DNA from: a virus | DNA: 63,047 nucleotides | Virus record (IMG/VR): IMGVR_UViG_3300033997_000050 | Coordinates: 1-63,047 of that record | Direction: 5' to 3' (one strand) | Part shown: one piece after another, positions 1 to 63,047 of the stretch | Numbering within the stretch: the first letter of the stretch is position 1 | How the letters are laid out: each line of letters starts with the position of its first letter | Made by a program: the position numbers and the translations under genes | The notes under the pieces: model-generated | Told to the model about the DNA's origin: nothing | What the model saw: only the letters and a program-made list of their open reading frames with translations | The model's database searches: none

Positions 1-127
1 GCAATTCATCTTCGCCGATGTCGACCGCCTGGGAGTCCTCCAAGAACGGATTGTCCATGTCGATCTCGCCGAGTTGATTGCTGCGAGCTTTTTTGACGAT
101 CTTCCAGTCGCTTTCCTTCTTCGCGCG
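1..127. repeat. Terminal direct repeat, left copy (assembly overlap)
   Basis: These 127 bases are identical to 62921-63047. They lie inside a primase coding frame that continues in phase from one end of the window to the other. The length equals a common maximum assembly k-mer, so the repeat most likely marks a circularised contig rather than a biological terminal repeat. Confidence 0.93.
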
Positions 128-736
128 TTCCTCGAACCACTCGATGAAAGCCTCGCATTGCTCGACGGTGATGTCCGGCAGATCGTTCGCGCGGATCGTG
201 AGCGGCCCGCCCTCGCTGATGGTCTTGCCGTCCTTGTCGACTTTCTCGTTCGGCCACTGGTACGGCCGGCCGGTATCCGGGTGAGTGTGATAGGCCACGA
301 ATTGCTGGCCGTCACCCAGGATCTCGATCTGGTGAAGGTCGCCCCATTCGTCCTGATACCTGTTCGAGCGCATCTTGCGGAAAGGGGTCTCGGTGCGGAA
401 CACAAGCAAGCGCTTCGGAGCGCGGCCAATGCGAAGTGGTGCCTCGCCGAAGATTTCACGCGCTTTTGCCTCGGCTTCGAGCGCGACTTCTTCGTTGAGA
501 ATGTCAATGTCAACCGCTGGCGTGTGTTTGGTCAGGATGCCGGCGCCGGATTGGCGATGCCCTGACGTGATCCACTCGTCGAGTTGCGGTTTAGTCGAAC
601 GCACCTTGCTCCAGCCATCGAAGCCAGGCGCTTTTTTACCAACTGCGATTGGAACGATCGAATATCCATTGTCGATCAACCGGCTACCGAGGTAAGCGAG
701 CGGGCCGCTGTTCTTCGGTGTGTATTCTTCGCTCAT
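1..736 (-). CDS. Primase-polymerase/helicase, N-terminal part (continues at window end)
   Basis: This is the first 245 codons of an 853-residue replication protein whose remainder lies at 61095-62920. The start ATG at 736 overlaps the stop of the upstream HTH gene by one base (TAATG), which implies translational coupling. The segment resembles bifunctional primase/polymerase (prim-pol) N-terminal domains. It opens with YSIVPI and a GKKAPGFDGW motif, followed by an acidic VDIDI motif near residue 80 that would bind metal, then a PKRLLVFR segment and GDGQQFVAYHTHP. The prim-pol domain would synthesise primers for phage DNA replication. Domain assignment is by motif only; continuity across the join was checked by frame and is exact. 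Confidence 0.88.
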   Translation of the reverse strand, partial: MSEEYTPKNSGPLAYLGSRLIDNGYSIVPIAVGKKAPGFDGWSKVRSTKPQLDEWITSGHRQSGAGILTKHTPAVDIDILNEEVALEAEAKAREIFGEAPLRIGRAPKRLLVFRTETPFRKMRSNRYQDEWGDLHQIEILGDGQQFVAYHTHPDTGRPYQWPNEKVDKDGKTISEGGPLTIRANDLPDITVEQCEAFIEWFEERAKKESDWKIVKKARSNQLGEIDMDNPFLEDSQAVDIGEDEL

Positions 737-1035
737 TAGAGTGACATTTCTTCGATTTCAAGAGGGTAGATGAGCCATTCGCGTTTTACGACGCTGGCGC
801 CGCACGCGCGCTCGACCTGGGCGGCGACCTTCGGCGACATTCCGCCAGCACGGATCGCGTAATGCAGGTGTTCGCGCGGCAGGCCGCAGAGATCAGCGAG
901 CGATGCGACACTACCGGCCTCGGTGCATTCGATAGACGCGCGCATCAGCATGTAGCGCATGCGACGCCGCGCCAGTTCAGCGGCGTTCGGCGCATTGCGG
1001 CCGGTGCCTTCAACCCAGGATGGGAAAGTAATCAT
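736..1035 (-). CDS. YdaS/Cro-like helix-turn-helix protein
   Basis: A 99-residue protein, probably a DNA-binding regulator. Residues about 40-90 (SLADLCGLPREHLHYAIRAG, then MSPKVAAQVERA and a final WLIYPLE) have the helix-turn-helix pattern of YdaS/Cro-like phage repressors. A good ribosome site (GGAGGAC) lies about 10 bases upstream of the ATG. The gene is the first of the leftward replication transcript, diverges from the rightward replication genes, and is translationally coupled to the primase. Its position suits control of the divergent promoters at 1036-1158. It is one candidate for the regulator that binds the repeated dyad found elsewhere in the genome. Confidence 0.72.
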   Translation of the reverse strand: MITFPSWVEGTGRNAPNAAELARRRMRYMLMRASIECTEAGSVASLADLCGLPREHLHYAIRAGGMSPKVAAQVERACGASVVKREWLIYPLEIEEMSL

Positions 1036-1158
1036 TTCTTCGAGTCCTCCATGTGAAAGGTGAATAAGTGGATTAAATTATCGCACGAACGCTTGACGAA
1101 CCGCAATTGCTCATGAGAAGATACTTCCCATGCACTGATCGACGACAAAGGTGATGCG
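1036..1158. promoter_or_regulatory. Divergent intergenic control region
   Basis: This 123-base gap separates the leftward HTH/primase genes from the rightward replication genes. On the minus strand a GATAAT -10 box is preceded at 18 bases by TTGCGG, a plausible promoter for the HTH gene. On the plus strand TTGACG occurs near 1092, but no well-spaced -10 follows. The accessory-block dyad was not found here. Confidence 0.45.
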
Positions 1159-1344
1159 GTGGCAGCGGAATTCGACAAGACGAGTTTTGGGATACAGCGA
1201 CGGCTTCAGGCCGCGACGGAATTGGCCGCTACACGCCGAACCATCGTGGACCGAACAATCTTCGTGACTGACCCGGACAAGCTGGCCGCTCTGCACCGCC
1301 TCATTGCCGCAATCGACGACGTGCTGTCCACCCTTTCACATTAA
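1159..1344 (+). CDS. Small hypothetical protein
   Basis: A 61-residue protein of unknown function that starts with GTG, with AAAGGTGAT just upstream as ribosome site. It looks helical, with charged and alanine-rich stretches (RRLQAATELAATRRTIVDRT, then a C-terminal LAALHRLIAAIDDVLSTL). It is the first gene of the rightward replication operon, 12 bases ahead of the next start. The family was not recognised; the start codon is uncertain. Confidence 0.55.
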   Translation: MAAEFDKTSFGIQRRLQAATELAATRRTIVDRTIFVTDPDKLAALHRLIAAIDDVLSTLSH

Positions 1345-1356
1345 ATGGAGCATCAC

Positions 1357-1722
1357 ATGGCAATCGAAGTCCTGATCCAATCCCTGATCGAAGCACTCAA
1401 CGCGAACACCGCAGCACTGACCGGCGGCGCCGCTGCTTCGACCTCGACCGCAGCCGACAAGCCGGCCACCACCGGCAAGACCACCACCGGCAAGACCACC
1501 AAGACCACCACCCCGAAAGGTCCGACCCGCGAGGAAGTCGTCGCGCTGCTGACCAAGATCAAGGACGAGCGCGGCGCCGCCGAAGCCAAGCCGCTGATCG
1601 AAGCCGCTGGCGTGAAGAAGATGGCCGAGATCCCGGACGACAAGCTGAAGTCGGTGTTCGACGCTGCGACCGCGCTGCTGGCTGGCGAGCCGGATGGTGG
1701 CGAAGACGACGGCGACCTGTAA
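1357..1722 (+). CDS. Acidic-tailed early protein with Thr/Lys linker
   Basis: A 121-residue protein. The ATG at 1357 is preferred over an in-frame ATG at 1345 because a TGGAG ribosome site lies just ahead of it. It has a short N-terminal helix, a low-complexity Ala/Thr/Lys linker (about residues 22-58, with repeated TTGK), a compact helical domain (REEVVALLTKIKDERGAAEA and on to about residue 108) and an acidic tail ending EDDGDL. A linker plus acidic tail resembles single-strand binding proteins and their partners, but no such family is recognised. It lies in the replication operon, so a replication role is inferred. Confidence 0.7.
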   Translation: MAIEVLIQSLIEALNANTAALTGGAAASTSTAADKPATTGKTTTGKTTKTTTPKGPTREEVVALLTKIKDERGAAEAKPLIEAAGVKKMAEIPDDKLKSVFDAATALLAGEPDGGEDDGDL

Positions 1723-1734
1723 TAGCTGATCGGC

Positions 1735-2238
1735 ATGCTGAAGCACTCCCGGCTTTTGGAAGTTCTGCATTACGACCCGTTGTCGGGGGTCTTCACATGG
1801 CGCGTTCGTCGCGGCGGTTCAGCGATCATCGGATCGGTCGCTGGCGGTTTAAATTCCGACGGATATTTGCAGATCAAAATTGATCGGGTTCTGTACAAGG
1901 CTCATCGCCTTGCCTGGTTTTACGTAAAAGGCGTGATGCCTGGCGTCGATGTTGAGATTGACCATAGGAACCGCATCAGAACAGACAACAAGTTCTCCAA
2001 TTTGAGGGAGGCTGATGAGAGTGAGACCGCTTGTAATCGCAGTATTCGGTCCGACAACTCAAGCGGCGTGCCTGGTGTGAATTGGAACGTAGAATTCGGT
2101 AAATGGCGAGTGCGTATTCAGAAGAATGGCAAACGCGTCCTGATTGGGGACTTTGCGGATTTCGACGAAGCTGTCACCGCAAGGGAAATAGCTGTAAATG
2201 CTTGGCACGGCAAATTTGCAGGGGAGTTGCGAGCATGA
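1735..2238 (+). CDS. HNH homing endonuclease with AP2 domain
   Basis: A 167-residue free-standing endonuclease. The HNH core is visible at about residues 60-100: AHRLAW, then EIDHRNRIRTDNKFSNLREA, with the metal-binding His and the conserved Asn residues. An AP2-type DNA-binding domain follows (SSGVPGVNWN, then GKWRVRI, then a helix ending AWHGKFA). HNH-AP2 proteins of this kind are mobile elements of phage genomes that cut sites lacking the gene. It sits between two replication genes, its stop overlaps the next start (ATGA), and its base composition looks more AT-rich than its neighbours. No intron or intein is evident. Confidence 0.85.
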   Translation: MLKHSRLLEVLHYDPLSGVFTWRVRRGGSAIIGSVAGGLNSDGYLQIKIDRVLYKAHRLAWFYVKGVMPGVDVEIDHRNRIRTDNKFSNLREADESETACNRSIRSDNSSGVPGVNWNVEFGKWRVRIQKNGKRVLIGDFADFDEAVTAREIAVNAWHGKFAGELRA

Positions 2239-3533
2239 CGGAGCATAGCTTTACCCTTGCCGACATGCGTGCAGCGATGCAGCGCATTGTCGACGGTGGG
2301 CACTCGGTCTTTTCACCGTCAGGTTCACCCATGTGGTTGAACTGCGCAGGCTCGCTGATCCCGAACCTTTTTGCTGAAGACGACTCGGGCGAGGACGCAG
2401 CTTACGGAAGCGTGGCTCACATGGTCGGCGAGACCTGGCTGAAAACTCGCACGAGACCGAACCACCTGCTCGGGACGCGGCATTTTGTGCAGGCCGGCGA
2501 GTGGGGATACTTCATCACCGTCGACGAGTCGATGATGGAGTACGTGAAGCGGTATGTCGACTGGTGCAGATTTCTACCAGGCGACCACCACGTTGAAACG
2601 CGGGTCGACTTCTCGCAACTGACGCCGATCCCGAATCAAGGCGGCACGGCCGATCACGCTGCATGCACGTGGCAGCGAATGGTCATCACCGACCTGAAGA
2701 TGGGTAAAGGTGTTCGGGTCTACGCGAAGGACAACAGCCAGGCATTGCTCTACGCGCTTGGCTTTTTTTACGCATGGGATTGGCTCTACGACTTCCAGGA
2801 GATCGTGGTGCGGATCGCGCAGCCGAGACTGGACGTGTTCGAGGAATGGACGGTGGATCGTGCTTATCTACTCAAGTTCGCCGAGTACGTCAGGGAACGC
2901 GCAGCGGCGGCATGGGTGCAGAATGCACCTCGCACGCCGAGCGAAAAAGCCTGCATGTGGTGCAAGATCCAGGCCACATGTGCAGCGAAGGCGAAAGCCT
3001 TGATCGACCTGACAGGCGGTGCGTTCGACGAGTTTGAGCAGGAAGTGAGCAATGCCGATATGGCAGAGTTCCGCCAGGACTTGAACGATGCGAAGGCGCC
3101 AATCGTGGCCGACATCGCGACGCTGACGACGTTGGAAATGGAAAAGCTGTACGGCTGGCGTTCGACAGTCGAGAGGTTCTTCAAAAAGGTGGGCGAGGAA
3201 CTGGAAAAACGAGCAAGGGACGGCGAGAGGTTGAAGCTGTTCAAAACCGTGGAAGGCCGGGTCCATCGGGTCTTCCGCAACAAGGAAAAGGCGATTGCAG
3301 CACTGGTCGCCCTGGGCCTGAGTCGGGAAGATCTGCTCTCGGAAGAGTTGGTCAGTCCGGCGAAGGCGGAAGAGTTGCTGAAGGCGGAAGGCTACAAGTC
3401 GAAAGACCTGAAAGATCTGCTGAAAGACCTGGTGTTCAAGCCGCCCGGTCGCGCAACCCTGGCGCCGCTCAAAGACGGCCGGCCTGCACTGGCGGACGCC
3501 TACGACGACGCTTTTAGCGAATTTAGCGAGTGA
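2235..3533 (+). CDS. DUF2800 family PD-(D/E)XK nuclease (Cas4/RecB-like)
   Basis: A 432-residue protein of the DUF2800 family. The core GTADHAA followed by ITDLKMGKG supplies the acidic residues and the D-x-K lysine of a RecB/Cas4-type nuclease site (about residues 136-158). One cysteine near residue 37 (LNCAGS) and a C-x2-C-x5-C cluster near 239-248 (CMWCKIQATC) match the split four-cysteine iron-sulphur arrangement of Cas4/AddB nucleases. The start at 2235 overlaps the HNH stop; an in-frame upstream extension overlaps that gene and is rejected. It lies beside the single-strand binding protein and polymerase, which suggests DNA end processing in replication or recombination. Confidence 0.88.
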   Translation: MTEHSFTLADMRAAMQRIVDGGHSVFSPSGSPMWLNCAGSLIPNLFAEDDSGEDAAYGSVAHMVGETWLKTRTRPNHLLGTRHFVQAGEWGYFITVDESMMEYVKRYVDWCRFLPGDHHVETRVDFSQLTPIPNQGGTADHAACTWQRMVITDLKMGKGVRVYAKDNSQALLYALGFFYAWDWLYDFQEIVVRIAQPRLDVFEEWTVDRAYLLKFAEYVRERAAAAWVQNAPRTPSEKACMWCKIQATCAAKAKALIDLTGGAFDEFEQEVSNADMAEFRQDLNDAKAPIVADIATLTTLEMEKLYGWRSTVERFFKKVGEELEKRARDGERLKLFKTVEGRVHRVFRNKEKAIAALVALGLSREDLLSEELVSPAKAEELLKAEGYKSKDLKDLLKDLVFKPPGRATLAPLKDGRPALADAYDDAFSEFSE

Positions 3534-3574
3534 TCGTTAATCCGATTTATTTCATAAACTACGAAGGAATCAAC

Positions 3575-4216
3575 ATGTCAGCATTGACCATCAAAGAGCG
3601 CGGCAAGAACTTCATCATCTACAACGAAGGCGTGATCCGCATCGACAACGTTCGCTTCTCCTACCCTCACGTCGACAAGCCGTGGAAGAAGGAAAGTGAC
3701 AAGGGCACGCCGAAGTACGGCATCGTCGGTCTGATGCCGAAAGAAACGCACGAAGACGCGAAGAAGGCCATCGCGAAGATCATGAAGCAACTCGCGACCG
3801 ATGCGAAAATCACCGTCGCATCGGACAAGAAATTCCTGCGTGACGGCGACGCAAACAGTGGCATGGAAGACGAGGACGCCGATAAGTCCGAGAACACCTA
3901 CGCAGGCATGTACTTCGTCAGCGCTCGCGAGACCAACCGTCCGACGCTGCGTGACCAGTACGGTAAGAAGCTCGATCCGGTCGACGACGCAGAGAAGATC
4001 CTGGAACTGTTCTACGGTGGCGCCTGGGGCCACATCCTGATCCGCCCATGGGTGCAGAATAACGAACACGGCAAGCGCATCAACGCTGGCTTCGTGGGCG
4101 CAATGTTCAGCAAGGACGACAAGGCGTTCGGCCAGGGTCGTATCGATGATTCCGGCGCATGGGGTGATATCGCTGAAGGTGGCGGTGAAGATCCCGAAGA
4201 TGACGAAGACCTGTAA
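3575..4216 (+). CDS. Single-stranded DNA-binding protein (DUF2815/Enc34-type)
   Basis: A 213-residue protein of the DUF2815 family, whose phage Enc34 member is a single-stranded DNA-binding OB-fold protein. Family features visible here are the N-terminal RIDNVRFSYPHVDKPW, the central LRDGD...YFVSAR and the GGAWGHILIRPWVQN region. The C-terminal tail is strongly acidic (ending EDPEDDEDL), as in bacterial SSB, and probably recruits partner proteins. AAGGA precedes the chosen ATG. It should coat single-stranded DNA for the adjacent polymerase and helicases. A hairpin follows the stop. Confidence 0.9.
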   Translation: MSALTIKERGKNFIIYNEGVIRIDNVRFSYPHVDKPWKKESDKGTPKYGIVGLMPKETHEDAKKAIAKIMKQLATDAKITVASDKKFLRDGDANSGMEDEDADKSENTYAGMYFVSARETNRPTLRDQYGKKLDPVDDAEKILELFYGGAWGHILIRPWVQNNEHGKRINAGFVGAMFSKDDKAFGQGRIDDSGAWGDIAEGGGEDPEDDEDL

Positions 4217-4234
4217 TCCCTAGCAGCACCCGCG

Positions 4235-4268
4235 ACGCCGCAGACTGACAACCTGCGGCGTTGTTTCG
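4235..4268 (+). terminator. Rho-independent terminator or attenuator
   Basis: A perfect 9-bp stem (ACGCCGCAG and CTGCGGCGT) with a 9-base loop is followed by TGTTTCGTT. It lies between the single-strand binding protein and polymerase genes. The weak T tract suggests partial termination, giving more binding protein than polymerase. Confidence 0.7.
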
Positions 4269-4288
4269 TTCAGAGACCGGAAAACATT

Positions 4289-6481
4289 ATGGCGAAAAGA
4301 GACTACCGCGAGAAGCGGCCCGAGGCGGTGTGCGACACCGAGTGCTATCGCGACTACTGGAGCATCGGCTTCAAGAACATCGAGACCGGCAAAAAGATCA
4401 TCATCGAAAAATACGCCGGCCTGGCGCTGGACACGAAGAGGATCGCCAAGATCTTCCGCAAGTTTCGCATCTACACCTTCAACGGCATCGGCTACGACAT
4501 GCCGATGATCGCGCTGGCGATGGCCGGGGCCAGCAATGAAAAGTTGAAGGAAGCCAGCGACGACATCATTCAATACGGCACCCGCGCGTGGAAGTTCTAC
4601 GACAAATACGGCGTGTCCCTCCCACCATACATCGACCACGTTGACCTGATCGAAGTGGCGCCGGGCGTGAAGCTGTCGCTGAAGAAGTATGGCGCGCGCA
4701 TGAACATGAAGAAGCTCCAAGAACTCCCCATCGAGCCGAGCGAGTTGATCGGCGCCGCGCGCCGGCCGCTGATGCGCATGTACCTGGGTAATGACCTCGA
4801 CACCACCGAAGCCCTGGTCAAAGGTCTGCACGAAGAGATCGACATTCGCAACGAGATCAGCGCCGAATACGGCATCGACGTGCGCTCGAAGTCGGATGCG
4901 CAGATCGCCGAGACCCTGCTGGGCCACGAGGTCGAGAAGGCCACCGGCTACAAGCCGGACAAGCCCGAGGTGAAGACCTTCTCGTTCAAGTACACGCCGC
5001 CCGCGTTCATCAAGTTCAAGACGCCGCTGCTCCAGCACGCGCTCGAAGTGGTGCTGGCAACGCGCTTCTTCGTCAGCGGCGAACCAGATCCGCCAGGCGC
5101 GAAGAAGGGCAAGAAAAACTACGGCGTGGTGCGACTGCCGCAAGCGATCAAAGACCTGAACGCGAACCTGCGCATCGGCTTCACCGATTACAAGCTGGGT
5201 ATCGGTGGCCTGCACTCCCAGGAGAAGCGCCGCTCGTATATCGCCGATGAAGACAACCTGATCGAAGATCGCGACGTGCGAGCGTACTATCCGCGCATCA
5301 TGCTCGGCTCGGGCTATGCGCCGGTCGCGGTCGGCAAGCAGTTCGTGCCGATCTTCCAGCGCTTCGTGGATCTGCGCGACGTGTACAAGGCCCAGGCCGC
5401 GAAACTGAAGAAGGCCGGCGCCATGGAGAAATCCATGGTCTACAAAAAGCGCTCCGACACCTTTAAGATTGTGAACAACGGCCTGTACGGAAAACTTGGC
5501 TCGCCGTATTCCATCGTGTACGCGCCTCAGATGATGATCGCGACGACGATGACCGGGCAGTTCTCGCTGCTGATGCTGATCGAGGAACTGCACCTGAACG
5601 GATTCAACGTGATCTCGGCCAACACGGACGGCATCGTGACCGTGATCCCGCGCGACCGCTATGGTGAATTCGCCAGCATCGTGTTCGACTGGGAAATGGC
5701 GACATCGTTCTCGACCGAAGCCGTGCGCTACCTGGGCGTGTACAACCGCGATGTGAACAGCTACGTGGCCGTGGTCGAAGATGAGAAAGCGCCGGGCCAG
5801 GTCAAGATCGTCGACGACAAGCCCGAGGTGAAGCGCAAAGGCGTGTTCGCGAAGGCCGGCCTGCAAGCCAAGCACGACCCGACGTTCGACATTTGCTCGA
5901 CCGCCGTGATCGAATATCTGCTGCACGGCACCGACATCGAAGAGACCATCTACGACTGCACCGACATCACGCAGTTCATCGGCGTTAAGCAGGTGGGCCT
6001 GTCGACCTTGGCCGATGGATCGAAGAAGGCGGGCGGCTATAAGGACGGCGAGTACCTGGGCAAGATGGTCCGCTGGTACTACGGCGAAGGCGAGCGCGGC
6101 TTCATCGCGAAAGCGAACGGCGCCCGCGTGGCCGGCACCACTGGCGCGGTTCCCTGCATGGATCTGCCCGACGAATTCCCCGACGACGTGGATCATCAAT
6201 GGTACGTGCGTGAAGCCTACGCTCGCCTCGACGATATTGGCCTTAGCACCAAGAATCCGAAGCTGGTCGGCCGGCAGGGATACCGCGCCGCCGTGCTGCC
6301 GAAGCAGAAGACCGCGCACATCATCGACCTCCAGACCGACACGTCGCTGTGCGGCAAAAAGGCGAAGAACGTGCGCGAGCCGTGGGAGGAACTGAAGCAC
6401 GTACCGAAGGACATGCGGATCTGCAAGGCGTGCCAGGAAGAACGCGGCTACGTGGACGAAGAGGACGACGATGACGACTAA
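4289..6481 (+). CDS. Family B DNA polymerase with C-terminal cysteine domain
   Basis: The 730-residue replicative polymerase. An N-terminal 3'-5' exonuclease is indicated by D16/E18 (VCDTECY) and by FNGIGYDMP near residue 65. Polymerase motif A is DVRAYYPRIML (about 329), motif B is KIVNNGLYGKLG (about 393) and motif C is SANTDGI (about 443), in which the usual YGDTD is replaced by ANTD. The last 60 residues carry spaced cysteines (SLCGKK, then ICKACQ), probably a small zinc-binding unit, and end in a run of acidic residues. The stop overlaps the VRR-NUC start by 11 bases. The start lacks a strong ribosome site, so it is slightly uncertain. Confidence 0.93.
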   Translation: MAKRDYREKRPEAVCDTECYRDYWSIGFKNIETGKKIIIEKYAGLALDTKRIAKIFRKFRIYTFNGIGYDMPMIALAMAGASNEKLKEASDDIIQYGTRAWKFYDKYGVSLPPYIDHVDLIEVAPGVKLSLKKYGARMNMKKLQELPIEPSELIGAARRPLMRMYLGNDLDTTEALVKGLHEEIDIRNEISAEYGIDVRSKSDAQIAETLLGHEVEKATGYKPDKPEVKTFSFKYTPPAFIKFKTPLLQHALEVVLATRFFVSGEPDPPGAKKGKKNYGVVRLPQAIKDLNANLRIGFTDYKLGIGGLHSQEKRRSYIADEDNLIEDRDVRAYYPRIMLGSGYAPVAVGKQFVPIFQRFVDLRDVYKAQAAKLKKAGAMEKSMVYKKRSDTFKIVNNGLYGKLGSPYSIVYAPQMMIATTMTGQFSLLMLIEELHLNGFNVISANTDGIVTVIPRDRYGEFASIVFDWEMATSFSTEAVRYLGVYNRDVNSYVAVVEDEKAPGQVKIVDDKPEVKRKGVFAKAGLQAKHDPTFDICSTAVIEYLLHGTDIEETIYDCTDITQFIGVKQVGLSTLADGSKKAGGYKDGEYLGKMVRWYYGEGERGFIAKANGARVAGTTGAVPCMDLPDEFPDDVDHQWYVREAYARLDDIGLSTKNPKLVGRQGYRAAVLPKQKTAHIIDLQTDTSLCGKKAKNVREPWEELKHVPKDMRICKACQEERGYVDEEDDDDD

Positions 6482-6761
6482 ACCGAACCGCCTCGAAAGC
6501 GACAACACCAGCGACGCGCACAAGTACGCCGAGCGGCGCGGCTGGTTCACGTTCAAGGTCGAGTCGCCGACACTCAACGGCCTGCCGGATCGCTGCTATA
6601 TCCGCCGTGGCCGCGTCGTATGGGTTGAGTGGAAACGGCCGGGTCGCGGCGAGAGCGGTCTGTCACCGATCCAGGTTGTGCGAATCAGGGAAATGCGCGC
6701 GCACGGCGCCGAGGTGTACGTGCTCGACGACATGGCCGAATTTATGGAGTTGATGAAATGA
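6471..6761 (+). CDS. VRR-NUC domain nuclease
   Basis: A 96-residue stand-alone VRR-NUC nuclease. The signature GLPDR, then VVWVEWKRPG, then LSPIQ gives the D...E-x-K catalytic set, and the length is typical of phage single-domain versions. Such enzymes act on branched or flap DNA. The gene overlaps both neighbours (11 bases with the polymerase, ATGA with the helicase), so the three are translated as a coupled unit. Confidence 0.92.
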   Translation: MTTKPNRLESDNTSDAHKYAERRGWFTFKVESPTLNGLPDRCYIRRGRVVWVEWKRPGRGESGLSPIQVVRIREMRAHGAEVYVLDDMAEFMELMK

Positions 6762-8488
6762 CGAGAATGGTTGCGAGCGAAATCGCCGCATGGTTGAAGG
6801 AGAAGTTCGCAGACGTGGTGCTGGAACGTGACCAGATGCACACCTACCAGCAGACCGGCCTGGACTTCATGAAGAAGAACCCGTACTCGGCTCTGTTCAT
6901 CGACATGGGCCTGGGTAAAACGGTCACGTCGGCGACGCTGATCGCGGATCTGCTGGCGGATCTCGACTACGAGGGTAAAGTGCTCATCATCGGGCCGCTG
7001 CGCGTCGCCACGCAGACCTGGCCGGACGAGTTCAGGAAATGGAGGCACCTTGCGCACCTGAACCTGTCGGTAATCCACGTCGACGACGACGACCCGCGCC
7101 TCAAGGAAGCCGCAACAAGGGGTCGTGAAGCCGGTCGCGCGAGCAGTTCTGGTCTGTTCCAGTCCGAGAAGGCAAAAGACGCGCAGCAGGGCGCTACGCG
7201 CGCCGTAGCAGCAGAACGAGAGAAGATCCGCATCGAAGCGACGATGGCCGGCGCCTCGGTCCACGTCATCAGCAGCGATTGGGTCGAATGGCTCGTTCAA
7301 TACTGGCATCCGAACTCGGGCCGCAAGTGGCCGTACCGCACCATCATCATCGACGAGTCGAGCCAGTTCAAGAACCACAATTCCACGCGCTTCAAAGCGC
7401 TGCAAGCCGTGCGCGACACGCCCGGCGCGATTACCCGCATGCACCTGCTCACCGCAACGCCGGCAGCGGAAAGCTACCTTCATCTGTTCCCGCAAATTTA
7501 CCTGCTGGATCGTGGCGCGCGCCTCGGCCGCAACATCACCGCATACCGCGACCGGTACTTCAAAGAGAACAAGTACAGCCGCAAATGGGTTCTGCGGCCG
7601 GACGCCGAGAAGGAGATCATCGCGAAGATCTCAGACGTGTGCCTGGTCATGAAGGAAGAGGACTACCTGCCGCGCGTGCCGCCAGTGTTCGTGACGCGCG
7701 AGGTCCGCATGACGGACCACCAGCGCACCCTGTACATGAAGATGGAGCAGGACATGGTGGTGACGCTCGACGACGGCAGCGAGGTAACGGCGGATACCGC
7801 TGCGGCGCTGTCGGCGAAGCTGCTGCAAATGGCGTCGGGCGTGCTGTACGAGACCGAGTTGAAACCGGGGCAGACCGAGGACGACGATTTCGTCAAGATC
7901 AAGAAGGTCCACCAGATCCACACGCACAAGTTGGAAATGCTGGATCAGATCATCGAAGAGGCGCAGGGCAAGCCGATCCTGGTCGGCTACAGTCACCGCT
8001 CGTCGAAGGACCGACTGCGGCAGCGCTACGGCGAGAAGATCACGTTCATGGACGCTGACGGCAAGTGCGTGAAGCCCTGGAACGGAGGGAAGATTCCGAT
8101 TCTCGCGATGCACCCGAAGTCGGGCGGTCACGGCCTGAACCTGCAAGTCGGTGGACACATCATCGTGTGGTACGACATTCCGTGGTCGCTGGAACTGTAT
8201 AAACAGTTTATCGGCCGGCTCGCACGGCAGGGCCAGAAGCACCGCGTCAGCGTGTTCTCTATCGTGTGCGCCGACACGCTCGACGAGGTGGTGGTGAAGG
8301 CGCTGCTGGCGAAGGACGACGCGCAGGATATGCTGTTCCGCCTGCTCAAGCGCATGCGGAAGAAGCTGCGCAAGCTGCTCAAAGGGCGCAAGGCCGCAAA
8401 GCCGGGCGACGCCGAGTGGGATGCCGTGGTCGAGGTTCTGTCCGACACGAGTGCGGTGCCGGACGATGAGGACGACGACGAACTTTGA
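6758..8488 (+). CDS. SNF2-family DEAD/DEAH helicase
   Basis: A 576-residue superfamily 2 helicase of SNF2 type. The sequence shows Walker A DMGLGKT (about 49-55), Walker B IIDES (about 196), motif III LLTATPA, motif V GGHGLNLQ and motif VI QFIGRLARQGQ (about 483). A charged insertion rich in Arg, Ala and Glu follows motif Ia. The start overlaps the VRR-NUC stop (ATGA). The VRR-NUC/SNF2 pair recurs in phages and suggests a joint role in resolving or remodelling replication intermediates. The C-terminus is a lysine-rich helix and then an acidic tail ending DDEDDDEL. Confidence 0.93.
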   Translation: MTRMVASEIAAWLKEKFADVVLERDQMHTYQQTGLDFMKKNPYSALFIDMGLGKTVTSATLIADLLADLDYEGKVLIIGPLRVATQTWPDEFRKWRHLAHLNLSVIHVDDDDPRLKEAATRGREAGRASSSGLFQSEKAKDAQQGATRAVAAEREKIRIEATMAGASVHVISSDWVEWLVQYWHPNSGRKWPYRTIIIDESSQFKNHNSTRFKALQAVRDTPGAITRMHLLTATPAAESYLHLFPQIYLLDRGARLGRNITAYRDRYFKENKYSRKWVLRPDAEKEIIAKISDVCLVMKEEDYLPRVPPVFVTREVRMTDHQRTLYMKMEQDMVVTLDDGSEVTADTAAALSAKLLQMASGVLYETELKPGQTEDDDFVKIKKVHQIHTHKLEMLDQIIEEAQGKPILVGYSHRSSKDRLRQRYGEKITFMDADGKCVKPWNGGKIPILAMHPKSGGHGLNLQVGGHIIVWYDIPWSLELYKQFIGRLARQGQKHRVSVFSIVCADTLDEVVVKALLAKDDAQDMLFRLLKRMRKKLRKLLKGRKAAKPGDAEWDAVVEVLSDTSAVPDDEDDDEL

Positions 8489-8535
8489 CAAGCCGGGGAT
8501 TTTGATGATCCTCGTGTAGTATCCCGAGCTATTCA

Positions 8536-8778
8536 ATGGATAGCGCGGGAAAAATGACAGAACTGAAAATTCTCACGGACTTCGAGGCCATGATTGGTCT
8601 CGATCCTCCGCAGGCTTGCCGGGTGATCGGCATCGCCTATTCCACCTACGCGGCCTATCGTAATTGCAGCCGCCCGCTTCAACCCTACCACCTGAACCAC
8701 ATCGAGGTCATCGGCATGCTGTCGGGCCGCGCCCTCACACGACTTATCGACGAGCGAATCAATGGCAAAAGCAACTGA
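8536..8778 (+). CDS. Small HTH-like protein preceding terminase
   Basis: An 80-residue protein (74 if the second ATG at 8554 is used; neither start has a strong ribosome site). The segment PPQACRVIGIAYSTYAAYRN looks like a helix-turn-helix, and small proteins of this pattern are common just upstream of terminase genes. It may control late transcription or assist terminase; both are inference. Its end overlaps the terminase small subunit start by 17 bases. Confidence 0.65.
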   Translation: MDSAGKMTELKILTDFEAMIGLDPPQACRVIGIAYSTYAAYRNCSRPLQPYHLNHIEVIGMLSGRALTRLIDERINGKSN

Positions 8779-9358
8779 ACGAACTGACGAAATCACCAAG
8801 GCCATCATCTATGACGGCGCGAACTTGTCGCAACTAGGCTCGCTGTTCCGCATGGATCACCGCGTCCTGGTTGAGAAGCTGACGAAGGGCGGCTGCAAGC
8901 CAGTGGGTACGCGCAACGGCGTCGACATCTATGCGGTCCACGAAGTCGCCCCGTACCTGGTCAAGCCGGCCTACGACATCGAGGAATACCTGAAGCGGAT
9001 GCACCACAACGATCTGCCGAAGCACCTGACGAAAGAGTTTTGGGCCGGCCTGCGCTCCCGCCAAGAGTATGAGCAGAAGGAGGGCAACTTGTGGCCGACA
9101 TCGCGCGTGGTCGAGGTCATGGGCGGTGTGATGAAGCTGATTAAGATGAGCGCGCGCCTGATGAGCGACCAGGTGGATCGCCAGGCCGAATTGAGCGACC
9201 GCCAGCGGCAGATCGTGCGCTCGCAATGCGACGGCATGCTCGAAGAGGCGTACCGCACAATCCTCGAAGCGTTCTCGTCGGCGCCGACGAACATGGGCGT
9301 GATCGAGAAATCGGAAGCCATGGTGGCAAAAGTGCAGGAGGACGAAGATGAACTTTAA
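8762..9358 (+). CDS. Terminase small subunit (Nu1/DUF1441-like)
   Basis: A 198-residue DNA-recognition subunit of the packaging motor. The N-terminus (SQLGSLFRMDHRVLVEKLTK) is a winged-helix DNA-binding segment like lambda Nu1 and DUF1441 proteins. A helical dimerisation region follows, with repeated RQAELSDRQRQIVRSQ-type heptads. The tail is acidic (QEDEDEL). Its last 11 bases encode the start of the large subunit, the typical small-large arrangement. Assignment rests on the HTH pattern, size and position. Confidence 0.8.
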   Translation: MAKATERTDEITKAIIYDGANLSQLGSLFRMDHRVLVEKLTKGGCKPVGTRNGVDIYAVHEVAPYLVKPAYDIEEYLKRMHHNDLPKHLTKEFWAGLRSRQEYEQKEGNLWPTSRVVEVMGGVMKLIKMSARLMSDQVDRQAELSDRQRQIVRSQCDGMLEEAYRTILEAFSSAPTNMGVIEKSEAMVAKVQEDEDEL

Positions 9359-11411
9359 CTCGGTAGAACAGATCGCGCTGGCGTGCGCGGAAATGCTGCG
9401 CCCACCGGAACGCACCACGGTCGCCGAAGCGGCGAGCAAGTACCGCGTGGTCAACAGCCCTGGCGCATACGTGGGGCCGTGGTACAACAGGACGACGCCG
9501 TACATGGTCGAACCGATGAACGTGTTCGCGTCGACCGACTACACCGCTATGATCTTTGTCGGCCCGGCGCAGTCGGCGAAGACGGACGGCCTGGTCATCA
9601 ACACGACGCTCTATTCCATCAAGATCGACCCGATGGACATGATGATCGTCTGCCCCACCAACACGGCGGCGCGCGACTTCTCCATGCGCCGCATCGACCG
9701 CCTGAACCGCTACTCGCCCGAGGTGGGCAAGATGCTGCTGCCCGGCGCAGACAACGACAACAAATTCGACAAGCTGTACAACACCGGCATGATGCTGTCG
9801 CTGTCGTGGCCCACGCCGACCGAACTGGCAGGTAAGCCAATCGGCCGCGTGGTGCTGACCGACCGCGACCGCATGCCGGACGACGTAGACGGCGACGGTG
9901 AGCCTTTCGACTTGGCGTACAAGCGGACCACCACGTTCGGCTCAAACGCGATGTGCGTGGCCGAGTCCTCGCCGTCGCGCGAAGTGAAGGATATGAAATG
10001 GGTTGCGAGTACACCGCACGAAGCGCCGCCATGCGACGGTATCATCGGCCTTTACAACCGTGGCGACCGGCGCCGCTGGTACTGGCCCTGCCCGCATTGC
10101 GATCACTACTTCGAGGGTAGGTTTGAAATGCTGAAGTACGAGCGCAAGCCGGGCATGTCGAACCTCGACGTGGCCGAGACCGTCCGGATGGAATGCCCGA
10201 AGTGCGCCGAGCCGATCCATCCGGACGAGCGCTACGAAATGAACCTGTGGGGAACCTGGGTCAAGGATGGCGAGGCCATTGACGCGCGCGGCAAAAAGTT
10301 CGGCGTCGGCAAGAATACGGTGATCGCATCGTTCTGGCTACGCGGCGTTGCCGCCGCATTCGTATCGTGGCGGAAGCTGGTCAATATGTACCTGGATGCG
10401 GTCGACGAGTTCGAGCGCACGAAGACCGAAGAGTCGCTGAAGAAGTTCTACAACAACGACCTGGGTGAGCCATACTACAGCCGCGCGCGCCAGGAGATCC
10501 GCCTGCCGGAAGACCTCAAGGCTGCGTCCGAGGTCGGCCTGGGCAAGCACGTCGTGCCGGAAGGCGTGCGCTTCCTGGTCGCCACCGTCGACGTGCAGAC
10601 TCGCTCGTTCGCGGTCCAGATCACGGGCATCATGCCGGGCGCGCCGTTCGACATGGTGTTGATCGACCGCTTCGACATCGAGAAGTCCAAGCGCCTCGAC
10701 GAAGACGGCGACCCGTTGCCGCTGAAGCCGGCGACCTACGCCGAGGACTGGGATTTGCTGATCGAGAAGGTGATGGACCGCGAGTATCCGCTGGACGATG
10801 GCTCGGGTCGCCTCATGTCGATCAAACTGGTCGGCTGTGATTCGGCAGGTGAGGCCGGCGCCACGACCCAGGCATACAACTTCTGGCGCAAGCTGGTGAA
10901 GATGAACCGCCACCACCGCTTCGTGCTGACGAAGGGCGAGGGTAAGCCGGGCCAGCCGCGCACCAATGTGCAGTACCCGGACAGCAATCGGAAGGACTCG
11001 AAGGCCGGCGCGCGCGGCGACATTCCGGTCCTGTTCTTCAACCCGACAATCTTGAAGGACGACCTCGACGCGCGCCTGGACTGCATGGAGCCGGGCAAGG
11101 GTATGTTCCGCACACCCGAGTGGTTGCCGATGCAGGTGTACGTCGAACTGTGCGCCGAGACGCGCACGCCGAAAGGCTGGGAGCACAACGGCAGCGTGCG
11201 CAACGAGACCTGGGACTTGTCCTACTACGCTATCGGCTTGTGCGTGTCCCGCTACTGCCGCATCGAGACCCTGGACTGGGCGAACCCGCCTTCGTGGGCG
11301 GCGGACTGGAATAGCAACGATTTTATCCGCACGCCCGAGCAGGAGAAGCCCTACGTGAATACTGTAAAATCTGCGATGAATTTTGCCGACATGGCCGCAG
11401 CCATGGCCTAA
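9348..11411 (+). CDS. Terminase large subunit (lambda GpA family)
   Basis: A 687-residue packaging ATPase-nuclease of the lambda GpA type. The Walker-A-like loop is VGPAQSAKT (residues 71-79). A C-x2-C pair near 247 (CPHC) and another near 283 (CPKC) form the zinc-ribbon typical of this family. The nuclease half contains ATVDVQ and LVGCDSAGE acidic motifs. With the small subunit it cuts concatemeric DNA and drives it into the prohead. Length and gene order (followed by gpW) match lambda. The GpA family includes both cos and headful phages, so the end type is not decided by the family. Confidence 0.95.
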   Translation: MNFNSVEQIALACAEMLRPPERTTVAEAASKYRVVNSPGAYVGPWYNRTTPYMVEPMNVFASTDYTAMIFVGPAQSAKTDGLVINTTLYSIKIDPMDMMIVCPTNTAARDFSMRRIDRLNRYSPEVGKMLLPGADNDNKFDKLYNTGMMLSLSWPTPTELAGKPIGRVVLTDRDRMPDDVDGDGEPFDLAYKRTTTFGSNAMCVAESSPSREVKDMKWVASTPHEAPPCDGIIGLYNRGDRRRWYWPCPHCDHYFEGRFEMLKYERKPGMSNLDVAETVRMECPKCAEPIHPDERYEMNLWGTWVKDGEAIDARGKKFGVGKNTVIASFWLRGVAAAFVSWRKLVNMYLDAVDEFERTKTEESLKKFYNNDLGEPYYSRARQEIRLPEDLKAASEVGLGKHVVPEGVRFLVATVDVQTRSFAVQITGIMPGAPFDMVLIDRFDIEKSKRLDEDGDPLPLKPATYAEDWDLLIEKVMDREYPLDDGSGRLMSIKLVGCDSAGEAGATTQAYNFWRKLVKMNRHHRFVLTKGEGKPGQPRTNVQYPDSNRKDSKAGARGDIPVLFFNPTILKDDLDARLDCMEPGKGMFRTPEWLPMQVYVELCAETRTPKGWEHNGSVRNETWDLSYYAIGLCVSRYCRIETLDWANPPSWAADWNSNDFIRTPEQEKPYVNTVKSAMNFADMAAAMA

Positions 11412-11427
11412 CAACGAGGAACCCGAA

Positions 11428-11688
11428 ATGATCTCCTGCATCCCACTCACACCCGAGGCTCGCGCGCTGCTCGAAAAGCAGTTGGCCGAAGCGCAAGCCC
11501 AGTATCACACGCTCATGCTCGGCACGGCGGCGCGCGTCATCGTCGACCAGAACGGCGAGCGCGTGGAATTCACCGCCGCGAACAAAGGCAACCTGGCGAA
11601 CTACATTCTGTCGCTGAAGGCCCAACTCGGCATGTTCACCCCAGCCTGCGGTGGCCTGCCGCTCGGCCCGGCCGGCTTCGTGTTCTGA
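11428..11688 (+). CDS. Head-tail joining protein (gpW-like)
   Basis: An 86-residue gpW-family protein. It has the pattern LLEKQLAEAQAQYHTLMLG, then a beta hairpin (ARVIVDQNGERVEF), then LANYILSLKAQLG, typical of lambda gpW, which plugs the connector before tail attachment. GAGGA precedes the ATG at 11428; an in-frame upstream start overlaps the terminase and lacks such a site. It lies between terminase and portal as in lambda. Confidence 0.9.
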   Translation: MISCIPLTPEARALLEKQLAEAQAQYHTLMLGTAARVIVDQNGERVEFTAANKGNLANYILSLKAQLGMFTPACGGLPLGPAGFVF

Positions 11689-11690
11689 CC

Positions 11691-13385
11691 ATGGCCGGCC
11701 CGCGCAAAGGCAAGTCAGTCGCCGCAAGCACTGACGTGATCGACATGGCATCGCAGAAGGTCATCGTGTCGCAGTCCGGCGAGTCTGCGATGGGCGGTGG
11801 CTTGGAAGGCGCTGAACGCACGTCCCGCGAAACGATGTTGTGGACGCCGCCGATTGTCTCGCCCGACATGCAGATCAACTCGGTCAAGGAAATGGCCGAC
11901 GCGCGCTCGCGCGATTCGGTGCAGAACGACGGTCTGATGATGGGTGCGCTGCACACGCACCGCGATAGCATTGTCGGCGCGAACTACCGCCTGATCTGCA
12001 CGCCGAACTTCGGCGTTCTCGGCCCGCGCTTTACCGAGGAATGGGCAGACGAATGGGCGAACCACATCGAGAACCGCTTCAACCTGCTCGCCGATTCAAC
12101 CGAGCACCACTTCGACGCCAGCGGCGACATGACCCTGACGGAAATGGTGCGCCTGGCAATCGGCGGCAAGCTGATGACCGGCGAGGTGCTGGCGACCGCC
12201 GAGTGGTTGAACACGATGCGCGACCGCCCGTTCAACACCGCGATTCAAATGGTCTCGCCGACCCGCCTGTCGAACCCTGACGGCGGCATGGACACGACCA
12301 CGATGCGACGCGGTGTGGAACTCGACACGCACGGTCGATCCGTCGCGTACCACATTCGCAGCGGCCATCCCGGTGACTTCTACATGGGTCAGGCGTGGCC
12401 GCTGTGGAAGCGCATCGCGGCGCGCAAGCCGTGGGGCAGGCGCCAGGTTATCCACATCGCCGAACGTCTGCAACCGGACCAGACGCGCGGGATCTCCGAC
12501 ATGGTGTCGGTGCTCAAGGAAATGCGGATGACGAAGAAGTTCAAAGAGATCACGCTGCAAAGCGCGGTCGTGAACGCGACGTATGCCGCAGCCATCGAGT
12601 CCGAACTGCCGACCGAGGCGATCTTTCAATCCATGGGTGCAGGTGGCCCAGGCTTCGGCACGATGCTCACCGAGTACATGACCGCGCTGAACCAGTACGT
12701 CGGCGCCTCGAAGAACATCGCCATCGACGGCGTGAAGATGCCGCACTTGTTCCCTGGAACGAAGCTGTCGCTGAAGCCGGCCGGCACGCCAGGCGGCGTC
12801 GGCACCGCGTTCGAGGAATCGCTGCTGCGCAATATCTCGGCACCGCTGGGCCTGAACTACGAACAGTTCAGCAAGGACTACACCAAGACCAACTACTCCA
12901 GCGCCCGCGCCAGCATGGCCGAGACCTGGAAGTTCATGCAGTCGCGGAAGAAGATCGTGGCCGATAAGTTCGCGACGATGTGCTACGTGCTGTGGCTGGA
13001 AGAGGAAATCGGATACTATGCCGACCCGATGCCGCTGCCGGCCGGCGTCACTCGCCGCGAGTTCCAGCAGATGTTCTACAACCCGGTGATGCGCGAGGCG
13101 ATCTGCTCGTGCCAGTGGATCGGCGCATCGCGCGGCCAGATCGACGAGGTGAAGGAAACACAAGCGGCTATCATGCGGATCAACTCGGGCCTGTCGACCC
13201 GCCAGGCGGAAACCGCGCGCCTCGGCGACGACTACCGCGTGGTACTGCGACAGCAGGCTCGCGAGAAGAAACTGATGGCCGAGTTGGGCCTGGACTTCAG
13301 CACGCAGGCCACCAAGCCCGGCGCCAACGACCGGCAGCAGACCATGAACGAAAACGACGAACAGAAGGAGAAAGACGATGAGTGA
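11691..13385 (+). CDS. Portal protein (lambda gpB-like)
   Basis: A 564-residue portal of the lambda gpB family, the dodecameric gateway for DNA at one head vertex. Family features include NDGLMMGALHTHRDSIVGANYRL near the N-terminus, VSPTRLSNP, AYHIRSGHPGDF and the late GLNYEQFSKDYTKTNYSSAR segment. The C-terminal 40 residues are highly charged. The gene starts two bases after the gpW stop and overlaps the protease start by 8 bases. Confidence 0.95.
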   Translation: MAGPRKGKSVAASTDVIDMASQKVIVSQSGESAMGGGLEGAERTSRETMLWTPPIVSPDMQINSVKEMADARSRDSVQNDGLMMGALHTHRDSIVGANYRLICTPNFGVLGPRFTEEWADEWANHIENRFNLLADSTEHHFDASGDMTLTEMVRLAIGGKLMTGEVLATAEWLNTMRDRPFNTAIQMVSPTRLSNPDGGMDTTTMRRGVELDTHGRSVAYHIRSGHPGDFYMGQAWPLWKRIAARKPWGRRQVIHIAERLQPDQTRGISDMVSVLKEMRMTKKFKEITLQSAVVNATYAAAIESELPTEAIFQSMGAGGPGFGTMLTEYMTALNQYVGASKNIAIDGVKMPHLFPGTKLSLKPAGTPGGVGTAFEESLLRNISAPLGLNYEQFSKDYTKTNYSSARASMAETWKFMQSRKKIVADKFATMCYVLWLEEEIGYYADPMPLPAGVTRREFQQMFYNPVMREAICSCQWIGASRGQIDEVKETQAAIMRINSGLSTRQAETARLGDDYRVVLRQQAREKKLMAELGLDFSTQATKPGANDRQQTMNENDEQKEKDDE

Positions 13386-14778
13386 ACACGTAATGCGCCA
13401 GGCGCTTTCGCGCATGAACCTGTCGGAGCAATTCATCGCTCCGCACTACAACGGATTCGCATCGGACATGATGATGATGGCCGCGACCGATCCGACTGTG
13501 GCGCGCGAGCGCTTCATGAACGAGACGCGGCATGAACTGTGCGAGGCATACGGGTTCCCGCGCCGCGAGCAGAACAAGCCATTCGCGTTCGCCAACGGTA
13601 TCGCCATTATCCCGGTCCACGGTACGCTGCTGAATCGCTTCGGCGGCGCCTATTCGTCCGTCACCGGCTACAACTTCATCCGCGCCCAGCACAACGCCGC
13701 GCTGATGGACGACGACGTGAAGATGATCGTCCACGATCACAACTCCTACGGCGGCGAAGCGGCCGGCTGCTTTGAACTGGCCGCAGAGATTCGCGAGTCC
13801 CGCAAAGTCAAACCGACTTACGCGGTCGTCGACTCGAATTGCTACTCCGCGTCGTTCGCGTTGGCGTCGGCCGCGACGAAGGTGATCGTGATCCCGAGCG
13901 CCGGTATCGGCTCGGTCGGCGTGGTCGCAATGCACGTCGATATGTCCGGTTTCCTCGATAAAATGGGGATCAAGGTCACGTTCATCCACTCGGGCGAACA
14001 CAAGGTGGACGGCAATCCATACGAGAAGCTGGACCCTGCCGTGAAGAAGTCGATCCAGGTTGGCGTGGATAAATCGCGTCAGAAGTTCGTGGATCTTGTA
14101 GCAACGAACCTCGGTCTGGACAGCAAGATCGTCTATGATACCGAGGCGCGCACGTACCGAGCCGAGGAAGCAAAGGAACTCGGCCTGGTGCATGCAATTG
14201 CAGTACCATCCGCCGTGCTGCAAACAATTACGGATGACGAGTCGGCCGATGCCGATAAGTCGGACACTCAACTCTCGACGCAAAAGGAAGAAAATATGAG
14301 CACCGCAGATCAAGCCGCAGCAGCGGCAGCAGCACCAGCAGCCGGCGCCGCACCAGCAGCGGCACCAGCACCAGCAGCGGCAGCGGCTCCAGCACAAGCA
14401 CCAGCGGCCGGCGCAGCGGCTCCAGCCACGGTCGACCAGGCTGCGGTCCAGAAGGCCGAGCGCGAACGCATCGCCGGCATCACCGGCTGCGAAGAAGCCG
14501 CAGGCCGTACCGCGCTGGCGAACCACTTGGCCTTCAGCACGAATATGTCCGTCGCCGACGCGAAGGTACTGCTCGCGACCTCGGGCAAGGACGCCGCACC
14601 AGTGGCCGAGAAGAACCCACTGGACGTCGCCATGGCCGCATCCGGTGGTGGCGCGAATGTCGGCTCCGACAGCGCAGCAGCGGCGGCAGCAGGCGGCGAA
14701 GCACCGAAACACCTGGCGATCCTGAACGACTACCAGCAGGCCACCGGCCGCAAGGTCGATCAGAAGGCCGAGAAGTAA
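13378..14778 (+). CDS. Capsid maturation protease fused to scaffold (lambda C-like, S49 family)
   Basis: A 466-residue fusion. The N-terminal S49/SppA-type serine protease has AIIPVHGTL, then the nucleophile region NCYSASFALAS (Ser157), then HSGEHKVDGNPYE (Lys209). The 52-residue Ser-Lys spacing matches bacterial SppA dyads. An Ala/Pro linker (about 310-355) then joins a helical scaffold-like C-terminus. The protease cleaves scaffold and itself during head maturation, as gpC does in lambda. An internal start makes the scaffold alone (see 14296). Confidence 0.93.
   Translation: MSEHVMRQALSRMNLSEQFIAPHYNGFASDMMMMAATDPTVARERFMNETRHELCEAYGFPRREQNKPFAFANGIAIIPVHGTLLNRFGGAYSSVTGYNFIRAQHNAALMDDDVKMIVHDHNSYGGEAAGCFELAAEIRESRKVKPTYAVVDSNCYSASFALASAATKVIVIPSAGIGSVGVVAMHVDMSGFLDKMGIKVTFIHSGEHKVDGNPYEKLDPAVKKSIQVGVDKSRQKFVDLVATNLGLDSKIVYDTEARTYRAEEAKELGLVHAIAVPSAVLQTITDDESADADKSDTQLSTQKEENMSTADQAAAAAAAPAAGAAPAAAPAPAAAAAPAQAPAAGAAAPATVDQAAVQKAERERIAGITGCEEAAGRTALANHLAFSTNMSVADAKVLLATSGKDAAPVAEKNPLDVAMAASGGGANVGSDSAAAAAAGGEAPKHLAILNDYQQATGRKVDQKAEK
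14296..14778 (+). CDS. Nested scaffold protein (Nu3-like, internal start)
   Basis: An in-frame ATG inside the protease gene at codon 307 is preceded by AAAGGAAG, a strong ribosome site at good spacing. It would give a 160-residue protein made of the Ala/Pro-rich segment and the helical C-terminal domain. This repeats the lambda C/Nu3 arrangement, in which the scaffold is translated from an internal start of the protease gene in large excess. The start is inferred from the ribosome site and synteny. Confidence 0.72.
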   Translation: MSTADQAAAAAAAPAAGAAPAAAPAPAAAAAPAQAPAAGAAAPATVDQAAVQKAERERIAGITGCEEAAGRTALANHLAFSTNMSVADAKVLLATSGKDAAPVAEKNPLDVAMAASGGGANVGSDSAAAAAAGGEAPKHLAILNDYQQATGRKVDQKAEK

Positions 14779-14841
14779 TTCGTCGACCGGAACGAAGCGA
14801 AGCAACCCAACCCATTAACGCCATACCTTTAGGAGAAAAAC

Positions 14842-15249
14842 ATGGCTGAAATCGAACAACGCCCGCTCGATCCGCGCTCGGATCTGGCCGGTGCTGAAGT
14901 CCTCGCCGCACGCGGCGGTCCCTTCCAACTGTGGATCGGCGGCGCACAAGTCGTCACCGATGCCGCCATCGCTGCCGTCGACTTCCAGAAGTACGAGATC
15001 GCCGCGCTGGACACCGCCGTTGGCGCCACCCTCGGCCAACTGGTGCGCTTCGTGCCAGGCACCCACGAAGCCAAGCAAGCCGTGGTCGTGGCGCAGCCTG
15101 TCACCGCTGGCATGTCGACGCCGTATTTCGCAGAAGGCCGCTTCAACCACGAAGCGCTGATCTGGCCGGCCGGCACCGCACTCGACACCTACGCCGAGCG
15201 CAAAGCCTTCTTCACCGGCACGATCCTCAAGGTCGGCCACCTGATCTGA
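14842..15249 (+). CDS. Head decoration protein (gpD-like)
   Basis: A 135-residue protein of the lambda gpD/HDPD type that trimerises on the expanded capsid. It shows YEIAALD, then RFVPGTHEAKQAVVVAQPV, then GRFNHEALIWP, the usual family layout. AGGAG lies ahead of the ATG. It lies directly before the major capsid gene, as in lambda. Confidence 0.92.
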   Translation: MAEIEQRPLDPRSDLAGAEVLAARGGPFQLWIGGAQVVTDAAIAAVDFQKYEIAALDTAVGATLGQLVRFVPGTHEAKQAVVVAQPVTAGMSTPYFAEGRFNHEALIWPAGTALDTYAERKAFFTGTILKVGHLI

Positions 15250-15292
15250 TTCGCAGATCGTTCACAAACCTAAGATAGAAAGCACATACAAC

Positions 15293-16363
15293 ATGGACCT
15301 CTACGATCTCTTTACGCTGCAAGCGGTGCAGCGCCAGATCAAAACCTCGCCGCGCTTCTGGCTGGAGAACTTCTACAAGAGCCAGATCAACTTCGACGGT
15401 CGCAAGATCCTGTTCGAGCGCGTGTACGGTGAAGACCGCAAGCTGGCACCATTCGTCGTGCCGAACGTCGCCGGCCGTCCGCAGCGCCTCGACGGCTTCC
15501 AGATGGACACCTTCACCCCGGCCTACTCGAAGCAGAAAGACATCGTGGACTACACGATGCACATCACTCGCCAGGCCGGCGAAGCCATCGGCGGTTCGCT
15601 GACCATCGAGCAGCGCCGCAATGCCGTGATCGCTGAACTGATCCGTCGCCAGAACGTCAAGATCGAGAACACCTGGAACTGGCTGGCCGCTCGCGCGACC
15701 ATCGACGGCAAGGTGGTCATCAAGGGTGAAGACTACCCTGAAACCCTGGTCGACTTCCGCCGTAACGCGGAACTGACCCGCATCCTGACCGGCGCCGCAA
15801 AGTGGGACGAACCGACCGGCAACCCGCTGCAAGATCTGCGCGAAATGCGCCAGGCTGCAAACCAGTTCTCGTTCGGCGCCCGCATCAGCAAATACTACTT
15901 CGGCACGAACGCCTGGGAACTGTTCTGCCAGCGCGTCGACCTGAAGGAAATGATGCGCCTGGAGTACGCTGGTCGCGGCCAGAACACCAGCGTCACGCTG
16001 ATCTCGGACGGCTACGACGATACCATCGAATACATGGGTTCCATCGCCGGCCTGAACGGCCAAGGCCGCATGGAGTTCTATGTCGATTCGTCGAAGTACA
16101 TCGACCCGGAAACCGGCGAGGAAGCGTACCACCTGGGCGAGAACGACGTGGTGGGCGTGTCCGACATGATGGACGGCGTTCGCTGCTTCGGCGGCATCAT
16201 GGATGCTGAAGCCGGCTACCGCGCGCTGGATCGCTTCTTCAAGAACTGGCGCGAGCAAGATCCGTCGCAGGAATACCTGCTGACGCAATCGGCTCCGCTG
16301 ATGGTCCCGCGCGAGACCAACGCGACCTTCAAGATCACGGTCGCACAGCCAGTCACCCCGTAA
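15293..16363 (+). CDS. Major capsid protein (lambda gpE-like)
   Basis: A 356-residue HK97-fold major capsid protein of the gpE family. Recognisable parts are MDLYDLFTLQAVQRQI at the N-terminus, PFVVPNVAGRPQ, GGSLTIEQRRNAVIAELI, a GRGQNTSVTLISDG segment and a C-terminus near QSAPLMVPRETNATF. The length is close to lambda gpE. No strong ribosome site is visible ahead of the ATG, which is odd for such a highly expressed gene. A terminator follows. Confidence 0.95.
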   Translation: MDLYDLFTLQAVQRQIKTSPRFWLENFYKSQINFDGRKILFERVYGEDRKLAPFVVPNVAGRPQRLDGFQMDTFTPAYSKQKDIVDYTMHITRQAGEAIGGSLTIEQRRNAVIAELIRRQNVKIENTWNWLAARATIDGKVVIKGEDYPETLVDFRRNAELTRILTGAAKWDEPTGNPLQDLREMRQAANQFSFGARISKYYFGTNAWELFCQRVDLKEMMRLEYAGRGQNTSVTLISDGYDDTIEYMGSIAGLNGQGRMEFYVDSSKYIDPETGEEAYHLGENDVVGVSDMMDGVRCFGGIMDAEAGYRALDRFFKNWREQDPSQEYLLTQSAPLMVPRETNATFKITVAQPVTP

Positions 16364-16371
16364 CACCAACC

Positions 16372-16395
16372 GGCCGGGGAAACCCGGCCTTTCAC
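16372..16395 (+). terminator. Rho-independent terminator after major capsid gene
   Basis: A perfect 7-bp GC stem (GGCCGGG and CCCGGCC) closed by a GAAA tetraloop is followed by TTTC. The T tract is short, so leaky termination is likely, which would favour head over tail expression. Confidence 0.75.
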
Positions 16396-16422
16396 CACCC
16401 CTTTCATTTTCGGAGAAGTATC

Positions 16423-16767
16423 ATGCCAAAACGCATTCCCACCATGTCCATCGTCATGCACCTGGACGGCAAGCGCACCGTCTTGAAGCCAAATAAAACC
16501 TACGAACTCACCGCCGCGCAGATCAAGGAAATCGAAGAGACTGGCGGTAAAGGCGCGCTGCGCAAGACCGTCAACGAGGAATCCAACGTGACCGACGTGT
16601 CGGCCGCGACCGGTGGTGTCGTGAACGCCGCTGACAGCGCGACCAACCTGGACGCATCGGTTCCAGCACCGAAGGGTGCAGCGACCTCGCCAACCACCGG
16701 CAAGGGTAATCCGAAGCCAGCGCCGGCTAAGGGCGACACCAAGGCTGGCTCGGACGACGACCTGTAA
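16423..16767 (+). CDS. FI-position protein with acidic tail
   Basis: A 114-residue protein of unrecognised family in the position of lambda FI, a packaging accessory. The N-terminal half (SIVMHLDGKRTVLKPNKTYE, then AAQIKEIEETGGKGAL) forms a small folded unit. The C-terminal half is a disordered Ala/Pro/Lys linker ending in AGSDDDL. CGGAG precedes the start. The function is inferred from position only. Confidence 0.7.
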   Translation: MPKRIPTMSIVMHLDGKRTVLKPNKTYELTAAQIKEIEETGGKGALRKTVNEESNVTDVSAATGGVVNAADSATNLDASVPAPKGAATSPTTGKGNPKPAPAKGDTKAGSDDDL

Positions 16768-16769
16768 TC

Positions 16770-17147
16770 ATGGTCTTCAACTTCGCAGCGGCTAAGGCCA
16801 CCGTCCATCGCACTGTTCACGATACGTTCGGGTTAGACGCCCTGTATCTCGGCTACAGCGATGACGTTGAACCTGTGCCGCTGCGGGTTCGTTGGCATAA
16901 TCAAATTGCGAACAGCGGGGATCTGAACGGCGAATACGCACTCAGTATCGACACCATCGACAAGCTGATTTTCGATGCTGCCGAACTGGTCGCAAAAGGC
17001 ATCAAGATCCGTCGCGGTGATCGCATCCAGCTAACCGCCGCATATTTCGGCGGCGTCGTCCTTGAGGCCAACACCCGCGATCCCAAGTCCGAAGCCGCGC
17101 GAGAAATCTGGCACGTCGGACGAGCACATGGCCCTGTCACTACTTGA
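16770..17147 (+). CDS. Head-tail attachment protein (FII-like)
   Basis: A 125-residue protein in the position and size range of lambda gpFII, which seals the filled head and binds the tail. The N-terminal FNFAAAKATVHRTVHDTFGL, the ALYLGYSD strand and the late IRRGDRIQLTAAYFGG fit the phage attachment-protein pattern. It overlaps the next gene by 20 bases. Assignment is from pattern and synteny. Confidence 0.78.
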   Translation: MVFNFAAAKATVHRTVHDTFGLDALYLGYSDDVEPVPLRVRWHNQIANSGDLNGEYALSIDTIDKLIFDAAELVAKGIKIRRGDRIQLTAAYFGGVVLEANTRDPKSEAAREIWHVGRAHGPVTT

Positions 17148-17709
17148 AGCCGCTGACTACATAGCACGGCTCCCTCGCGAGGCTGACAAAGCCGCGCAAC
17201 TCTCGATCAATCAAGTTGCGAGTCGCGGCGCGCTGAAACTGGCGCGCAGCGAAATTCTCGACCAGATCAACTTCCCAAAAGACTATCTGACCGGCGACCG
17301 CCTGCGTGTCACGAAGATGGCGCGGCCTGGCGACCTCGAAGCCGTGATCGGCGCGCGCCAGCGTGCCACCAGCCTCGCACGCTTCGCCGACTCGTCGACG
17401 ACCCTCGGCAGTCGCGCCCGAGTCGGCGTGCGCGTGCGCGTGAAACGAGGCAATTCGACTCTGCTGAAGAAGGCTTGGCTCGTCAACCTGCGAAACGGGA
17501 ATATCGGCCTGGCCGTGCGCCTCAAGCCTGGTCAGTCCATCGACAACAAAACGGGCGCGACGCGCTGGCTCGTGCCGGGCAAGGTGGCCCTGCTGTACGG
17601 CCCATCCGTCGATCAGGTGTTCCGCGACGTGTCCGAGGACATCGCCGGCCCGGTCGGCAGCATGGTCGCCACCGAATTCTTCCGTCAACTTACGAGGTTC
17701 ACACGATGA
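17128..17709 (+). CDS. Minor tail protein Z-like
   Basis: A 193-residue protein of the gpZ family, needed for correct tail completion. Features include QVASRGALKLARSEILDQI, LRVTKMARPGDLEAVIGAR and a late LVPGKVALLYGPSVDQVF. The ATG at 17128 is preferred because the longer frame overlaps the previous gene heavily. The stop overlaps the next start (ATGA). Confidence 0.82.
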   Translation: MALSLLEAADYIARLPREADKAAQLSINQVASRGALKLARSEILDQINFPKDYLTGDRLRVTKMARPGDLEAVIGARQRATSLARFADSSTTLGSRARVGVRVRVKRGNSTLLKKAWLVNLRNGNIGLAVRLKPGQSIDNKTGATRWLVPGKVALLYGPSVDQVFRDVSEDIAGPVGSMVATEFFRQLTRFTR

Positions 17710-18245
17710 GCAATAAATTCCCTGACCGTCCGGTGCCGAAGCGCCTGGATATCCTGATGCACCTGCAAGCCCTGCTCGAAGGCGTGTCCGAAGAAAACGG
17801 TGACGCATACACACTGGCCGGCAAGGTGTACCGCAACCGCACCCTGATCGGCGCCGACGTGAATGAGAAGCCGGCGCTACCGGCCGTCACCATCCTTGAA
17901 GCGCCGCGAGCCGGCATCAACACGTTCGCCGGAACCGAGCGTGAAGCGCGCAAGGATCAGTGGACGATCCTCGTGCAAGGCATGGTCGAAGACAATCGAC
18001 GAGACGAGAATGGATCGGACGACATCTACTATCTCTGTCAGGACGTTGAGCGTCGATTGCACCGCATGCTGGCAGAGAAACGGGGTAGGCCGCTCTACCC
18101 GGAGCACCACTTGCTCGGTGGTAGAATCACCTCCGTTGAAATCGTCGCGCCTATCATCCGCCCACCCGAGGCTGGCGTTGCGAATAATGCGTTCTTTTAT
18201 ATCGCGATTTACTTCGGTGTCGCGGTAAAAGAGATCGGCGAGTAA
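17706..18245 (+). CDS. Tail terminator (U-like)
   Basis: A 179-residue protein in the position of lambda gpU, which caps the growing tail tube. It begins RPVPKRLDILMHLQALLEGV and continues with a beta-rich core containing ARKDQWTILVQGMVED and DVERRLHRMLAEKRG, similar to tail completion proteins. It overlaps the Z-like gene by 4 bases. Function is inferred from synteny and fold-like pattern. Confidence 0.75.
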   Translation: MSNKFPDRPVPKRLDILMHLQALLEGVSEENGDAYTLAGKVYRNRTLIGADVNEKPALPAVTILEAPRAGINTFAGTEREARKDQWTILVQGMVEDNRRDENGSDDIYYLCQDVERRLHRMLAEKRGRPLYPEHHLLGGRITSVEIVAPIIRPPEAGVANNAFFYIAIYFGVAVKEIGE

Positions 18246-18297
18246 TCGGGACCGCTCGCAACACTTTTTATCACCCTTTCTTTTTGGAGAAAACACC

Positions 18298-19140
18298 ATG
18301 GCAGGCCCAGGCAAAAATTACACCATCGGCAAAGGTCGCTTGTACTTTGCTCTGTTCGCGCCCGGTTCCAAGACCAGCGTGATCGGCGAACGCTATCTCG
18401 GTAACTCGCCCGAACTGACGATCACCCGCGAGCAGGAGACGCTGGACCACATCGACGCCGATGAAGGTCTCAACATCAAGGACGAATCCATCGTCATCAG
18501 CAACTCGCTGGGCGGCAGCTTCTCGACCGATAACATCGACCCGGAAAACCTGGCGATGTGGTTCGGTGGCCCGCTGGCCCGCTCCGCGCTGCTGGCCGCT
18601 GCCGGCGTCGTCGACAAGGACTTCGTGGCGACTCGTGGTCGCAGCTTCCAGATCGGCTCCACTCCCGAACACCCGAGCGGCGCCCGCAAGATCAACAACG
18701 TGAAGGTTGCCATCGTCACGCCTGGCGCCACGCCGCAGGATCCGCCAGTCGTCACCGACCTGCCGGAACTGGAAGGCAACGTCGAGATCGACCTGGAGCG
18801 CGGTCGCCTCTACATCGAGCCGGACGCACCGGACATCGACGACGCCGACGTGCTGCGCGTGACCTACGACCAGGAAGCCACGACCCGCACCGTTGTCATC
18901 GGCCGTGGCGATCAGCTTCGCGGCTCGCTGCGCTTCGAGTCGACCAACCCGGTCGGCACGCGCAACGACTACTTCTGGCCGTATGTCTCGATCACCGCGA
19001 ACGGCGACTACGCACTGAAGGGTGACGAATGGCAGGTGATGTCGTTCAACTTCGAAGTGCTGAAGCTGGACAACACGACCGAGCGCGTCTACATCGACGC
19101 ATACCCGGCCGACGCCACCCCGGCCGTCACCACCCCGTAA
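18298..19140 (+). CDS. Major tail tube protein
   Basis: A 280-residue protein that should form the tail tube. It has a beta-rich core with YTIGKGRLYFALF, GNSPELTITREQETLDHIDA and a late KGDEWQVMSFNFEVLKL, typical of siphophage tube proteins. A strong ribosome site (TTGGAGAAA) precedes the start after a 52-base gap. It lies between the tail terminator and the tail chaperones, the place of lambda gpV. Confidence 0.9.
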   Translation: MAGPGKNYTIGKGRLYFALFAPGSKTSVIGERYLGNSPELTITREQETLDHIDADEGLNIKDESIVISNSLGGSFSTDNIDPENLAMWFGGPLARSALLAAAGVVDKDFVATRGRSFQIGSTPEHPSGARKINNVKVAIVTPGATPQDPPVVTDLPELEGNVEIDLERGRLYIEPDAPDIDDADVLRVTYDQEATTRTVVIGRGDQLRGSLRFESTNPVGTRNDYFWPYVSITANGDYALKGDEWQVMSFNFEVLKLDNTTERVYIDAYPADATPAVTTP

Positions 19141-19155
19141 CAGGAGCGCCCCGAA

Positions 19156-19584
19156 ATGTCACTCGCACATATTCAGATCCCACGCGAAGAAGTGATGTTT
19201 CGGGGCGAGCCGCTGTCTTTTCGCGGCTTGTCCCTGAACGACTTTTCGACCCTCATGCGCGGCCACCTGGCCGACCTCAACAAGCTGTTCGACCTGTACG
19301 ACAACGAAGAGACCCGCGAGACCGCCATTGCGCAGTCGGCGAAGTTCGCGATCACCATCGTGCAGGAGACGCCGGCAATGGTCGCCCAACTGATCGTGCT
19401 CGCATCCGACTCGCCGCAGGAAGAGATCGAGATCGCGCAGCAGTTCCCGCTGCCGCTGCAAGTTGAATGCGTCCGTACCATCATCAACCTCACCTTCGAG
19501 GAAGCGGGCGGCGCAAAAAAGTTCCTCGACAGTCTGATGGCGATGGTAACGAGTCTTCGTCCAAAAGCGGCGAGCGAGGGCTAG
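19156..19584 (+). CDS. Tail assembly chaperone (G-like)
   Basis: A 142-residue acidic, helical protein in the position of lambda gpG, which binds the tape measure before tube assembly. It contains LSFRGLSLNDFSTLMRGHLA and repeated IAQ-rich helices. A slippery heptamer near its 3' end allows part of the product to be extended into the -1 frame. Confidence 0.85.
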   Translation: MSLAHIQIPREEVMFRGEPLSFRGLSLNDFSTLMRGHLADLNKLFDLYDNEETRETAIAQSAKFAITIVQETPAMVAQLIVLASDSPQEEIEIAQQFPLPLQVECVRTIINLTFEEAGGAKKFLDSLMAMVTSLRPKAASEG

Positions 19585-19844
19585 AGCACCTGACGAAAGC
19601 AGAGCGATTCCATAGGTCGCTCCGCTCTCATGCAAGCTTGCTGATCTCCGAAGGTCACACGCATGCGAACATCTACCCGCTGTCGAAACTATGGCTGGAA
19701 GTTGAATTAGCCCGCGAACGAATCAACTCCAAAATAGCAACCGAAGCGTCCTTGATCCATACGGCCATCGTTGCAGTTCTATCGCTCGATGGTAAGGGCG
19801 TAAAGAACTTTAACGATCAAATGCGAAAGCTGACCGATGGCTGA
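19156..19844 (+). CDS. Tail assembly chaperone fusion (GT-like, -1 frameshift)
   Basis: Ribosomes that slip by -1 at A AAA AAG (19515-19521) read 122 codons of the G-like gene and then 107 codons of the overlapping frame, giving 229 residues. The added part opens VPRQSDGDGNESSSKSGERG and continues with a helical T domain (FHRSLRSHASLLIS, LSKLWLEVELARERINSKIA). The stop at 19844 overlaps the tape measure start. The layout matches lambda G/GT. The T region alone has no good start, which supports frameshifting. Confidence 0.85.
19515..19521 (+). other. Programmed -1 frameshift slippery site
   Basis: The heptamer AAAAAAG is in the canonical X-XXY-YYZ phase of the G-like frame (GCA AAA AAG). It lies 60 bases before the G-like stop and leads exactly into the open T frame. 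Confidence 0.85.
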
Positions 19845-22800
19845 CCACCAAGACGTAGAACTCCGAATCAGGGCCACGAACTATTCCAAGCAGACCACCG
19901 ACAAAGTGGTCGACGCCCTGAAGGAAATGACCAAGGCCCAGGACGCGCAGATCGAGAGTGCCAAGAAAGGCACCACGAATGTTGCGGCCCTGGAAGCCTC
20001 CTACAAGAAACTCGAAGACGCGGCGAAGGCGCTGCTCTCGCAGCAATCCCTCACGAAGTTGTACGAGGCGCAGTCGAAGACCCTGGCCGAATTGAAGGCG
20101 AAGGTCGACGCGGCTCGCGCTGCACAGAAAGCCTATTCCGATTCCCTGCCGGCCGGCGCCGACCGCACGAAGAAACAGCAGGACGAACTGAACAAGCTCG
20201 GCCGCGCGCTCGCCAACACCGAGAAGCAGTACCTCCGCGCCGAGGATCGCGTGGGCAAGACCGCGCAGCGCATGGGCGAGTTCGGCATCACCGCCGCCAA
20301 TCTGGCCGCGTCGCAGCAGAAGATCCGCGAAGCCGTCACGCAGGCCAACGCCGCACTGGAACGCCAGGAGCGCGCGATCAACTCGACCGACGCCGATGCA
20401 GCGCGCCGTGCAGCCGCAGCCGCCGCAATTGCGCAGCGCGAGTTGCAGATCAAGGTCGACAATCAATTCGCGCAGGCCGAGCGCGACCTGGCCCGGCAAC
20501 TGAAGGCCACCGCAGACGCGCAGCGAGACGCCGCCCTGGCCGCGAACATCGCACAGCGCGAGCGCCAGGTCGAGGTCGACGTGATCTTCGCCAACGCGGA
20601 GCGCAAGGCCACCGAAGAGATCAACAAGAAGAACGCCGCGCTGCGCGCACAGCAGCTTGCCCTGCGCGCCGCCGCCGACCAGGCTGAACGGATGATGCGC
20701 TCGTCGCTGGTGCAGGCTCGCGGCCGGACGCCAGTTCAGGCACCCGACCTGGCCGCGCAGATCCGCGACATCGCCAATCCGGCAGACGCCGCTGTGCGCT
20801 CCATCGCAGGCATCGACCGCGCCATCGTCGGTCTCGAAGGGCGGTTCCGTGGTCTGCGCGCACCTGTCCAGGACTACCGAGGTGCGCTGGAAGACGCCAG
20901 AAGGGCGCAGGCGGCGCTTTCAGCGGTCGCCGGCCAGGTGGATACCCTCCAGCGTCAAAAACAGGCTGTAGCGGCTGCTCGCATGGAATACAGCCAAGCG
21001 CGCCGCGCCGTGGCCGAACTGGTCGCGCAGATGCGTGCCGGGAACCAAGGCGACGACATCACGACCCGCCTGGCCCAGTCCCAGCGCACCATGCAGCAGG
21101 CGGCGCAGAACCTCGGCAATCTGACGACCCAGGCTCGCGCCACACGCGCCGCGCTGCAAGCGGCCGGCGTCGACACGCGCAACCTCGCGCAAGCCGAATC
21201 CGACCTGGTGGCCCAGGCCAACCGCGCAGCGCAAGCCCTGGACCGTCTCACGCAGGCCCACCGCCGCAACGGTGACGCCGGCAATCAGGCCGGCTCGCGG
21301 ATCTGGAACTGGTTCGGCGGCAGCAATGGTCGGACAACCCTGTCGTTCATGCAGCGTTTGCGCGGCGAAGTGCTCGCGCTCGGTGCCACCTTCGTCGGCC
21401 TGAACGCCTCGATCAATCTGGCCCAGTCCACGATCACGTCGTTCAAGGCGAACCAGGCGATCATGTCCCGCCTGCTAATCGCGAACGGCGGCGATGCGCG
21501 CCAGGCCGGTCTCGACTACGCATACCTGGAGCAGCAGGCCGACCGGATTGGCTTCGTGTTCCAGCGCATCGCGCCGGCATTCACCAAGTTCGCCATCGCC
21601 GCGCGCTCGGCCAACTTCAGCACGCAGGAAACCCGGTTCATCTTCGAGAACATCGCCGAGTCGGCGGTGAAGGCGCGCCTGTCGACGGAAGAACTGGAAG
21701 GCGTGTTCAAAGCGTTCGAGCAGATCCTTTCCAAAGGCACCGTGCAGGCTGAAGAATTGCGCGGCCAGTTGGGCGACCGCTTGCCTGGCGCATTCCAGAT
21801 CGCAGCCCGCGCTGCCGGTAAGACGGTCGAGGAATACACGAAGATGATGGAACTCGGTCAGGTCTCGGCCGACCAGGTGATCGGCATCGCACGCGAACTG
21901 GGAAAGACCTACGGCACCGTGTCCGAAGGCACGACGAACTTGCTCGCGGCCGAGGCGCGCTTCGAGAACGCCGCCAACCGCTTCCGCACGAAGACGGCCG
22001 AGGGCGGCTTCATCGAAGCGTACACCGAGTTTCTGACGAAGCTGACCGCGCTGCTCGACGGCGGCGAGGGCGACCGCCTGGCGAACACGCTGTCGGCCGG
22101 CTTCGCGGCAGTCATCGGCGTCATCACAACCGTGGCCGAGAACATCGACACGCTGAAGTTCGCGGTGGGCGCGCTGATCGGCATCGGCCTGGTCAAATGG
22201 CTCATCAGCTTGCCGCTGCTGTTCCGCGCTGTCGCTGCCGAGGTCGCGTTGGCGAACGGCGCCATGGTCACGTTCAACGGTCTGCTCGCGAGCCAAGCTG
22301 CGGCTGCGCGCTTGTCGCTGGCTCTCGGCGCCACCGGCCTGACCGGCGTAGTCGCACGACTGACTCTCGCGTTCACCGCTGCCGGCACCGCACTGAGCGC
22401 GCTGTACCGCCTGATCCCGGTGATCGGTCTCGCTATCGCGGCCTATCAAGGCACCTCGTTCGTCATGGACAAGCTGGACGACAAGTACCGCGACGAAGTG
22501 GTCAAGACCATGAAGGCCACGATGAAGGCGACGCAGGAAGCCGACGAGGCGCAACGCGCATACGCCCAGGCGCGCGGCACGAAAGAGGAAGCGGCGCTGA
22601 AGGAGAAGTACGAGCGGCAGCGCAACATCGCCGTGGCCGCAATCAAGGCCGAGGGTCGGGCTATCGAGAAGGCCCGCAAAGAGAACATCGACTTCGAGCC
22701 GCTGCGCGCGCAAGCCGCCGCGTCACTCAATTCTGCGGCACCTGTCGCCGCCACCGAAGATCCAGGCAACCGCCCCGAGGATCAACTGAAGCGGTTGCGC

Positions 22801-24576
22801 AAGGAACTGGAGAAGGAAGATGCGCGGTCGGCGAAGAACCTGCGCGCGCAACGCCTGAAGTCCGCGAAGGAAGAACTTGCCGACCGCCTGGCAATCGTCG
22901 ATGAGACCTTCCAGGTTCGGCGCGAGCAGGTCGAGCGCGAGATCAAGGATGCCGACAAGCTGCAAGAGGCGCTGAAGCTGATTAACGAATCGTCGCTGAA
23001 GGCCCAGGCTGCGGAACGGGCTAAGTTCAACAACGAGCAGGCCCGCAAAGGTCAGGAGTCGGCCAACACGCGCATCCGCATCGAAGAGTCCGTGGCCGAG
23101 CGTCTTGCGAAAATCCAGGAAGACCTGGCGAATCGGGAAGGCAAGGCCGACCCGACGATTCCGTACGAGCAGCGTCGCGCCGCAGCCGTGGGCGCCGTGC
23201 AGAAGGCGTACCGCGAACTGGAGAACGACATCGCCAAGTACGCCAAGGCGAACCCGAAACAGGCCGCAGCCGATCTCGCGCGCACCGCGGAACTGCGCAA
23301 GCAGAACGAACTCCTGGCCGGACAGAACAGCGACCGCAAGGAAGCCGAGCGCCTGGCAAAGCAGTTCGAGGACACGCAGACGATCCTGACGACGCAGATC
23401 CAGGAAATCAACGCCCTCTATGAAGCCGGCCGGATCTCGGCAACCGAACAGCAGGCGCGCACCAACGCGGCAATCGCCGAACTCGGGCCAGGTGTCGCCG
23501 CTGCCGGCGAGGCCGCGCTTCAGTTCGCCGAGCGCTTCCGCAGCATCATGGACCCGGTTGCATTCCAGTCGCTCGTGTCCAGCATCCGAACCGGCCTGGC
23601 AACCGCGAACACGGAAGCGCTGACTGCCGCGAATAACGTGAACGCACAGCAGGCCAGGTTGAACACGCTGCTCGACGAGCAGAAAAACAAACTGGACGAG
23701 ATCAAGAACCAGCGCTCTCTCGGTATGATTACGTCGGAGCAGGAAGCGTCGCGCACGAACGCCGTTACCGAGGAATACAGGCAGTCGATCATTGCGACCA
23801 TCGACGAACTGCAACGCCTGCTCGACATCACTCAGCAAGTTGGCGGCATGAGCGAAGAGTCGTATCGCAAGGCTACCGCAGCAGCGGGTCAGTTGAAAAC
23901 CGAGACCGCGAACAACATCGGCAAAGCGAACGAACTGCAAACCACCCTGGTCAATTCTGTTGCGACCAACGGTGTAAGCGCGTTCGAATCCCTGGCGACC
24001 AGCATCGCTGAAGTGGCGACTGGCGCGCAAAGCATCAGCGAGGGTTTCCGCAGCGCCCTGGCTTCCGTCGGTCTGTTCTTCGCGAAGCTGCTGCAAGACA
24101 TCGCGACGGCAATCCTCCGTCAGTTGATCCTCAATACGCTCGTCAAATCACTGGGCGCGGCAAGCGGCATCGGCGGCGCGGCGGTATCTGCCGGTGGCGC
24201 ATCCGTTGGCGGCACTTTGTTCCACGGCGGCGGCGTGGTCGGTAAAGGTCGCGGACTGGTGCGCAACGTGCCGGTAGAAGCGTTCGCGAATGCGCAGCGA
24301 TATCACACTGGCGGCTTGGCCGGGTTCCGTCCGAACGAGGTGCCGGCAATCCTGGAGAAGAACGAGGAAGTGCTGACCCGCGACGACCCGCGCCATGTCC
24401 TGAACGGCGGCAAGTCGGCCGGTGCTGCTGGCGGTGTCGACGGCGGCACGCGCGTCGTCGTGGTCGATGACCGTCAGTCGGTGCCTGAAGCGATGAATAG
24501 CTCGTCGGGTGAGCGCGTTATCATGGCGCACATCAAGAACAACCTGCCGACCATCAAGTCGCTTTTGAGATCCTAA
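19837..24576 (+). CDS. Tape measure protein
   Basis: A 1,579-residue protein that sets tail length. At about 3 residues per 4.5 angstrom of helix it predicts a tail of roughly 230 nm. Residues 1-490 are long coiled coil rich in Ala, Gln and Arg. About 505-690 is the conserved tape-measure N domain (LNASINLAQS, then GTVQAEELRGQLGDRLPGAFQIAARAAG). About 770-860 has hydrophobic segments (ALIGIGLVKWLISLPLLF, then PVIGLAIAAYQG) that could enter the inner membrane. More coiled coil and a Gly-rich end with NEVPAILEKNEEVLTRDDPR follow. The start overlaps the GT stop. Confidence 0.97.
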   Translation: MADHQDVELRIRATNYSKQTTDKVVDALKEMTKAQDAQIESAKKGTTNVAALEASYKKLEDAAKALLSQQSLTKLYEAQSKTLAELKAKVDAARAAQKAYSDSLPAGADRTKKQQDELNKLGRALANTEKQYLRAEDRVGKTAQRMGEFGITAANLAASQQKIREAVTQANAALERQERAINSTDADAARRAAAAAAIAQRELQIKVDNQFAQAERDLARQLKATADAQRDAALAANIAQRERQVEVDVIFANAERKATEEINKKNAALRAQQLALRAAADQAERMMRSSLVQARGRTPVQAPDLAAQIRDIANPADAAVRSIAGIDRAIVGLEGRFRGLRAPVQDYRGALEDARRAQAALSAVAGQVDTLQRQKQAVAAARMEYSQARRAVAELVAQMRAGNQGDDITTRLAQSQRTMQQAAQNLGNLTTQARATRAALQAAGVDTRNLAQAESDLVAQANRAAQALDRLTQAHRRNGDAGNQAGSRIWNWFGGSNGRTTLSFMQRLRGEVLALGATFVGLNASINLAQSTITSFKANQAIMSRLLIANGGDARQAGLDYAYLEQQADRIGFVFQRIAPAFTKFAIAARSANFSTQETRFIFENIAESAVKARLSTEELEGVFKAFEQILSKGTVQAEELRGQLGDRLPGAFQIAARAAGKTVEEYTKMMELGQVSADQVIGIARELGKTYGTVSEGTTNLLAAEARFENAANRFRTKTAEGGFIEAYTEFLTKLTALLDGGEGDRLANTLSAGFAAVIGVITTVAENIDTLKFAVGALIGIGLVKWLISLPLLFRAVAAEVALANGAMVTFNGLLASQAAAARLSLALGATGLTGVVARLTLAFTAAGTALSALYRLIPVIGLAIAAYQGTSFVMDKLDDKYRDEVVKTMKATMKATQEADEAQRAYAQARGTKEEAALKEKYERQRNIAVAAIKAEGRAIEKARKENIDFEPLRAQAAASLNSAAPVAATEDPGNRPEDQLKRLRKELEKEDARSAKNLRAQRLKSAKEELADRLAIVDETFQVRREQVEREIKDADKLQEALKLINESSLKAQAAERAKFNNEQARKGQESANTRIRIEESVAERLAKIQEDLANREGKADPTIPYEQRRAAAVGAVQKAYRELENDIAKYAKANPKQAAADLARTAELRKQNELLAGQNSDRKEAERLAKQFEDTQTILTTQIQEINALYEAGRISATEQQARTNAAIAELGPGVAAAGEAALQFAERFRSIMDPVAFQSLVSSIRTGLATANTEALTAANNVNAQQARLNTLLDEQKNKLDEIKNQRSLGMITSEQEASRTNAVTEEYRQSIIATIDELQRLLDITQQVGGMSEESYRKATAAAGQLKTETANNIGKANELQTTLVNSVATNGVSAFESLATSIAEVATGAQSISEGFRSALASVGLFFAKLLQDIATAILRQLILNTLVKSLGAASGIGGAAVSAGGASVGGTLFHGGGVVGKGRGLVRNVPVEAFANAQRYHTGGLAGFRPNEVPAILEKNEEVLTRDDPRHVLNGGKSAGAAGGVDGGTRVVVVDDRQSVPEAMNSSSGERVIMAHIKNNLPTIKSLLRS

Positions 24577-24578
24577 CC

Positions 24579-26252
24579 ATGGCCCTGCGAAACCCTTATG
24601 ACTTCCCGCAAGATCCTGAAACCCATCCGCTCGGCGAAAGGATCGTATCGGTCGCCGACCCTCTCGAATCGGCGCCAGGGGCGCGCACGTTCTACCTCTC
24701 GCGCCGGTTCACGTTCCCCGAAGGCGACTACACATTCATCGTGGAAGCCGATGATGCGGCGACGGTCTGGATCGGAACCAGCCAACTGAACGCGCGCATC
24801 ATCGCGACGCCCACCCTGGCTGTACCGGCGCGCGCCGACGTGAATATCCCGGCCGGCGAATACCGGCTCGACGTGATCCTCCAGAACCTCACGCCAGGAC
24901 CAAGCCCGGCATACTTCACGATGGTCATCATGCGCGGCGAAGAGGTCTTCTACACGTCGGCAAAGGAAGCCTGGCTCCTGGACGACACGGCGATCAACGA
25001 CAACGATCTGCCGCCGTCGCAGGATATTCGATACACCATGCCGGTGTGGACGACCATGCCGAATTGGCTCAACGGAATCACGGAACGCCTGTCCTGGCAG
25101 ACCGACATTCTGGACAGCGAACGCGACGCCGAGCAGCGTCGCTCGGTGCGCCGCAATGCGCGCCGTTCGTTCGAGGCGTCGTTCCTGCGCGATGCTGCGG
25201 GCGGCGCGCGCATGGATGCGTTCCTGGTCGGCGTCGGTCCCGCGCCATTCCTCCTGCCGCTGTGGCACGAGCAGGTTCGCATGGTCGACGGCCTGGACAT
25301 GGAGGCCAGCGGCGTCACTTTCCCCGATGGCGAACTGCGGCTGCGTGAATTCCGCAAGGGCGATCTCGTCTTGGTGAACAACGGCGACCCGAACGACTGG
25401 GATCTGCTGGAGATCGGCGACGTGGATCAAGACCGCTTCTCGTGGAAGTCGCCGCCGCCGCGCGCCTGGCCGGTCGGCACGCGGATCTTCCCGCTGCGCG
25501 TGGCGCGCGTGGATAACGGCGACGCTCGCACCAGCGGCGTCACGGACACGGTGCGACGCGCAGAAGTGCGCTTCACCCTGGACGAGCCTTACGTGATCGA
25601 ACCATCCTGGGGCGGCACTGGCGGCGAGCCGATCTTCGGCTTCAACGTCGACCGCGCGACGACCCTGGACGTGGAATATTCGCGCAAGGCGTTCGTGATC
25701 GACAACACCTCGGGCAAGCCGACCACCACCGATCACGGCAAGCACACATCAGCCGTAGTGCAGACGCGCCTGAAGTTCTTCGGCCGGCCGCAGGCATTCC
25801 GGTTCCGCCAGTTCCTCCAAGCGGCGCGCGGCATGGCCCGCCACTTCTACGCGCCGACCTTCATGCAGGACATCTACCCGGTAGGCGACGTGATCGGCGG
25901 GACGAATGAACTGATCGTGCAGCCGCAAGGCTTCCGCCGCTCGATGCTCTCGCCGCAGCCGATTCGGTTGCAGATCGCGTTCCAATTCCGCGATGGCGCG
26001 CCCACTATCTACGCCGACATCGTGAACGTGCAGGAGGTCTACCAATCGCGCCGGCTGGTGGCCGAGGTGCTGACCCTGGCCGAGCCGCTGCCCGAGATTA
26101 CAATGACTGATCTGCGGCGGATCTCGTTCGTCTGCGAGACGCGGTTTGCGCAAGATTCGTTCGAGATCCATCACCCGACAAACGGCCAAGCCGTCATCGA
26201 CGTGGCATGCGTGCTGCGTCAGGCCACCAACCCAAGGACGATTCCAGCATGA
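24579..26252 (+). CDS. Distal tail protein with PA14-like N-terminus
   Basis: A 557-residue tail protein directly after the tape measure. Residues about 35-130 (YLSRRFTFPEGDYTFIVEAD, then AATVWIGTSQLN, then GEYRLDVILQN) resemble a PA14-type carbohydrate-binding sandwich. The second half has SH3-like strands (REFRKGDLVLVNNGD, VGTRIFPLRVARVD) also echoed in the downstream tail proteins, and a C-terminal DUF-type tail domain. It probably sits at the end of the tail tube. Specific function is inference from position. Confidence 0.75.
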   Translation: MALRNPYDFPQDPETHPLGERIVSVADPLESAPGARTFYLSRRFTFPEGDYTFIVEADDAATVWIGTSQLNARIIATPTLAVPARADVNIPAGEYRLDVILQNLTPGPSPAYFTMVIMRGEEVFYTSAKEAWLLDDTAINDNDLPPSQDIRYTMPVWTTMPNWLNGITERLSWQTDILDSERDAEQRRSVRRNARRSFEASFLRDAAGGARMDAFLVGVGPAPFLLPLWHEQVRMVDGLDMEASGVTFPDGELRLREFRKGDLVLVNNGDPNDWDLLEIGDVDQDRFSWKSPPPRAWPVGTRIFPLRVARVDNGDARTSGVTDTVRRAEVRFTLDEPYVIEPSWGGTGGEPIFGFNVDRATTLDVEYSRKAFVIDNTSGKPTTTDHGKHTSAVVQTRLKFFGRPQAFRFRQFLQAARGMARHFYAPTFMQDIYPVGDVIGGTNELIVQPQGFRRSMLSPQPIRLQIAFQFRDGAPTIYADIVNVQEVYQSRRLVAEVLTLAEPLPEITMTDLRRISFVCETRFAQDSFEIHHPTNGQAVIDVACVLRQATNPRTIPA

Positions 26253-27064
26253 GTTTCAACCAGGTCGAGATCAGCGACGATGAGGGTCGCCCGATTTTCC
26301 TCTACTCCTTCACTCTCGGCGCCGCCGTGTGGCGATACACCTCGTCGGACGCCGATGTGAACTATGGTGGATATCTCTGGCAAGCCGTGTCGATCTCCGA
26401 CAACGGCGTCAAGCAAACCGGCGACGCCAACACCGACACGCTGGAGATCACCGCGCCGTCGACCGTGGCGCCGGCCCAACTGTTCATCGGCACGCCGCCG
26501 TCCGCGCTCATCATCGTGCGGATCTTCTACTACCACGAGGCTGATAACCAGGCCGTGCTGGGCTACATGGGCGAACTGATGCAGGTGAACTTGCCGGAAC
26601 CCGGCCGCGCGGTGCTGACGTGCGATGCGATCAATGCGTCCATGCAGCGCGACGGCCTGCGCCTCTCGTGGCAACGCAATTGCCCGTATGCCCTGTACGA
26701 CCCGCACACCTGCCGCGCTGACAAAGAGCAGCATGCCATCGAAATGACGATCTACGACGTGCAGGCCAACATCGTCTTGCTCGACGGCGCCAGCCTGACG
26801 GACGGCGTGCTTGATGGTGGATTCCTGGAATGGGAGCACCCGTCGCGCGGCACCGAGTTCAGGGCAGTCGAGCGGCAGCTTGCCAATACCGTCGAAATGT
26901 TCGGCTTGGGCGATGGCTTATACTACGGCCTGAAGGTCAAGGCGTATCCCGGCTGCAAACGCACAACGGCCGACTGCGCATCCAAATTCAACAACCTGGT
27001 GAACTACGGCGGCATCCCTGATCTTCCAGGGAAATCACCGTTCGATGGTGATCCTGCTTTCTAA
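26249..27064 (+). CDS. Tail protein of DUF2163/BR0599 family
   Basis: A 271-residue tail protein. The C-terminus YPGCKRTTADC, then KFNNLVNYGGIPDLPG is the hallmark of the phage BR0599 domain. The N-terminal part (VWRYTSSDADVNYGGYLWQA) matches DUF2163. These proteins lie between the distal tail protein and the tail hub in many proteobacterial phages and gene transfer agents. ATG at 26249 overlaps the previous stop (ATGA) and is preferred over an upstream in-frame ATG. Confidence 0.87.
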   Translation: MSFNQVEISDDEGRPIFLYSFTLGAAVWRYTSSDADVNYGGYLWQAVSISDNGVKQTGDANTDTLEITAPSTVAPAQLFIGTPPSALIIVRIFYYHEADNQAVLGYMGELMQVNLPEPGRAVLTCDAINASMQRDGLRLSWQRNCPYALYDPHTCRADKEQHAIEMTIYDVQANIVLLDGASLTDGVLDGGFLEWEHPSRGTEFRAVERQLANTVEMFGLGDGLYYGLKVKAYPGCKRTTADCASKFNNLVNYGGIPDLPGKSPFDGDPAF

Positions 27065-27076
27065 AGGGGCGCGAAC

Positions 27077-27313
27077 GTGAATCTCTACTTCGCCATCGCA
27101 ATGATGGTCGTCTCGGCGCTGATCCAGTTGGCACTGGCGCCGAAACAGCAGGGCGCGCAACCTACCGCATTCGAGGACATCGACTTCCCGCAAGCAGACG
27201 AAGGCACACCGCAAGCCGTGGTGTTCGGCGACTGCTGGTCGGGCGACTGGATGGTCCTCGCGGTGGGCAACTATCGCGTCGAAGAAATCAAACAGAAAGG
27301 CGGTAAAAAATGA
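27077..27313 (+). CDS. Tail tip accessory with N-terminal membrane segment
   Basis: A 78-residue protein with a GTG start. Residues 3-20 (LYFAIAMMVVSALIQLAL) form one hydrophobic helix. The remainder (FPQADEGTPQAVVFGD, then VLAVGNYRVEEIKQKGGKK) matches the small N-terminal piece often found as the head of larger tail tip proteins, with a typical GGKK end. It is the first of three overlapping genes that together seem to build the tail tip. Confidence 0.75.
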   Translation: MNLYFAIAMMVVSALIQLALAPKQQGAQPTAFEDIDFPQADEGTPQAVVFGDCWSGDWMVLAVGNYRVEEIKQKGGKK

Positions 27314-27534
27314 CGACGTGCGGCATTCGCGTGTTTCGTCGACACCTGGCCGCTGCCGATATCTGCGCACGCGGTTCGCGCGTGTGGTTCGAGCAGTACA
27401 AGATCGACTACATGGATTATCTGAAGAACGGCGTGCCGGTCGAAATCATGGAGGCCACTGGCGATCACTTCGCGCTGCTGGTGTCCCGGCTCGCGCGCGA
27501 AGAGGCGGCGAAGAAAGAGGTGACGAATGGGTAG
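27310..27534 (+). CDS. Small tail tip protein
   Basis: A 74-residue protein with the pattern ICARGSRVWFEQYKIDYMDYL, then KNGVPVEIMEATGD, seen in a family of small phage proteins encoded immediately before the tail hub. The start overlaps the previous stop (ATGA), and the end overlaps the hub start by 8 bases. Role: probably a tail tip chaperone or structural piece, by position. Confidence 0.78.
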   Translation: MTTCGIRVFRRHLAAADICARGSRVWFEQYKIDYMDYLKNGVPVEIMEATGDHFALLVSRLAREEAAKKEVTNG

Positions 27535-29008
27535 CAAGAAAAAAGCCACCACCGGCTATAAGTATTTCTTCGGCATCCACATGGGCATGAGCCGTGGCCC
27601 GGTCGACGAACTGATTGAGATCCGCGTTGGCGATAAGCTGGTGTGGCAGGGGAACATGGTCGACACGAGTAGCGTGAACATCAATGCGCCGGACGTGTTC
27701 GGCGGCGACAAGCGGGAAGGTGGCGTGGTCGGCACGTTCGATCTGATGATGGGTAAGCCGGACCAGGTGGCGACGCCGGGTCTCGTGTCGATGATCGGTC
27801 GCGCGCTGCCCGGCTTCCGCAAAATGTGTACCGCGTTCTTCAACGGTCAGATCGCCTCGAACTCGCCGTATCCGAAGCCGTGGAAAATGCGGATGCGCCG
27901 CACCACGAAAGGCTGGCAGAACGACGCGCCGTGGTATCCCGAGAAGGCGCGCATCATTTTGCAGGGCCAGGAGTTGAAGCCGGGCGACGAGCAGGTGGAC
28001 ACGAATATCCACGCGATGAATCCGGCGCACATCATCTACGAATGCCTGACCAACAGTGAGTGGGGGCGCGGCCTGCCGGCGTCGGCGCTGAACGTCGCGT
28101 CGTTCACCCAGGCAGCGGACACGCTCTACGACGAAGGTTTCGGCCTGTGCCTGCGCTGGACTCGCCGCGACAACCTCCAGTCCTTCATCCAGACCGTCAT
28201 CGACCACATCGGCGCGGCGATCTACGCCGACCGCGAGACCGCGACGATCACGTTGAAGTTGATCCGCTTCGACTACGAGCCGGAAAGCCTGCCGATCTAC
28301 ACCACCGACAGCGGCATCCTGGAGATCCGCGAAGCCGAGAGCAGCGCGCTCGGGCCGGCCGTGAACGAACTCGTGGTCGACTACACCGATCCAGTAACCG
28401 GCGAGACGCGCACCGTGAACCAGCAGAACCTCGCGTCGCTGCAAGCCTCGCGTGGCGTATTCAACTCGCTGAAGAAGTCGTATCCCGGCCTGCCGACGAA
28501 CGGCCTGGCGCGCCGCGTGGCGCAGCGGGATCTCCGTGTGAATGCGATGTCGCTGCGCCGCTTCAAGATCACGATGGATCGCCGCGCGTGGCGTATCGCG
28601 CCGGCCAGTGTCTTCCGTTTGAGCGACGTGGTGCGCGGCATTGCCGACGTGGTGGTGCGCGTTGGCGCGGTCGAGGACGGCACGCTGACCAACGGGACCA
28701 TCACGATCACCGCCGTGCAGGACGTGTTCTCGCTGCCCAGTTCTTCGTTCATCGGTAATGAGCCGCCGAACTGGGTCCAGCCGAACACGAAGCCTGAACT
28801 GAAGGAGCACCGCGCGTTCGAGCTTCCGTACTTCCTGATCCGTGGCGGCATGTCGCCCGCCGACTTCGACTACCTCGCGCCCGACGCCGGCTTCATCGGC
28901 ACCGTGGTCGCGAAGCCCACCGACCTCTCGCTGGCCTATGACCTCTACGTGAAGAACGGGGCGCCTGAAGAAGAGGATTATCCACCCGGCACCGCACCGA
29001 ACCCATAA
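27527..29008 (+). CDS. Tail hub/tip protein (gpJ-like central part)
   Basis: A 493-residue tail tip protein. The N-terminus (GYKYFFGIHMGMSRGPVDEL, then IRVGDKLVWQG) is characteristic of hub proteins that connect tail tube to fibres. Later parts (RGLPASALNVASF, ADRETATITLKLIRFDYE, LEIREAESSALGPAVNELVV) fit the same family. It lacks the long fibronectin-rich C-terminus of lambda gpJ. The next two genes may supply that part. Confidence 0.85.
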   Translation: MGSKKKATTGYKYFFGIHMGMSRGPVDELIEIRVGDKLVWQGNMVDTSSVNINAPDVFGGDKREGGVVGTFDLMMGKPDQVATPGLVSMIGRALPGFRKMCTAFFNGQIASNSPYPKPWKMRMRRTTKGWQNDAPWYPEKARIILQGQELKPGDEQVDTNIHAMNPAHIIYECLTNSEWGRGLPASALNVASFTQAADTLYDEGFGLCLRWTRRDNLQSFIQTVIDHIGAAIYADRETATITLKLIRFDYEPESLPIYTTDSGILEIREAESSALGPAVNELVVDYTDPVTGETRTVNQQNLASLQASRGVFNSLKKSYPGLPTNGLARRVAQRDLRVNAMSLRRFKITMDRRAWRIAPASVFRLSDVVRGIADVVVRVGAVEDGTLTNGTITITAVQDVFSLPSSSFIGNEPPNWVQPNTKPELKEHRAFELPYFLIRGGMSPADFDYLAPDAGFIGTVVAKPTDLSLAYDLYVKNGAPEEEDYPPGTAPNP

Positions 29009-30852
29009 TGGCAAATTCCGATTACACAGAAACCGGCCAGGGCAGCTTCACGCCCATGGTCATCCTCGACGCGCCGCTCGGCCGCTTCGACACCATCATC
29101 AACTACAGCAGGTTCAACTTCCCGTCGCGCGACGCAATCGAGGTCGACATGGCCGTGATGGTCAATGGCGAGATCATGTCGGTCATCGACGTGGGCGTGC
29201 TCTCGATCACCGTGGATCGCGGCTGCGCAGACACCATCCCGGCCGAACACCCGGCCGACTCGCTGGTCTGGATCTTCGACGCCGGCAGCGTAGGGACCGA
29301 CGAGATCGAATATGCCGCGACCGAGGAAGTCAGCGTCAAGGTCACACCGTACACCACGAGCGGCGCCGTTCCGCTCGAAGCCGCACCGCCGCACCTGGTC
29401 GAATTCAACTGGCGCTTCCACCGCCCATATCCGCCTGGCCGCTTCCAGATCAACGGTGAGCGCTGGGTGAACGTCGCCACACTGGACATCGACCAGCCGG
29501 CCCTGCACTTGTCCTGGGCGCATCGAGACCGAGTGCTGCAAGCCGATCACCTGGTCGGCCATGACGCGGTGTCGGTCGGTCCCGAGCCTGGCACCACGTA
29601 CAGCCTGTCGGTGATCCACCCGATCAGCGGCGCGGTGGTTCGCACGGAAGTCGGCATCGTCGGCACCGAGTTCTACTACCGCCGCGCGCAGGCGCTTCAC
29701 GACCTGGGGCAACTGACCGAGGCGCAGCGCCCGACGCTGCTGTTCACGTCAATGCGTGACGGCTTCGAGGCGTGGCAGACCTACGAGTCCGAGTTCATCC
29801 TGGCGCCGGGCAGCATCGATACGCCGCCTCTCATGGGATTCGCGCAGCAGGTGATCGAGTCGCCGTATGCGATTAACGTGGCGCGCAACGTGGCGAACTA
29901 CGACGGCAACTTCGCTGTCGCAATGGCGGCGCGCCCGGTCGACCGCATGGCCGATCTGTACCAGCTTGTCGGCAACGGCGTGCAACTGGCAGACGGCGCG
30001 CGCTTCACACCATGGGTCACGCTGGACTTCCGCATGCCGGAACTGGAGACCACGATCAATATCCGCACGTCGTCGCTGTTCAACGGCGTGCCACTGGCCG
30101 CAGCGAAGGCCGGCGACCTGATCCTGATCGACGAGGAACTGTTGCAGATCGAGACCGTCAGCCCGACGCAGATCGTTGTCCGGCGCGGCTGCTGCGATAC
30201 AGTCCCGCGCATCCACATCGCCGGCACGCGCGCGTGGCTCATCGGCGTTGCCTACTCGTTCGATTCGGTCGAGCGCACGGACGGCGAGTCGGTGCAGTAC
30301 AAGCTGCGCCCGGTCAGCTACGGCGCGCCGTACTCGCTCGACGAACTGCCGTCGAACAACGTCACGTTCTCCCGGCGCGCCGAACTGCCGTATGCCCCCG
30401 GCCGCGTGGTCGTGAATGGTCGGCCGTGGTTCGAGGAAGTGCAGGCTGTCAGCGGCGCCGCCACCGTCTTCACCTGGGTCCGTCGCAACCGCGTGGCGCA
30501 AGGCGCGGGCATCGTGGCGCACGAGGACGAGGATCGCGGCGCAGAAGCCGGCCAGGTGACGCGGCTGCAATTCTTCTACGAGACGCCGGCCGAGACGGAA
30601 GGCGGCGCTGCGGTCGAGCACGTTCTGCGCCAGCAGGACATCGCCTCGCCGACTGGCAACGCCAATCCAGCAGCCGGTATGACCTTCTCCTACACCTATG
30701 CGATGGCGCAAGCCGATGGCCTGGTCGCCGGCAACGCGCTCGGTATCTGCGGCACGGTCGTGATCTACTGCCGCATGCTCTCGGTGCGCGACGGCCTGCA
30801 ATCCTTCCAGGCGTACATCACGCCAATCCGCGTTCCCTCTTTCCCCTGCTGA
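29008..30852 (+). CDS. Modular tail protein A (two-copy module)
   Basis: A 614-residue tail protein made of two copies of a roughly 240-residue module. Each copy runs: FTP start, GVP or DAIEV strand, VDRGCADTIP or VRRGCCDTVP motif, FNWRF or FSRRAELPY followed by APGR or PPGR, then W.R.R and a final strand. Each copy ends with a DGFEAWQ or DGLQSFQ motif. The same module occurs twice more in the next gene. The proteins are probably outer tail tip or baseplate parts. The start overlaps the hub stop. Confidence 0.75.
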   Translation: MANSDYTETGQGSFTPMVILDAPLGRFDTIINYSRFNFPSRDAIEVDMAVMVNGEIMSVIDVGVLSITVDRGCADTIPAEHPADSLVWIFDAGSVGTDEIEYAATEEVSVKVTPYTTSGAVPLEAAPPHLVEFNWRFHRPYPPGRFQINGERWVNVATLDIDQPALHLSWAHRDRVLQADHLVGHDAVSVGPEPGTTYSLSVIHPISGAVVRTEVGIVGTEFYYRRAQALHDLGQLTEAQRPTLLFTSMRDGFEAWQTYESEFILAPGSIDTPPLMGFAQQVIESPYAINVARNVANYDGNFAVAMAARPVDRMADLYQLVGNGVQLADGARFTPWVTLDFRMPELETTINIRTSSLFNGVPLAAAKAGDLILIDEELLQIETVSPTQIVVRRGCCDTVPRIHIAGTRAWLIGVAYSFDSVERTDGESVQYKLRPVSYGAPYSLDELPSNNVTFSRRAELPYAPGRVVVNGRPWFEEVQAVSGAATVFTWVRRNRVAQGAGIVAHEDEDRGAEAGQVTRLQFFYETPAETEGGAAVEHVLRQQDIASPTGNANPAAGMTFSYTYAMAQADGLVAGNALGICGTVVIYCRMLSVRDGLQSFQAYITPIRVPSFPC

Positions 30853-30855
30853 CCC

Positions 30856-33300
30856 ATGGCACAAAGCGATTACAAAAACACAGGCGGTAAGGGCCAGTTC
30901 ACGCCACTGGCCGAACTCCATGATGCGGTCGACTATCTGGATCGCGTGCTGATCCTGGGCCGCGCGAACTTCCCGCGCATCGACTCGCTGCAAGTCGGCA
31001 TGGCGGTGCTGGTCAACGACGAGTTCATGCAGGTGACGGCCATCGGGCCAGGCCGCGTGACGGTCAAGCGCGGTTGCGCGGACACCGTGCCGGCCAAGCA
31101 TCCGGCGAAGTCGCTCTGCTGGTTTATCGACGTGAGCGTGGTCGGCACCGATGGCGTCGAGTACAGCGCGGGCGATACCACGTCGATCAAGTATTCCCCG
31201 TACACGCCAGGCGGCGCCCTGCACCCGAACAATACCGGCGAGATTGACGTTATCAACTTCAACTGGCGGTTCTATCGGCCGTATGCGCCGGGCCGGCTGT
31301 ACGTGAACTCGAAGCGCTGGTTCAATCGTCACCTGCTGTCGGCCGACACCGGCAGGCTGTATCTCGAATGGACGCATCGCAACCGCCTCATCCAGTCCGA
31401 CAAGCTGCTCGACCACGACGACGCGAGCGTCAGTCCCGAGACCGGCACCACCTACACCGCGCGCATCTACAACAGCGCCGGCCAACTGCGTCGCACCGAG
31501 GTCGGCATCCTGGCGCAATGGCGTGATCGCTATGGTCGCCTCGTGTATCCGGCATGGGGCTACTCCTGGCAGCAGGGTATGGCCGATCTCGGCGGCAGCG
31601 GCTTGCCGGGCGAAGACGGTGCGCTCCTTCCCGGCACGATGACGTTCCATGCGACGCGCGACGGCTTCGACTCGTGGCAAGGCTACGTTATCCCGTTCGA
31701 CCTCGATCCGCAGAGCTTCTTCCTGCGTGTCGCGCAACTCGGCCAGATCGCGGCGCAGGAGGACGACATCAACCAGTCGAGCGGCCCGTATCCACCGGAA
31801 GAGGCGGTGTTGGCTGCGTCGGTCGGCCAGATCTCCGCACAGCATGCGCGCGACGAGGACTACCAGGACGTGATCGTGGCCGACGCGATGTTCGTCGCCT
31901 CGGTGGCCGAAGGCACTGGTCAGCATACGTCGTTCTACACCGGCATGAACCGCAATCTGTTTGAGGCGCCATACGCCCACCTGCGGCGCTTGAACGTGCC
32001 GATCAGCGGCGCACACCTGGTCACGGTCGTCGCGCGCCCTGGAGACCGCCTGACGGACTCTCACACGGTCTGGTCACGCTACGACTACCCGCGTGGCCTG
32101 GGCGCTTCGTTCAACTACGAGCAGCGCATGGCTCCGCGCTTCACGCCGTGGCTCACTGTGGCGAAGCCGGTCGACTATCTGGACTCGGTGATCGAGATCG
32201 CCACGTCGTCCTTCTACGACGGTGTGCCGCTCGACGGCGTGCAGCCGGGCCAGGTCGCGATGATCGACGCCGAGGTGATCTTGATCCTGGCGCGCAGCGC
32301 GACGACGTTCACCATCGCGCGCGGCGTCTACGACACGGTGCCGGCAAAGCATGGCGTCGGCGCGCGAGTGTGGTTCTTCCAGGCGCAGGCCGGCAATGAC
32401 CCGAGCATCTATCCGTACACCGTCGACCCGAAGACCTCGCTGGTCGGATCTGCGGCCGAGGTGAAGATGATCCCCGACGTGTACGGCCCGCCGCTGGACT
32501 TGAACCAGGTGCCGACCGATCGTCTGGAAATGCTGCATCGCGTTGAGCGCCCATATCCGCCAGGCGAAGTGCTGGTGAACGGCCGGGCCTGGTACAACGG
32601 CGCGCAGATCGCGAAGGATCAGGTCACGACGATCACCTGGCGCCACCGCAACCGCGACACGCAGGGCGCGAACCCGGTCGACCACCACGCGCCGACCCGC
32701 GCGCCCGAGCCGGGCCAGAAGTACCGCCTGAAGATCACGATCATGGTGCGCGGCTCGCGGCCGACCGACCCATCGTATCCGGTCACGGTGCGCGACCAGA
32801 TCGTCGACGGCGAGACCTTCACCTACAGCTACGCGATGGCGACCACGGACGGCTACCGCGCCGCGACGCTGCTCGACGTGTGTGGCCGCGTCACCGTGGG
32901 CATGGTGCTCGAAGCGATTCGCGACGATTACGTCTCGTGGCAGAACTACGTGATCCCGCTGCTGCTGCCGGCGCCATCCTGCCCACCGGGCAAACCGCCA
33001 GGTGGCGGACAACTCCCCGGCGACAACGGTAACGGGAACGGCGACACTGGCGGCGACCCGACCAATCCGACGAACCCTGGCGGCGGCGATAACACTGGTG
33101 GCGGCTCGCCAGGCGATAATGGCGGCGGCGATAACGGCAACGGCCCGCCAGATCCTCCAGAAGTGCCGCCTGACTGGCCCGATCCAATCGAGCCGCCTGA
33201 GCCTGATCCTGACGATCCGAATCCGGCACTGGCCGCACACTGGGACTTGAACTGGGACCGCCACTGGGACGCATACACGAAAGACAATCAAGGGGAATAA
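30856..33300 (+). CDS. Modular tail protein B (two-copy module, Gly/Pro/Asn-rich end)
   Basis: An 814-residue paralogue of the preceding protein. Module copies begin near residues 14 (KGQFTPLAEL) and 418 (RFTPWLTVAK), each with the VKRGCADTVPAKH or IARGVYDTVPAKH motif and the PYAPGR or PYPPGE strand. A 180-residue insertion between the copies is unique to this protein. Residues about 710-780 are low complexity (GGG, GDNGNGNGD, NPTNPGGGD), followed by a Pro/Asp stretch and a tryptophan-rich end (HWDLNWDRHWD). The end may be a flexible attachment for fibres. Confidence 0.75.
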   Translation: MAQSDYKNTGGKGQFTPLAELHDAVDYLDRVLILGRANFPRIDSLQVGMAVLVNDEFMQVTAIGPGRVTVKRGCADTVPAKHPAKSLCWFIDVSVVGTDGVEYSAGDTTSIKYSPYTPGGALHPNNTGEIDVINFNWRFYRPYAPGRLYVNSKRWFNRHLLSADTGRLYLEWTHRNRLIQSDKLLDHDDASVSPETGTTYTARIYNSAGQLRRTEVGILAQWRDRYGRLVYPAWGYSWQQGMADLGGSGLPGEDGALLPGTMTFHATRDGFDSWQGYVIPFDLDPQSFFLRVAQLGQIAAQEDDINQSSGPYPPEEAVLAASVGQISAQHARDEDYQDVIVADAMFVASVAEGTGQHTSFYTGMNRNLFEAPYAHLRRLNVPISGAHLVTVVARPGDRLTDSHTVWSRYDYPRGLGASFNYEQRMAPRFTPWLTVAKPVDYLDSVIEIATSSFYDGVPLDGVQPGQVAMIDAEVILILARSATTFTIARGVYDTVPAKHGVGARVWFFQAQAGNDPSIYPYTVDPKTSLVGSAAEVKMIPDVYGPPLDLNQVPTDRLEMLHRVERPYPPGEVLVNGRAWYNGAQIAKDQVTTITWRHRNRDTQGANPVDHHAPTRAPEPGQKYRLKITIMVRGSRPTDPSYPVTVRDQIVDGETFTYSYAMATTDGYRAATLLDVCGRVTVGMVLEAIRDDYVSWQNYVIPLLLPAPSCPPGKPPGGGQLPGDNGNGNGDTGGDPTNPTNPGGGDNTGGGSPGDNGGGDNGNGPPDPPEVPPDWPDPIEPPEPDPDDPNPALAAHWDLNWDRHWDAYTKDNQGE

Positions 33301-33303
33301 GCA

Positions 33304-34041
33304 ATGCCAAGACAAGAGACTTCGAGGTTCCGTTTTTCACAGGGCTGGTTGCGCGGCGAGGACTGGTGGGGCGATCCGGTCTCGGCCAACTTCCTGCTGC
33401 TCGACGTGATGCTGGGAACCGTGATCGAGTCGATGACTGAAAGCGCGCCACCGCCGAACGGCAACGTGGTGGTCGGCGACATGTTCATCGTGGCCGACAA
33501 CGCGACCGGCGCATGGGAAGGCCGCGAAGGTCAGATCGCCGCACTGACCTCGACCGGCTGGCGCTTCGTCGTGCCGGTCGACGGCGTGCGTGCGCGGCTG
33601 AATAGCCCGCCTGGCTGGATCTGGTTCAACGGCGCGACCTGGCTGCGTGAAGACCAGAACAGCGACACGCCGACACCGATCCTCGGCACCCGGTACGACA
33701 TCGCCATGTCGGTCGGCTACGAGGCCGAGGCGGGCGAGACGCTGCTGGTCTTCACGATCCCTGAACCGATGACGCTGCCGGCCACCGCAGCCGGATCGTG
33801 GGGCCGCACGGTGACGCCGCCGAACGGGATCATCCGGCTCGCGATCCGAAGGAACGGAAGTGACGTTGGTACAATCACATTCGCCGCGAATAGCTCGCGC
33901 GCCATCTTCACCGTGCAGGGTGATAAGCCGTTCGCCACTGGCGACCTCCTGACCATCCACATGCCGGACAATCCGCCTGCCGGGTTCGCGAATTATGGCG
34001 CCACGCTGCGGCTCATTCTCGCAACGAACGGAGGTAACTAA
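33304..34041 (+). CDS. DUF2793 tail protein
   Basis: A 245-residue protein with the DUF2793 pattern: NVVVGDMFIVADNATGAWEG, then QIAALTSTGWRFVVP, then WIWFNGATW. DUF2793 proteins occur next to receptor-binding genes of proteobacterial phages. The C-terminal half is a separate beta-rich unit with a glycine-rich NGIIRLAIRRNGSDVG segment. The last base of its stop is shared with the next start. Confidence 0.82.
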   Translation: MPRQETSRFRFSQGWLRGEDWWGDPVSANFLLLDVMLGTVIESMTESAPPPNGNVVVGDMFIVADNATGAWEGREGQIAALTSTGWRFVVPVDGVRARLNSPPGWIWFNGATWLREDQNSDTPTPILGTRYDIAMSVGYEAEAGETLLVFTIPEPMTLPATAAGSWGRTVTPPNGIIRLAIRRNGSDVGTITFAANSSRAIFTVQGDKPFATGDLLTIHMPDNPPAGFANYGATLRLILATNGGN

Positions 34042-35027
34042 TGCTGCACATTGACGGCTTCGAGGAATTCGCGAACGACCCGGCGCCGAACGCTCAAATG
34101 GTGCGCGCCGGCTACGAGGTGTTCGGCCAGATGGCTATCGTCGGCGGGCGCCTGGGTGCTCACGGCGTGGCCGGCCGCAACGCGACGATGGTGCGCAAGA
34201 TGCCATGGACGACGAACACCATGAGCACCGGCTTCGCGCACATGTTCGACACGCGCGGATCGGCCTGCTGGTTGAAGGTGGGCGACACGCAGATCAATCT
34301 GTGGCTGCACCCGGACACCGGCCTGCCGCACCTGAACGACAAGCCTGGTGGCGCGCTGCCGGTGTCTAGCCGCTGGTACTACTACGAGTTGGAACTGGAT
34401 CGCGCGGCGGCGCGCGTCACGCTTTCGATCAACAACCGGATCGACATGACCTACGATGTCGAGGGTGACTTGAGCACCGAGGAAGTCGAGGTCGGGATCG
34501 GCTACATTCTGCCGCACATCTACCGGCCAGATGCGGACCCGGTCCCGGTCGACAACGCCACGAAGACCTTCGACGACTTCTATATCCGCGACACCTCGCG
34601 CTTCGGTCCTATCGTGGTCTCGACGCGCTTCCCGACGACCGACGAACAGGTCGAGTGGTTCAAGGCTGCGGTGGCTGGCTCGCACGCCGAGTCGCTGGCT
34701 CTGCGCCCGCCGAAGCCGCTGGACAACTACGTGGCCGCGAACGTGATCGGCGCCGACGACCGCTTCACTTCCGCTCACGAACTGGTCAACGACAATCCGG
34801 TGATCGCGACCGGCGTGGTGGTGCTGGCCCGCAAAGCGCCGACCCTGGCCGCGCGCCTGGGCGTGTTCATTGGCGGCGGCGTCGGCGACACCGTAGAGCC
34901 GCGCGCCATGGATACCGATGTCGAGACCGACTGGAAGACGCAATACCTCTTCTTCGAGAATCAGGGGCCGGATGCGCCGGCAGCAGTCAAAGACGCCGAG
35001 TTCGGCATTTACGTCGCAGCACCATAA
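34041..35027 (+). CDS. Fibre-like paralogue 1
   Basis: A 328-residue protein, first of four tandem paralogues. It opens MLHIDGFEEF, has a jelly-roll-like middle (SRWYYYELELDRAAARVTLS, then a DDFYIRD acidic loop) and ends with a conserved module: VVSTRFPTTDEQVEW, NPVIATGVVVLARKAPT, LARLGVFIG. It is probably a receptor-binding or tail-surface protein. No enzymatic motif was seen. Confidence 0.72.
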   Translation: MLHIDGFEEFANDPAPNAQMVRAGYEVFGQMAIVGGRLGAHGVAGRNATMVRKMPWTTNTMSTGFAHMFDTRGSACWLKVGDTQINLWLHPDTGLPHLNDKPGGALPVSSRWYYYELELDRAAARVTLSINNRIDMTYDVEGDLSTEEVEVGIGYILPHIYRPDADPVPVDNATKTFDDFYIRDTSRFGPIVVSTRFPTTDEQVEWFKAAVAGSHAESLALRPPKPLDNYVAANVIGADDRFTSAHELVNDNPVIATGVVVLARKAPTLAARLGVFIGGGVGDTVEPRAMDTDVETDWKTQYLFFENQGPDAPAAVKDAEFGIYVAAP

Positions 35028-35037
35028 GGAAAATCAC

Positions 35038-36918
35038 ATGAGCATTAAACACATCGACGGCTTCGACCAGTTCCAGGGTCAAACGTCAGCAGCGCTTCTT
35101 GCCTCGCTCGCCGCAGCAGGGTATGTCGTGTCCTCGGGTCTCGCCATGGCCGAAGGTCGGCACCCTTCTTCGCACGCGCTGGAATTGCAGGTGTCGGCAG
35201 GCACGGCAGGCTCATCCTGGTCGAGCCGCACGAACACGGTCAAGTTCGACTTGAACGGCGTGGCCGCGAACACGGCTGGCCGCTGGGTCGCAGTCGGGAA
35301 CAACGGGCAGGCCACCACGTCGACGGACGGCATCCAGTGGGCGCCGCTGGTCATCGGCACCACGCAGACCTTGCGCGATATCGCCTGCAACGGCAACACG
35401 TATATCGCGGTCGGCGACAACGGCACCATCATGCGCTCGACCAACGGCCAGGCGTGGACTCAGCAGGCCGCGCCAGTAGCCGGCGTCGCATTGAGGGCTG
35501 TCGCGTTCGGCGGCGGCAAATGGCTCGCAGTTGGTCAGGCCGGCAGCGTTGGCGCAATTTTCGTGTCCGAGGATGACGGCGCGACCTGGGCCAATATCAC
35601 CGCCAATGCCGGCACGCGGCCGAACGTGTCCGTCGCATTCGGCAATGCGCGCTGGACCGTGGGCGGGATGGCGGGCCAGATCCTCACGGCCGGCGCCAAC
35701 CTGGCGTTCGTTGAGACCACCATGCCTGTCGCCGGAATGGTCGCAGGTGTCGCCTACACCAACGGTTCGTGGTTCGCGCTGTGCAGCGGGATCTATCGCA
35801 GCGTCGACGACGGCGCAAACTGGGTGCTGGTCTCGGCCAATCCGAACGGCGGCTCGGCGCTGCGCTGCATCGCGGCTTCGGGTTCGCGCCTGATCGTCGG
35901 CGGCGACCTGGGCGGCGTCTTCTACAGCGACGACGGCATCACCTGGACGCGTGCAGCATTCGCTGGTGCGAACAGTTCCTCGGTGCTCGACATTGCGCTC
36001 TCGCTGGGCGCGCAGGCGGGATGGTGCGCGGTCGGTACGGTGCCGACAAATAATCCGTCCGGTAACGCGATCATCTATATGTCGGTCGCGCCGCCGACAA
36101 AGATCTCTCGTACGTTCGTCTCGACCGCGAACCGCGTGGTCATCGGATTCGCGCATCGGGCTACCGCGCGCGGCCGGATCTTCAGCATTGCGAACCTGTT
36201 CAACATGGACTGGCCCTCGGGCATCCAGATCCTCGACGAGATCGGCGCCAGCGTCCCGATTCGCAATGCCTGGTACTACTACGAGATCGTCATCGACAAG
36301 ACCGCCAACACGATCAGCCTGCACGTCAACGACACCGATGACCTGGTGGTGCCGCTGCCTGCGGCCGGCGCGAACATGACCTCGTTCGTGATGTCCTGGG
36401 AAGCCGAGAACGGGGCCGTGGCGCGCATCGACGACCTGTACCTGCTCGACTCCGATACGACCGGCGGCTCGACCCAGGTGAACCGCCTGAAGCCAATCCG
36501 CGTGCCGATCCGCAAGCCGACCGAGGACGTTGCGATTGCGTGGCTCGGCTCGCAGCCTGGCCCGCACTGGCCGCTGGTCGGGCTTCTGCCGCCGTCACCC
36601 GAAACGTTCATCCGTTCGTCCACTTCCGGCGACCAGGATCTCTTCTCTTCCGGCGACACGCTGCCCGAGGGCGCCGGCACCGAGGACATGCCGATTATCG
36701 CGGTCGGCCTGGTGGCGCTCGCGCAGAAAAGCGATCTCGACAATCGCCAGCTTGGCCTGGTGGTCGGCGCGCAGGGAAATCAGAAGGAGGTCGTCGACAC
36801 GCTGCTCAACGTGACACCGGAGTATAGTTTAGCCATCTTCGAGACCGCGCCTGGCGATGTACCATGGACTGCGGAAAACATCGAGACCACACCGTTCGGC
36901 GTCGCCGTTCGCCCATAA
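35038..36918 (+). CDS. Fibre-like paralogue 2 with inserted beta-propeller repeats
   Basis: A 626-residue member of the four-gene array. The start (MSIKHIDGFDQFQGQ) and the C-terminal module (RVPIRKPTEDVAIAWLG, IIAVGLVALAQKSDLDNRQL) match the neighbours. Between them lies about 300 residues of BNR/sialidase-like repeats with the pattern WVAVGNNG...TSTDGIQW, YIAVGDNGTIMRSTNGQAW, WLAVGQAG...SEDDGATW, which should fold as a beta-propeller. The insertion probably changes or adds glycan binding. ATG at 35038 is chosen because it matches the paralogues and follows AAGGAAAA. Confidence 0.78.
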   Translation: MSIKHIDGFDQFQGQTSAALLASLAAAGYVVSSGLAMAEGRHPSSHALELQVSAGTAGSSWSSRTNTVKFDLNGVAANTAGRWVAVGNNGQATTSTDGIQWAPLVIGTTQTLRDIACNGNTYIAVGDNGTIMRSTNGQAWTQQAAPVAGVALRAVAFGGGKWLAVGQAGSVGAIFVSEDDGATWANITANAGTRPNVSVAFGNARWTVGGMAGQILTAGANLAFVETTMPVAGMVAGVAYTNGSWFALCSGIYRSVDDGANWVLVSANPNGGSALRCIAASGSRLIVGGDLGGVFYSDDGITWTRAAFAGANSSSVLDIALSLGAQAGWCAVGTVPTNNPSGNAIIYMSVAPPTKISRTFVSTANRVVIGFAHRATARGRIFSIANLFNMDWPSGIQILDEIGASVPIRNAWYYYEIVIDKTANTISLHVNDTDDLVVPLPAAGANMTSFVMSWEAENGAVARIDDLYLLDSDTTGGSTQVNRLKPIRVPIRKPTEDVAIAWLGSQPGPHWPLVGLLPPSPETFIRSSTSGDQDLFSSGDTLPEGAGTEDMPIIAVGLVALAQKSDLDNRQLGLVVGAQGNQKEVVDTLLNVTPEYSLAIFETAPGDVPWTAENIETTPFGVAVRP

Positions 36919-36934
36919 TCAGAAAGGACATACC

Positions 36935-37945
36935 ATGCTTCGCCACATTGACGGCTTCGACCACTACGGCGCCACCACCGAGATCGCAGCTAACATCACC
37001 TCCATCCTCGAAGCGGCCGGCTACACGGTCAACAACGCCACCAACACGACGTTCAACATTGCGGCCGGCCAGGATCAAGGTTCGCTCGGGTTGAAGATGA
37101 CCATCCCGGCGAACTCCGCTACGCCGCCATCCTTCAGCCGCTCGTTCACCACCGTCGAAGATTACGTGTGCTTCGGCTTCTCCTTCCGTGGCACGCAGGC
37201 TCGTCAGCGCTTCGCCCGTATTGCCGGCGTGCTGGATCTTGACTGGGATGCCACCACCGGCAAGATGAAGGTCGGCGAGGTGCTGGGCCAGGACGTGATT
37301 ATCCTGAACGCCTTCTGGTCCATCGAGATCGAGATCGACAAGGTGAACAACGAATTCCGTGCTTGGGCGAACGACACGCTTCAGCTTACCGTTCCGCTGC
37401 CCGGCGCCGTGGGCAACACGCACACGATCGTGTGGGGCATGAACCAGCAGACGCCGACCGCCAGCGTGGTCGAGATCGACGATCTGTACATCATCGACAG
37501 CGCGGGCGGCAAGAACAACTCGCGCCTCGGGCCGCTGAACATCATCACGCGCCGGCCGACGACCGATGTATTGGCCGAGTGGACGGCAGTTGGCAGCACG
37601 GCAGCGCATAACGTGATCTTGTCCCAGCAGTCGCCGGCAGCGGCCAATGCGCCATACGTCCAGGCCAACGTCGAGGGTCGCACCGACCGCTTCACGTCGA
37701 ACGTGGTGCTGCCGAACTCGAACGAGATTGTCGGCGTGGCGCTCACCGCGTACGCGCGCAAGGGCGACCTGGACAATCGCAACCTCGGTCTCCAGATCGG
37801 CACGCAGGCCGGCGTCACTGAAACGCAGATTCCGCTGAACACGGCCTACGGGTTCAAGCAGGCCATCTTCGAGACCGCACCGAATGGCGAGACCTGGGAT
37901 CAGAACCGCGTTGAAACATCGTCGATGGCGATCATTGCTCGTTGA
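36935..37945 (+). CDS. Fibre-like paralogue 3
   Basis: A 336-residue paralogue with start MLRHIDGFDHYG. The middle contains FWSIEIEIDKVNNEFRAWAN and EIDDLYIIDSAGG, and the C-terminal module reads IITRRPTTDVLAEWTAVG, NEIVGVALTAYARKGDLDNR, AIFETAPNGETWD. AGAAAGGA precedes the start. Likely tail-surface or receptor-binding role, by context. Confidence 0.72.
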   Translation: MLRHIDGFDHYGATTEIAANITSILEAAGYTVNNATNTTFNIAAGQDQGSLGLKMTIPANSATPPSFSRSFTTVEDYVCFGFSFRGTQARQRFARIAGVLDLDWDATTGKMKVGEVLGQDVIILNAFWSIEIEIDKVNNEFRAWANDTLQLTVPLPGAVGNTHTIVWGMNQQTPTASVVEIDDLYIIDSAGGKNNSRLGPLNIITRRPTTDVLAEWTAVGSTAAHNVILSQQSPAAANAPYVQANVEGRTDRFTSNVVLPNSNEIVGVALTAYARKGDLDNRNLGLQIGTQAGVTETQIPLNTAYGFKQAIFETAPNGETWDQNRVETSSMAIIAR

Positions 37946-37952
37946 GGAAAAT

Positions 37953-39119
37953 ATGACCATTCTGCGCACTGAATCATGGGGCGCCTTCCCACGCTATAAC
38001 GGCGACGAGGCGAACAACGCGACCGGAAATGCAGCACGCGCGGCACACGCTGCGAACGTGCGCGCATACGGCTACGACTTCTCTGCACCGACGGCCAACA
38101 ACATCGGCTGGCTGGTCAAGGCTGACGCGGTATCGCCCGAGCGCTGGGCCTACACGTTTTCTTCGAGCGGAAAGACTGGCGAAGCGGCCGGGTTCCGCAT
38201 GAAAATGCCGACTGTGCCAAGCGTGTTGATCTTCGGATTCTCGTTGTTCGTGCCAAGCTCTTACACACCGAACACTACACAAAGCCCTGAGTATCCGATG
38301 ATGCAGGTTCTATCGTTTGCCGCAAGTAGCGCGTACACCGCGATACCTGGTCGCGCTGAAGCGGCAGGTGAATTGTTCCGCATTGACTGGGGATTGCGCG
38401 TGCGGCGCGGTATCGCGGCTGTTGAAAACGCGAAGGCCATGGTTCCCGGCAAGCTGTCGTACATCGAATGCCGGATCTCGGCGAGTGAGGTGCGTGTCTG
38501 GATGGACGGCACGCTGGTTCATCAGTCGACTAGGGCTGTGTCGCGCGAGAGTATTGCGATCATGTGTACGGCTTGGAATGGCTTTACTGTCGGCGGTACG
38601 ATGGAAGGCGCGCCGGCCATGTGGCAAGTCTCAAATATGTACTTCCTTTCCGAAGATGCTGTCGAACCAAATGTGCGCTTGGGGCCGGCCACGAGGGTTA
38701 TCGCGAACCGGCCTAGCGCCGATGTTGACGTCGACTTCTCGCGACCGAGCGGTACGCTGTCAAACGCCTCGGTTGTCGGTGCTGATTTTCAGACAACGAA
38801 TACCGCGTCTCTCACTGTGCGAAATATCGGCGATTCGGACGTGTATTCTGCGTCGGCAAGAGACGCGGTGACTGGAGCCGGTCGAGTGTACGCCGTGTCA
38901 GTGAAAATGCTGGCGTCGAACTTGGAAACAGATCCGCACGCATTCAAGCCGCTGATTGTCTCGGGAGCCGCCGAAGCCGCCGCGCCGAACGTAAGTCTCC
39001 CCGGATTGTCGGGCAACACACTAGTGGCCGGCATCGCAACCGTGGACCCGATTACTGGAGTCGAATGGACGACATCGGCTGCGGCAGACGTGGATTTCGG
39101 CGCGCGCCTGGTTTCATAA
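37953..39119 (+). CDS. Fibre-like paralogue 4 (most diverged)
   Basis: A 388-residue protein. The N-terminus (MTILRTESWGAFPRYNGDEA) has lost the HIDGF motif, but the C-terminal half keeps the module: LGPATRVIANRPSADVDVDF, ALTVRNIGDSDV-like strands and a final GIATVDPITGVEW. The DNA composition is visibly less GC-biased than in its neighbours, which suggests a more recent exchange. GAGGAAAAT precedes the start. Confidence 0.68.
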   Translation: MTILRTESWGAFPRYNGDEANNATGNAARAAHAANVRAYGYDFSAPTANNIGWLVKADAVSPERWAYTFSSSGKTGEAAGFRMKMPTVPSVLIFGFSLFVPSSYTPNTTQSPEYPMMQVLSFAASSAYTAIPGRAEAAGELFRIDWGLRVRRGIAAVENAKAMVPGKLSYIECRISASEVRVWMDGTLVHQSTRAVSRESIAIMCTAWNGFTVGGTMEGAPAMWQVSNMYFLSEDAVEPNVRLGPATRVIANRPSADVDVDFSRPSGTLSNASVVGADFQTTNTASLTVRNIGDSDVYSASARDAVTGAGRVYAVSVKMLASNLETDPHAFKPLIVSGAAEAAAPNVSLPGLSGNTLVAGIATVDPITGVEWTTSAAADVDFGARLVS

Positions 39120-39128
39120 GGTTTAGCG

Positions 39129-41018
39129 ATGGCTGACATTGCGCGACTATCTTCCGTCCTGGTTGAAACGCTGATTGAAGCACCGCCCGATCCGGTAGTG
39201 CTTCCTTCAGTTTTTTCGGTCACAACCGAAACCCTCATCCAGCTTTACATTCCTCCGGCTGAAGTTCACAGCTTGCTCACGGAAACGCTAATTACGCTTC
39301 CGGTCGCATCGTTGACGAACATCATCACGGAAACCCTTATAGAGTCTGGTGCGAACGAAGGCGTGGTCGCGCATATCGTGCCGGGTTTTTCGCAGCAAGC
39401 GTTGCAGAAGGCGCCACCCAAGCCGCATCCGTCAATGGTGTGGAGTCAGAACACCGTGGTCAACTTCTCGCAAATCGTGGCGCAGCGACGAACCCGCGTT
39501 CCGATAAAGAGCATGATCGAAATTCCTGTTCTGGCGCAGAAGGTGGCTCGACGCAGGGAGTCAGTACCGCCGCGTAGCGACACGACCGTGGTTCAGTTGG
39601 TGGAACAGGTGGCGCAGTCTCGTGTACGCGCTTACGCGCCTGTTTCAGCGGTCTACGTGCAGCAGCTTCGCCAACAGGCCGCTCGCAAGGTATCACGCAT
39701 ACCGGCACCATCCGTTCGCTCGCCGATCAACGTCGGTAAGATGGTGCAGATGGTGGCGTTATCGCGCAAGACTCGCGTGATCTTGACGCCGGCCGACGTG
39801 GCACAGCTTCACCAGCAGATCGCTATCGCTGCGGCGCGGCCGGCGCCGATCAGTCCAATGCGGGCCGCACAGTTCATCCAGCAGATCGCAGTAGTGCGGT
39901 TGGTGGCACCGCCAGGCATCGACGTGCGCGCTGCGCAGTTCGTCCAGGAGATCGCAACGCATCGCGACATCGAGGCGTGGTCATACATCGGTATGGAACA
40001 CGTCGCGCAGCTTATGCAACAGGTGGCCGTTGCGAGCACGCGGCCGACGCCGATCAGCGCGACGCGGGCAACGCAGTTCGTGCATCAGGTGGCGCAACAC
40101 CGCGTGACGTATCCGCCTGCGTTCATCTTGGGCTGGAACGCGGTCAAGTTCGTGCAGCAGGTGGCCGCTCATCGCTTCATGCTTTTACCGGACGACATGC
40201 GCAGCATGATCTCGGTGAAGACGATGAGCGTGCAATACGGCATGAAGCGCGACACGGTTCCACCAATCGAAGTGATTGACCCATCGGTCGGTCGGCACGT
40301 TGCCCAGCTTATGCAGCGTGTCGCCATGCGCAGGCAGACCACGCCGCCCACCGAGATCACGCAGTCCAGGTTCGTGACCGCGCTGCTCTCGACGACGGTG
40401 CTCGGCGACACGACCTTCCCGCCGCCACCGCCGAAGCCACCAGTGCCGCCGATTGTGACGGCCAGCGCGCTCGTAGAGCAGGTGGTGATCGGAGACGCGG
40501 ACGACTGGATCGCGGTATCGCAGGTGCGCGCGTCGGCGGTAGTGCAGTATGTCGCGCTGACCGACGACTATCCGTTCCTCGACCCGGCGATACCGCAGTC
40601 CGAGATCTCGGTGTTCTCGCTGGCGCAGCCGGTGGCCCTGGTTGACGAGTTCCCCGCGCCGAGCGACATGCTCAGTGAGGTGGACGTGATCGAACTGGTG
40701 TCGAGCGTCGCGCTGGCGGATAGCGACTTCGACGACCCTCGCGCGCCGCATAGCGAGATCACCGTGGCGCAGGCGTTCGAGTTGACTGTTCTCGGCGACA
40801 CCGAGTTCCCGGCCGGCACGCAGCCGCAATCCGATCTGACACTGTTTGCCATTGTCGAGAAGGTTGCAGTCGGAGACCCGACCATGGCCGGCGAAATGCC
40901 TGGTTCGGAATTGCGGCTTACCTCGGTGGTCGAGTTCTATGCGGTCCACGATCCTACATTGAAGGGAATACCGCTGCGGCAGGGGCCGCGACCAGTAATA
41001 TCGGTCACGATCAGTTGA
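39129..41018 (+). CDS. Repeat-built tail protein (about 25 short repeats in three classes)
   Basis: A 629-residue protein composed almost wholly of 18-28-residue repeats. Class 1 (residues 1-80) has VETLIEAP or TETLITLP four times. Class 2 (about 95-415) has AQFVQQVA, AQLMQQVA or QFVHQVA followed by a basic spacer and PP. Class 3 (about 430-620) has SALVEQVVIGD, SAVVQYVALTD or IVEKVAVGD followed by an acidic spacer. All three share one hydrophobic-alternating core, as in a beta-solenoid or helical bundle. No family was recognised. It ends the tail operon just before a terminator, so a tail fibre or virion surface role is inferred. Confidence 0.8.
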   Translation: MADIARLSSVLVETLIEAPPDPVVLPSVFSVTTETLIQLYIPPAEVHSLLTETLITLPVASLTNIITETLIESGANEGVVAHIVPGFSQQALQKAPPKPHPSMVWSQNTVVNFSQIVAQRRTRVPIKSMIEIPVLAQKVARRRESVPPRSDTTVVQLVEQVAQSRVRAYAPVSAVYVQQLRQQAARKVSRIPAPSVRSPINVGKMVQMVALSRKTRVILTPADVAQLHQQIAIAAARPAPISPMRAAQFIQQIAVVRLVAPPGIDVRAAQFVQEIATHRDIEAWSYIGMEHVAQLMQQVAVASTRPTPISATRATQFVHQVAQHRVTYPPAFILGWNAVKFVQQVAAHRFMLLPDDMRSMISVKTMSVQYGMKRDTVPPIEVIDPSVGRHVAQLMQRVAMRRQTTPPTEITQSRFVTALLSTTVLGDTTFPPPPPKPPVPPIVTASALVEQVVIGDADDWIAVSQVRASAVVQYVALTDDYPFLDPAIPQSEISVFSLAQPVALVDEFPAPSDMLSEVDVIELVSSVALADSDFDDPRAPHSEITVAQAFELTVLGDTEFPAGTQPQSDLTLFAIVEKVAVGDPTMAGEMPGSELRLTSVVEFYAVHDPTLKGIPLRQGPRPVISVTIS

Positions 41019-41025
41019 TAAAAAG

Positions 41026-41059
41026 GCCGGGGGTATAATTGCTCCCGGCTTTTTCTTTT
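41026..41059 (+). terminator. Rho-independent terminator of the tail operon
   Basis: An 8-bp stem (GCCGGGGG against CTCCCGGC, one GU pair) with the loop TATAATTG is followed by TTTTTCTTTT. The loop itself reads as a -10 box, so a promoter for the lysis genes may overlap, but no well-spaced -35 was found. Confidence 0.85.
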
Positions 41060-41083
41060 CAACCCTCTACGGAGATCCGTAAC

Positions 41084-41443
41084 ATGAGTGATCCAAATGA
41101 CCTTCCGCCAGGAGGTAGCCGAGTCGAGCGCCGAGGGCGTGTCGATTTAACGCTGAACATTCCGACACTGATTATGATCGCAACGCTAATCGTAACCACG
41201 TCCGCCACTGGTGTCGGAATGTATTACAACCTCGACAAGCGGCAGATGATGCTGGAAATTGCAATGACATCGCTGGTCCAGCGCGTCGACAAGCTCGAAG
41301 GCAACCAGGTCTCGGCCAACAACAACCTGCGCACTGAGTTAAAGACCGACATCGCAGAACTGAAGGGCATGTTGAACCGCGTGATCTTCGCACCGCCGAC
41401 AACCTCGCAGCGTCAACTCAAGGAATGGAGTAAAGACCAATGA
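41084..41443 (+). CDS. Holin candidate, one transmembrane helix plus coiled coil
   Basis: A 119-residue protein with a charged N-terminus, a single strong membrane helix (about 27-47, TLIMIATLIVTTSATGVGMY) and a following coiled coil (SLVQRVDKLEGNQVSANNNL). It is the first gene of the lysis cassette, overlapping the endolysin start by 4 bases. This fits single-helix holins or pinholin-like proteins. It could instead be an accessory membrane protein if the tail-anchored endolysin works otherwise. Confidence 0.68.
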   Translation: MSDPNDLPPGGSRVERRGRVDLTLNIPTLIMIATLIVTTSATGVGMYYNLDKRQMMLEIAMTSLVQRVDKLEGNQVSANNNLRTELKTDIAELKGMLNRVIFAPPTTSQRQLKEWSKDQ

Positions 41444-42141
41444 CGACCGCATCCCAAAAGCGCGCACAGCCGCGCGGCATTCGCAACCACAATCCCGGCA
41501 ACATCGAACTCGGCAAAGACAAATGGCAGGGTCTCGCCGCTGTGCAGGATGATGGCCGGTTCGCGAAGTTCAAAGATCCGACATGGGGCATCCGCGCCCT
41601 GGCGATCATCCTCATCAACTACCAGGACAAGTACAACATTTCGACCATCGCGAAGATCATCAATCGCTGGGCGCCGAAGGTCGAGAACGACACCGAGTCG
41701 TACATACGCGAAGTGTGCGAGGACACCGGCTTCACGCGCAACGAAAAGCTCGACATGCACGACTACCACGATCTGCGGCCGGTCGTCGAAGCGATCATCC
41801 GGCACGAGAACGGGCGCGGTCCGAAGTCGAACATCAACACCTGGTACGACGACGCCACGATCAAGACCGGATTGCAGCGTGCCGGCGTGGTGCAGCCGGT
41901 GAAAACCGTCGACGCCGTACCAGTGACGAAGGAGACGGTCGGCGCCACCGGCACGGCGGTGATCGGCGCAGCGCAGATCGTCGACGCGGCTCCGCAGGTG
42001 ATCGCGGCAGTCGAGTCGTCCCAGGCCCACCTCGAATCCGGTTCGGTGGTTCGCCTGGTGATCGGTATTGCAACCATCGCGGTCGCGGTGTTCATCGCCT
42101 ACTCGCAGGTGAAGAAGCACCAGGAAGGCGTGGTGGCGTGA
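41440..42141 (+). CDS. Endolysin with C-terminal membrane anchor
   Basis: A 233-residue muralytic enzyme. The catalytic part (about 10-150) has GIRNHNPGNIELG, then RFAKFKDPTWGIRALAIIL and a KVENDTESYIREVCEDTGF segment, the pattern of phage P5-type peptidoglycan lysozyme/transglycosylase proteins. A linker (about 155-200) leads to a hydrophobic helix near residues 203-222 (VVRLVIGIATIAVAVFIAYS) and a short basic end. Tail anchoring in the inner membrane is therefore likely. The stop overlaps the i-spanin start. Confidence 0.82.
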   Translation: MTTASQKRAQPRGIRNHNPGNIELGKDKWQGLAAVQDDGRFAKFKDPTWGIRALAIILINYQDKYNISTIAKIINRWAPKVENDTESYIREVCEDTGFTRNEKLDMHDYHDLRPVVEAIIRHENGRGPKSNINTWYDDATIKTGLQRAGVVQPVKTVDAVPVTKETVGATGTAVIGAAQIVDAAPQVIAAVESSQAHLESGSVVRLVIGIATIAVAVFIAYSQVKKHQEGVVA

Positions 42142-42434
42142 TGCCTATTCTGACCAGGCTGCAAGGGTGGGCGCTGACAGCATTCGCGGTGCTGCTGGTC
42201 TTGCTGGGCGCTTACGCATACGGTGGTCGCAAGGCACGGCGCGCGACCGAATTGAAGTACGACTATGAAGAGGCGGCACGCGCCGCCGCTGGAGCGAAAG
42301 GACGATACGATGCTGAACTTGAAACGCGCGAGCTTCCTGAAGGTGGTGCTGCTGACGAGCTTCGCCGTGACTGGATGCGCCGCTCAACCGACACCGACCC
42401 GGACGCAAAAGCTGATCGCCGCAAGCGCACCTGA
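42141..42434 (+). CDS. Inner-membrane spanin (Rz-like)
   Basis: A 97-residue type II membrane protein: one N-terminal helix (GWALTAFAVLLVLLGAYAYG), then a charged, Arg/Glu/Ala-rich periplasmic coiled coil. The partner lipoprotein gene overlaps its 3' half in another frame, the standard Rz/Rz1 layout. The pair disrupts the outer membrane in the last step of lysis. Confidence 0.83.
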   Translation: MPILTRLQGWALTAFAVLLVLLGAYAYGGRKARRATELKYDYEEAARAAAGAKGRYDAELETRELPEGGAADELRRDWMRRSTDTDPDAKADRRKRT

Positions 42435-42549
42435 ATTCTGCACGACCGCCATGCCGATCTACATCAACGACAAGGATGTGATCTCGGACGACACGGCTCG
42501 CCAGATTCTCCAGCATAATAAGACCGGGCGAAAGCTCTGTAAGTGGTGA
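42310..42549 (+). CDS. Outer-membrane spanin lipoprotein (Rz1-like)
   Basis: A 79-residue lipoprotein starting at 42310 (AAAGGA upstream). It has a basic N-terminus, a hydrophobic signal (FLKVVLLTSFAV) and a lipobox ending TGC at about residue 22. A proline-containing segment and IYINDKDVISDDTARQILQH follow, ending in CKW. It is longer than lambda Rz1, as in other proteobacterial phages. It overlaps the Rz-like gene by 125 bases in a different frame. Confidence 0.83.
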   Translation: MLNLKRASFLKVVLLTSFAVTGCAAQPTPTRTQKLIAASAPEFCTTAMPIYINDKDVISDDTARQILQHNKTGRKLCKW

Positions 42550-42552
42550 TCG

Positions 42553-42588
42553 AAAGGAGGTGACTAGATCTCGTGGTCGCGATATAAT
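42553..42588 (+). promoter_or_regulatory. Orphan perfect Shine-Dalgarno and TATAAT box
   Basis: AAAGGAGGTGA, fully complementary to the 16S 3' end, lies here but leads only to a four-codon frame (GTG then TAA). A TATAAT box follows at 42583-42588. A terminator ends about 75 bases on, so a short RNA could be made. No clear -35 is present. Confidence 0.35.
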
Positions 42589-42627
42589 CGAGCGGCATCA
42601 GGACATGCGACCTTGTGATTGGAGTTG

Positions 42628-42662
42628 AGGCCGGTTAGGAGAAATCCCGACCGGCCTTTTTT
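42628..42662 (+). terminator. Rho-independent terminator after lysis genes
   Basis: An 8-bp stem (AGGCCGGT and ACCGGCCT) with a 14-base loop is followed by six Ts on the plus strand. It separates the rightward late genes from the converging leftward accessory genes. The minus-strand reading has no T run after the stem. Confidence 0.88.
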
Positions 42663-42663
42663 A

Positions 42664-42966
42664 TTACAGTTCGTCGTCGTAGGTCAGCGATTCTTTCGCA
42701 ACCATGGCGACCTCGGGCGACAGCATCGCGATAAACGGCTCGGGCATGTTGGCGACGCCGCCATGCAGGTGAGCCTCTACGTGATTAAACACCGCTTCGA
42801 GTTCGGCCATGTTGCGACCGATCACGATCACCTCGACACCGGCAATCTTCATCGCCTTCGCGCGCCCGGTGTGCGCTGGCGAACCAGGCTTGGCCGACAG
42901 CACCGTCTCGCGCGGCAGTTGGCACACCGGGCGCGGTTTCCAGTTGATCGGGCTGTAGACGCTCAT
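42664..42966 (-). CDS. Hypothetical accessory protein
   Basis: A 100-residue protein, last of the leftward block. ATG at 42966 overlaps the upstream stop (ATGA). The protein has a proline-rich start (YSPINWKPRPVCQLPRETVL), an alpha/beta middle (IAGVEVIVIGRNMAELEAVF) and the acidic end LTYDDEL. The family was not recognised. Confidence 0.72.
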   Translation of the reverse strand: MSVYSPINWKPRPVCQLPRETVLSAKPGSPAHTGRAKAMKIAGVEVIVIGRNMAELEAVFNHVEAHLHGGVANMPEPFIAMLSPEVAMVAKESLTYDDEL

Positions 42967-43316
42967 AATTCGTCGTCCTCCGCTTCCTTGCGCGCGATCT
43001 GCGGCGCCAGTGGATCGTCGAGGCGCATCGCGCGGCCCGGCTTCGTGACGACGTTGATCCAGTGCTGGTCGAGCAGCTTGCCGGTGTACTCCCAGGTCCA
43101 TTCGTCACCGTCCAGGCCGTCGTCGTGCGTGATGGTCAACTTGCCCCACTCGACCGCCAGCACGCCCAGGTTGCCGATCACCGGCACGCCCATGCTGCGC
43201 AGGCGCCCGTAGATCACGCGCGCGGCCAGCACCTCGTTGCTTTCCGGGTTCTTCGCGCCGTGCGTCAGGTCGTCTCGCGTGAACGTCACGCGCACCGTTT
43301 TTTCTTGAGTAGCCAT
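42963..43316 (-). CDS. Hypothetical accessory protein
   Basis: A 117-residue protein of unknown function. It is alpha/beta, with RVTFTRDDLTHGAKNPESNE at the start and a tryptophan-rich strand (DEWTWEYTGKLLDQHWINVV), ending EAEDDEL. It is coupled to the downstream gene by an ATGA overlap and lies one base from the membrane protein gene upstream. Confidence 0.72.
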   Translation of the reverse strand: MATQEKTVRVTFTRDDLTHGAKNPESNEVLAARVIYGRLRSMGVPVIGNLGVLAVEWGKLTITHDDGLDGDEWTWEYTGKLLDQHWINVVTKPGRAMRLDDPLAPQIARKEAEDDEL

Positions 43317-43317
43317 G

Positions 43318-43602
43318 TCAGAAGCCTTTGAACCAGTTCATGCCGTTGATGGCGTTGAGGACGACCACCACGCCCAGCGGCACGAGGATGACCAGGGTGA
43401 TGCGCAGGGCCAGGTCGGTCTTGCGCTTGAGCAGATGCAGCGCCAGGTAGATGCCGGCGAACAGCGAAGCCAGGCTGAAGGCCAGCAGCATCACCGACAG
43501 CACGATCATCGTGGTCAGCAGACCCATCGTAAGCAGATAGATGCCGAACCAGATCAGGGAGCAGGCCAACAGGACTTTCAGGAATGACGCGAACGTGGTC
43601 AT
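43318..43602 (-). CDS. Small membrane protein, three helices
   Basis: A 94-residue protein with three hydrophobic segments: about 8-30, 33-58 and 68-85 (LALRITLVILVPLGVVVVLN). The loop between the last two is basic (LLKRKTD). It lies in the leftward accessory block, away from the lysis genes. It could affect host envelope functions or superinfection; no motif decides this. Confidence 0.72.
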   Translation of the reverse strand: MTTFASFLKVLLACSLIWFGIYLLTMGLLTTMIVLSVMLLAFSLASLFAGIYLALHLLKRKTDLALRITLVILVPLGVVVVLNAINGMNWFKGF

Positions 43603-43656
43603 GTTCTTTTCCTTGTGGTGGATGGCCGACGACTGGCGCCGGCCGGGGTGGTGGGA

Positions 43657-44091
43657 TTACAGCTTGTCGGCGCGAGCGGTCTTCTTCGGCTTGTCGCCCT
43701 GCCGCACCTGCCCGATCAAGCGCCCGCGCAGGTTGTACACGTCGAGGCGGTTATCCATGATGTCCAGAGTCGAGCCGCGCGGGAAGGTGCCGAGCACTTG
43801 AGCCAAGCTGGCAACATCGTGGTAACTGTGTTCCGGCAAGCCGCTTGCCGACACAAGGCGCTTCGGCGCAGCCACGGTGCGCTTGGCCTTCGGAGTCTCG
43901 GTCGGAACGCCGCGCGCTGCCGACAGCGCTGGGTCCAGCTTGGCGGGCTTGACCTTCGGCGCTTTGGTGGGCTTCTTCGCTTCACGCGCGTGGTGTGCCG
44001 CTTCGTTGAACTCCACGGTTTTGTCGGTCTTGAATTTCTGAATGCCTGCGAGGGTGGTCTTCGATGCCGCTTTCTTCTTTTGAGTTGCCAT
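43657..44091 (-). CDS. Basic accessory protein
   Basis: A 144-residue protein with a Lys/Ala/Pro-rich, probably disordered N-terminal half (TKAPKVKPAKLDP) and a folded C-terminal part (VASLAQVLGTFPRGSTLDIM, then LDVYNLRGRLIGQV). Its end (KKTARADKL) keeps the final L but lacks the acidic tail of its neighbours. A dyad promoter candidate lies just upstream. High basicity suggests nucleic acid binding, which is inference. Confidence 0.72.
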   Translation of the reverse strand: MATQKKKAASKTTLAGIQKFKTDKTVEFNEAAHHAREAKKPTKAPKVKPAKLDPALSAARGVPTETPKAKRTVAAPKRLVSASGLPEHSYHDVASLAQVLGTFPRGSTLDIMDNRLDVYNLRGRLIGQVRQGDKPKKTARADKL

Positions 44092-44111
44092 GATGGGTGC
44101 TTCCTTATGTA

Positions 44112-44140
44112 AGTTGTTTAACAGGGTTATTACTTGTCAA
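44112..44140 (-). promoter_or_regulatory. Dyad promoter/operator (degenerate copy)
   Basis: On the minus strand TTGACA is followed at 17 bases by ACAACT, a poor -10. The spacer contains the degenerate dyad AGTAATAACCCTGTTAA. The site overlaps the end of the upstream gene and points at the basic protein gene (44091). Confidence 0.5.
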
Positions 44141-44366
44141 TCGGTTTGCATTCGTTCAGTGTCTTCTTACCCTCCAGTTCCATGATGCGTCGTTCGAGCT
44201 TTTGGTTGCGCTGCTGGACGTGCATCGCGACGTGCTCGATGTCGCTGGCGCGCTGCTCGGCACGCTGGCGGCGAATCCGCTCGACGGCTGCGCGGTCGGT
44301 CAGGATCGCGGCGGTGCGGTTCCAGATGGTCGTGGTCAATGCTGCGATGCGCGCTTCAAAGCTCAT
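44130..44366 (-). CDS. Small coiled-coil protein
   Basis: A 78-residue, very charged helical protein (RIRRQRAEQRASDIEHVAMH, then RNQKLERRIMELEGKK). ATG at 44366 is preferred because AAGGTGA lies 5 bases ahead of it; an in-frame GTG at 44375 is weaker. It overlaps the upstream gene by 11 bases. Unknown function. Confidence 0.68.
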   Translation of the reverse strand: MSFEARIAALTTTIWNRTAAILTDRAAVERIRRQRAEQRASDIEHVAMHVQQRNQKLERRIMELEGKKTLNECKPIDK

Positions 44367-44595
44367 CGTACTCACCTTCTTCGCGCCACACCCGCACGCC
44401 AGGCTGGAAGTAGATCTCGTCTTCCTCGACCTGGGCGATGCGGATACCGACGCCGGCCTTGACCACCGGGCGCCGCAGGAACTCCATGTCGGCCCGCGTC
44501 ACGTCCGGCACGAAGAACGACTGACCCGGCATCATGCGCTTCAGTTTCTCGACCAGCACGCGGGTCTGTTGTTCGGCTGTTTTATCGCGCGGCAT
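44356..44595 (-). CDS. Hypothetical accessory protein
   Basis: A 79-residue alpha/beta protein (QTRVLVEKLKRMMPGQSFFV, then VGIRIAQVEEDEIYF) ending WREEGEYDEL. The ATG at 44595, just downstream of the RdgC stop, is used rather than a start inside the RdgC gene. Family not recognised. Confidence 0.68.
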   Translation of the reverse strand: MPRDKTAEQQTRVLVEKLKRMMPGQSFFVPDVTRADMEFLRRPVVKAGVGIRIAQVEEDEIYFQPGVRVWREEGEYDEL

Positions 44596-44614
44596 GAATG
44601 CTTTTCCCAGGTAT

Positions 44615-45607
44615 TTAGAGTTCGTCGTCTTCGTCGGCCGGCGCATCTTGACCATCCATGTAGACGGTCATCACAGCGTCGAGCATGCGGTCGATCTCTT
44701 TTGCGAACAGCCAGTAGGTCGCGTGCAGATCGGCCGTGTCGATGCCGGTGCCGGCAACCATTACGTCGCCGAGTTTGATGCCCTTGAATACCAGCTTGTC
44801 GTTCAGCGTGAAGTTGGCCGCGAGATCGCCGTCGTTCACGTACAGCATCATCGCCAGTTCGGTCACGTCGTAGTCGCCGCTGTTCACGATGGCCTTGAAT
44901 TCTTCGTGCGACAGATCGCGGTCCTTCACGCGCACCGTGTTCTTGTTGGCGCCCTTGAACACCGCCGCTTTGGCCGGGTAGAGCATGGTGCCGAAGTCTT
45001 CGTCCGAAGCCTGGGCGCTGCCGTCGCGCACGATCCGCGTGAGCATGGATGCCGGCGACACATGCGTGCTCAGATCCGACCAGTCCAGTTCGACCTTGCG
45101 GGTCTCGCACAGGCGCATCAGGTGCGTCAGGATCTTCTCGCACATCGTGGCGCTCGACGTGCAAACAAACAGCCGCTTGCGGGTGACGATCAGCGGGATC
45201 ACCTTCGGCACGATGAACGCTTTCGGCAGCAGCGCGGTTTCCACGTCGTCGCGCAGTTGGGCGAACTCTTTCTTGTTCAGCGCGCGACCTTCCTTCTCGA
45301 CCAAGGCGTCGTAGCGTTTCTTCAGTTCCTCGTCGCGCACCGATGCCGGCAGCTTGCGTTCGGCCCAGCGGTACATGAATAGGTATCCGGCGCCGTCGAG
45401 GTCGTGGACGATGGCGGTCTCGCCAGGCATCACAGCGGCCAGGCCGAGGTGCGACCATTCGTGATCGCCAGGATCGCGGTCGAGGAAGTTCTTCGCCGCT
45501 TCGAGTGCCGCGTCGCTGTTCTTCACCGCACGCGCGCACCATTTATACAGGGCGTCGTTCACCGCGAACGGCATGAACGCCTTGATGTTTTTGATTGCCT
45601 TAGCCAT
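44615..45607 (-). CDS. rdgC: RdgC-like recombination-associated protein
   Basis: A 330-residue RdgC homologue. Bacterial RdgC is a ring-shaped double-strand DNA binder of about 300 residues that restrains RecA. Family features visible are FMPFAV near the start, a LPKAF segment, TRIVRDGSAQASDEDFGTML, VRVKDRDLSHEEFKAIVNSG and a late KLVFKGIKLGDVM. The phage copy may manage host RecA during replication or protect recombination intermediates. It adds an acidic tail (ADEDDEL) not typical of bacterial RdgC. The start shares a base with the upstream stop (TAATG). Confidence 0.88.
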   Translation of the reverse strand: MAKAIKNIKAFMPFAVNDALYKWCARAVKNSDAALEAAKNFLDRDPGDHEWSHLGLAAVMPGETAIVHDLDGAGYLFMYRWAERKLPASVRDEELKKRYDALVEKEGRALNKKEFAQLRDDVETALLPKAFIVPKVIPLIVTRKRLFVCTSSATMCEKILTHLMRLCETRKVELDWSDLSTHVSPASMLTRIVRDGSAQASDEDFGTMLYPAKAAVFKGANKNTVRVKDRDLSHEEFKAIVNSGDYDVTELAMMLYVNDGDLAANFTLNDKLVFKGIKLGDVMVAGTGIDTADLHATYWLFAKEIDRMLDAVMTVYMDGQDAPADEDDEL

Positions 45608-45810
45608 TACAGTTCGTCCTCTTCGACTGGTTCGTTTTGTGAGTGGTACGGGGTGACGTGATCCTGCGCCATGTAGCGCTTCTCGGCCACGTCCGGCTTC
45701 TCGGTCACGAACACCTTTCCGGTGGTCGGCGACTCGATCAGCCAAGCCTTCGGCGGGCGACCAAAGCGGTCATGCGGGAAGAGGATGTCGGGATCAGCGT
45801 TTCGCTTCAT
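45607..45810 (-). CDS. Small hypothetical protein
   Basis: A 67-residue protein beginning MKRNADPDILFPHDR, with GGAG upstream, then LIESPTTGKVFVTEKPD and the acidic end EPVEEDEL. It is coupled to RdgC (TAATG) and may be co-expressed with it. It overlaps the tiny upstream membrane peptide gene by 17 bases. Family not recognised. Confidence 0.68.
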   Translation of the reverse strand: MKRNADPDILFPHDRFGRPPKAWLIESPTTGKVFVTEKPDVAEKRYMAQDHVTPYHSQNEPVEEDEL

Positions 45811-45910
45811 TCTTTTTCTCCGGGTTGAAGATTTCGTCGGCCCAACGGTCGATGAGCCAACCGATGCCACACATCGCGCCAATGAATATGACGAGCATGA
45901 GCCACTTCAC
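45794..45910 (-). CDS. Tiny membrane peptide (38 residues)
   Basis: A GTG start overlaps the upstream stop (GTGA). The product has one hydrophobic helix (WLMLVIFIGAMCGIGWLI) and a charged tail (FNPEKKNEAKR). It fills the only gap between two coupled genes, which supports its reality. No function can be assigned. Confidence 0.6.
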   Translation of the reverse strand: MKWLMLVIFIGAMCGIGWLIDRWADEIFNPEKKNEAKR

Positions 45911-46566
45911 AGCACGCCTCGCGACAAACGCTCGTTGGGGGTAATCATTTCAGTCGGGCGATCGTCTTCCGTCTCGTGATCGAACGCGAGACTAGGATCA
46001 AGTTCACCAAGCTCGTCGCGGGGATCGGTCGGGTCGATCTCTTCAGGGTGTTCCGTGAACGGCACGGCGAGCGGGCCTTCCGTGGACGCGCCGGCCGGAC
46101 GCATGGTGTACTCCATGACCTCGGTGTCCGGGTTGTACACGTAGTCGATGTCGCAGCGCTGGAACACGGTCGCCATCTGCACCATGTCCAGGGTCATCGA
46201 CGACAGGCCGCTCTGCTCCATGATCGCGCACACGACAGCCGGCGTGGTGACGCGCGTGCGCGCCTCGTACTGCTTTTCCAGCAGGCGCTCGACGCTGCTG
46301 TTCTGCTCCAGCGCTTCGGCGTGGCCGAGCGCGTAGGCGTCGCGCAGGCCGGCGTGCAAGTACGTGTTGATGAGCGCACGGTGCGGGTCTTTCTGACCCA
46401 TGGCGGCACCAAGCGGCAGGGCCGCATGCACCTTGTCGCTAGTGTGGTGAAGAATGCCGGTGAGGTCGCGGCGTTCGCGCTTCGGTGCTTCTTTCGGGGC
46501 GTCGGCGCGGCCGAGCAGCTTGCCGATATTCTGGAGTCCGTTGATGCTGACTTTTTTCTGGTTCAT
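45907..46566 (-). CDS. Hypothetical accessory protein, first gene of a dyad promoter
   Basis: A 219-residue protein. It is basic at the start (MNQKKVSINGLQNIGKLLGR), helical in the middle (YLHAGLRDAYALGHAEALEQ, then CAIMEQSGLSSMTLDMVQMA) and Pro/Asp/Glu-rich over the last 60 residues. A well-formed dyad promoter lies 31 bases upstream, so this is the lead gene of a leftward transcript that includes rdgC. Family not recognised. Confidence 0.75.
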   Translation of the reverse strand: MNQKKVSINGLQNIGKLLGRADAPKEAPKRERRDLTGILHHTSDKVHAALPLGAAMGQKDPHRALINTYLHAGLRDAYALGHAEALEQNSSVERLLEKQYEARTRVTTPAVVCAIMEQSGLSSMTLDMVQMATVFQRCDIDYVYNPDTEVMEYTMRPAGASTEGPLAVPFTEHPEEIDPTDPRDELGELDPSLAFDHETEDDRPTEMITPNERLSRGVL

Positions 46567-46596
46567 TGCGGTTCCCTTGTGTATGGATTGACTGTA

Positions 46597-46625
46597 AGTG
46601 TACTAACAAGGTTTTTCCTTGTCAA
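46597..46625 (-). promoter_or_regulatory. Dyad promoter/operator
   Basis: Minus-strand TTGACA (46625-46620) is followed at exactly 17 bases by TACACT (46602-46597). The spacer holds a perfect inverted repeat, ACAAGG and CCTTGT around five Ts (46606-46622). It would start a transcript just ahead of the gene at 46566. Confidence 0.8.
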
Positions 46626-46630
46626 CTCAT

Positions 46631-47260
46631 TTACAGTGGATCTGGATCTTCCGCGTAGCCGCACCACGCGAAGCGCTTCAGATAGTCGGCTTCGTCCTGC
46701 GCATCGAACGCGGTGGCGTGGATGAAGTAAGTCTCTTCCGGCTTGCAGTAGTTGCCGTCCAGGTCTTCGTGGTCAGGTTGCAGCGGATGCGACCAGTGCT
46801 GGCCGTCCCACCAACGCATGTGCGTCACGTCGGTGCCGTCGTCGAACGCGCCGATCATCTTGCATTGGTAGGCGCCAACGGGTCCGGGATGGAACTCGCT
46901 GGCGTTCATGTAGTCGGTCATTGCCGGCAATGCTTCGGTACTCATAGTTTTGGGTCCAAAAAAGTTGAGTGGAATATCCCGGTACTGCATGCCTGGGATC
47001 ATCGGTGTGATGATCTTGTGGCCGAGCCTGTAGTACGCGGGGGTGTGGCCTTGCTGTGTTGCTTTCGCTTCGACTGCTACGTGGATCTTGTTCCAGTCGA
47101 GCAGGTGGTTCACGAAGCGATGCGCGGTGCCATGGCTGCATCCGAGCATCGACTGGATCTGCTTTAGGGTCGCGCCTTCGCGCGGCCGGCCGAGAAGGAA
47201 CGCGAGGATTCGACGAATCGTTTCCTGCGACTTCTCGGATTCATAGTTTAACCCGGCCAT
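46631..47260 (-). CDS. Winged-helix DNA-binding protein
   Basis: A 209-residue protein with an N-terminal winged helix (about 8-65: QETIRRILAFLLGRPREGAT, LKQIQSMLGCSHGTAHRFVN, then LLDWNKIHVAV). The C-terminal part is rich in aromatic residues and histidine, ends EDPDPL and is not recognised. AAAGGACAGTAGGA precedes the ATG; a longer upstream frame overlaps other genes and is rejected. It lies just upstream of the strongest dyad promoter on this strand, so it is a candidate regulator of the dyad sites. Confidence 0.75.
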   Translation of the reverse strand: MAGLNYESEKSQETIRRILAFLLGRPREGATLKQIQSMLGCSHGTAHRFVNHLLDWNKIHVAVEAKATQQGHTPAYYRLGHKIITPMIPGMQYRDIPLNFFGPKTMSTEALPAMTDYMNASEFHPGPVGAYQCKMIGAFDDGTDVTHMRWWDGQHWSHPLQPDHEDLDGNYCKPEETYFIHATAFDAQDEADYLKRFAWCGYAEDPDPL

Positions 47261-47265
47261 GTGTC

Positions 47266-47556
47266 CTACTGTCCTTTCAGGATGTCGGTGAGGCGACCGC
47301 CGTAGTATTCCAATGCAGCGGTGCCGCTGTTGAATTCTCCGGGACTCGGATAGCGAAGTGCGAGCGCCACGGTTTCGATGTCGTTCAGCTTGCCGACCGC
47401 GACAGCCAGTGGGTCTTTCGATTCGTCCTGCGGGATCGCCGGCAGTTCGATCCACTGACCCGAGTTCAAGTCCCACATGGTTCCGTCATCGCACAGCGCG
47501 GTAAGCGCCACGCCGCCTTGATGCTCGCTGATCGCGATCTGAATTGGCTTACGCAT
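47266..47556 (-). CDS. Hypothetical accessory protein
   Basis: A 96-residue protein with an N-terminal beta pattern found in phage proteins that display a value or command string (VALTALCDDGTMWDLNSGQW). A helix follows (VAVGKLNDIETVALALR), then GGRLTDILKGQ. The stop of the preceding gene overlaps the start. No function assigned. Confidence 0.72.
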   Translation of the reverse strand: MRKPIQIAISEHQGGVALTALCDDGTMWDLNSGQWIELPAIPQDESKDPLAVAVGKLNDIETVALALRYPSPGEFNSGTAALEYYGGRLTDILKGQ

Positions 47557-47687
47557 TATTTCTTCTCCTGCGGTTGCTTGGTTTGTTCGACCGGCCGCTT
47601 TTCGGCCTGCTGTTTCAGCGCTTTGACCAGCGCATCGCCGACCGAGCCGGGCAGCGGTGGCGTCGTGGGTTTCGGATCTTGGTTCAT
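47556..47687 (-). CDS. Short Lys/Pro-rich protein (43 residues)
   Basis: Starts at ATG 47687 after GGGAG. The product is proline-rich at first (DPKPTTPPLPG), then a short helix (VGDALVKALKQQAEKRPVEQ). It overlaps the upstream gene by 4 bases and is coupled to the downstream one (TAATG). Unknown function. Confidence 0.58.
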   Translation of the reverse strand: MNQDPKPTTPPLPGSVGDALVKALKQQAEKRPVEQTKQPQEKK

Positions 47688-48235
47688 GCTGGTGCTCCCA
47701 TGCGATAGCCTTCGATGAGCATCTGGATCGGGTCGTGAACCATCATGTCGAGCACGCCCACGCGGATCACAGTGCCGTCCTTGCAGATCAGCGGAACGAT
47801 CTGGTAGCGGTCGCCATCCCACCTGCCGGGTGCAACGCGATCATGAATTTCCGAGGCAGGCGTGTGCTGACCATCGTGCGAGCCACCCAGCAGCGTCACG
47901 AGCTGCTTGGCGACGTTCGCATCGGTCGAATGCTTGCGCGGCTTGCGGTAGCCCGCCACAAGCTCGCAGACGATGCAGGTGTTCAGTTCCACCACGCCGA
48001 CGTGGAAAACCTCGTGGAAGGCGCCCAGGACGGTCCCAATGGCGTACACGGTGATCGGGTAGGTGTCGGTCGGCGATGTGCCGTGCGGACGGTCCAACAT
48101 GCGGATCGCGGTGTCGTCCTCGTTGTTGGGCAGGCCATCGCCGCAAACGTTATGCGTGCGCTGCGCCATCGGCACGATGATGCGCTGGCCGTCTGCTGGC
48201 CCGCCGATAAGCAGGACTGGTTTGTTGTGGCTCAT
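47684..48235 (-). CDS. Hypothetical protein with duplicated GG-x2-DGQ motif
   Basis: A 183-residue protein in which two halves each begin with a similar turn: VLLIGGPADGQRIIVP near residue 6 and VTLLGGSHDGQHTPAS near 120. Each is followed by a strand-rich stretch (YPITVYAIGTVLGAFHE; DRYQIVPLICKDGTVIR). This looks like an internal duplication of a small beta domain seen singly in other phage proteins. AAAGGAAA precedes the chosen ATG. Function unknown. Confidence 0.72.
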   Translation of the reverse strand: MSHNKPVLLIGGPADGQRIIVPMAQRTHNVCGDGLPNNEDDTAIRMLDRPHGTSPTDTYPITVYAIGTVLGAFHEVFHVGVVELNTCIVCELVAGYRKPRKHSTDANVAKQLVTLLGGSHDGQHTPASEIHDRVAPGRWDGDRYQIVPLICKDGTVIRVGVLDMMVHDPIQMLIEGYRMGAPA

Positions 48236-48251
48236 GATGCTGGGTTTCCTT

Positions 48252-48632
48252 TCAGATGATAATGATTTCACGGTGGTTGATGGAGCAGAGCTTCGGATCT
48301 TCGTGAGGGCCGTACCAGCGCAATTGCCAGCGGTCGGTCCACCCGAGAGTCTGACGCTGGGTTTCCTTGCACGTCAGCGTCACCGACACGCGCGTCTTCC
48401 AGCATTTGCCGTGATACACGCCGCTCGGATAGGAGGTCGAGTAATCGGCAAGCTGATCGAACTCGCGCTGCGTCATCATGGCATGGGTGTCGTCGATCAG
48501 GAAGTTCTGCGGGTTCGGCTGGCGCCAGTGCTGGCCCATTTCATCCGTGATCGGCGGGATCGGCGGATTGAACGTGGCGATGACGCTGGCGAACATCGGG
48601 ACCGGATAGGTGGTGCGGATGAGGCCGGTCAT
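48252..48632 (-). CDS. Hypothetical accessory protein
   Basis: A 126-residue protein with a proline-rich start, an HWRQPNPQNFLIDDTHAMMT segment and a basic, aromatic C-terminal half (TLGWTDRWQLRWYGPHEDPK) ending in four isoleucines or Glu-Ile repeats. The start overlaps the preceding stop. Family not recognised. Confidence 0.7.
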   Translation of the reverse strand: MTGLIRTTYPVPMFASVIATFNPPIPPITDEMGQHWRQPNPQNFLIDDTHAMMTQREFDQLADYSTSYPSGVYHGKCWKTRVSVTLTCKETQRQTLGWTDRWQLRWYGPHEDPKLCSINHREIIII

Positions 48633-50128
48633 CCGATCACCTCTTTCAATTTGTTCTCAGCGTTGACGGTGATCTCGTCGACCCGGCTGTCGTGAACGTC
48701 GGCGACCTTTGAGAAGCCGGTGAACAGAACTTTCGCGCTTTCTACGCCGAACACGTCCTTGACGGCGACCAGTAATTCGACCATGCGGTCACGCCCGGTC
48801 TTCTCGGTCGCCAGTGCTGCCGTCGCGATCTTTTTCGATTCATCGGGGAACGGGTGCGGCGCGTCGGCCGCTGGCGCCAGTGCTCGTCCTCCGACCGTCT
48901 TCGTCACCGGCCGCATTGCCTCACTCAACTGCTCGGCCACGGCGGTCGGGCATTCGGCAGGCGGCGGCGCGTCGCACGGCGACTCGACCGTGAAGCCGCA
49001 GAACTTGCACTCTTCGTGTTCGGGTTCGGCGTTCGTCGACGCAACGACGGCCAGGGCTTCAGCAGCGGGCATCGGCAGTTCGCCCGTTTCCACGTAGCGA
49101 TCCATCAGCGCGAGCGTGTGTTTGCCGTCCTCGGACTCGCGATCCACCGGAACGTCGAAATGCTCATAGACGCTGCTATGCCGCTCCATGCGGTCATGCT
49201 CACCCTTGCTCGCCACGGCGATCACCTGGTGGAAGCTGGTCGACTTGTACCGCGTCCCGGTGCGCATGGTCGAAGGGTTCATTTCGATGCACCAGCCGAT
49301 GCCCTTGAATTGGCCGATGGTCAGGCGCGACCATGGTTCGGTGAGCAGGCCAGCAAGGTCACGCAGCAGCGCCGCATCGTTGATGATCTTCAGCGCCTCG
49401 TCGGAGGTCTCGGCGAGCATGTTCGCGCGTGCGTCGTTCCGCTCGGCTTCGCTGCGCTGCAATTCGGCTTGCAGATAGTTCGCCAGGTCGAGCGATTCCT
49501 GGAGCGCATGCGTGAGCAGTTCGCGCTTCGACAGGCCCGAGCCGGCGAGCGTCACGCCGTACTTCTCGATGCCGACCTTCGAGCGTGACAGCAGCAGTTC
49601 ACGGTTCGCCTCGACCACTGGATCGACAGCCTTCTCGCCCAGGCCCGGCGTGGTCGGCTCGATCATGCGCGGTCGCAGCCGGCGTTCGTGTGGCGCTTCG
49701 GCCGGCGCATTCCAGGTGTGCATCTTAAACTCGGTGCCGTCGCGCTGCACGTCGGCCGTGAGAACCGGGAACACGGTCAAGCCGTCGCGCACCTTCGGCT
49801 GATTGAACGCCACGCGAATTGCTTCCAACTGTTCCGGCGTCGGTTCGGGCAGCGTGACGGTCACTGGCGGGAACGCCCGCGTGCGCTTCTCCATCAGGTC
49901 CGCGAGGGCGGCGCCTTGCAGAAACGATTCGAGATATTTGCGTGCGCGGCACGGCCCGTTGACCGGGTTGCTGCAATACTGCGGCAGATCCTCCAACAGA
50001 TTCAGTTGCTTCTTCAGGTTGTCGAGCAGATCTTGGCTCGGGTGATAGGCCAGCACATACGCTGCCTGCGCGACTTCCAGCAGGCTCGCAATGATGGCGT
50101 TCGGGTTCGGTGGGATTGCGGTGCTCAT
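48629..50128 (-). CDS. Large accessory protein with MazG-like helical motif
   Basis: A 499-residue multi-part protein. Residues about 180-235 (SRSKVGIEKYGVTLAGSGLS, then ELLTHALQESLDLANYLQAE) match the phage MazG-like nucleotide pyrophosphohydrolase pattern, with the E-x2-D metal-binding acids. About 260-310 is a domain shared with the next upstream gene (FKGIGWCIEMN, then SFHQVIAVA). A cysteine-rich stretch (CKFCGFTVESPC) lies near 375. MazG-like enzymes clear altered or signalling nucleotides; here the catalytic set looks reduced, so activity is uncertain. Confidence 0.72.
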   Translation of the reverse strand: MSTAIPPNPNAIIASLLEVAQAAYVLAYHPSQDLLDNLKKQLNLLEDLPQYCSNPVNGPCRARKYLESFLQGAALADLMEKRTRAFPPVTVTLPEPTPEQLEAIRVAFNQPKVRDGLTVFPVLTADVQRDGTEFKMHTWNAPAEAPHERRLRPRMIEPTTPGLGEKAVDPVVEANRELLLSRSKVGIEKYGVTLAGSGLSKRELLTHALQESLDLANYLQAELQRSEAERNDARANMLAETSDEALKIINDAALLRDLAGLLTEPWSRLTIGQFKGIGWCIEMNPSTMRTGTRYKSTSFHQVIAVASKGEHDRMERHSSVYEHFDVPVDRESEDGKHTLALMDRYVETGELPMPAAEALAVVASTNAEPEHEECKFCGFTVESPCDAPPPAECPTAVAEQLSEAMRPVTKTVGGRALAPAADAPHPFPDESKKIATAALATEKTGRDRMVELLVAVKDVFGVESAKVLFTGFSKVADVHDSRVDEITVNAENKLKEVIG

Positions 50129-50701
50129 TTAAAACTCCTGTTTTTCGGCACGGTAGGCCGTGTCGATCACTTCGTGGAAACCGTCAGCGTGATAGCTGCG
50201 GGGCTTGTGCATCTTGAGCGGCACGGTGCTGGCGATTCGCTCGGTGCCGATGCGGATGCTCCAGCCTTTCGTCGCATCGTCCTGGCTGATGGTCAGCGGC
50301 TCCTGCGATCCGTTCTCGACGTAGCCGCAGCACGCGCGCAGCTTGTTCAGCGCGGCGGCGTCGCGCTCGATGTTGGTCTGCTTGATGGTGTCGGCCGTCG
50401 CGTTCACTGCGTCGCTTTCCTGACGCTCACGGATCACCTGCCTTTCGACGGCGGCAGCACGACCATCCCGGCTGTTGCGCTTGCCGACCGCCACCAGCGC
50501 CTCGCGGCACTCGGTGCAGGACACGACACGCAGGACGCCCATGCTCTGCACCTGGTCGTTGGTCCAGCGTCCGCACAGCGTCTTGTCGGCGCCGGGGAAA
50601 AAGGCGTGGATGGTGGCGCGCGGCGCGGCCTGGCTAGTGTCCTCCGCTGCCGCCTCGTCCCGCGTTGCGACGCGGCGGTATGCTTGATTCAGTGCGGTCA
50701 T
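50129..50701 (-). CDS. Accessory protein sharing a C-terminal domain with its neighbour
   Basis: A 190-residue protein. The N-terminal part has a possible metal site (TLCGRW, then VVSCTECREAL). The C-terminal part (LTISQDDATKGWSIRIG, then SYHADGFHEVIDTAYRAE) resembles the middle of the 499-residue protein encoded next, so the two share a domain. AAAGGGAAA precedes the start. No known family. Confidence 0.72.
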   Translation of the reverse strand: MTALNQAYRRVATRDEAAAEDTSQAAPRATIHAFFPGADKTLCGRWTNDQVQSMGVLRVVSCTECREALVAVGKRNSRDGRAAAVERQVIRERQESDAVNATADTIKQTNIERDAAALNKLRACCGYVENGSQEPLTISQDDATKGWSIRIGTERIASTVPLKMHKPRSYHADGFHEVIDTAYRAEKQEF

Positions 50702-50804
50702 TCTGTTTCCCTTTCTTCGTTGGTTTCGGATGATTCGGGCAGTTCTCGCATCGCTCGCCTGGCCCGGTGTGGACGAGCGGATTGCGCGGCGGTTTGATGG
50801 TCAC
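50634..50804 (-). CDS. Possible small C-x2-C protein (56 residues)
   Basis: A GTG start overlaps the upstream stop (GTGA). The frame encodes a basic, proline-rich peptide with ERCENCPNH, a possible metal-binding knuckle. It fills an otherwise empty 99-base gap but overlaps the next gene by 68 bases, so it may be spurious. Confidence 0.4.
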   Translation of the reverse strand: MTIKPPRNPLVHTGPGERCENCPNHPKPTKKGKQNDRTESSIPPRRNAGRGGSGGH

Positions 50805-51010
50805 AGTTCGTCCTCGTCGGGTTCGAGGATCAGTTGCGTGTCACCGTGCTTCGTCTGGTTGGTGCGGATCAGGTTCAGCTTCAGGTGATCCAACAGCGCG
50901 TACACCACGTCGCTCAATTCGTCGTGCGTCATGTCGTGGCAATAGCGGATCATCGTTTCGCGGAATGGCGCCGGCTCCATGACTGGCGCTATTTTCTGTT
51001 TCCGGGTCAT
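50801..51010 (-). CDS. Small hypothetical protein
   Basis: A 69-residue, mostly helical protein (FRETMIRYCHDMTHDELSDV, then ALLDHLKLNLIRTNQ) ending LEPDEDEL. ATG at 51010 overlaps the upstream stop (ATGA), which decides the start. Family not recognised. Confidence 0.7.
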   Translation of the reverse strand: MTRKQKIAPVMEPAPFRETMIRYCHDMTHDELSDVVYALLDHLKLNLIRTNQTKHGDTQLILEPDEDEL

Positions 51011-51243
51011 TGTGGATTCTCCGCGTCGAACTTCGCGATCTGTTCTGTCCAAGAGTTGACTGCGTTGTCCCACATGTCGACCGGCGAATGGCCGCAGATC
51101 ATCGGCGATGCGTGGTTCTCCATGCTGTCACCGCAGCAGCACACGCCGCTCGACACCGGGGCGCCCTGCATGAAGGCGAGCAGTTCGTCGCGCTGTTTCT
51201 TGTACTCGGTTGCGAGGTCTTTGTCGTTCACGGTTTCTTCCAT
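51007..51243 (-). CDS. Small phage protein with CCCG...H motif
   Basis: A 78-residue protein with a helix (LATEYKKQRDELLAFMQGAP) and then SGVCCCGDSMENHASPMICG and HSPVDMW. This Cys-rich pattern recurs in many small phage proteins of unknown function and suggests metal binding. It overlaps neighbours on both sides. Confidence 0.75.
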   Translation of the reverse strand: MEETVNDKDLATEYKKQRDELLAFMQGAPVSSGVCCCGDSMENHASPMICGHSPVDMWDNAVNSWTEQIAKFDAENPQ

Positions 51244-51356
51244 TTCTGTGTAAAGCGGAACACGCAGGCGCCGTTTGGCCGCATGGTGTCCGGGTTGATC
51301 TCGATGACGTTCTTTTTCATCAGCACGCGCGCCTGGGTAGGAGATAAATGTGGCAT
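51228..51356 (-). CDS. Small basic protein (42 residues)
   Basis: The frame opens with ATG at 51356, encodes MPHLSPTQARVLMKKNVIEI and a basic end (FRFTQKWKKP), and overlaps the next start by 16 bases. It lies in an otherwise unexplained gap between coupled genes. A GC hairpin (GCGGCTCC and GGGGCCGC) sits just upstream without a T tract. Confidence 0.55.
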   Translation of the reverse strand: MPHLSPTQARVLMKKNVIEINPDTMRPNGACVFRFTQKWKKP

Positions 51357-51399
51357 GTTCGTAAAGCGGCCCCGACGTGCGGAGCCGCGTGGTTAATGG

Positions 51400-53568
51400 T
51401 TATTCGGCAGGCTGGTCGACGACAACGTCAACTGTGCCGCTCTCGACGCTGACCTTGATCGTCAGCTTGATCGTGATGACCTTCGGCTCAGGTTGCGGCA
51501 CTGGCTCAGGGTCAGGCTGCGGCACTGGCTCAGGGTCAGGCTCGACAACCTGATCTGCGGCACGTGGGATGATCGCGAACTGAGGGCCGGTGCGGTAGTC
51601 GGGCTTCTTCGCCCTGTTGTCGAACTTCACCCAGGCTTCTGCCGCATCCTTGACGCCGTACTGCGCGGCCATCGCGAGCGCCGGCTGCATGTTCGCCGGG
51701 TAGCCGAGAACGGAATCGGAATAGCCGACCATCCTGCCGGGAGGCCAGCCGTAGCTGTGCGTGGCCGTGAGCCAATCTGCTTGCTCCTGACTACCGCACG
51801 GTTGGTCGATGAACTTCAGACCCTTCGGATGCGTGAGTTTCTTGCTCTCGAACGACACGCTGTCGCCGCCGAAATTGAAGCGGTACATGTCAGCCAGGTT
51901 GTCGAAGATCGGCTCTTTCGCGCTCGGGCGGTATTCCATGTGATACGCGGTCGCGGCGATCCAGCAGAAGCCGGGCGTGGTCATGCGGCCGACGGTGTAC
52001 TTCGCCTTCCACTCAAGGATTGGCAGCGCCTTCTCGAACCCGAGTTCGACCAGGTTGCCGAAGCTCCAGGTGAAGTAGTCGTCTTGCCATGGCGCCGAAG
52101 CCTTCACCTGGAACGAACCCTTGCCCGAGCCGTCGTACACGCCGATCTTGTTCGGGTTCCCGACCACGTAGGTCTCATGATAGAACGCGATGTTGTTTTC
52201 CAGTTGCGTCGTGAAATAGTCCTTCAGCGGGTGGTCGTCCGGCGTGATGTACGCGGCGTGACCCAGCGTGCGCAGCGACCAGGCTTGGCCGCGCACCTGC
52301 TGCCAGTGGATCAGACCTTTCTCGTAGCCGCGATTGCCTGGGTCCGTTTCGAGCGAGTTGCTGGTCGCCCAAAAGTGCAGTTCTTCGAGGAAGTAGTACT
52401 CGCCGGTCAGCAGGTACGGCAGGTACGCCAACGACGGCTGGTGCGCCGTGTCGTTTTTGTATGGCGTCGCGAGCGTGTTCTTATTGCCGGCAAAGCGCGG
52501 CACCGGTAGCGGACCTTTCTTAGCCAGGTTCATGTGCGTTGAGATCAGCCGGTTCTTCTCGTTGTCCGTGCGCACCGGGTAGCCGGTTTCCTCGTCGCGA
52601 TAGTGGATCGACCATGCACCCGAACCCTCGGCCGCAGCCATCATCGGGGCGCGAGCGCGCGCATCTGCCGACAGCAGATACATCACGTACCAGCTTGGCA
52701 GAGGGCCGATGTCAGGACGCCCGCCAGTAGTACCCATGGCCTTGTTGATCGGACCCACTGTCATCGGCGCCGCTTTCCCTGTGCTGAGTGCGCTCAGGTT
52801 CTTTTCTACTGGCGTCGCGGTGCGGTCGTAGTTCGGCACGGCCTTCGATGCGATCAGGTAGTCCACGTCGTGCTTGATGTGGATCTGCGGCTCGTCGCCG
52901 TACCAGAAGACGTGACGCCAGCGGGCGTGATGATAGTGCGTCAGCGCCTTCTTTTCGAAGATCGTTTTGCCTCCCGCCTTGATCGCCACGTCGTACTTGA
53001 AATCGTTGGCGCCAGGCTCGAAGGTCTTCGTGTTCTCGAAGATGATCTCGACGCGAGCATGGTCGGTGGAATAGCGACGCATGGCTGCGCGCATGGTGAG
53101 GTGCAGGTGCGGATCACCTTTACTGTCGACCAGCGGGAGATCCACGATTTGTTCGGCAGCGAACTCGCCCGACAACCATGTGATCGGTACGCCGATAAGA
53201 TCAGATGCGGGGAGATATTTCTCACCGTCGATGGTGATCGCGATCTCGGCTGCACCGTCAGGCTTTGTCAGTGCGAGAGGCATGGCCGCAAACTTCTTCA
53301 CCTTCACGAGTTGCAGTGTCTCGGTGGCGCCGGCTGCGAGCTTGGGCAGTACGCCCGACAAGATGGCGTGGCGCAGCGAGCCGTCGCGGTGCGTGGCCTT
53401 CGTGTCGATCTGGAGCGGGATATTCGAACCGTCCGACAGTTTCGCCTCCAGGCCGTCGTTCTGCTGCATGTGGCCGGCGATGAAGATCTGGCCGAACGTG
53501 AACGGAATGGACTGCTGGTCGACGCCAGTGTTCTCGATCCGTACCAACGGCATTGTGGTGCTGGTCAT
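51400..53568 (-). CDS. Large RIFT-barrel protein, possible polysaccharide lyase/depolymerase
   Basis: A 722-residue protein, by far the largest of the leftward block. The N-terminal part (PFTFGQIFIAGHMQQNDGLE, then HRDGSLRHAILSGVLPKL) resembles the RIFT-barrel domain of exo-rhamnogalacturonan lyase/YetA-like proteins. A long alpha-toroid-like middle follows (HQPSLAYLPYLLTGEYYFLE, RGQAWSLRTLGHAAY, WIAATAYHME). A repeated Pro/Glu linker (EPVPQPDPEPVPQPEP) leads to a short beta end. It may degrade or bind a host polysaccharide. No catalytic residues can be assigned from sequence alone. Confidence 0.65.
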   Translation of the reverse strand: MTSTTMPLVRIENTGVDQQSIPFTFGQIFIAGHMQQNDGLEAKLSDGSNIPLQIDTKATHRDGSLRHAILSGVLPKLAAGATETLQLVKVKKFAAMPLALTKPDGAAEIAITIDGEKYLPASDLIGVPITWLSGEFAAEQIVDLPLVDSKGDPHLHLTMRAAMRRYSTDHARVEIIFENTKTFEPGANDFKYDVAIKAGGKTIFEKKALTHYHHARWRHVFWYGDEPQIHIKHDVDYLIASKAVPNYDRTATPVEKNLSALSTGKAAPMTVGPINKAMGTTGGRPDIGPLPSWYVMYLLSADARARAPMMAAAEGSGAWSIHYRDEETGYPVRTDNEKNRLISTHMNLAKKGPLPVPRFAGNKNTLATPYKNDTAHQPSLAYLPYLLTGEYYFLEELHFWATSNSLETDPGNRGYEKGLIHWQQVRGQAWSLRTLGHAAYITPDDHPLKDYFTTQLENNIAFYHETYVVGNPNKIGVYDGSGKGSFQVKASAPWQDDYFTWSFGNLVELGFEKALPILEWKAKYTVGRMTTPGFCWIAATAYHMEYRPSAKEPIFDNLADMYRFNFGGDSVSFESKKLTHPKGLKFIDQPCGSQEQADWLTATHSYGWPPGRMVGYSDSVLGYPANMQPALAMAAQYGVKDAAEAWVKFDNRAKKPDYRTGPQFAIIPRAADQVVEPDPEPVPQPDPEPVPQPEPKVITIKLTIKVSVESGTVDVVVDQPAE

Positions 53569-53625
53569 GATGTTCCTTTCGATTGGTGTGCGGGATTGCA
53601 CCCGAACATTCTATTGATGTTTCGA

Positions 53626-53913
53626 TTAACCCGGATTCCCCTTCATCACTTCCATGCGGTGAGCGGCCAGGCGTGCGGCCAGGCTATTCAGTTTGTCGGC
53701 CAGCGGTGGCGGCGCGCCTTCCATCTTGGCGCTCGATGCGGCCAGTTCCAGGGCGCGCACGGCGATCTCCATGGCGTCGCTGGTGTTCTGGTAGGCGGGA
53801 CGCACGTTGGCCGGGCGTTGGAACGTCGGTGTGCCGATACGCTCTTTCGTTGCCTCGATGTGTGCTTTGCGGCGGGCGACCGCCTCTTCGCCGATGGCGT
53901 CGGTAATGCTCAT
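53626..53913 (-). CDS. Hypothetical helical protein
   Basis: A 95-residue helical protein (EAVARRKAHIEATKERIGTP, then AMEIAVRALELAASSAKMEG). It overlaps the upstream stop (ATGA). A 57-base gap separates it from the large protein gene. Family not recognised. Confidence 0.7.
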   Translation of the reverse strand: MSITDAIGEEAVARRKAHIEATKERIGTPTFQRPANVRPAYQNTSDAMEIAVRALELAASSAKMEGAPPPLADKLNSLAARLAAHRMEVMKGNPG

Positions 53914-54329
53914 TTCAGGCTCCAGGATTCGAGGTTGTCATAGATTGCGCGGATTGCTACCGCGAGATAGGTCGGGCGCGGGATCGGTGCAGGCCGGCCG
54001 CGACGCTGCATTTCCAGCGCTTCGGCGATGATCTGCTCGGTCTCGAAGAACTTGCGTGCCGACTCGGTGTATTCGATGTCGCGGCTGATGTACTCGCGCA
54101 GTTGCTTGTTGTCGAAATTACCGATACCTGGGTCGTTGAAGCTACCCGCACCTTTGCCGTAGATCGCATTGACGTTCTTCAGCGAACTCTGCTTGAGCAT
54201 GCGCAGCTTCGCTTGGGCGCGCGCCTCAAGGTTGAGGTCCACGAAGCGCTGCAAGTCGCCTTCATTCAATGCGTCGACCGTGGCTTGCTGATACGGTTGC
54301 AGTCCGATTTTGATCTTGTCCATGGTCAC
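53910..54329 (-). CDS. Hypothetical accessory protein
   Basis: A 139-residue protein beginning GTG at 54329 (overlapping the upstream stop) or ATG at 54323. It is helical, with YQQATVDALNEGDLQRFVDL and FFETEQIIAEALEMQRRGRP. No family was recognised. Confidence 0.7.
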   Translation of the reverse strand: MTMDKIKIGLQPYQQATVDALNEGDLQRFVDLNLEARAQAKLRMLKQSSLKNVNAIYGKGAGSFNDPGIGNFDNKQLREYISRDIEYTESARKFFETEQIIAEALEMQRRGRPAPIPRPTYLAVAIRAIYDNLESWSLK

Positions 54330-54676
54330 ACCGTCCGGTGAACGAGCGCCAGCAGATACATGCCGCTCTTGATGTTGATCTCGGTGATCTCGACGCTGAA
54401 GTCGGAACCAGGGATGCGGCGCTTGGCCGACGACACGGCCGAGGTCACGCTGTTGCGCAGCTTGTCGGCCTGCGCGCTCATCGTGGCCTTCGCGTCGCCG
54501 ATGGTGGTGGTCGGGTCGATCTGCACCACGCGCGCGGCCGGCATGTCGCCAACCTCCATGTCCGCGACGGCGGCGTTGAACGAGAAGGCGCGAGCGCGCG
54601 GCGGTGGTGCGATGTCGACCTCGGGACTCATCGCGCCGACGATGGCCGCTGCGAGGACTTGATTACGTGCTGACAT
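54326..54676 (-). CDS. Hypothetical accessory protein
   Basis: A 116-residue protein with a proline-rich start, a helical middle (ATMSAQADKLRNSVTSAVSS) and a beta end (SDFSVEITEINIKSGMYLLA). AAGGAAA lies ahead of the start. It is second in the leftward transcript. Function unknown. Confidence 0.72.
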   Translation of the reverse strand: MSARNQVLAAAIVGAMSPEVDIAPPPRARAFSFNAAVADMEVGDMPAARVVQIDPTTTIGDAKATMSAQADKLRNSVTSAVSSAKRRIPGSDFSVEITEINIKSGMYLLALVHRTV

Positions 54677-54697
54677 GGTGTTTCCTTGTTGAGTGAT

Positions 54698-54928
54698 TTA
54701 CAGAGCGTCGAGCGTGATGTCGAGGTTGTTCAGCGCCGAGCGAGCGCTGTTCTGCGCCAGGTCCAGGTGCGTCACGATGTTGGCGCGGGCCGGGCTGTCC
54801 GACTCGACGTACAGCGCGTTTTCCTGGCGACGGACTTCGCGGATCTTGTCGACCAGTTCGCGAGCCATGTCGCGGATCTCGGTCAGCGACTCCAGCGAGT
54901 TCGCTACAGTGTTCTTCGACGATGCCAT
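54698..54928 (-). CDS. First gene of the leftward accessory block
   Basis: A 76-residue helical protein (SLESLTEIRDMARELVDKIR, then AQNSARSALNNLDITLDAL). ATG at 54928 is preferred over a TTG 18 bases upstream because TAGGAG lies just ahead. A strong dyad promoter (54964-54992) drives it. Function unknown; as the lead gene it may be made early. Confidence 0.75.
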   Translation of the reverse strand: MASSKNTVANSLESLTEIRDMARELVDKIREVRRQENALYVESDSPARANIVTHLDLAQNSARSALNNLDITLDAL

Positions 54929-54963
54929 GCTGTTTCTCCTATTCAATGGGTAGTGGTGCAGCC

Positions 54964-54992
54964 ATTATCATGACAGGGAAAAACCTTGTCAA
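54964..54992 (-). promoter_or_regulatory. Dyad promoter/operator for the leftward block
   Basis: Minus-strand TTGACA (54992-54987) and GATAAT (54969-54964) are exactly 17 bases apart. The spacer carries the dyad AGGTTTTTCCCTGTC. This is the best sigma70-type promoter seen in the window and faces the block ending at 42664. Confidence 0.85.
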
Positions 54993-55018
54993 CAAGTTTT
55001 TGAAATTCAGATTCCGAA

Positions 55019-55050
55019 TTTTGGGAACCGGCTAGGACTGCAAAGTAAGC
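55019..55050 (+). repeat. 32-base tandem repeat, copy 1
   Basis: TTTTGGGAACCGGCTAGGAC continuing to GTAAGC matches 55082-55113 at 28 of 32 positions. The period is 63 bases. A GACAGGG half-dyad follows directly. Confidence 0.8.
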
Positions 55051-55081
55051 GACAGGGTTTCATCTAAATTGGAAAACGGAT

Positions 55082-55113
55082 TTTTGGGAACCGGCCAGGT
55101 CTGTCAAGTAAGC
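55082..55113 (+). repeat. 32-base tandem repeat, copy 2
   Basis: Second copy, beginning TTTTGGGAACCGGCCAGGTC. Both copies are followed by GGTTTCA-type segments and a GGAAAACG box, so the repeat unit may be an operator array. Confidence 0.8.
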
Positions 55114-55437
55114 CGGAAAACGTGGTTTCACCTTGTCGACTGGTCCGCAGTACCGTCAGCCTGGCGCCGGCCGTGGCTTGGTCTCGGGCCTGGGGCATGG
55201 CGAAAAAGCCGGTTTTGAACGAAATTTGGTGGGCGTGCCTGGGGCGCCGTGGGATATTCGGAAATAGCAGCTACCGGACGTGGCAAATATTTGGCCGGTA
55301 TGCGTGGTGCGCCGCGTTTCGTTCTGTCGGTATAGCGGGCCGGCCTGGTGGCCTGGTATCGGCGGCGCTGCAAACCGGGCGACGTGGTTTTTCCGTGTCG
55401 CCTGTTCCACATTTGCACGGCACGGTATGCAAAACTG

Positions 55438-55466
55438 TTGACAGGGTTTTTCCTTGTCTGTATCTT
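55438..55466 (+). promoter_or_regulatory. Dyad promoter/operator for the rightward accessory block
   Basis: TTGACA (55438-55443) and TATCTT (55461-55466) are 17 bases apart, with the dyad GGGTTTTTCCTTGTC between them. A start near 55473 would leave a leader of about 50 bases before the gene at 55522. Confidence 0.82.
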
Positions 55467-55494
55467 TGCAATCAGTCCGGTGCAAACCGGCTTA

Positions 55495-55516
55495 CAAACA
55501 ATCCCTAAAACGGAGT
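55495..55516 (+). repeat. 22-base leader repeat, copy 1
   Basis: CAAACAATCCC, one variable base, then AAAACGGAGT ends with the ribosome site of the gene at 55522. The same 22 bases with one change occur at 57497-57518. Confidence 0.7.
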
Positions 55517-55521
55517 TCGAA

Positions 55522-56226
55522 ATGTTGCAAGTTAAATTGGTCTACAGTGAAAGCTTTACCGCTCAAACGATGGACGGCGCTACCGCCGAACTTATCAAGG
55601 TAGTCGATGCGCTGGGTAACTCCTACGGGCTTCTTGACTGCGGTGGAAAGCTAAAAGCTTGGTGCGGCTCGATTGATAAAAATAGTGTCGAATGCGTTCT
55701 TGTCGAAGTGCCGCGCGTGTCCCTGGTAAAACCCGAAGCGCCGGAATGCGTGGCGCACCTGGCCGATGTGCCGCAAGAGAGCAACGCTGATGTGATGGCG
55801 CGCGCCGTTGCTTTCGTCCGCGATATCCGCCTTACCGCTGAATACCTGGCGGCGCACGATGGCGAACCGGCCACGCTGGACGCGGGCGTGTCGGACAATG
55901 AGCAAGTGCGCGCACTGGCGCATGAACAGGCCCGCGCCGATGCGGCCCGCGTGCTGTCCGGCGTGGCGCTGTGTGACATCGCACCATGCCCGAGTAACCG
56001 CGATCCCATGGCGGGCGAATGCTGCGATACGTGCGGCGCGGCGCTGGAGTCGGGCCAGATTGGCGACTGCGACGAATGCCAAGAGGAACCGCAAGAGTTC
56101 ATCAATCATTACAAGTGCTATCGGTGCGCGCATGAATGGGCGGACCAGTGGACGGCGCAATGTGACGACGATTGCCCCGAGTGCGGCGCGCGCCACGTCT
56201 CCCCGCATACGTCGGAGGATGCGTAA
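55522..56226 (+). CDS. Zinc-ribbon accessory protein
   Basis: A 234-residue protein starting at 55522 (ACGGAG upstream). The C-terminal third carries two Cys clusters, ECCDTCGA...CDEC and YKCYRCAHEW...CDDDCPECGARH, which should bind zinc. It ends SPHTSEDA, an ending seen in plasmid-type accessory proteins. The N-terminal part contains LGNSYGLLDCGGKLKAWCGS. First gene of the rightward accessory block. A host takeover or counter-defence role is possible but unproved. Confidence 0.75.
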   Translation: MLQVKLVYSESFTAQTMDGATAELIKVVDALGNSYGLLDCGGKLKAWCGSIDKNSVECVLVEVPRVSLVKPEAPECVAHLADVPQESNADVMARAVAFVRDIRLTAEYLAAHDGEPATLDAGVSDNEQVRALAHEQARADAARVLSGVALCDIAPCPSNRDPMAGECCDTCGAALESGQIGDCDECQEEPQEFINHYKCYRCAHEWADQWTAQCDDDCPECGARHVSPHTSEDA

Positions 56227-56228
56227 TC

Positions 56229-56582
56229 ATGAACCGCGACAACGAAACGACGACAGAACACGCTTTCACGGACGCCGACACGGCCCGCGCGTTCATCCGT
56301 AAAGCGCCGCCCGGTACGCGCTTTTATCTGCATGTCCGCATGGCCGCTTACATCGTGGACGATCCCGACCATTACGCGCCGTCCGCGTTCTGCGCTGGTG
56401 TCGGCCTGTCGCGCAAGGATGCTTTGTCGTTCATCCGCGATGCTTGGATGGGAATTCGTCCAGAACGAAATTACATCATGCGAATGCGCGAGACTGTCCG
56501 GCCAGCGGATAGCCGTTGGTGTCGCAAAACGGATGCAATCGTTTATCCCGCGCGCCCGGATCGCGCCGTGTGGATTGGCTAA
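56229..56582 (+). CDS. Hypothetical accessory protein
   Basis: A 117-residue protein starting two bases after the previous stop. It shows ADTARAFIRKAPPGTRFYLH, then AGVGLSRKDALSFIRDAW and a basic end. Family not recognised. A promoter and dyad follow it. Confidence 0.7.
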   Translation: MNRDNETTTEHAFTDADTARAFIRKAPPGTRFYLHVRMAAYIVDDPDHYAPSAFCAGVGLSRKDALSFIRDAWMGIRPERNYIMRMRETVRPADSRWCRKTDAIVYPARPDRAVWIG

Positions 56583-56592
56583 TGTAAACTTG

Positions 56593-56622
56593 TTGACAGG
56601 GTTTTTCCTTGTCGTTTAAAAT
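56593..56622 (+). promoter_or_regulatory. Dyad promoter/operator, internal
   Basis: TTGACA (56593-56598) is followed by TAAAAT at 18 bases (TTAAAA at 17), with GGGTTTTTCCTTGTC between. It would restart transcription for the second half of the rightward block. Confidence 0.8.
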
Positions 56623-56652
56623 GCTTTCTGTCGGGCAAGCTGTAAGCCTGGC

Positions 56653-56674
56653 GACAGTGTTTTACCTTGTCAAC
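56653..56674. promoter_or_regulatory. Dyad site without clear -10 (operator-like)
   Basis: GACAGTGTTTTACCTTGTCA is another copy of the dyad, 55 bases after the preceding one. The plus-strand -35 is poor (GCGACA), and the minus strand has TTGACA without a -10. It looks like an accessory operator. Confidence 0.65.
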
Positions 56675-56693
56675 GAATTTACATAGGCCAGTG

Positions 56694-56804
56694 ATGGATT
56701 ACGAATACACCCCGCCCGATGGATTGCTTTACCGCCTTGCGGATTACTGCGTCCATGTTGGCTGTATCGGTCTCGCGCTGGCGATAATTTTTCATCCATT
56801 CTAA
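56694..56804 (+). CDS. Tiny membrane peptide (36 residues)
   Basis: The frame encodes MDYEYTPPDGLLYRLADYCV and then a hydrophobic helix (GCIGLALAIIF). It follows a dyad pair and ends 12 bases before the next gene. One-helix peptides at such positions may act on the host membrane; this is inference. Confidence 0.55.
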   Translation: MDYEYTPPDGLLYRLADYCVHVGCIGLALAIIFHPF

Positions 56805-56816
56805 GGAATCGCAATC

Positions 56817-57479
56817 ATGTCTTTCGCATCCAAAAACGCTGACCTCTTGAACCTGTTCGCCCTATTCGGCAAGCCTGTTCCTACCGAAGATTCCAACATG
56901 GGTCGCGCCGTGTCGATCCTGCAAACCATCGCTGACAACCACTCGCACAGCTTCAGCGTTGACGCCGACGAACTGGCCGAAGAAATGGCCGATAACCTGA
57001 AGGGTTGGAGCATCTTTAACGGCAATGCCGCGTTCAACCCTTACGCCGAGTCGCACGACGGCAAGCGGGCAGAGGGTGAAACCAAGTATGAAGTTCTCGC
57101 AGCCGCTTACGTGCTGGCCGGTCTCACGCTGGAAGAGAGCTATACGCCGGACGAATTTGACGCGCTGGAAGAACTGGAAAGCATGATTGCTGAAGGACTC
57201 GACGATAACAATTTCGAGTTCGACGGCAACGAATACCGCCTCATCAAGTCGGACGAGGATTGCATTTGGCCCATCTACCGTGACGCTATCCAATCGACCC
57301 TAGAAGACTGCTATTCCGACGTTCTCAAGCTGGATAAGATTCCGTCGTTTATCGCCGTATCCGTGGACTGGGAACAGACCGCAAAGAACGCATACGCCGA
57401 TGGCTACGGCCACCAGTTCAGCAGCTATGACGGCAGCGAATACGAAGCGGGCGGATACTACATTTTCCGCACGAACTAA
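56817..57479 (+). CDS. Acidic accessory protein
   Basis: A 220-residue, strongly acidic protein (many D/E, for example LAEEMADNLKGWSIF and LEELESMIAEGLDDNNFEFD). It ends VDWEQTAKNAYADGYG, then GYYIFRTN, a C-terminal pattern shared by small proteins of plasmids and phages. AAGGAAT precedes the start. High acidity is compatible with a DNA mimic such as antirestriction proteins, but no such family was recognised. Confidence 0.72.
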   Translation: MSFASKNADLLNLFALFGKPVPTEDSNMGRAVSILQTIADNHSHSFSVDADELAEEMADNLKGWSIFNGNAAFNPYAESHDGKRAEGETKYEVLAAAYVLAGLTLEESYTPDEFDALEELESMIAEGLDDNNFEFDGNEYRLIKSDEDCIWPIYRDAIQSTLEDCYSDVLKLDKIPSFIAVSVDWEQTAKNAYADGYGHQFSSYDGSEYEAGGYYIFRTN

Positions 57480-57496
57480 GCGCCACGAGACCATTT

Positions 57497-57518
57497 CAAA
57501 CAATCCCGAAAACGGAGT
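57497..57518 (+). repeat. 22-base leader repeat, copy 2
   Basis: Second copy of the leader (CAAACAATCCC, G, AAAACGGAGT), again ending in the ribosome site of the following gene. Conservation of the whole leader rather than the ribosome site alone suggests RNA-level control. Confidence 0.7.
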
Positions 57519-57523
57519 AAATC

Positions 57524-58219
57524 ATGATCCCTCAATATCTCGACCTGAACAAGAAAGGCGGCGCACCGGCCCGCCTGGTAATCCTGCGCAACATGGCCGC
57601 GCACACCAACGCGCCGGACGTGAACATGCCACCGTCGCGCCGCTTTGCCGACTGGCGCGCCGCCCGCACGCAAACGCTTTTGACTGGCGGTCATGACCTC
57701 TGCGCCGGCTACAACACGGAAAGCGACGGCACGAAAATCAACGTGTGGTCTACCTTCTCCGCGCCGAACTTCCGCGACGAACGCAACGCCGACGACATCG
57801 AAGGCGCACGCATCAGGCATCGCGGATGGTTCGCGGATGCGGATTGCTCGAACACGGTGCGCGGCATCGTAGGGCGCCTGTCGCATGGTCGCTTTATTGC
57901 GGGCTACAAGGTCAGCGATACGGGGGAACATGTGTATCTGGATCATGTGTTTGACGATGAAGTGTCAGCCGCATATGACGCCGACGAATTCGCCCGCGAG
58001 TATGCGGAACAAGCGAAGGAGTATGACGAACGATGGCAAGCGGCGCATGCGCTGAACGACGAGATTGCGGAAGTGTCGCGCAACGTGGCCCGCATGTTCA
58101 AGCTGCGCCATACGGACGGATTCGACAGCGCCGCTGACTATCGAGACCTTGAGTACGGCATTTCCGAACTGCGCACGCTGAAGGAAAAGCGCGCCGAATA
58201 TTCCGACGTTGAACTGTGA
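57524..58219 (+). CDS. Hypothetical accessory protein
   Basis: A 231-residue protein. The N-terminal part is basic and proline-rich (NMPPSRRFADWRAARTQTLL). The middle is beta-rich with RHRGWFADADCSNTVRGIVG and the C-terminus is a long helix ending EYSDVEL. The middle resembles plasmid-borne accessory proteins that accompany zinc-ribbon genes. Function unknown. Confidence 0.72.
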   Translation: MIPQYLDLNKKGGAPARLVILRNMAAHTNAPDVNMPPSRRFADWRAARTQTLLTGGHDLCAGYNTESDGTKINVWSTFSAPNFRDERNADDIEGARIRHRGWFADADCSNTVRGIVGRLSHGRFIAGYKVSDTGEHVYLDHVFDDEVSAAYDADEFAREYAEQAKEYDERWQAAHALNDEIAEVSRNVARMFKLRHTDGFDSAADYRDLEYGISELRTLKEKRAEYSDVEL

Positions 58220-58230
58220 AAGGCTGCACC

Positions 58231-58755
58231 ATGATTACCATCAAAGAATCGCATCCGTTCTCGGCCGACTTCGCGCACGCTTGCCGCGAGAACTACGGCA
58301 AGGATTACATGGGCCGCATTTCGCCAAAGTCGGCACGCGCGCTGTGCGGCATGTATCCAGTTCCGAAAGTCGGAAATGAAACCCTCGTTGCGCTGCGCCC
58401 GAACGGCCCGCGCCTGTATGTTTCGAATATCAGCGGGCATTTCGTGCTGCGCTCCGCACAGGCCCGCGTGTCCGAATGGCCGACAATGTTCGGCGTCACG
58501 TTCGTCCGCAAGCCGTCCGACAATGAGATTCTTGCGCAGATTGCGCATGCTTTCGCCGAAAGTGGAGTAATTAGCGAAAAGGATTTTCGCGCACTGTCCG
58601 AACACGAGGCGACGACGACCAATGACCGCGCCGCACTTCAGCGCATCTTGTACGGCAATGCGAACCGCACGCCGGGCGGGCAAGTCATCGCAGGCTGTGA
58701 CGACTATGCGACGGTGCGCGCGCTGGCCGACTACATCGAAAAATTGGAGGGTTGA
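58231..58755 (+). CDS. Hypothetical accessory protein
   Basis: A 174-residue protein starting at 58231 (AAAGG upstream). It shows SPKSARALCGMYPVPKVGNE, LRPNGPRLYVSN and a C-terminal TPGGQVIAGCDDYATVRALA helix. Family not recognised. Confidence 0.7.
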   Translation: MITIKESHPFSADFAHACRENYGKDYMGRISPKSARALCGMYPVPKVGNETLVALRPNGPRLYVSNISGHFVLRSAQARVSEWPTMFGVTFVRKPSDNEILAQIAHAFAESGVISEKDFRALSEHEATTTNDRAALQRILYGNANRTPGGQVIAGCDDYATVRALADYIEKLEG

Positions 58756-58758
58756 AGC

Positions 58759-59067
58759 ATGCTGAAAACTCATATCAACCGGTGCGATCAATTCAACCTG
58801 GCATTGTCGCAAGGCGGTTACTCCTGGCCTGGCGGTTATCCGCTTTACTTCGTGATGGCCGATGGCGAAAGCCTGGCCTTTGACGTGGCGGGCCTTCCCG
58901 ATGTAGCTCCGCTGATTCGCGATGCAATCATCGCTGGCCCGCATACCGGTAACGATGAATGGTGCGTGGTCGCTGTTGCGATCAATTGGGAAGATGAGGA
59001 ACTGAAATGCGTGCATACCGGGCGCGCCATCGAATGCGCTTATCCATCCGACGAAGAGGACATTTAA
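58759..59067 (+). CDS. Hypothetical acidic accessory protein
   Basis: A 102-residue protein with GGYSWPGGYPLYFVMADGES, a pattern of small phage/plasmid proteins, then VVAVAINWEDEELKCVHTGR. It ends AYPSDEEDI. Four bases separate it from the previous stop (ATG after GGAGGG). No function assigned. Confidence 0.72.
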   Translation: MLKTHINRCDQFNLALSQGGYSWPGGYPLYFVMADGESLAFDVAGLPDVAPLIRDAIIAGPHTGNDEWCVVAVAINWEDEELKCVHTGRAIECAYPSDEEDI

Positions 59068-59069
59068 TC

Positions 59070-59306
59070 ATGCGACTTGCAGCAACTTTGACGAACACGC
59101 GCAACGGCAAGAAAACTAACGTGCGTCTCCGTGCGCCGTCGATTCATGGCGGTATCTGGATTATGTCGGAGCGTGCGCGCCGCGCCGCATTCAAACGGAT
59201 TGACGCCGATTGGACCGACACGAATGCGGGCGTAGTCTCGACGCACACGGCCCGCGCCGTAGACCAAGACGGATTCCACACTTTCACTATCCACACGGAG
59301 CAATGA
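59070..59306 (+). CDS. Hypothetical basic accessory protein
   Basis: A 78-residue basic protein (LTNTRNGKKTNVRLRAPSIH, then MSERARRAAFKRIDADW). The start lies two bases after the previous stop; the stop overlaps the next start (ATGA). Nucleic acid binding is possible from charge only. Confidence 0.68.
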   Translation: MRLAATLTNTRNGKKTNVRLRAPSIHGGIWIMSERARRAAFKRIDADWTDTNAGVVSTHTARAVDQDGFHTFTIHTEQ

Positions 59307-59563
59307 CCATGTGCCGCAATACCGAACTGAAGAAATTCCGCACGCTGGCGGGACCAGCGCGCCGCGCCGCGATCCGTCGCCACCTGGCCGGCGTGGATAA
59401 AATCGACTTCGCCGCCGATCCGCATACCCTGGCAATCTCGCAGCAATGCGCCCTGGCAGACATGGCGCGTGCCGTGTGCTGGCGCAAATCCATCACGTCG
59501 TGCATGTCGCTCGGTCTGGCCTTTTTCGTCTACCTGTCCCGCGATGCGGGCCGCACCATCTAA
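59303..59563 (+). CDS. Hypothetical helical accessory protein
   Basis: An 86-residue protein, basic and helical (LKKFRTLAGPARRAAIRRHL), with a hydrophobic end (SITSCMSLGLAFFVYLSR) that could contact the membrane. It starts at the ATGA overlap (MTM) or two codons later. Unknown family. Confidence 0.65.
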   Translation: MTMCRNTELKKFRTLAGPARRAAIRRHLAGVDKIDFAADPHTLAISQQCALADMARAVCWRKSITSCMSLGLAFFVYLSRDAGRTI

Positions 59564-59579
59564 CGCTGGAGAAAACATC

Positions 59580-59927
59580 ATGAATATCGAATACATCGAA
59601 GTCACGGCACGCGGTTTTAACGGCGCGACGGATACCACGGATGACCGCGTTATCTGGTTGTCGGCTTCGTCCCTGGCGAACGTGGTTGAACTGCTGGCCG
59701 CGTGCAAAGCGCCGCATCTGAAAGTCGAACGACTCAGTAGCGGCAACGTGGTAGGCGCTGCGCTTGACTTCGTGCTGCCGGCCCAAAATGCCGAACTGGT
59801 GGCGCACCTGTTCTCGTTCGTGGTGGCCGACATGCGCGCCGCGCTGGAGCGCATCGGCAATGACGCCAGCGTGTCGGCGCTGGACTTCCCACGCATCGCC
59901 CGCGCCGCGCTTGAGGTGTCGAAATGA
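59580..59927 (+). CDS. Hypothetical accessory protein
   Basis: A 115-residue alpha/beta protein (MNIEYIEVTARGFNG, SASSLANVVELLAACKAPHL, LFSFVVADMRAALERIG). TGGAGAAAA lies ahead of the ATG. It overlaps the next start by 4 bases. Family not recognised. Confidence 0.7.
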   Translation: MNIEYIEVTARGFNGATDTTDDRVIWLSASSLANVVELLAACKAPHLKVERLSSGNVVGAALDFVLPAQNAELVAHLFSFVVADMRAALERIGNDASVSALDFPRIARAALEVSK

Positions 59928-60139
59928 TGGGCCTGATTCTGGCCCGTATGCTGGCCCTCGTGTTCGCGCTCATCGTCGGCGGGTTCATCACCCTGGTCAT
60001 GCTGGCGTTCGGCGATAAACAGGAAGCGATGCAATCGGCCATTATCACGGCCATGTTCATGTGGCTGATCGCCCCGAGTGCCGAGGATCGCGCCGACTTC
60101 GCCGAATTCCAAAAGAGCCGTGAGCGCTTCCCGTCCTGA
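59924..60139 (+). CDS. Small membrane protein, two helices
   Basis: A 71-residue protein with hydrophobic helices at about 3-27 (MLALVFALIVGGFITLVML) and 37-51 (SAIITAMFMWLIAP), ending in a charged tail. It forms a pair with the next small membrane gene. Confidence 0.68.
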   Translation: MMGLILARMLALVFALIVGGFITLVMLAFGDKQEAMQSAIITAMFMWLIAPSAEDRADFAEFQKSRERFPS

Positions 60140-60141
60140 CC

Positions 60142-60297
60142 ATGAAAAAGCTGATCGTGTGGGCTGCTGCGCTGGTCCTGTCCGTTCTGACTGTCGGACT
60201 GCTGCATTACCTCGTGTCGCCATGGGCCGCGCAAGCTGTTGCGCCCCTTGTCGGTATCGGCTTCGGCGCTGGTGCGCTGATGCTGGTCGGGTCATGA
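60142..60297 (+). CDS. Small membrane protein (51 residues), two helices
   Basis: The frame starts ATG after CTGACC and encodes MKKLIVWAAALVLSVLTVGL, then a second hydrophobic helix (VAPLVGIGFGAGALMLVG). Two bases separate it from the previous stop and it is followed by a terminator, so it is the last gene of the rightward accessory block. Confidence 0.62.
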   Translation: MKKLIVWAAALVLSVLTVGLLHYLVSPWAAQAVAPLVGIGFGAGALMLVGS

Positions 60298-60321
60298 TCT
60301 AACCCGCTCCCCTCCTACCCT

Positions 60322-60350
60322 GGCCCGCTTCGTGCGGGCCTTTCTCATTT
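60322..60350 (+). terminator. Rho-independent terminator of the rightward block
   Basis: A perfect 7-bp stem (GGCCCGC and GCGGGCC) with loop TTCGT is followed by TTTCTCATTT. Confidence 0.82.
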
Positions 60351-60800
60351 CTGGCCCTGGCATTCCCCTGGCCTGTCTCCCTCGTGCGCGTGCGTTCATG
60401 CGCTGGCATGCACGAACCTCTGTTTTTCCCAAACCTGCATAGCGGGGCTGTAGCGGCCTGCCCTGGTGGCGACGTATCAGCATGTCGGCCTGTCCCTGGT
60501 CGCGGCGTGGTGGCCTGGTCCCTGGCCTGGTAGCGGCATATCCGCATAGCTGAATAGCTGGATGGTTGCATAGCGGGTTGTCCCTGCGTTTCCGAATAGC
60601 GTTTAAATCGACGGAATGGGGCCGCCACGCTGCGAACGCGGGTCGATTGGTATCCGCCTAGCCTGATGGGTCGAAAACGGCGCTACGGGCTTCTAATCGA
60701 GCCGGGGTCAAAAGGTACTTCCCAGGGGGTCGAAGGGCTGCGGGGGTCCGCTGAGCCCCGATTCACGCGATTTTTCGAAAACGGCCATAGCACCAATCTG
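60351..60800. other. GC-rich non-coding stretch with short repeats
   Basis: No convincing gene was found. The hexamer (C/A)ATAGC occurs at 60438, 60545, 60553, 60569, 60595 and 60786, and CCTGG/GGCCTGG units recur between 60360 and 60535. ATAGCGG with CCTGGTGGC downstream also occurs near 55.34 kb. The stretch may hold a replication origin or protein-binding array. Confidence 0.5.
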
Positions 60801-60823
60801 TTGACACGGTTTTTCCTTGTCAT
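60801..60823 (+). promoter_or_regulatory. Dyad site, weak promoter
   Basis: TTGACA is followed by CGGTTTTTCCTTGTCAT and then CCGACT, a poor -10. No good gene follows on the plus strand, so this is either an operator or a promoter for a short untranslated RNA. Confidence 0.6.
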
Positions 60824-61051
60824 CCGACTGACGAGAACCCGAAGATCTCTAAAAACGCTGTTTTCACTTTTACTTCTATCTGGACTATTTTTATTTTTTT
60901 CTCGCTACACGTAGTCAAAACAGGCTAAATAGAGAGCATAAGAAGCAAAAACGGGTAAAAATAGTCGAAAAAATGCAATTTTGCTACCAAAGATCCCTAT
61001 TCGAGCGATTTTGAAGTCGACGAGCATTTCAGAAAAAATTCGTGAAGGCGT
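60824..61051. other. AT-rich non-coding stretch (candidate origin)
   Basis: This stretch is clearly AT-rich in a GC-rich genome, with T runs (TATTTTTATTTTTTTC near 60890) and A runs (AAAAACGGGTAAAAATAG near 60950). GTAGTCAAAAC and ATAGTCGAAAA form a short repeat pair. It lies between the converging accessory block and the primase gene. An unwinding element is plausible. Confidence 0.45.
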
Positions 61052-61074
61052 AAAAAACCCGGCTCGCGGCCGGG
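61052..61074 (-). terminator. Rho-independent terminator after primase-helicase
   Basis: On the minus strand a 6-bp GC stem (CCCGGC and GCCGGG, loop CGCGA) is followed by six Ts. It ends the leftward replication transcript. A perfect CACCTG/CAGGTG palindrome (61081-61094) sits between it and the stop codon. Confidence 0.88.
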
Positions 61075-61094
61075 ATAGAGCACCTGGTCAGGTG

Positions 61095-63047
61095 TCAGAG
61101 TTCGTCGTCATCGTCGATTTTCTCCGATTTCGACTCAACGAAGCGCCGCACCTTGTCCGTGTCGACGTGGATTCCACCGTCAGGATCGCGGTACTGGAAC
61201 ATTTCAGGCTCGCGCGTGTAGTAAGTGCGGAATTCGCTGCCGACGCGCACTTTTCCGATACTCTCGAAGCGATACCTGGACAGCATTGCACCGATGGCCT
61301 TGTTGCCCGGCACATCGTATCCTGCGTCCATCAGCACCTCGGCCAACTTCACACCGTCGATCAGATCGTTGGAAATCAGCGGTTCGTTACCCTCGGCGAT
61401 GATGTCGAACACGTTCTGGATGAACTCGGGCTGCGCCTGGCGGATCATGTACAGCTTCGCATCAGTGGTCGGTGCGTTGCCTTTCGGCTTGAACGTGTCC
61501 AACTGCTCCCATTCCAGCAGCCATTTCCGTAATGCCGGCGCCGACGTGGCGATGGTCGCGTACAACCGCTCGTAGTAATCCGGGTCTTCGGCCAGGAATG
61601 CGTCGAGTTTGTCCTTCCGCTGCCACCGGCTGAACAGCACACAGTATCGCCGGCCGTCGTCATCCAGCGGCAGCGCGTCGCGGAAATTCGAGAACAGCAG
61701 ATATGAGGTGGTGTTCACCGCATCGTAGGTTGCCTTGCCTTTCGGGTGAACCTCGATCACATCGTTCGTGATGAACGGCTTGATGCGATTCAGCAGTTCG
61801 TACTTGTTCGTCGCCTTGATGAGCCGCACTTCTTCGATGCAGGTGACGCACTGGCCGACAACCCAGTCGGTGAACGGCGATTCCAGAATGTGCGCGTTGA
61901 GCATCTGGACGTTCGACACGCCCATCACCGCGCGCAGCAGGAATGCGAAGAACGACTTGCCGTCACCCTCGACGCCTTGCAGCAGGATCGACCAGTTGAC
62001 GTGCTTGCCTGGGTTCTGCACCACCCATGACAGCCAGTCCACCAGCAGCCGGCGTTCTTCCGGCTTTTCGAGCAGGTGGGCGACGTGCTTCTTCACGCGC
62101 TTGATGGCCGCTTTGTCGCGCGGCAGCAGTTCGTCCGGCAGTTCAGGGATCTCGTGCTCGGGATAGGTGTTGGCGAAAATGCCGTCCGGCCGGTGGAAGA
62201 TCTTGTCGGCGCCAGGCTCGTACCGGCGACCGTTCACGACCGTGATCTTGAAGACGTTCAGCGCGAGCGTCGACGCTGTACTGGTCGGCGTGGTCTTCCC
62301 ATCGAGCACATCCTTCTTCGTCATCGCCTTCCGGTCGAACATCGCGTTGAAGCCTTGCTGCGTGGTCGAGAATTTACGGTCGGTGTCGTAGAAGCGGTCG
62401 TCCGTGGTGTCGTACACGAATGGCGCCGCCCAGCCTGGCGTCTTCTCGTTTTTCGATGGCGAATAAGCGATGGCCTTCTTCACCTCGGACAGCGGCGTTT
62501 TGCTCTGATTGATGACATCGAGTCGTTCTTTCGCCAGCGTCGCCATGGCCGAGCGAGCCAAGCTGTCGATCTCCGCTTCACGCGCAGCATCGCGGGCCTT
62601 GTTCCAGCCCGGCAGATCTTTCGCGGCGCTGAACATATCGCGCAGCTTCAGGATCAGCGCCACGTTCGATTCGGCCGCAGCCTCTTTCGACAGTTTCAGG
62701 ATATAGCGCGCCGTCAGCGGCGAACGATGCTTGCCGTCGATGGCGAAGTCGGCCCAGCGGCGGTCGCAGCCATCGCTGTCGAAGTTGTCGGCGGTCTCCG
62801 CCCACTCCTTCCACAAGTCCAGGCCGTCGTCGCTACCGTCGAACTGGTGATGCAGGGCCATACCGACTTTGATCCAGGTGTCGTAGTCGTCGGCGTTCGG
62901 AACCATCATCAGGCGGTTGCGCAATTCATCTTCGCCGATGTCGACCGCCTGGGAGTCCTCCAAGAACGGATTGTCCATGTCGATCTCGCCGAGTTGATTG
63001 CTGCGAGCTTTTTTGACGATCTTCCAGTCGCTTTCCTTCTTCGCGCG
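61095..63047 (-). CDS. Primase-polymerase/helicase, C-terminal part (starts at window beginning)
   Basis: This is residues about 246-853 of the protein that begins at 736, plus the codons of the 127-base overlap; the frame is open to the window edge. Residues about 241-311 (LRNRLMMV, then WIKVGMALHHQFDG and RRWADF) are a PriCT-type domain. A D5/VapE-like SF3 helicase follows, with Walker A GVEGDGKS at about 561-568 and CIEEVR as the likely acidic motif. The tail ends KIDDDDEL. The internal ATG at 62978 is not the natural start. Expected role: opening and priming the phage replication fork. Confidence 0.92.
   Translation of the reverse strand, partial: RAKKESDWKIVKKARSNQLGEIDMDNPFLEDSQAVDIGEDELRNRLMMVPNADDYDTWIKVGMALHHQFDGSDDGLDLWKEWAETADNFDSDGCDRRWADFAIDGKHRSPLTARYILKLSKEAAAESNVALILKLRDMFSAAKDLPGWNKARDAAREAEIDSLARSAMATLAKERLDVINQSKTPLSEVKKAIAYSPSKNEKTPGWAAPFVYDTTDDRFYDTDRKFSTTQQGFNAMFDRKAMTKKDVLDGKTTPTSTASTLALNVFKITVVNGRRYEPGADKIFHRPDGIFANTYPEHEIPELPDELLPRDKAAIKRVKKHVAHLLEKPEERRLLVDWLSWVVQNPGKHVNWSILLQGVEGDGKSFFAFLLRAVMGVSNVQMLNAHILESPFTDWVVGQCVTCIEEVRLIKATNKYELLNRIKPFITNDVIEVHPKGKATYDAVNTTSYLLFSNFRDALPLDDDGRRYCVLFSRWQRKDKLDAFLAEDPDYYERLYATIATSAPALRKWLLEWEQLDTFKPKGNAPTTDAKLYMIRQAQPEFIQNVFDIIAEGNEPLISNDLIDGVKLAEVLMDAGYDVPGNKAIGAMLSRYRFESIGKVRVGSEFRTYYTREPEMFQYRDPDGGIHVDTDKVRRFVESKSEKIDDDDEL
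62921..63047. repeat. Terminal direct repeat, right copy (assembly overlap)
   Basis: Identical to bases 1-127. Removing one copy gives a circular sequence of 62,920 bp in which the primase frame is uninterrupted. Confidence 0.93.

What the first reader, a model, noticed from the sequence alone, without database searches (positions are those of the whole stretch)
39129..41018. A 629-residue protein built of about 25 repeats in three related classes
Aligning the protein on itself shows TETLI-type repeats, then QFVQQVA-type repeats with basic spacers, then VEQVVIGD-type repeats with acidic spacers. All keep the same hydrophobic alternation and a length of 18-28 residues. The charge switch from basic to acidic halfway suggests a fibre or solenoid with two differently charged faces or ends. 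It closes the tail operon after four fibre paralogues. I recognise no family.
Basis: seen in the sequence. Interest (0 to 1): 0.72.

Follow-up and report, generated by a model that had tools for sequence, protein, structure and literature searches.

The report
Repeat-string protein of Chi-like phage tails
This phage gene encodes a protein made almost wholly of about 26 short beta-strand repeats; it is the distant counterpart of gp36 of the flagellum-hunting Salmonella phage Chi, and because the same repeat also sits in the tail-tip protein, it is probably part of the long tail fibre whose make-up is still unresolved.

Summary
Window 39129-41018 encodes 629 residues with about 26 copies of a 12-residue strand motif (consensus V-x-Q-[VL]-x-[EQ]-x-[VA]-[VAL]-Q-x-[DRA]) spaced 23.6 +/- 2.8 residues, far above shuffled sequence. 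Three classes are real and occur in the same order across the family. The charge pattern is acidic-basic-acidic rather than one switch, and the basic middle is not conserved. It is not an orphan. It matches PHROG 7226 (unknown function) and is the positional homologue of phage Chi gp36 (YSD1_35), found in Casjensviridae next to lectin-type fibre genes. New here: the same motif, in two or three copies at the same spacing, lies at one conserved linker of the tail-tip protein (Chi gp30 = YSD1_29). Elsewhere, strand strings of similar design are fused to other tail proteins, once to a DUF2460 domain. AlphaFold gives one strand per repeat but very low confidence, so no fold is established. Best reading: an extended multivalent strand string that is a backbone or scaffold of the tail-tip fibre. 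Main counter-evidence: virion mass spectrometry of AchV4 did not list its homologue. Binding to the neighbouring fibre proteins, and the fibre-length match, are inference.

The parts
39129..41018 (+). repeat-string protein gene, 629 aa, about 26 strand repeats; homologue of Chi gp36 / JS26 gp49 (PHROG 7226)
39147..39350 (+). class 1 repeats (x-x-x-x-x-x-E-[TV]-L-I type), residues 7-74, acidic zone
39378..40334 (+). class 2 repeats (QFVQQVA type), residues 84-402, basic zone
40374..40952 (+). class 3 repeats (VEQVVIGD type), residues 416-608, acidic zone
40410..40460 (+). proline-rich linker TTFPPPPPKPPVPPIVT, residues 428-444, between the first and second class 3 repeats
40953..41015 (+). C-terminal tail (PTLKGIPLRQGPRPVISVTIS), residues 609-629, similar across the family
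41021..41054 (+). rho-independent terminator hairpin that ends the tail operon
   Evidence: not listed by the simple consensus scan
30856..33300 (+). third part of the tail-tip (J-like) protein, homologous to Chi gp30 = YSD1_29
31729..31929 (+). linker of the tail-tip protein with three copies of the same strand motif (residues 292-358; VAQLGQIAAQED, AASVGQISAQHA, VASVAEGTGQHT), spacing 28 and 27
33304..34041 (+). DUF2793 tail fibre protein (PHROG 7049), homologue of Chi gp31
34041..35027 (+). fibre paralogue 1, PHROG 2448
35038..36918 (+). fibre paralogue 2, PHROG 2448 plus weakly supported beta-propeller-like (BNR/YCF48) part; start codon inferred
36935..37945 (+). fibre paralogue 3, PHROG 2448; predicted lectin-type jelly roll plus C-terminal beta domain (pLDDT 92); start codon inferred
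37953..39119 (+). fibre paralogue 4, PHROG 10924; start codon inferred
41084..41443 (+). next gene after the terminator: Rz-like spanin match (lysis module); start codon inferred

Best explanation
The protein is a component of the tail-tip fibre apparatus of a Casjensviridae-like siphophage. It is a long, mostly extended string of about 26 beta-strand motifs joined by proline-rich linkers. Shown: the repeats; homology to Chi gp36; the fixed place after the fibre genes; and the same motif in two or three copies, at the same spacing, in one linker of the tail-tip protein. Inferred: each strand is a docking or stacking unit, so the protein works as a multivalent backbone or scaffold on which the lectin-type fibre proteins and/or the tail-tip trimer are strung, forming all or part of the long flexible tail fibre used to catch the host (flagellum in Chi and JS26). 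Step estimates: belongs to the tail-tip fibre apparatus 0.8; acts as an extended multivalent string rather than one globular or solenoid domain 0.55; binds the neighbouring fibre paralogues strand by strand 0.35.
For: Homologues sit at the same place, after PHROG 2448/10924 fibre genes and before lysis genes, in Chi, JS26, XAP3 and AchV4; the other phage records fetched at this locus show it before lysis genes, and IMG/VR relatives carry it after the fibre genes. Identity is only about 20% to distant members, yet length is narrow (578-724 aa with one outlier of 879) and C-terminal spacing is nearly fixed at 25, which argues for a structural role. The same motif recurs in the tail-tip protein: in all 23 non-redundant homologues whose linker could be placed by alignment the best-scoring motif pair fell in or at the linker, 18 of them with p<0.05 against shuffles, whereas the duplicated middle copies that lack the linker show nothing. 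Strand strings of similar design occur C-terminal to a glycine-rich domain next to PHROG 2448 and 6368 genes in Brevundimonas phages, and between a glycine-rich domain and a DUF2460 domain in phage Polewnik, again next to PHROG 2448 and 6368 genes. I take DUF2460 to be the gene-transfer-agent type distal-tail family (from memory). Short two- or three-repeat strings, seen by eye in DSS3P8, V13 and XM05 next to PHROG 6368 genes, are too few to form a solenoid alone. The fibre paralogue models as a lectin-like jelly roll with a phage receptor-binding domain (TM4 gp23, 9n6a) among the top structural matches. Chi has a single ~220 nm tail fibre whose protein composition has not been proven (PMC9266447, PMC10399903); Chi gp30 has a deposited chain, gp31 and gp36 have none. 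Hydropathy is too high for a simple disordered protein.
Against: LC-MS/MS of AchV4 virions listed the fibre proteins 0024-0026 but not 0027 or 0028, the repeat protein (PMC7996906), although 0028 has about 22 usable tryptic peptides. AchV4's tail-tip protein lacks the strand linker. AlphaFold2 gives no confident structure, and no complex could be predicted here. The lectin fibres also occur without strings: phiCbK, pCB2051-A, Lucius. From memory, immunogold in YSD1 assigned the long fibre to YSD1_29 (= Chi gp30), not to the repeat protein; that paper is not held. The Brevundimonas and Polewnik strings are hardly or not matched by the Casjensviridae matrix, so their kinship is a resemblance of design, not shown homology. 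The link between fibre paralogues and strings was partly found by searching for those paralogues.
Confidence: 0.45

Rival explanations
1. Self-stacking fibre: the repeats pack on each other, within a chain or within a homotrimer, as rungs of a beta-solenoid or triple beta-structure, giving a rod of its own that needs no fibre paralogues.
For: AlphaFold2 places one strand of 10-12 residues per repeat at a regular 22-24 residue period in residues 130-322; conserved Gln at motif positions 3 and 10 and Glu/Gln at 6 would suit stacked ladders; the weak top structural hits include putative adhesins (not significant).
Against: Mean pLDDT 34 and no significant structural match. Linker lengths vary from 5 to 17 residues and some are polyproline. 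The motif occurs in only two or three copies in the tail-tip linker, too few for a solenoid by itself.
Confidence: 0.25
2. Assembly factor not kept in the virion: a multivalent chaperone that gathers fibre subunits or the tail-tip protein during assembly and is then lost.
For: Not listed among AchV4 virion proteins while neighbouring fibre proteins were (PMC7996906); last gene of the tail operon; low predicted order.
Against: Only one data set. In JS26, 10 hypothetical proteins of the structural cluster were confirmed in virions (PMC8754663), but the list that would say whether gp49 is one of them could not be read. A strand string of similar design is fused to a DUF2460 domain in Polewnik, which should keep it in the particle.
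Confidence: 0.2
3. Receptor-contact protein in its own right: an adhesive string that lies along the flagellum or cell surface, each repeat making a weak contact, with the class and charge zones tuned to host surface charge.
For: Chi and JS26 are flagellum-dependent; repeated weak contacts would suit a fibre that wraps a rotating filament; the basic middle varies between lineages.
Against: No direct evidence; the same motif in an internal tail-tip linker argues for an internal structural use of the motif.
Confidence: 0.1

Closest known systems
Salmonella phage Chi gp36 / YSD1_35 (PHROG 7226, function unknown)
   Same: Same gene position, similar length (709 vs 629 aa), same three-class strand-repeat architecture, similar C-terminal tail.
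   Different: About 20% identity over the whole length; the middle zone is not basic in Chi.
Serratia phage JS26 gp49
   Same: Same position and repeats; basic middle and acidic C-terminal part as in the window. JS26 is flagellum-dependent (PMC8754663).
   Different: About 21% identity; 707 aa; five further fibre-region genes between the DUF2793 fibre and the string instead of four.
Strand linker of the tail-tip protein, Chi gp30 / YSD1_29 (deposited chain 8vjh)
   Same: Same 12-residue motif at a similar spacing, mostly 24-31 residues.
   Different: Only two or three copies inside a larger structured protein.
C-terminal strand strings of Brevundimonas phages Delta, Poludnitsa and Polewnik
   Same: Serial strand motifs of similar design (VSxxxxEVL, VxKxxxYAVL) next to PHROG 2448/6368 fibre genes.
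   Different: Fused to a glycine-rich domain and, in Polewnik, to DUF2460; the motif sequence differs and homology is not shown.
Phage fibre repeats of phiCbK gp101 type (LTDTPSSYxG...GKxLRVN)
   Same: Repeat-rich tail protein next to a PHROG 2448 gene.
   Different: A different repeat unit; no strand-string motif.

Membership tests
PHROG 7226 / Chi gp36 family | Profile match | tested here: met
   E 2.6e-10, best stretch over profile positions 308-651 of 667; Chi gp36 itself matches the whole profile.
PHROG 7226 / Chi gp36 family | Gene position after PHROG 2448/10924 fibre genes and before the lysis genes | tested here: met
PHROG 7226 / Chi gp36 family | About 25 strand repeats with a 22-26 residue period in three ordered classes | tested here: met
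PHROG 7226 / Chi gp36 family | Function of the family (unknown) | not testable with these tools
   No experiment on Chi gp36 / YSD1_35 found in the held library.
Virion structural protein / tail fibre component | Present in purified virions | tested here: inconclusive
   Not listed among AchV4 virion proteins; JS26 list in an unread supplement.
Virion structural protein / tail fibre component | Shares sequence elements with a proven tail-tip protein | tested here: met
   Same motif in the Chi gp30-type linker; a similar-looking string fused to DUF2460 in Polewnik.
Beta-solenoid fibre | Confident solenoid model or match to a solved solenoid | tested here: inconclusive
   Regular strands but pLDDT 34 and no significant match.
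Intrinsically disordered protein | Low hydropathy relative to net charge | tested here: not met
   Whole protein and all three zones lie on the folded side of the charge-hydropathy line; low pLDDT alone does not decide.

The most novel reading that the evidence does not exclude
The long tail fibre of Chi-like phages is not a conventional folded homotrimer but a strung fibre: an extended strand-string protein (gp36 family) serves as backbone and perhaps ruler, each repeat holding one lectin-type fibre subunit, and it joins the tail tip through the same motif in gp30. A fully extended chain would be about 234 nm for Chi (709 aa x 0.33 nm) against an observed fibre of about 220 nm, and 208 nm for the window protein.
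Probability: 0.2. Interest if true: 0.8.

Novelty: new variant of a known kind. Interest (0 to 1): 0.55.

Why it matters
Chi has been the model of phages that climb flagella for decades, yet what its 220 nm fibre is made of is not proven, and the cryo-EM work on YSD1 that could be read solved the capsid and tail tube, not the fibre. The survey in PMC3556154 gives about 1 nm of fibre per 12-20 residues, so no single protein encoded in Chi's fibre region would reach 220 nm as a conventional fibre (gp30: 65-108 nm; gp36: 35-59 nm). A conserved string protein that shares its repeat with the tail-tip protein gives a concrete candidate, testable by virion proteomics, a knockout or a complex prediction.

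Tried and rejected
Single-sequence search of IMG/VR with the window protein found nothing, and the 12-sequence alignment had no conserved stretch to search with; relatives were reached through the neighbouring DUF2793 fibre. Pfam, NCBIfam and PDB sequence searches with the repeat protein were empty. A consensus-string query against phage genomes gave Brevundimonas phages, and with an added VSK..YAV half also Polewnik and Strzyga. Rejected: phiCbK gp101, XM05_67, DSS3P8_053 and RcKickapoo_59 as relatives (their repeats are other fibre repeats); a universal link between lectin fibres and strings (phiCbK, Lucius and pCB2051-A have the fibre without a string). The charge switch was rejected as a family-wide feature. 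CHI_31 as the homologue of YSD1_29, as PMC10399903 seems to imply, was rejected: annotation coordinates show YSD1_29 = Chi gp30.

Full report
OBSERVATION. The ORF 39129-41018 (629 aa, ATG to TGA) is real, and its homologues occupy the same slot in many phage genomes. Its repetitiveness is far beyond chance: 82 pairs of 11-residue windows score >=30 against 1.55 on average in shuffles, and an iterated score matrix finds 20.9 repeats per family member against 2.4 in shuffled sequence. The repeat is a 12-residue strand motif, V-x-Q-[VL]-[VR]-[EQ]-[QL]-[VA]-[VAL]-Q-x-[DAR], followed by a proline-containing linker; 26 copies fit the window protein with a mean spacing of 23.6 residues. The charge pattern is acidic, basic, acidic; the acidic C-terminal part is common, the basic middle is not.

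FAMILY. The protein matches PHROG 7226 (E 2.6e-10), whose full profile is matched by gp36 of Salmonella phage Chi. Weak direct hits to JS26, SAP012 and XAP3 led to 156 phage records when JS26 gp49 was used as query. The members whose records were opened are Casjensviridae-type siphophages of about 58-64 kb, and all annotate the protein as hypothetical. In Chi, JS26, XAP3, AchV4 and IMG/VR relatives the order is tail-tip protein, DUF2793 fibre, three to five fibre paralogues, repeat protein, lysis genes. The window is itself a whole IMG/VR record of 63,047 bp. A terminator hairpin ends the operon at 41021-41054.

THE SAME MOTIF IN THE TAIL TIP. Scanning window ORFs on the + strand with the matrix put the repeat protein first by a wide margin; the next was the 814-aa protein at 30856-33300, the third part of the tail-tip protein. 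It has three motifs at residues 292, 320 and 347. In homologues the motif recurs at this one linker. A pair statistic against shuffles gave p<0.05 at the linker for 18 of the 23 non-redundant proteins whose linker could be placed by alignment; the best pair lay at the linker in all 23. The duplicated middle copies, which have no such linker, gave nothing. This protein is Chi gp30, which has a deposited chain (8vjh), and by coordinates is YSD1_29. From memory, not held here, YSD1_29 was placed on the long fibre by immunogold labelling.

STRINGS ELSEWHERE. A consensus-string query hit Brevundimonas phages. In Delta and Poludnitsa, genes of the fibre families (PHROG 2448 and 6368 in Poludnitsa) are followed by a glycine-rich domain protein with a C-terminal strand string. 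In Polewnik the string lies between a glycine-rich domain and a DUF2460 domain, next to PHROG 2448 and 6368 genes. Short strings also end proteins adjacent to PHROG 6368 genes in a roseophage podovirus (V13), DSS3P8 and XM05. These strings are alike in design, but the Casjensviridae matrix matches them hardly or not at all, so common descent is not shown. The fibres also occur without strings in phiCbK, Lucius and pCB2051-A; pCB2051-A, a Casjensviridae member, has no string gene in the stretch read, and its tail-tip protein is short (823 aa).

STRUCTURE. AlphaFold2 on 24 homologues gave one strand per repeat in residues 130-322 but mean pLDDT 34; the model has no significant structural match. 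The fold is therefore unknown. Hydropathy is on the folded side of the charge-hydropathy line, which fits strands that need a partner. By contrast fibre paralogue 36935-37945 is predicted with pLDDT 92 as a lectin-like jelly roll plus a C-terminal beta domain; lectins, glucanases and the receptor-binding domain of mycobacteriophage TM4 gp23 are among its matches.

MECHANISM. The best-supported reading is a multivalent strand string in the tail-tip fibre apparatus. What is shown is the repeat, the family, the gene order and the shared motif in the tail tip. That it is extended, that it carries fibre proteins and that it sets fibre length are inference. The length comparison (709 aa x 0.33 nm = 234 nm against about 220 nm in Chi, PMC9266447) is suggestive arithmetic only. 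The strongest counter-evidence is that AchV4 proteomics detected three fibre-region proteins but not the repeat protein, although it has enough tryptic peptides; AchV4 has an unusually short member and no strand linker in its tail-tip protein. JS26 proteomics confirmed 21 virion proteins, 10 of them hypothetical proteins in the structural cluster, but the list is in a supplement that could not be read.

LITERATURE. Searches found no description of these repeats or of Chi gp36. [quoted passage not shown] Papers outside the held library were not searched, so novelty is stated with that limit.

VERDICT. The protein is a divergent member of a known but uncharacterised family, not an orphan. The new element is the link between its repeat and the tail-tip protein, which turns a curiosity into a testable candidate for a fibre whose composition is open.

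Noticed in passing
27527-33300: The tail-tip protein that is one 1296-aa ORF in Chi (gp30) is split into three ORFs here, with its middle part duplicated (29008 and 30856 both match the same stretch of PHROG 1101); the closest IMG/VR relatives likewise have separate ~600-aa and ~810-aa copies.
   Followed up: partly
34918-36918: Fibre paralogue 2 carries an N-terminal part with weak BNR/Asp-box and YCF48-like beta-propeller matches (DUF6242 E 2.7e-5, below Pfam's cut-off) ahead of the shared fibre domains.
   Followed up: no
33000-33300 (end of ORF 30856-33300): The C-terminus of the tail-tip protein is a low-complexity Pro/Gly/Asp-rich stretch; Chi gp30 and JC01 have a similar Pro/Asp/Glu-rich end.
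   Followed up: no
L091 (YSD1) and L004 (Chi): YSD1 gene numbers in this region are Chi numbers minus one, so YSD1_29 is Chi gp30, not CHI_31 as a later paper (PMC10399903) seems to assume.
   Followed up: yes
L092 (Loktanella phage pCB2051-A): A Casjensviridae phage whose fetched tail region has no string gene, a short tail-tip protein of 823 aa and a single PHROG 6368-type fibre.
   Followed up: partly
L082:9802-11073: An IMG/VR contig encodes a protein ending in about four or five repeats of another strand-string type (VAxFxDDxxF), suggesting that C-terminal strand strings are more widespread in phage receptor-binding genes.
   Followed up: no
L016 and L035 (IMG/VR 2974570458, same length as Salmonella phage 35): The repeat gene is broken into two overlapping ORFs, a frameshift or sequencing error.
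   Followed up: no

What the first reader, a model, noticed from the sequence alone, without database searches (positions are those of the whole stretch)
44112..60823. One dyad operator overlaps the -35 box of promoters for accessory blocks on both strands
A sequence with arms near TTGACAAGG and CCTTGTCAA around a five-base T or A run occurs at 44118-44140, 46605-46625, 54970-54992, 55438-55458, 56593-56613, 56653-56674 and 60801-60823, with partial copies near 55050 and 55122. In at least four cases TTGACA is followed at 17-18 bases by a fair -10 (GATAAT, TACACT, TATCTT, TAAAAT). The dyad sits between -35 and -10, so a bound protein would block RNA polymerase. It appears only in the accessory half of the genome. 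This suggests an undescribed regulon that controls the counter-transcribed accessory blocks together.
Basis: partly seen in the sequence, partly recalled or inferred. Interest (0 to 1): 0.78.

Follow-up and report, generated by a model that had tools for sequence, protein, structure and literature searches.

The report
Shared operator on phage early promoters
A bacterial virus carries the same mirror-image DNA switch over the start signals of its early gene blocks, and its relatives carry switches of the same spacing but different lettering, which points to an undescribed early-gene off-switch in this virus family; the protein that works it is not yet known.

Summary
Seven sites match TTGACA(A/G)GG-W5-CC(T/C)TGTC(AA), all between 44.1 and 60.8 kb, with almost none expected by chance. 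Four have good sigma-70 promoters (-35 TTGACA as one arm of the dyad, -10 after 17-18 bp). I found a second pair of arms (TGYAAA/TTTRCA) around the same centre, so the full element is a nested palindrome of about 43 bp, plus further sites near 54681, 55128 and 55390. The phage belongs with the Casjensviridae (AH2, BcepNazgul, phiAxp-2). The same geometry, TTGAC-N13-GTCA, marks early promoters in other genera, but the core letters differ by lineage. Control spacings give almost nothing. Best reading: operators of a phage-encoded repressor that shuts off host-polymerase early promoters by steric block. Two candidate binders are encoded. The winged-HTH protein 46631-47260 sits 17-22 bp from an operator in six genomes, and its recognition helix tracks the operator type within the clade. 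The Cro-like 99-aa protein 736-1035 is family-wide, but its recognition helix does not track the operator once phylogeny is removed. The 60812 and 56662 sites are not promoters for any gene. Nothing has been tested at the bench.

The parts
44108..44150 (-). Operator, centre 44129, outer arms TGTAAG/TTTGCA; TTGACA at 44140-44135 reading left, weak -10; upstream of gene 43657-44091
   Evidence: orthologue G004 19772
46593..46635 (-). Operator-promoter, centre 46614, full nested palindrome; TTGACA 46625-46620, TACACT 46602-46597; upstream of gene 45907-46566 and 17 bp from the end of the winged-HTH gene
   Evidence: orthologues in G001, G002, G004, G005; weak orthologue in G006
54660..54702 (.). 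Candidate operator, centre 54681, overlapping the RBS and start codon of gene 54326-54676; conserved in G001, G004, G007 and L071. Could partly be RBS/ATG mimicry
54960..55002 (-). Operator-promoter, centre 54981; TTGACA 54992-54987, GATAAT 54969-54964; head of the leftward accessory block
   Evidence: orthologue G004 10560
55107..55149 (.). Weak operator, centre 55128, 147 bp from 54981; the same spacing (146-147) in G004 and L071
55369..55411 (.). Weak operator, centre 55390, 59 bp upstream of the 55449 operator (tandem pair)
55428..55470 (+). Operator-promoter, centre 55449; TTGACA 55438-55443, TATCTT 55461-55466; head of the rightward accessory block
56583..56625 (+). Operator-promoter, centre 56604; TTGACA 56593-56598, TAAAAT 56617-56622; upstream of the small ORF 56693-56806 and gene 56817-57479
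   Evidence: orthologue G004 8306
56641..56683 (.). Operator without promoter, centre 56662, 58 bp downstream of the previous one; same 58-bp pair in G004 and L071
60791..60833 (.). Dyad, centre 60812, in the convergent non-coding gap 3' of the primase gene; similar dyads at this place in a number of relatives; role unexplained
46631..47260 (-). Winged-HTH protein (209 aa), candidate binder; C-terminal DUF2510-like part
736..1035 (-). Cro-like 99-aa protein directly upstream of the primase gene in every relative read; candidate binder
   Evidence: against:
54326..54676 (-). DUF7609 gene, family-wide, at or near the head of an operator-controlled operon; function unknown
55522..56226 (+). First gene of the rightward block, downstream of operator-promoter 55449

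Best explanation
The sites are operators of one phage-encoded DNA-binding protein. Shown by sequence: each is a 21-bp inner dyad whose left arm is, at promoter sites, the -35 hexamer TTGACA and whose right arm fills the spacer, ending at the -10; in this phage's clade a second pair of arms extends it to about 43 bp. Inferred: host RNA polymerase with sigma-70 reads the leftward and rightward accessory (early) blocks at once after entry; the phage protein accumulates, binds the dyads as a dimer or pair of dimers, and occludes -35, spacer and -10, shutting the early blocks off as infection passes to the middle stage. Extra dyads 58-59 bp away would help by cooperative binding or as roadblocks. 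The same geometry with lineage-specific core letters in other genera fits divergence of repressor specificity around a half-site partly fixed by the polymerase. Most likely binder in this clade: the winged-HTH protein 46631-47260 (about 0.4); next the Cro-like protein 736-1035 (about 0.25).
For: Sites far above chance and confined to the accessory part. Same motif in relatives at 65-84% identity, at matching positions in the closest. Outer arms: TG at -21 in 27 and CA at +21 in 23 of 49 sites chosen by the inner part alone in relatives; neighbouring offsets 0-6, apart from -13/+13 (12 each, part of the GTTGACA context). Dyads without a promoter are kept (56662, 55390), so a binding protein rather than polymerase alone is selected for. 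Family-wide geometry: promoter dyads with an 11-bp gap 23, other gaps 7-15 at most 1 each, in 1.63 Mb; TTGAC-N13-GTCA 48 matches against 3 for the reversed control in 31 genomes; lineage-specific cores in AH2, Nazgul, phiAxp-2, AXY1, JS26, SNUABM_08, Enc34. In AH2 the sites lie just upstream of annotated genes (with 44, 54). Serratia phage JS26 RNA-seq shows that its cluster of hypothetical genes is expressed early and replication genes in the middle (PMC8754663). Winged-HTH: operator 17-22 bp from its stop codon in six genomes, and its recognition helix is alike in phages with AAGG cores and alike, but different, in the two with GGG cores.
Against: No binding or transcription-start data exist. 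The winged-HTH gene is not detectable outside the clade although the geometry is. The Cro-like recognition helix correlates with the operator only through phylogeny (partial Mantel r -0.21), and the two closely related genomes G002/G005 have the same operator but Cro-like proteins only 44% identical. 60812 has no gene downstream. Activation instead of repression is not excluded.
Confidence: 0.68

Rival explanations
1. The dyad is bound by a phage activator or polymerase-associated factor that turns the accessory promoters on (or later on) rather than off.
For: The dyad is combined with -10 boxes of only moderate strength at several sites; outer arms reach the UP-element and discriminator regions.
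Against: A site covering -35, spacer and -10 on both sides is the classical position for repression; the four main -35 boxes are perfect TTGACA and need no help; promoterless dyads are kept.
Confidence: 0.13
2. The repeats are only strong early promoters copied around the genome by duplication; the dyad is a by-product of shared promoter sequence.
For: Sites share TTGACA and -10 spacing; early promoters in one phage often resemble each other.
Against: The right arm is not needed by polymerase, yet it is kept and changes together with the left arm between lineages; promoterless dyads are conserved; outer arms are conserved.
Confidence: 0.06
3. The dyads serve DNA-level functions (replication origin, partition or packaging signals) and overlap promoters secondarily.
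For: A cluster lies in the divergent gap that also holds iteron-like repeats, and one dyad lies past the primase gene, where related phages have their genome ends, in a number of relatives.
Against: Most sites lie at promoters on both strands with the right spacing to a -10 and short leaders to start codons.
Confidence: 0.08
4. A host transcription factor, not a phage protein, binds the sites.
For: No binding protein is proven.
Against: Core letters differ between phages of related hosts (AH2 and Nazgul, both Burkholderia) while geometry stays, which fits phage-borne specificity.
Confidence: 0.05

Closest known systems
Lambda-type OR/OL operators with CI/Cro
   Same: Palindromic operators overlapping early sigma-70 promoters in both directions; a Cro-family protein is encoded (profile match to Xfaso1 Cro 3bd1, E 6.6e-7)
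   Different: Single operators or pairs at several dispersed promoters rather than two clusters of three; 43-bp nested form; no tyrosine integrase (PF00589) and no HTH_3 repressor found; the Cro-like protein does not track the operator
Cluster A mycobacteriophage operator/stoperator system (PMC6550527, PMC9283540; titles and abstracts only)
   Same: One recognition sequence repeated across the genome; some copies are not promoters
   Different: Stoperators are asymmetric, bound by a monomeric repressor, and numerous across the genome; here the sites are symmetric, few, and in the accessory part only
Early/middle/late expression programme of Serratia phage JS26 (PMC8754663)
   Same: Same family; a cluster of hypothetical genes is early, replication genes middle
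   Different: The passages I read do not describe operators or a repressor of the early cluster

Membership tests
Phage early-gene repressor regulon | Repeated symmetric operator overlapping early promoters | tested here: met
   (that the promoters are early is inferred from JS26)
Phage early-gene repressor regulon | Conserved in relatives, with partner arm kept | tested here: met
Phage early-gene repressor regulon | A repressor protein that binds the operator | not testable with these tools
   two candidates only; covariation test inconclusive or negative
Lambda Cro/CI switch | Cro-family protein encoded | tested here: met
Lambda Cro/CI switch | CI-type repressor and integrase (lysogeny module) | tested here: not met
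   no PF00589 or PF01381 match in the genome; serine integrases not searched
Lambda Cro/CI switch | Cro recognition helix matches operator type | tested here: not met
   partial Mantel r -0.21; G002/G005
Cluster A stoperators | Asymmetric site | tested here: not met
   sites are palindromic
Casjensviridae | Homologous replication and structural genes in the same order, Cro-like gene upstream of primase | tested here: met
Casjensviridae | Formal family demarcation (whole-proteome clustering) | not tested

The most novel reading that the evidence does not exclude
A whole family of siphophages keeps a built-in early-gene shut-off in which the polymerase's own -35 hexamer is one arm of the operator. 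Geometry has stayed fixed while the core letters, and perhaps the binding protein itself, were replaced lineage by lineage, with extra dyads used as distant partners (58-59 and 147 bp) and one near the presumed genome end.
Probability: 0.3. Interest if true: 0.7.

Novelty: new member of a known kind. Interest (0 to 1): 0.52.

Why it matters
It gives a testable regulatory map for a large, poorly annotated phage family (Burkholderia, Achromobacter, Serratia, Erwinia and Hafnia/Enterobacter hosts): which promoters fire first, which genes are early, and which protein turns them off. Lineage-specific operators with a fixed frame would make these phages a natural experiment on how a repressor and a promoter co-evolve when half the operator is pinned by RNA polymerase. 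The early blocks are where anti-defence genes often lie, so knowing their switch helps in finding them.

Tried and rejected
Megablast against annotated phages found no near relative; my initial idea of a Bcep22-like phage was dropped after family searches. Assigning the Cro-like protein as binder by recognition-helix covariation: plain Mantel r 0.39, p 0.001, but the signal vanished when primase distance was removed, so it is rejected as evidence. Operator half-sites for that test were entered by hand from earlier scans. Winged-HTH homologues outside the clade: none after iterated profile search. DUF7609 as regulator: the AlphaFold model has no convincing match. No Rfam family in the window. 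Outer arms first looked symmetric partly because the matrix used both orientations; re-tested on sites chosen by the inner part only. Searches for papers on Casjensviridae promoters, Nazgul, Enc34 and phiAxp-2 gave nothing on such an operator. G003 (one dyad, no outer arms, different G+C, no alignment to the window) is probably unrelated. Three calls with wrong coordinates or frames failed; the first two were repeated correctly.

Full report
What the window is. The window is one virus record of 63,047 bases with an exact 127-base end repeat (1-127 = 62921-63047), so it is most likely a complete, circularly assembled genome; the primase gene runs across the join (860-codon open frame). PHROGs matches give exonuclease, ssDNA-binding protein, DNA polymerase, helicase, terminase, portal, protease, head and long-tail proteins. 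The best annotated relatives by DNA polymerase include Burkholderia phage AH2, Achromobacter phages AXY1 and phiAxp-2 and Serratia phage JS26, all Casjensviridae in their records. No tyrosine-type phage integrase or HTH_3 domain was found.

Observation. All seven dyads are present. With up to three mismatches the two-arm pattern has 6 matches against 0.04 expected. A matrix scan ranks 44129, 46614, 54981, 55449, 56604, 56662 and 60812 (centres) far above the rest, then 54681, 55390 and 55128; the only hit outside the accessory part is marginal (40847). Markov-simulated genomes give essentially none.

A larger element. A repeat search returned the sites as a 44-base family, and the aligned sites show a second pair of arms, TGYAAA and TTTRCA, centred on the same point. 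To avoid circularity I picked sites in relatives by the inner 21 bases only: of 49, TG lies at -21 in 27 and CA at +21 in 23, against counts of 0-6 at other offsets, the exception being -13/+13 (12 each, from the GTTGACA context). In this clade the operator is therefore a nested palindrome of about 43 bp.

Relatives. An exact core search in IMG/VR found seven contigs; six of them carry 4-10 sites each. Those shown in the alignment table (the output was cut before G007) match the window over much of its length at about 65-84% identity, and G003 has no alignment. In the closest, G004, the sites match the window's in order and spacing: 58-bp tandem pairs, the 147-bp pair, the site by the winged-HTH gene and the one past the primase. 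In G002 and G005 both arms have shifted together to GGG/CCC. A primase-based search, which does not use the motif, brought in 80 viral loci. In 1.63 Mb from it and from the bacterial genome search, promoter-associated dyads with an 11-base gap number 23, and no other gap from 7 to 15 exceeds 1; several of these loci (L077, L083, L095, L101, L104) had not been found through the motif.

Family-wide geometry. AH2 has TTGACACYG-N5-CGGTGTCA at several early-region promoters, directly upstream of annotated genes. BcepNazgul, phiAxp-2, AXY1, JS26, Erwinia phage SNUABM_08 and Enc34 have versions with other cores but the same frame. Across 31 records, TTGAC-N13-GTCA matches 48 times and its reversed control 3 times; some of the 48 lie in structural genes and are chance. 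Since polymerase asks only for TTGACA, the kept right arm is evidence for a symmetric binding protein.

Who binds. The Cro-like 99-aa protein is encoded just upstream of the primase in every relative read. Its profile matches solved Cro proteins (3bd1, E 6.6e-7) and the model is a confident all-helical HTH fold. But its recognition helix follows the operator only through phylogeny (partial Mantel r -0.21), and G002 and G005 share an operator while their Cro-like proteins are 44% identical beside an 89% identical primase. The winged-HTH protein 46631-47260 is clade-limited; its gene ends 17-22 bp from an operator centre in six genomes, its helix is similar among AAGG phages, and its HTH part is about 92% identical between G002 and G005. 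I rate it the better candidate here, without proof.

How it probably works. JS26 RNA-seq shows a cluster of hypothetical genes early and replication genes in the middle (PMC8754663). Put together, host polymerase reads both accessory blocks at once and a phage protein then covers -35, spacer and -10 to stop them. Shown: sites, promoter-like boxes, conservation, geometry. Inferred: binding, repression, timing in this phage, cooperation between tandem sites.

Loose ends. The dyad at 60812 lies between converging genes, and similar dyads lie 3' of the primase in a number of relatives, where AH2, Nazgul and Enc34 records have their ends; it may be a small-RNA promoter, a roadblock or a DNA-level site. 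The site at 54681 overlaps the start of the DUF7609 gene; this gene is family-wide and in several relatives is the first gene after a TTGACA promoter, so the position is meaningful, but RBS mimicry cannot be excluded.

Noticed in passing
55003-55113: Two copies of a repeat (rc: GCTTACTTGACAGACCTGGCCGGTTCCC) in the divergent gap; similar CTTACTTGAAAAACCTNGCCGGATCCC arrays (3-4 copies) lie at the same place in L088 and L090, and single copies in BcepNazgul. Looks like iterons of an origin or an RNA element.
   Followed up: partly
window 6629-8488, 8762-9358, 42667-43316, 44356-45882, 50801-51010, 61095-62978: At least nine proteins (helicase, small terminase, primase and six small early proteins) end in an acidic -(D/E)EL tail; the ssDNA-binding protein ends in DEDL. 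Suggests a shared docking or degradation tag.
   Followed up: partly
1-127 and 62921-63047: Exact 127-base end repeat: genome probably complete, primase gene split by the contig ends.
   Followed up: yes
L048 centre 13047 (G002) and L034 centre 16704 (G005): A weak dyad of the same type in the late region of two relatives, near the window's 8.5 kb, i.e. before the terminase genes.
   Followed up: no
window 54326-54676: DUF7609 gene is one of few accessory genes shared across Casjensviridae and is at or near the head of an operator-controlled operon; fold not recognised.
   Followed up: partly
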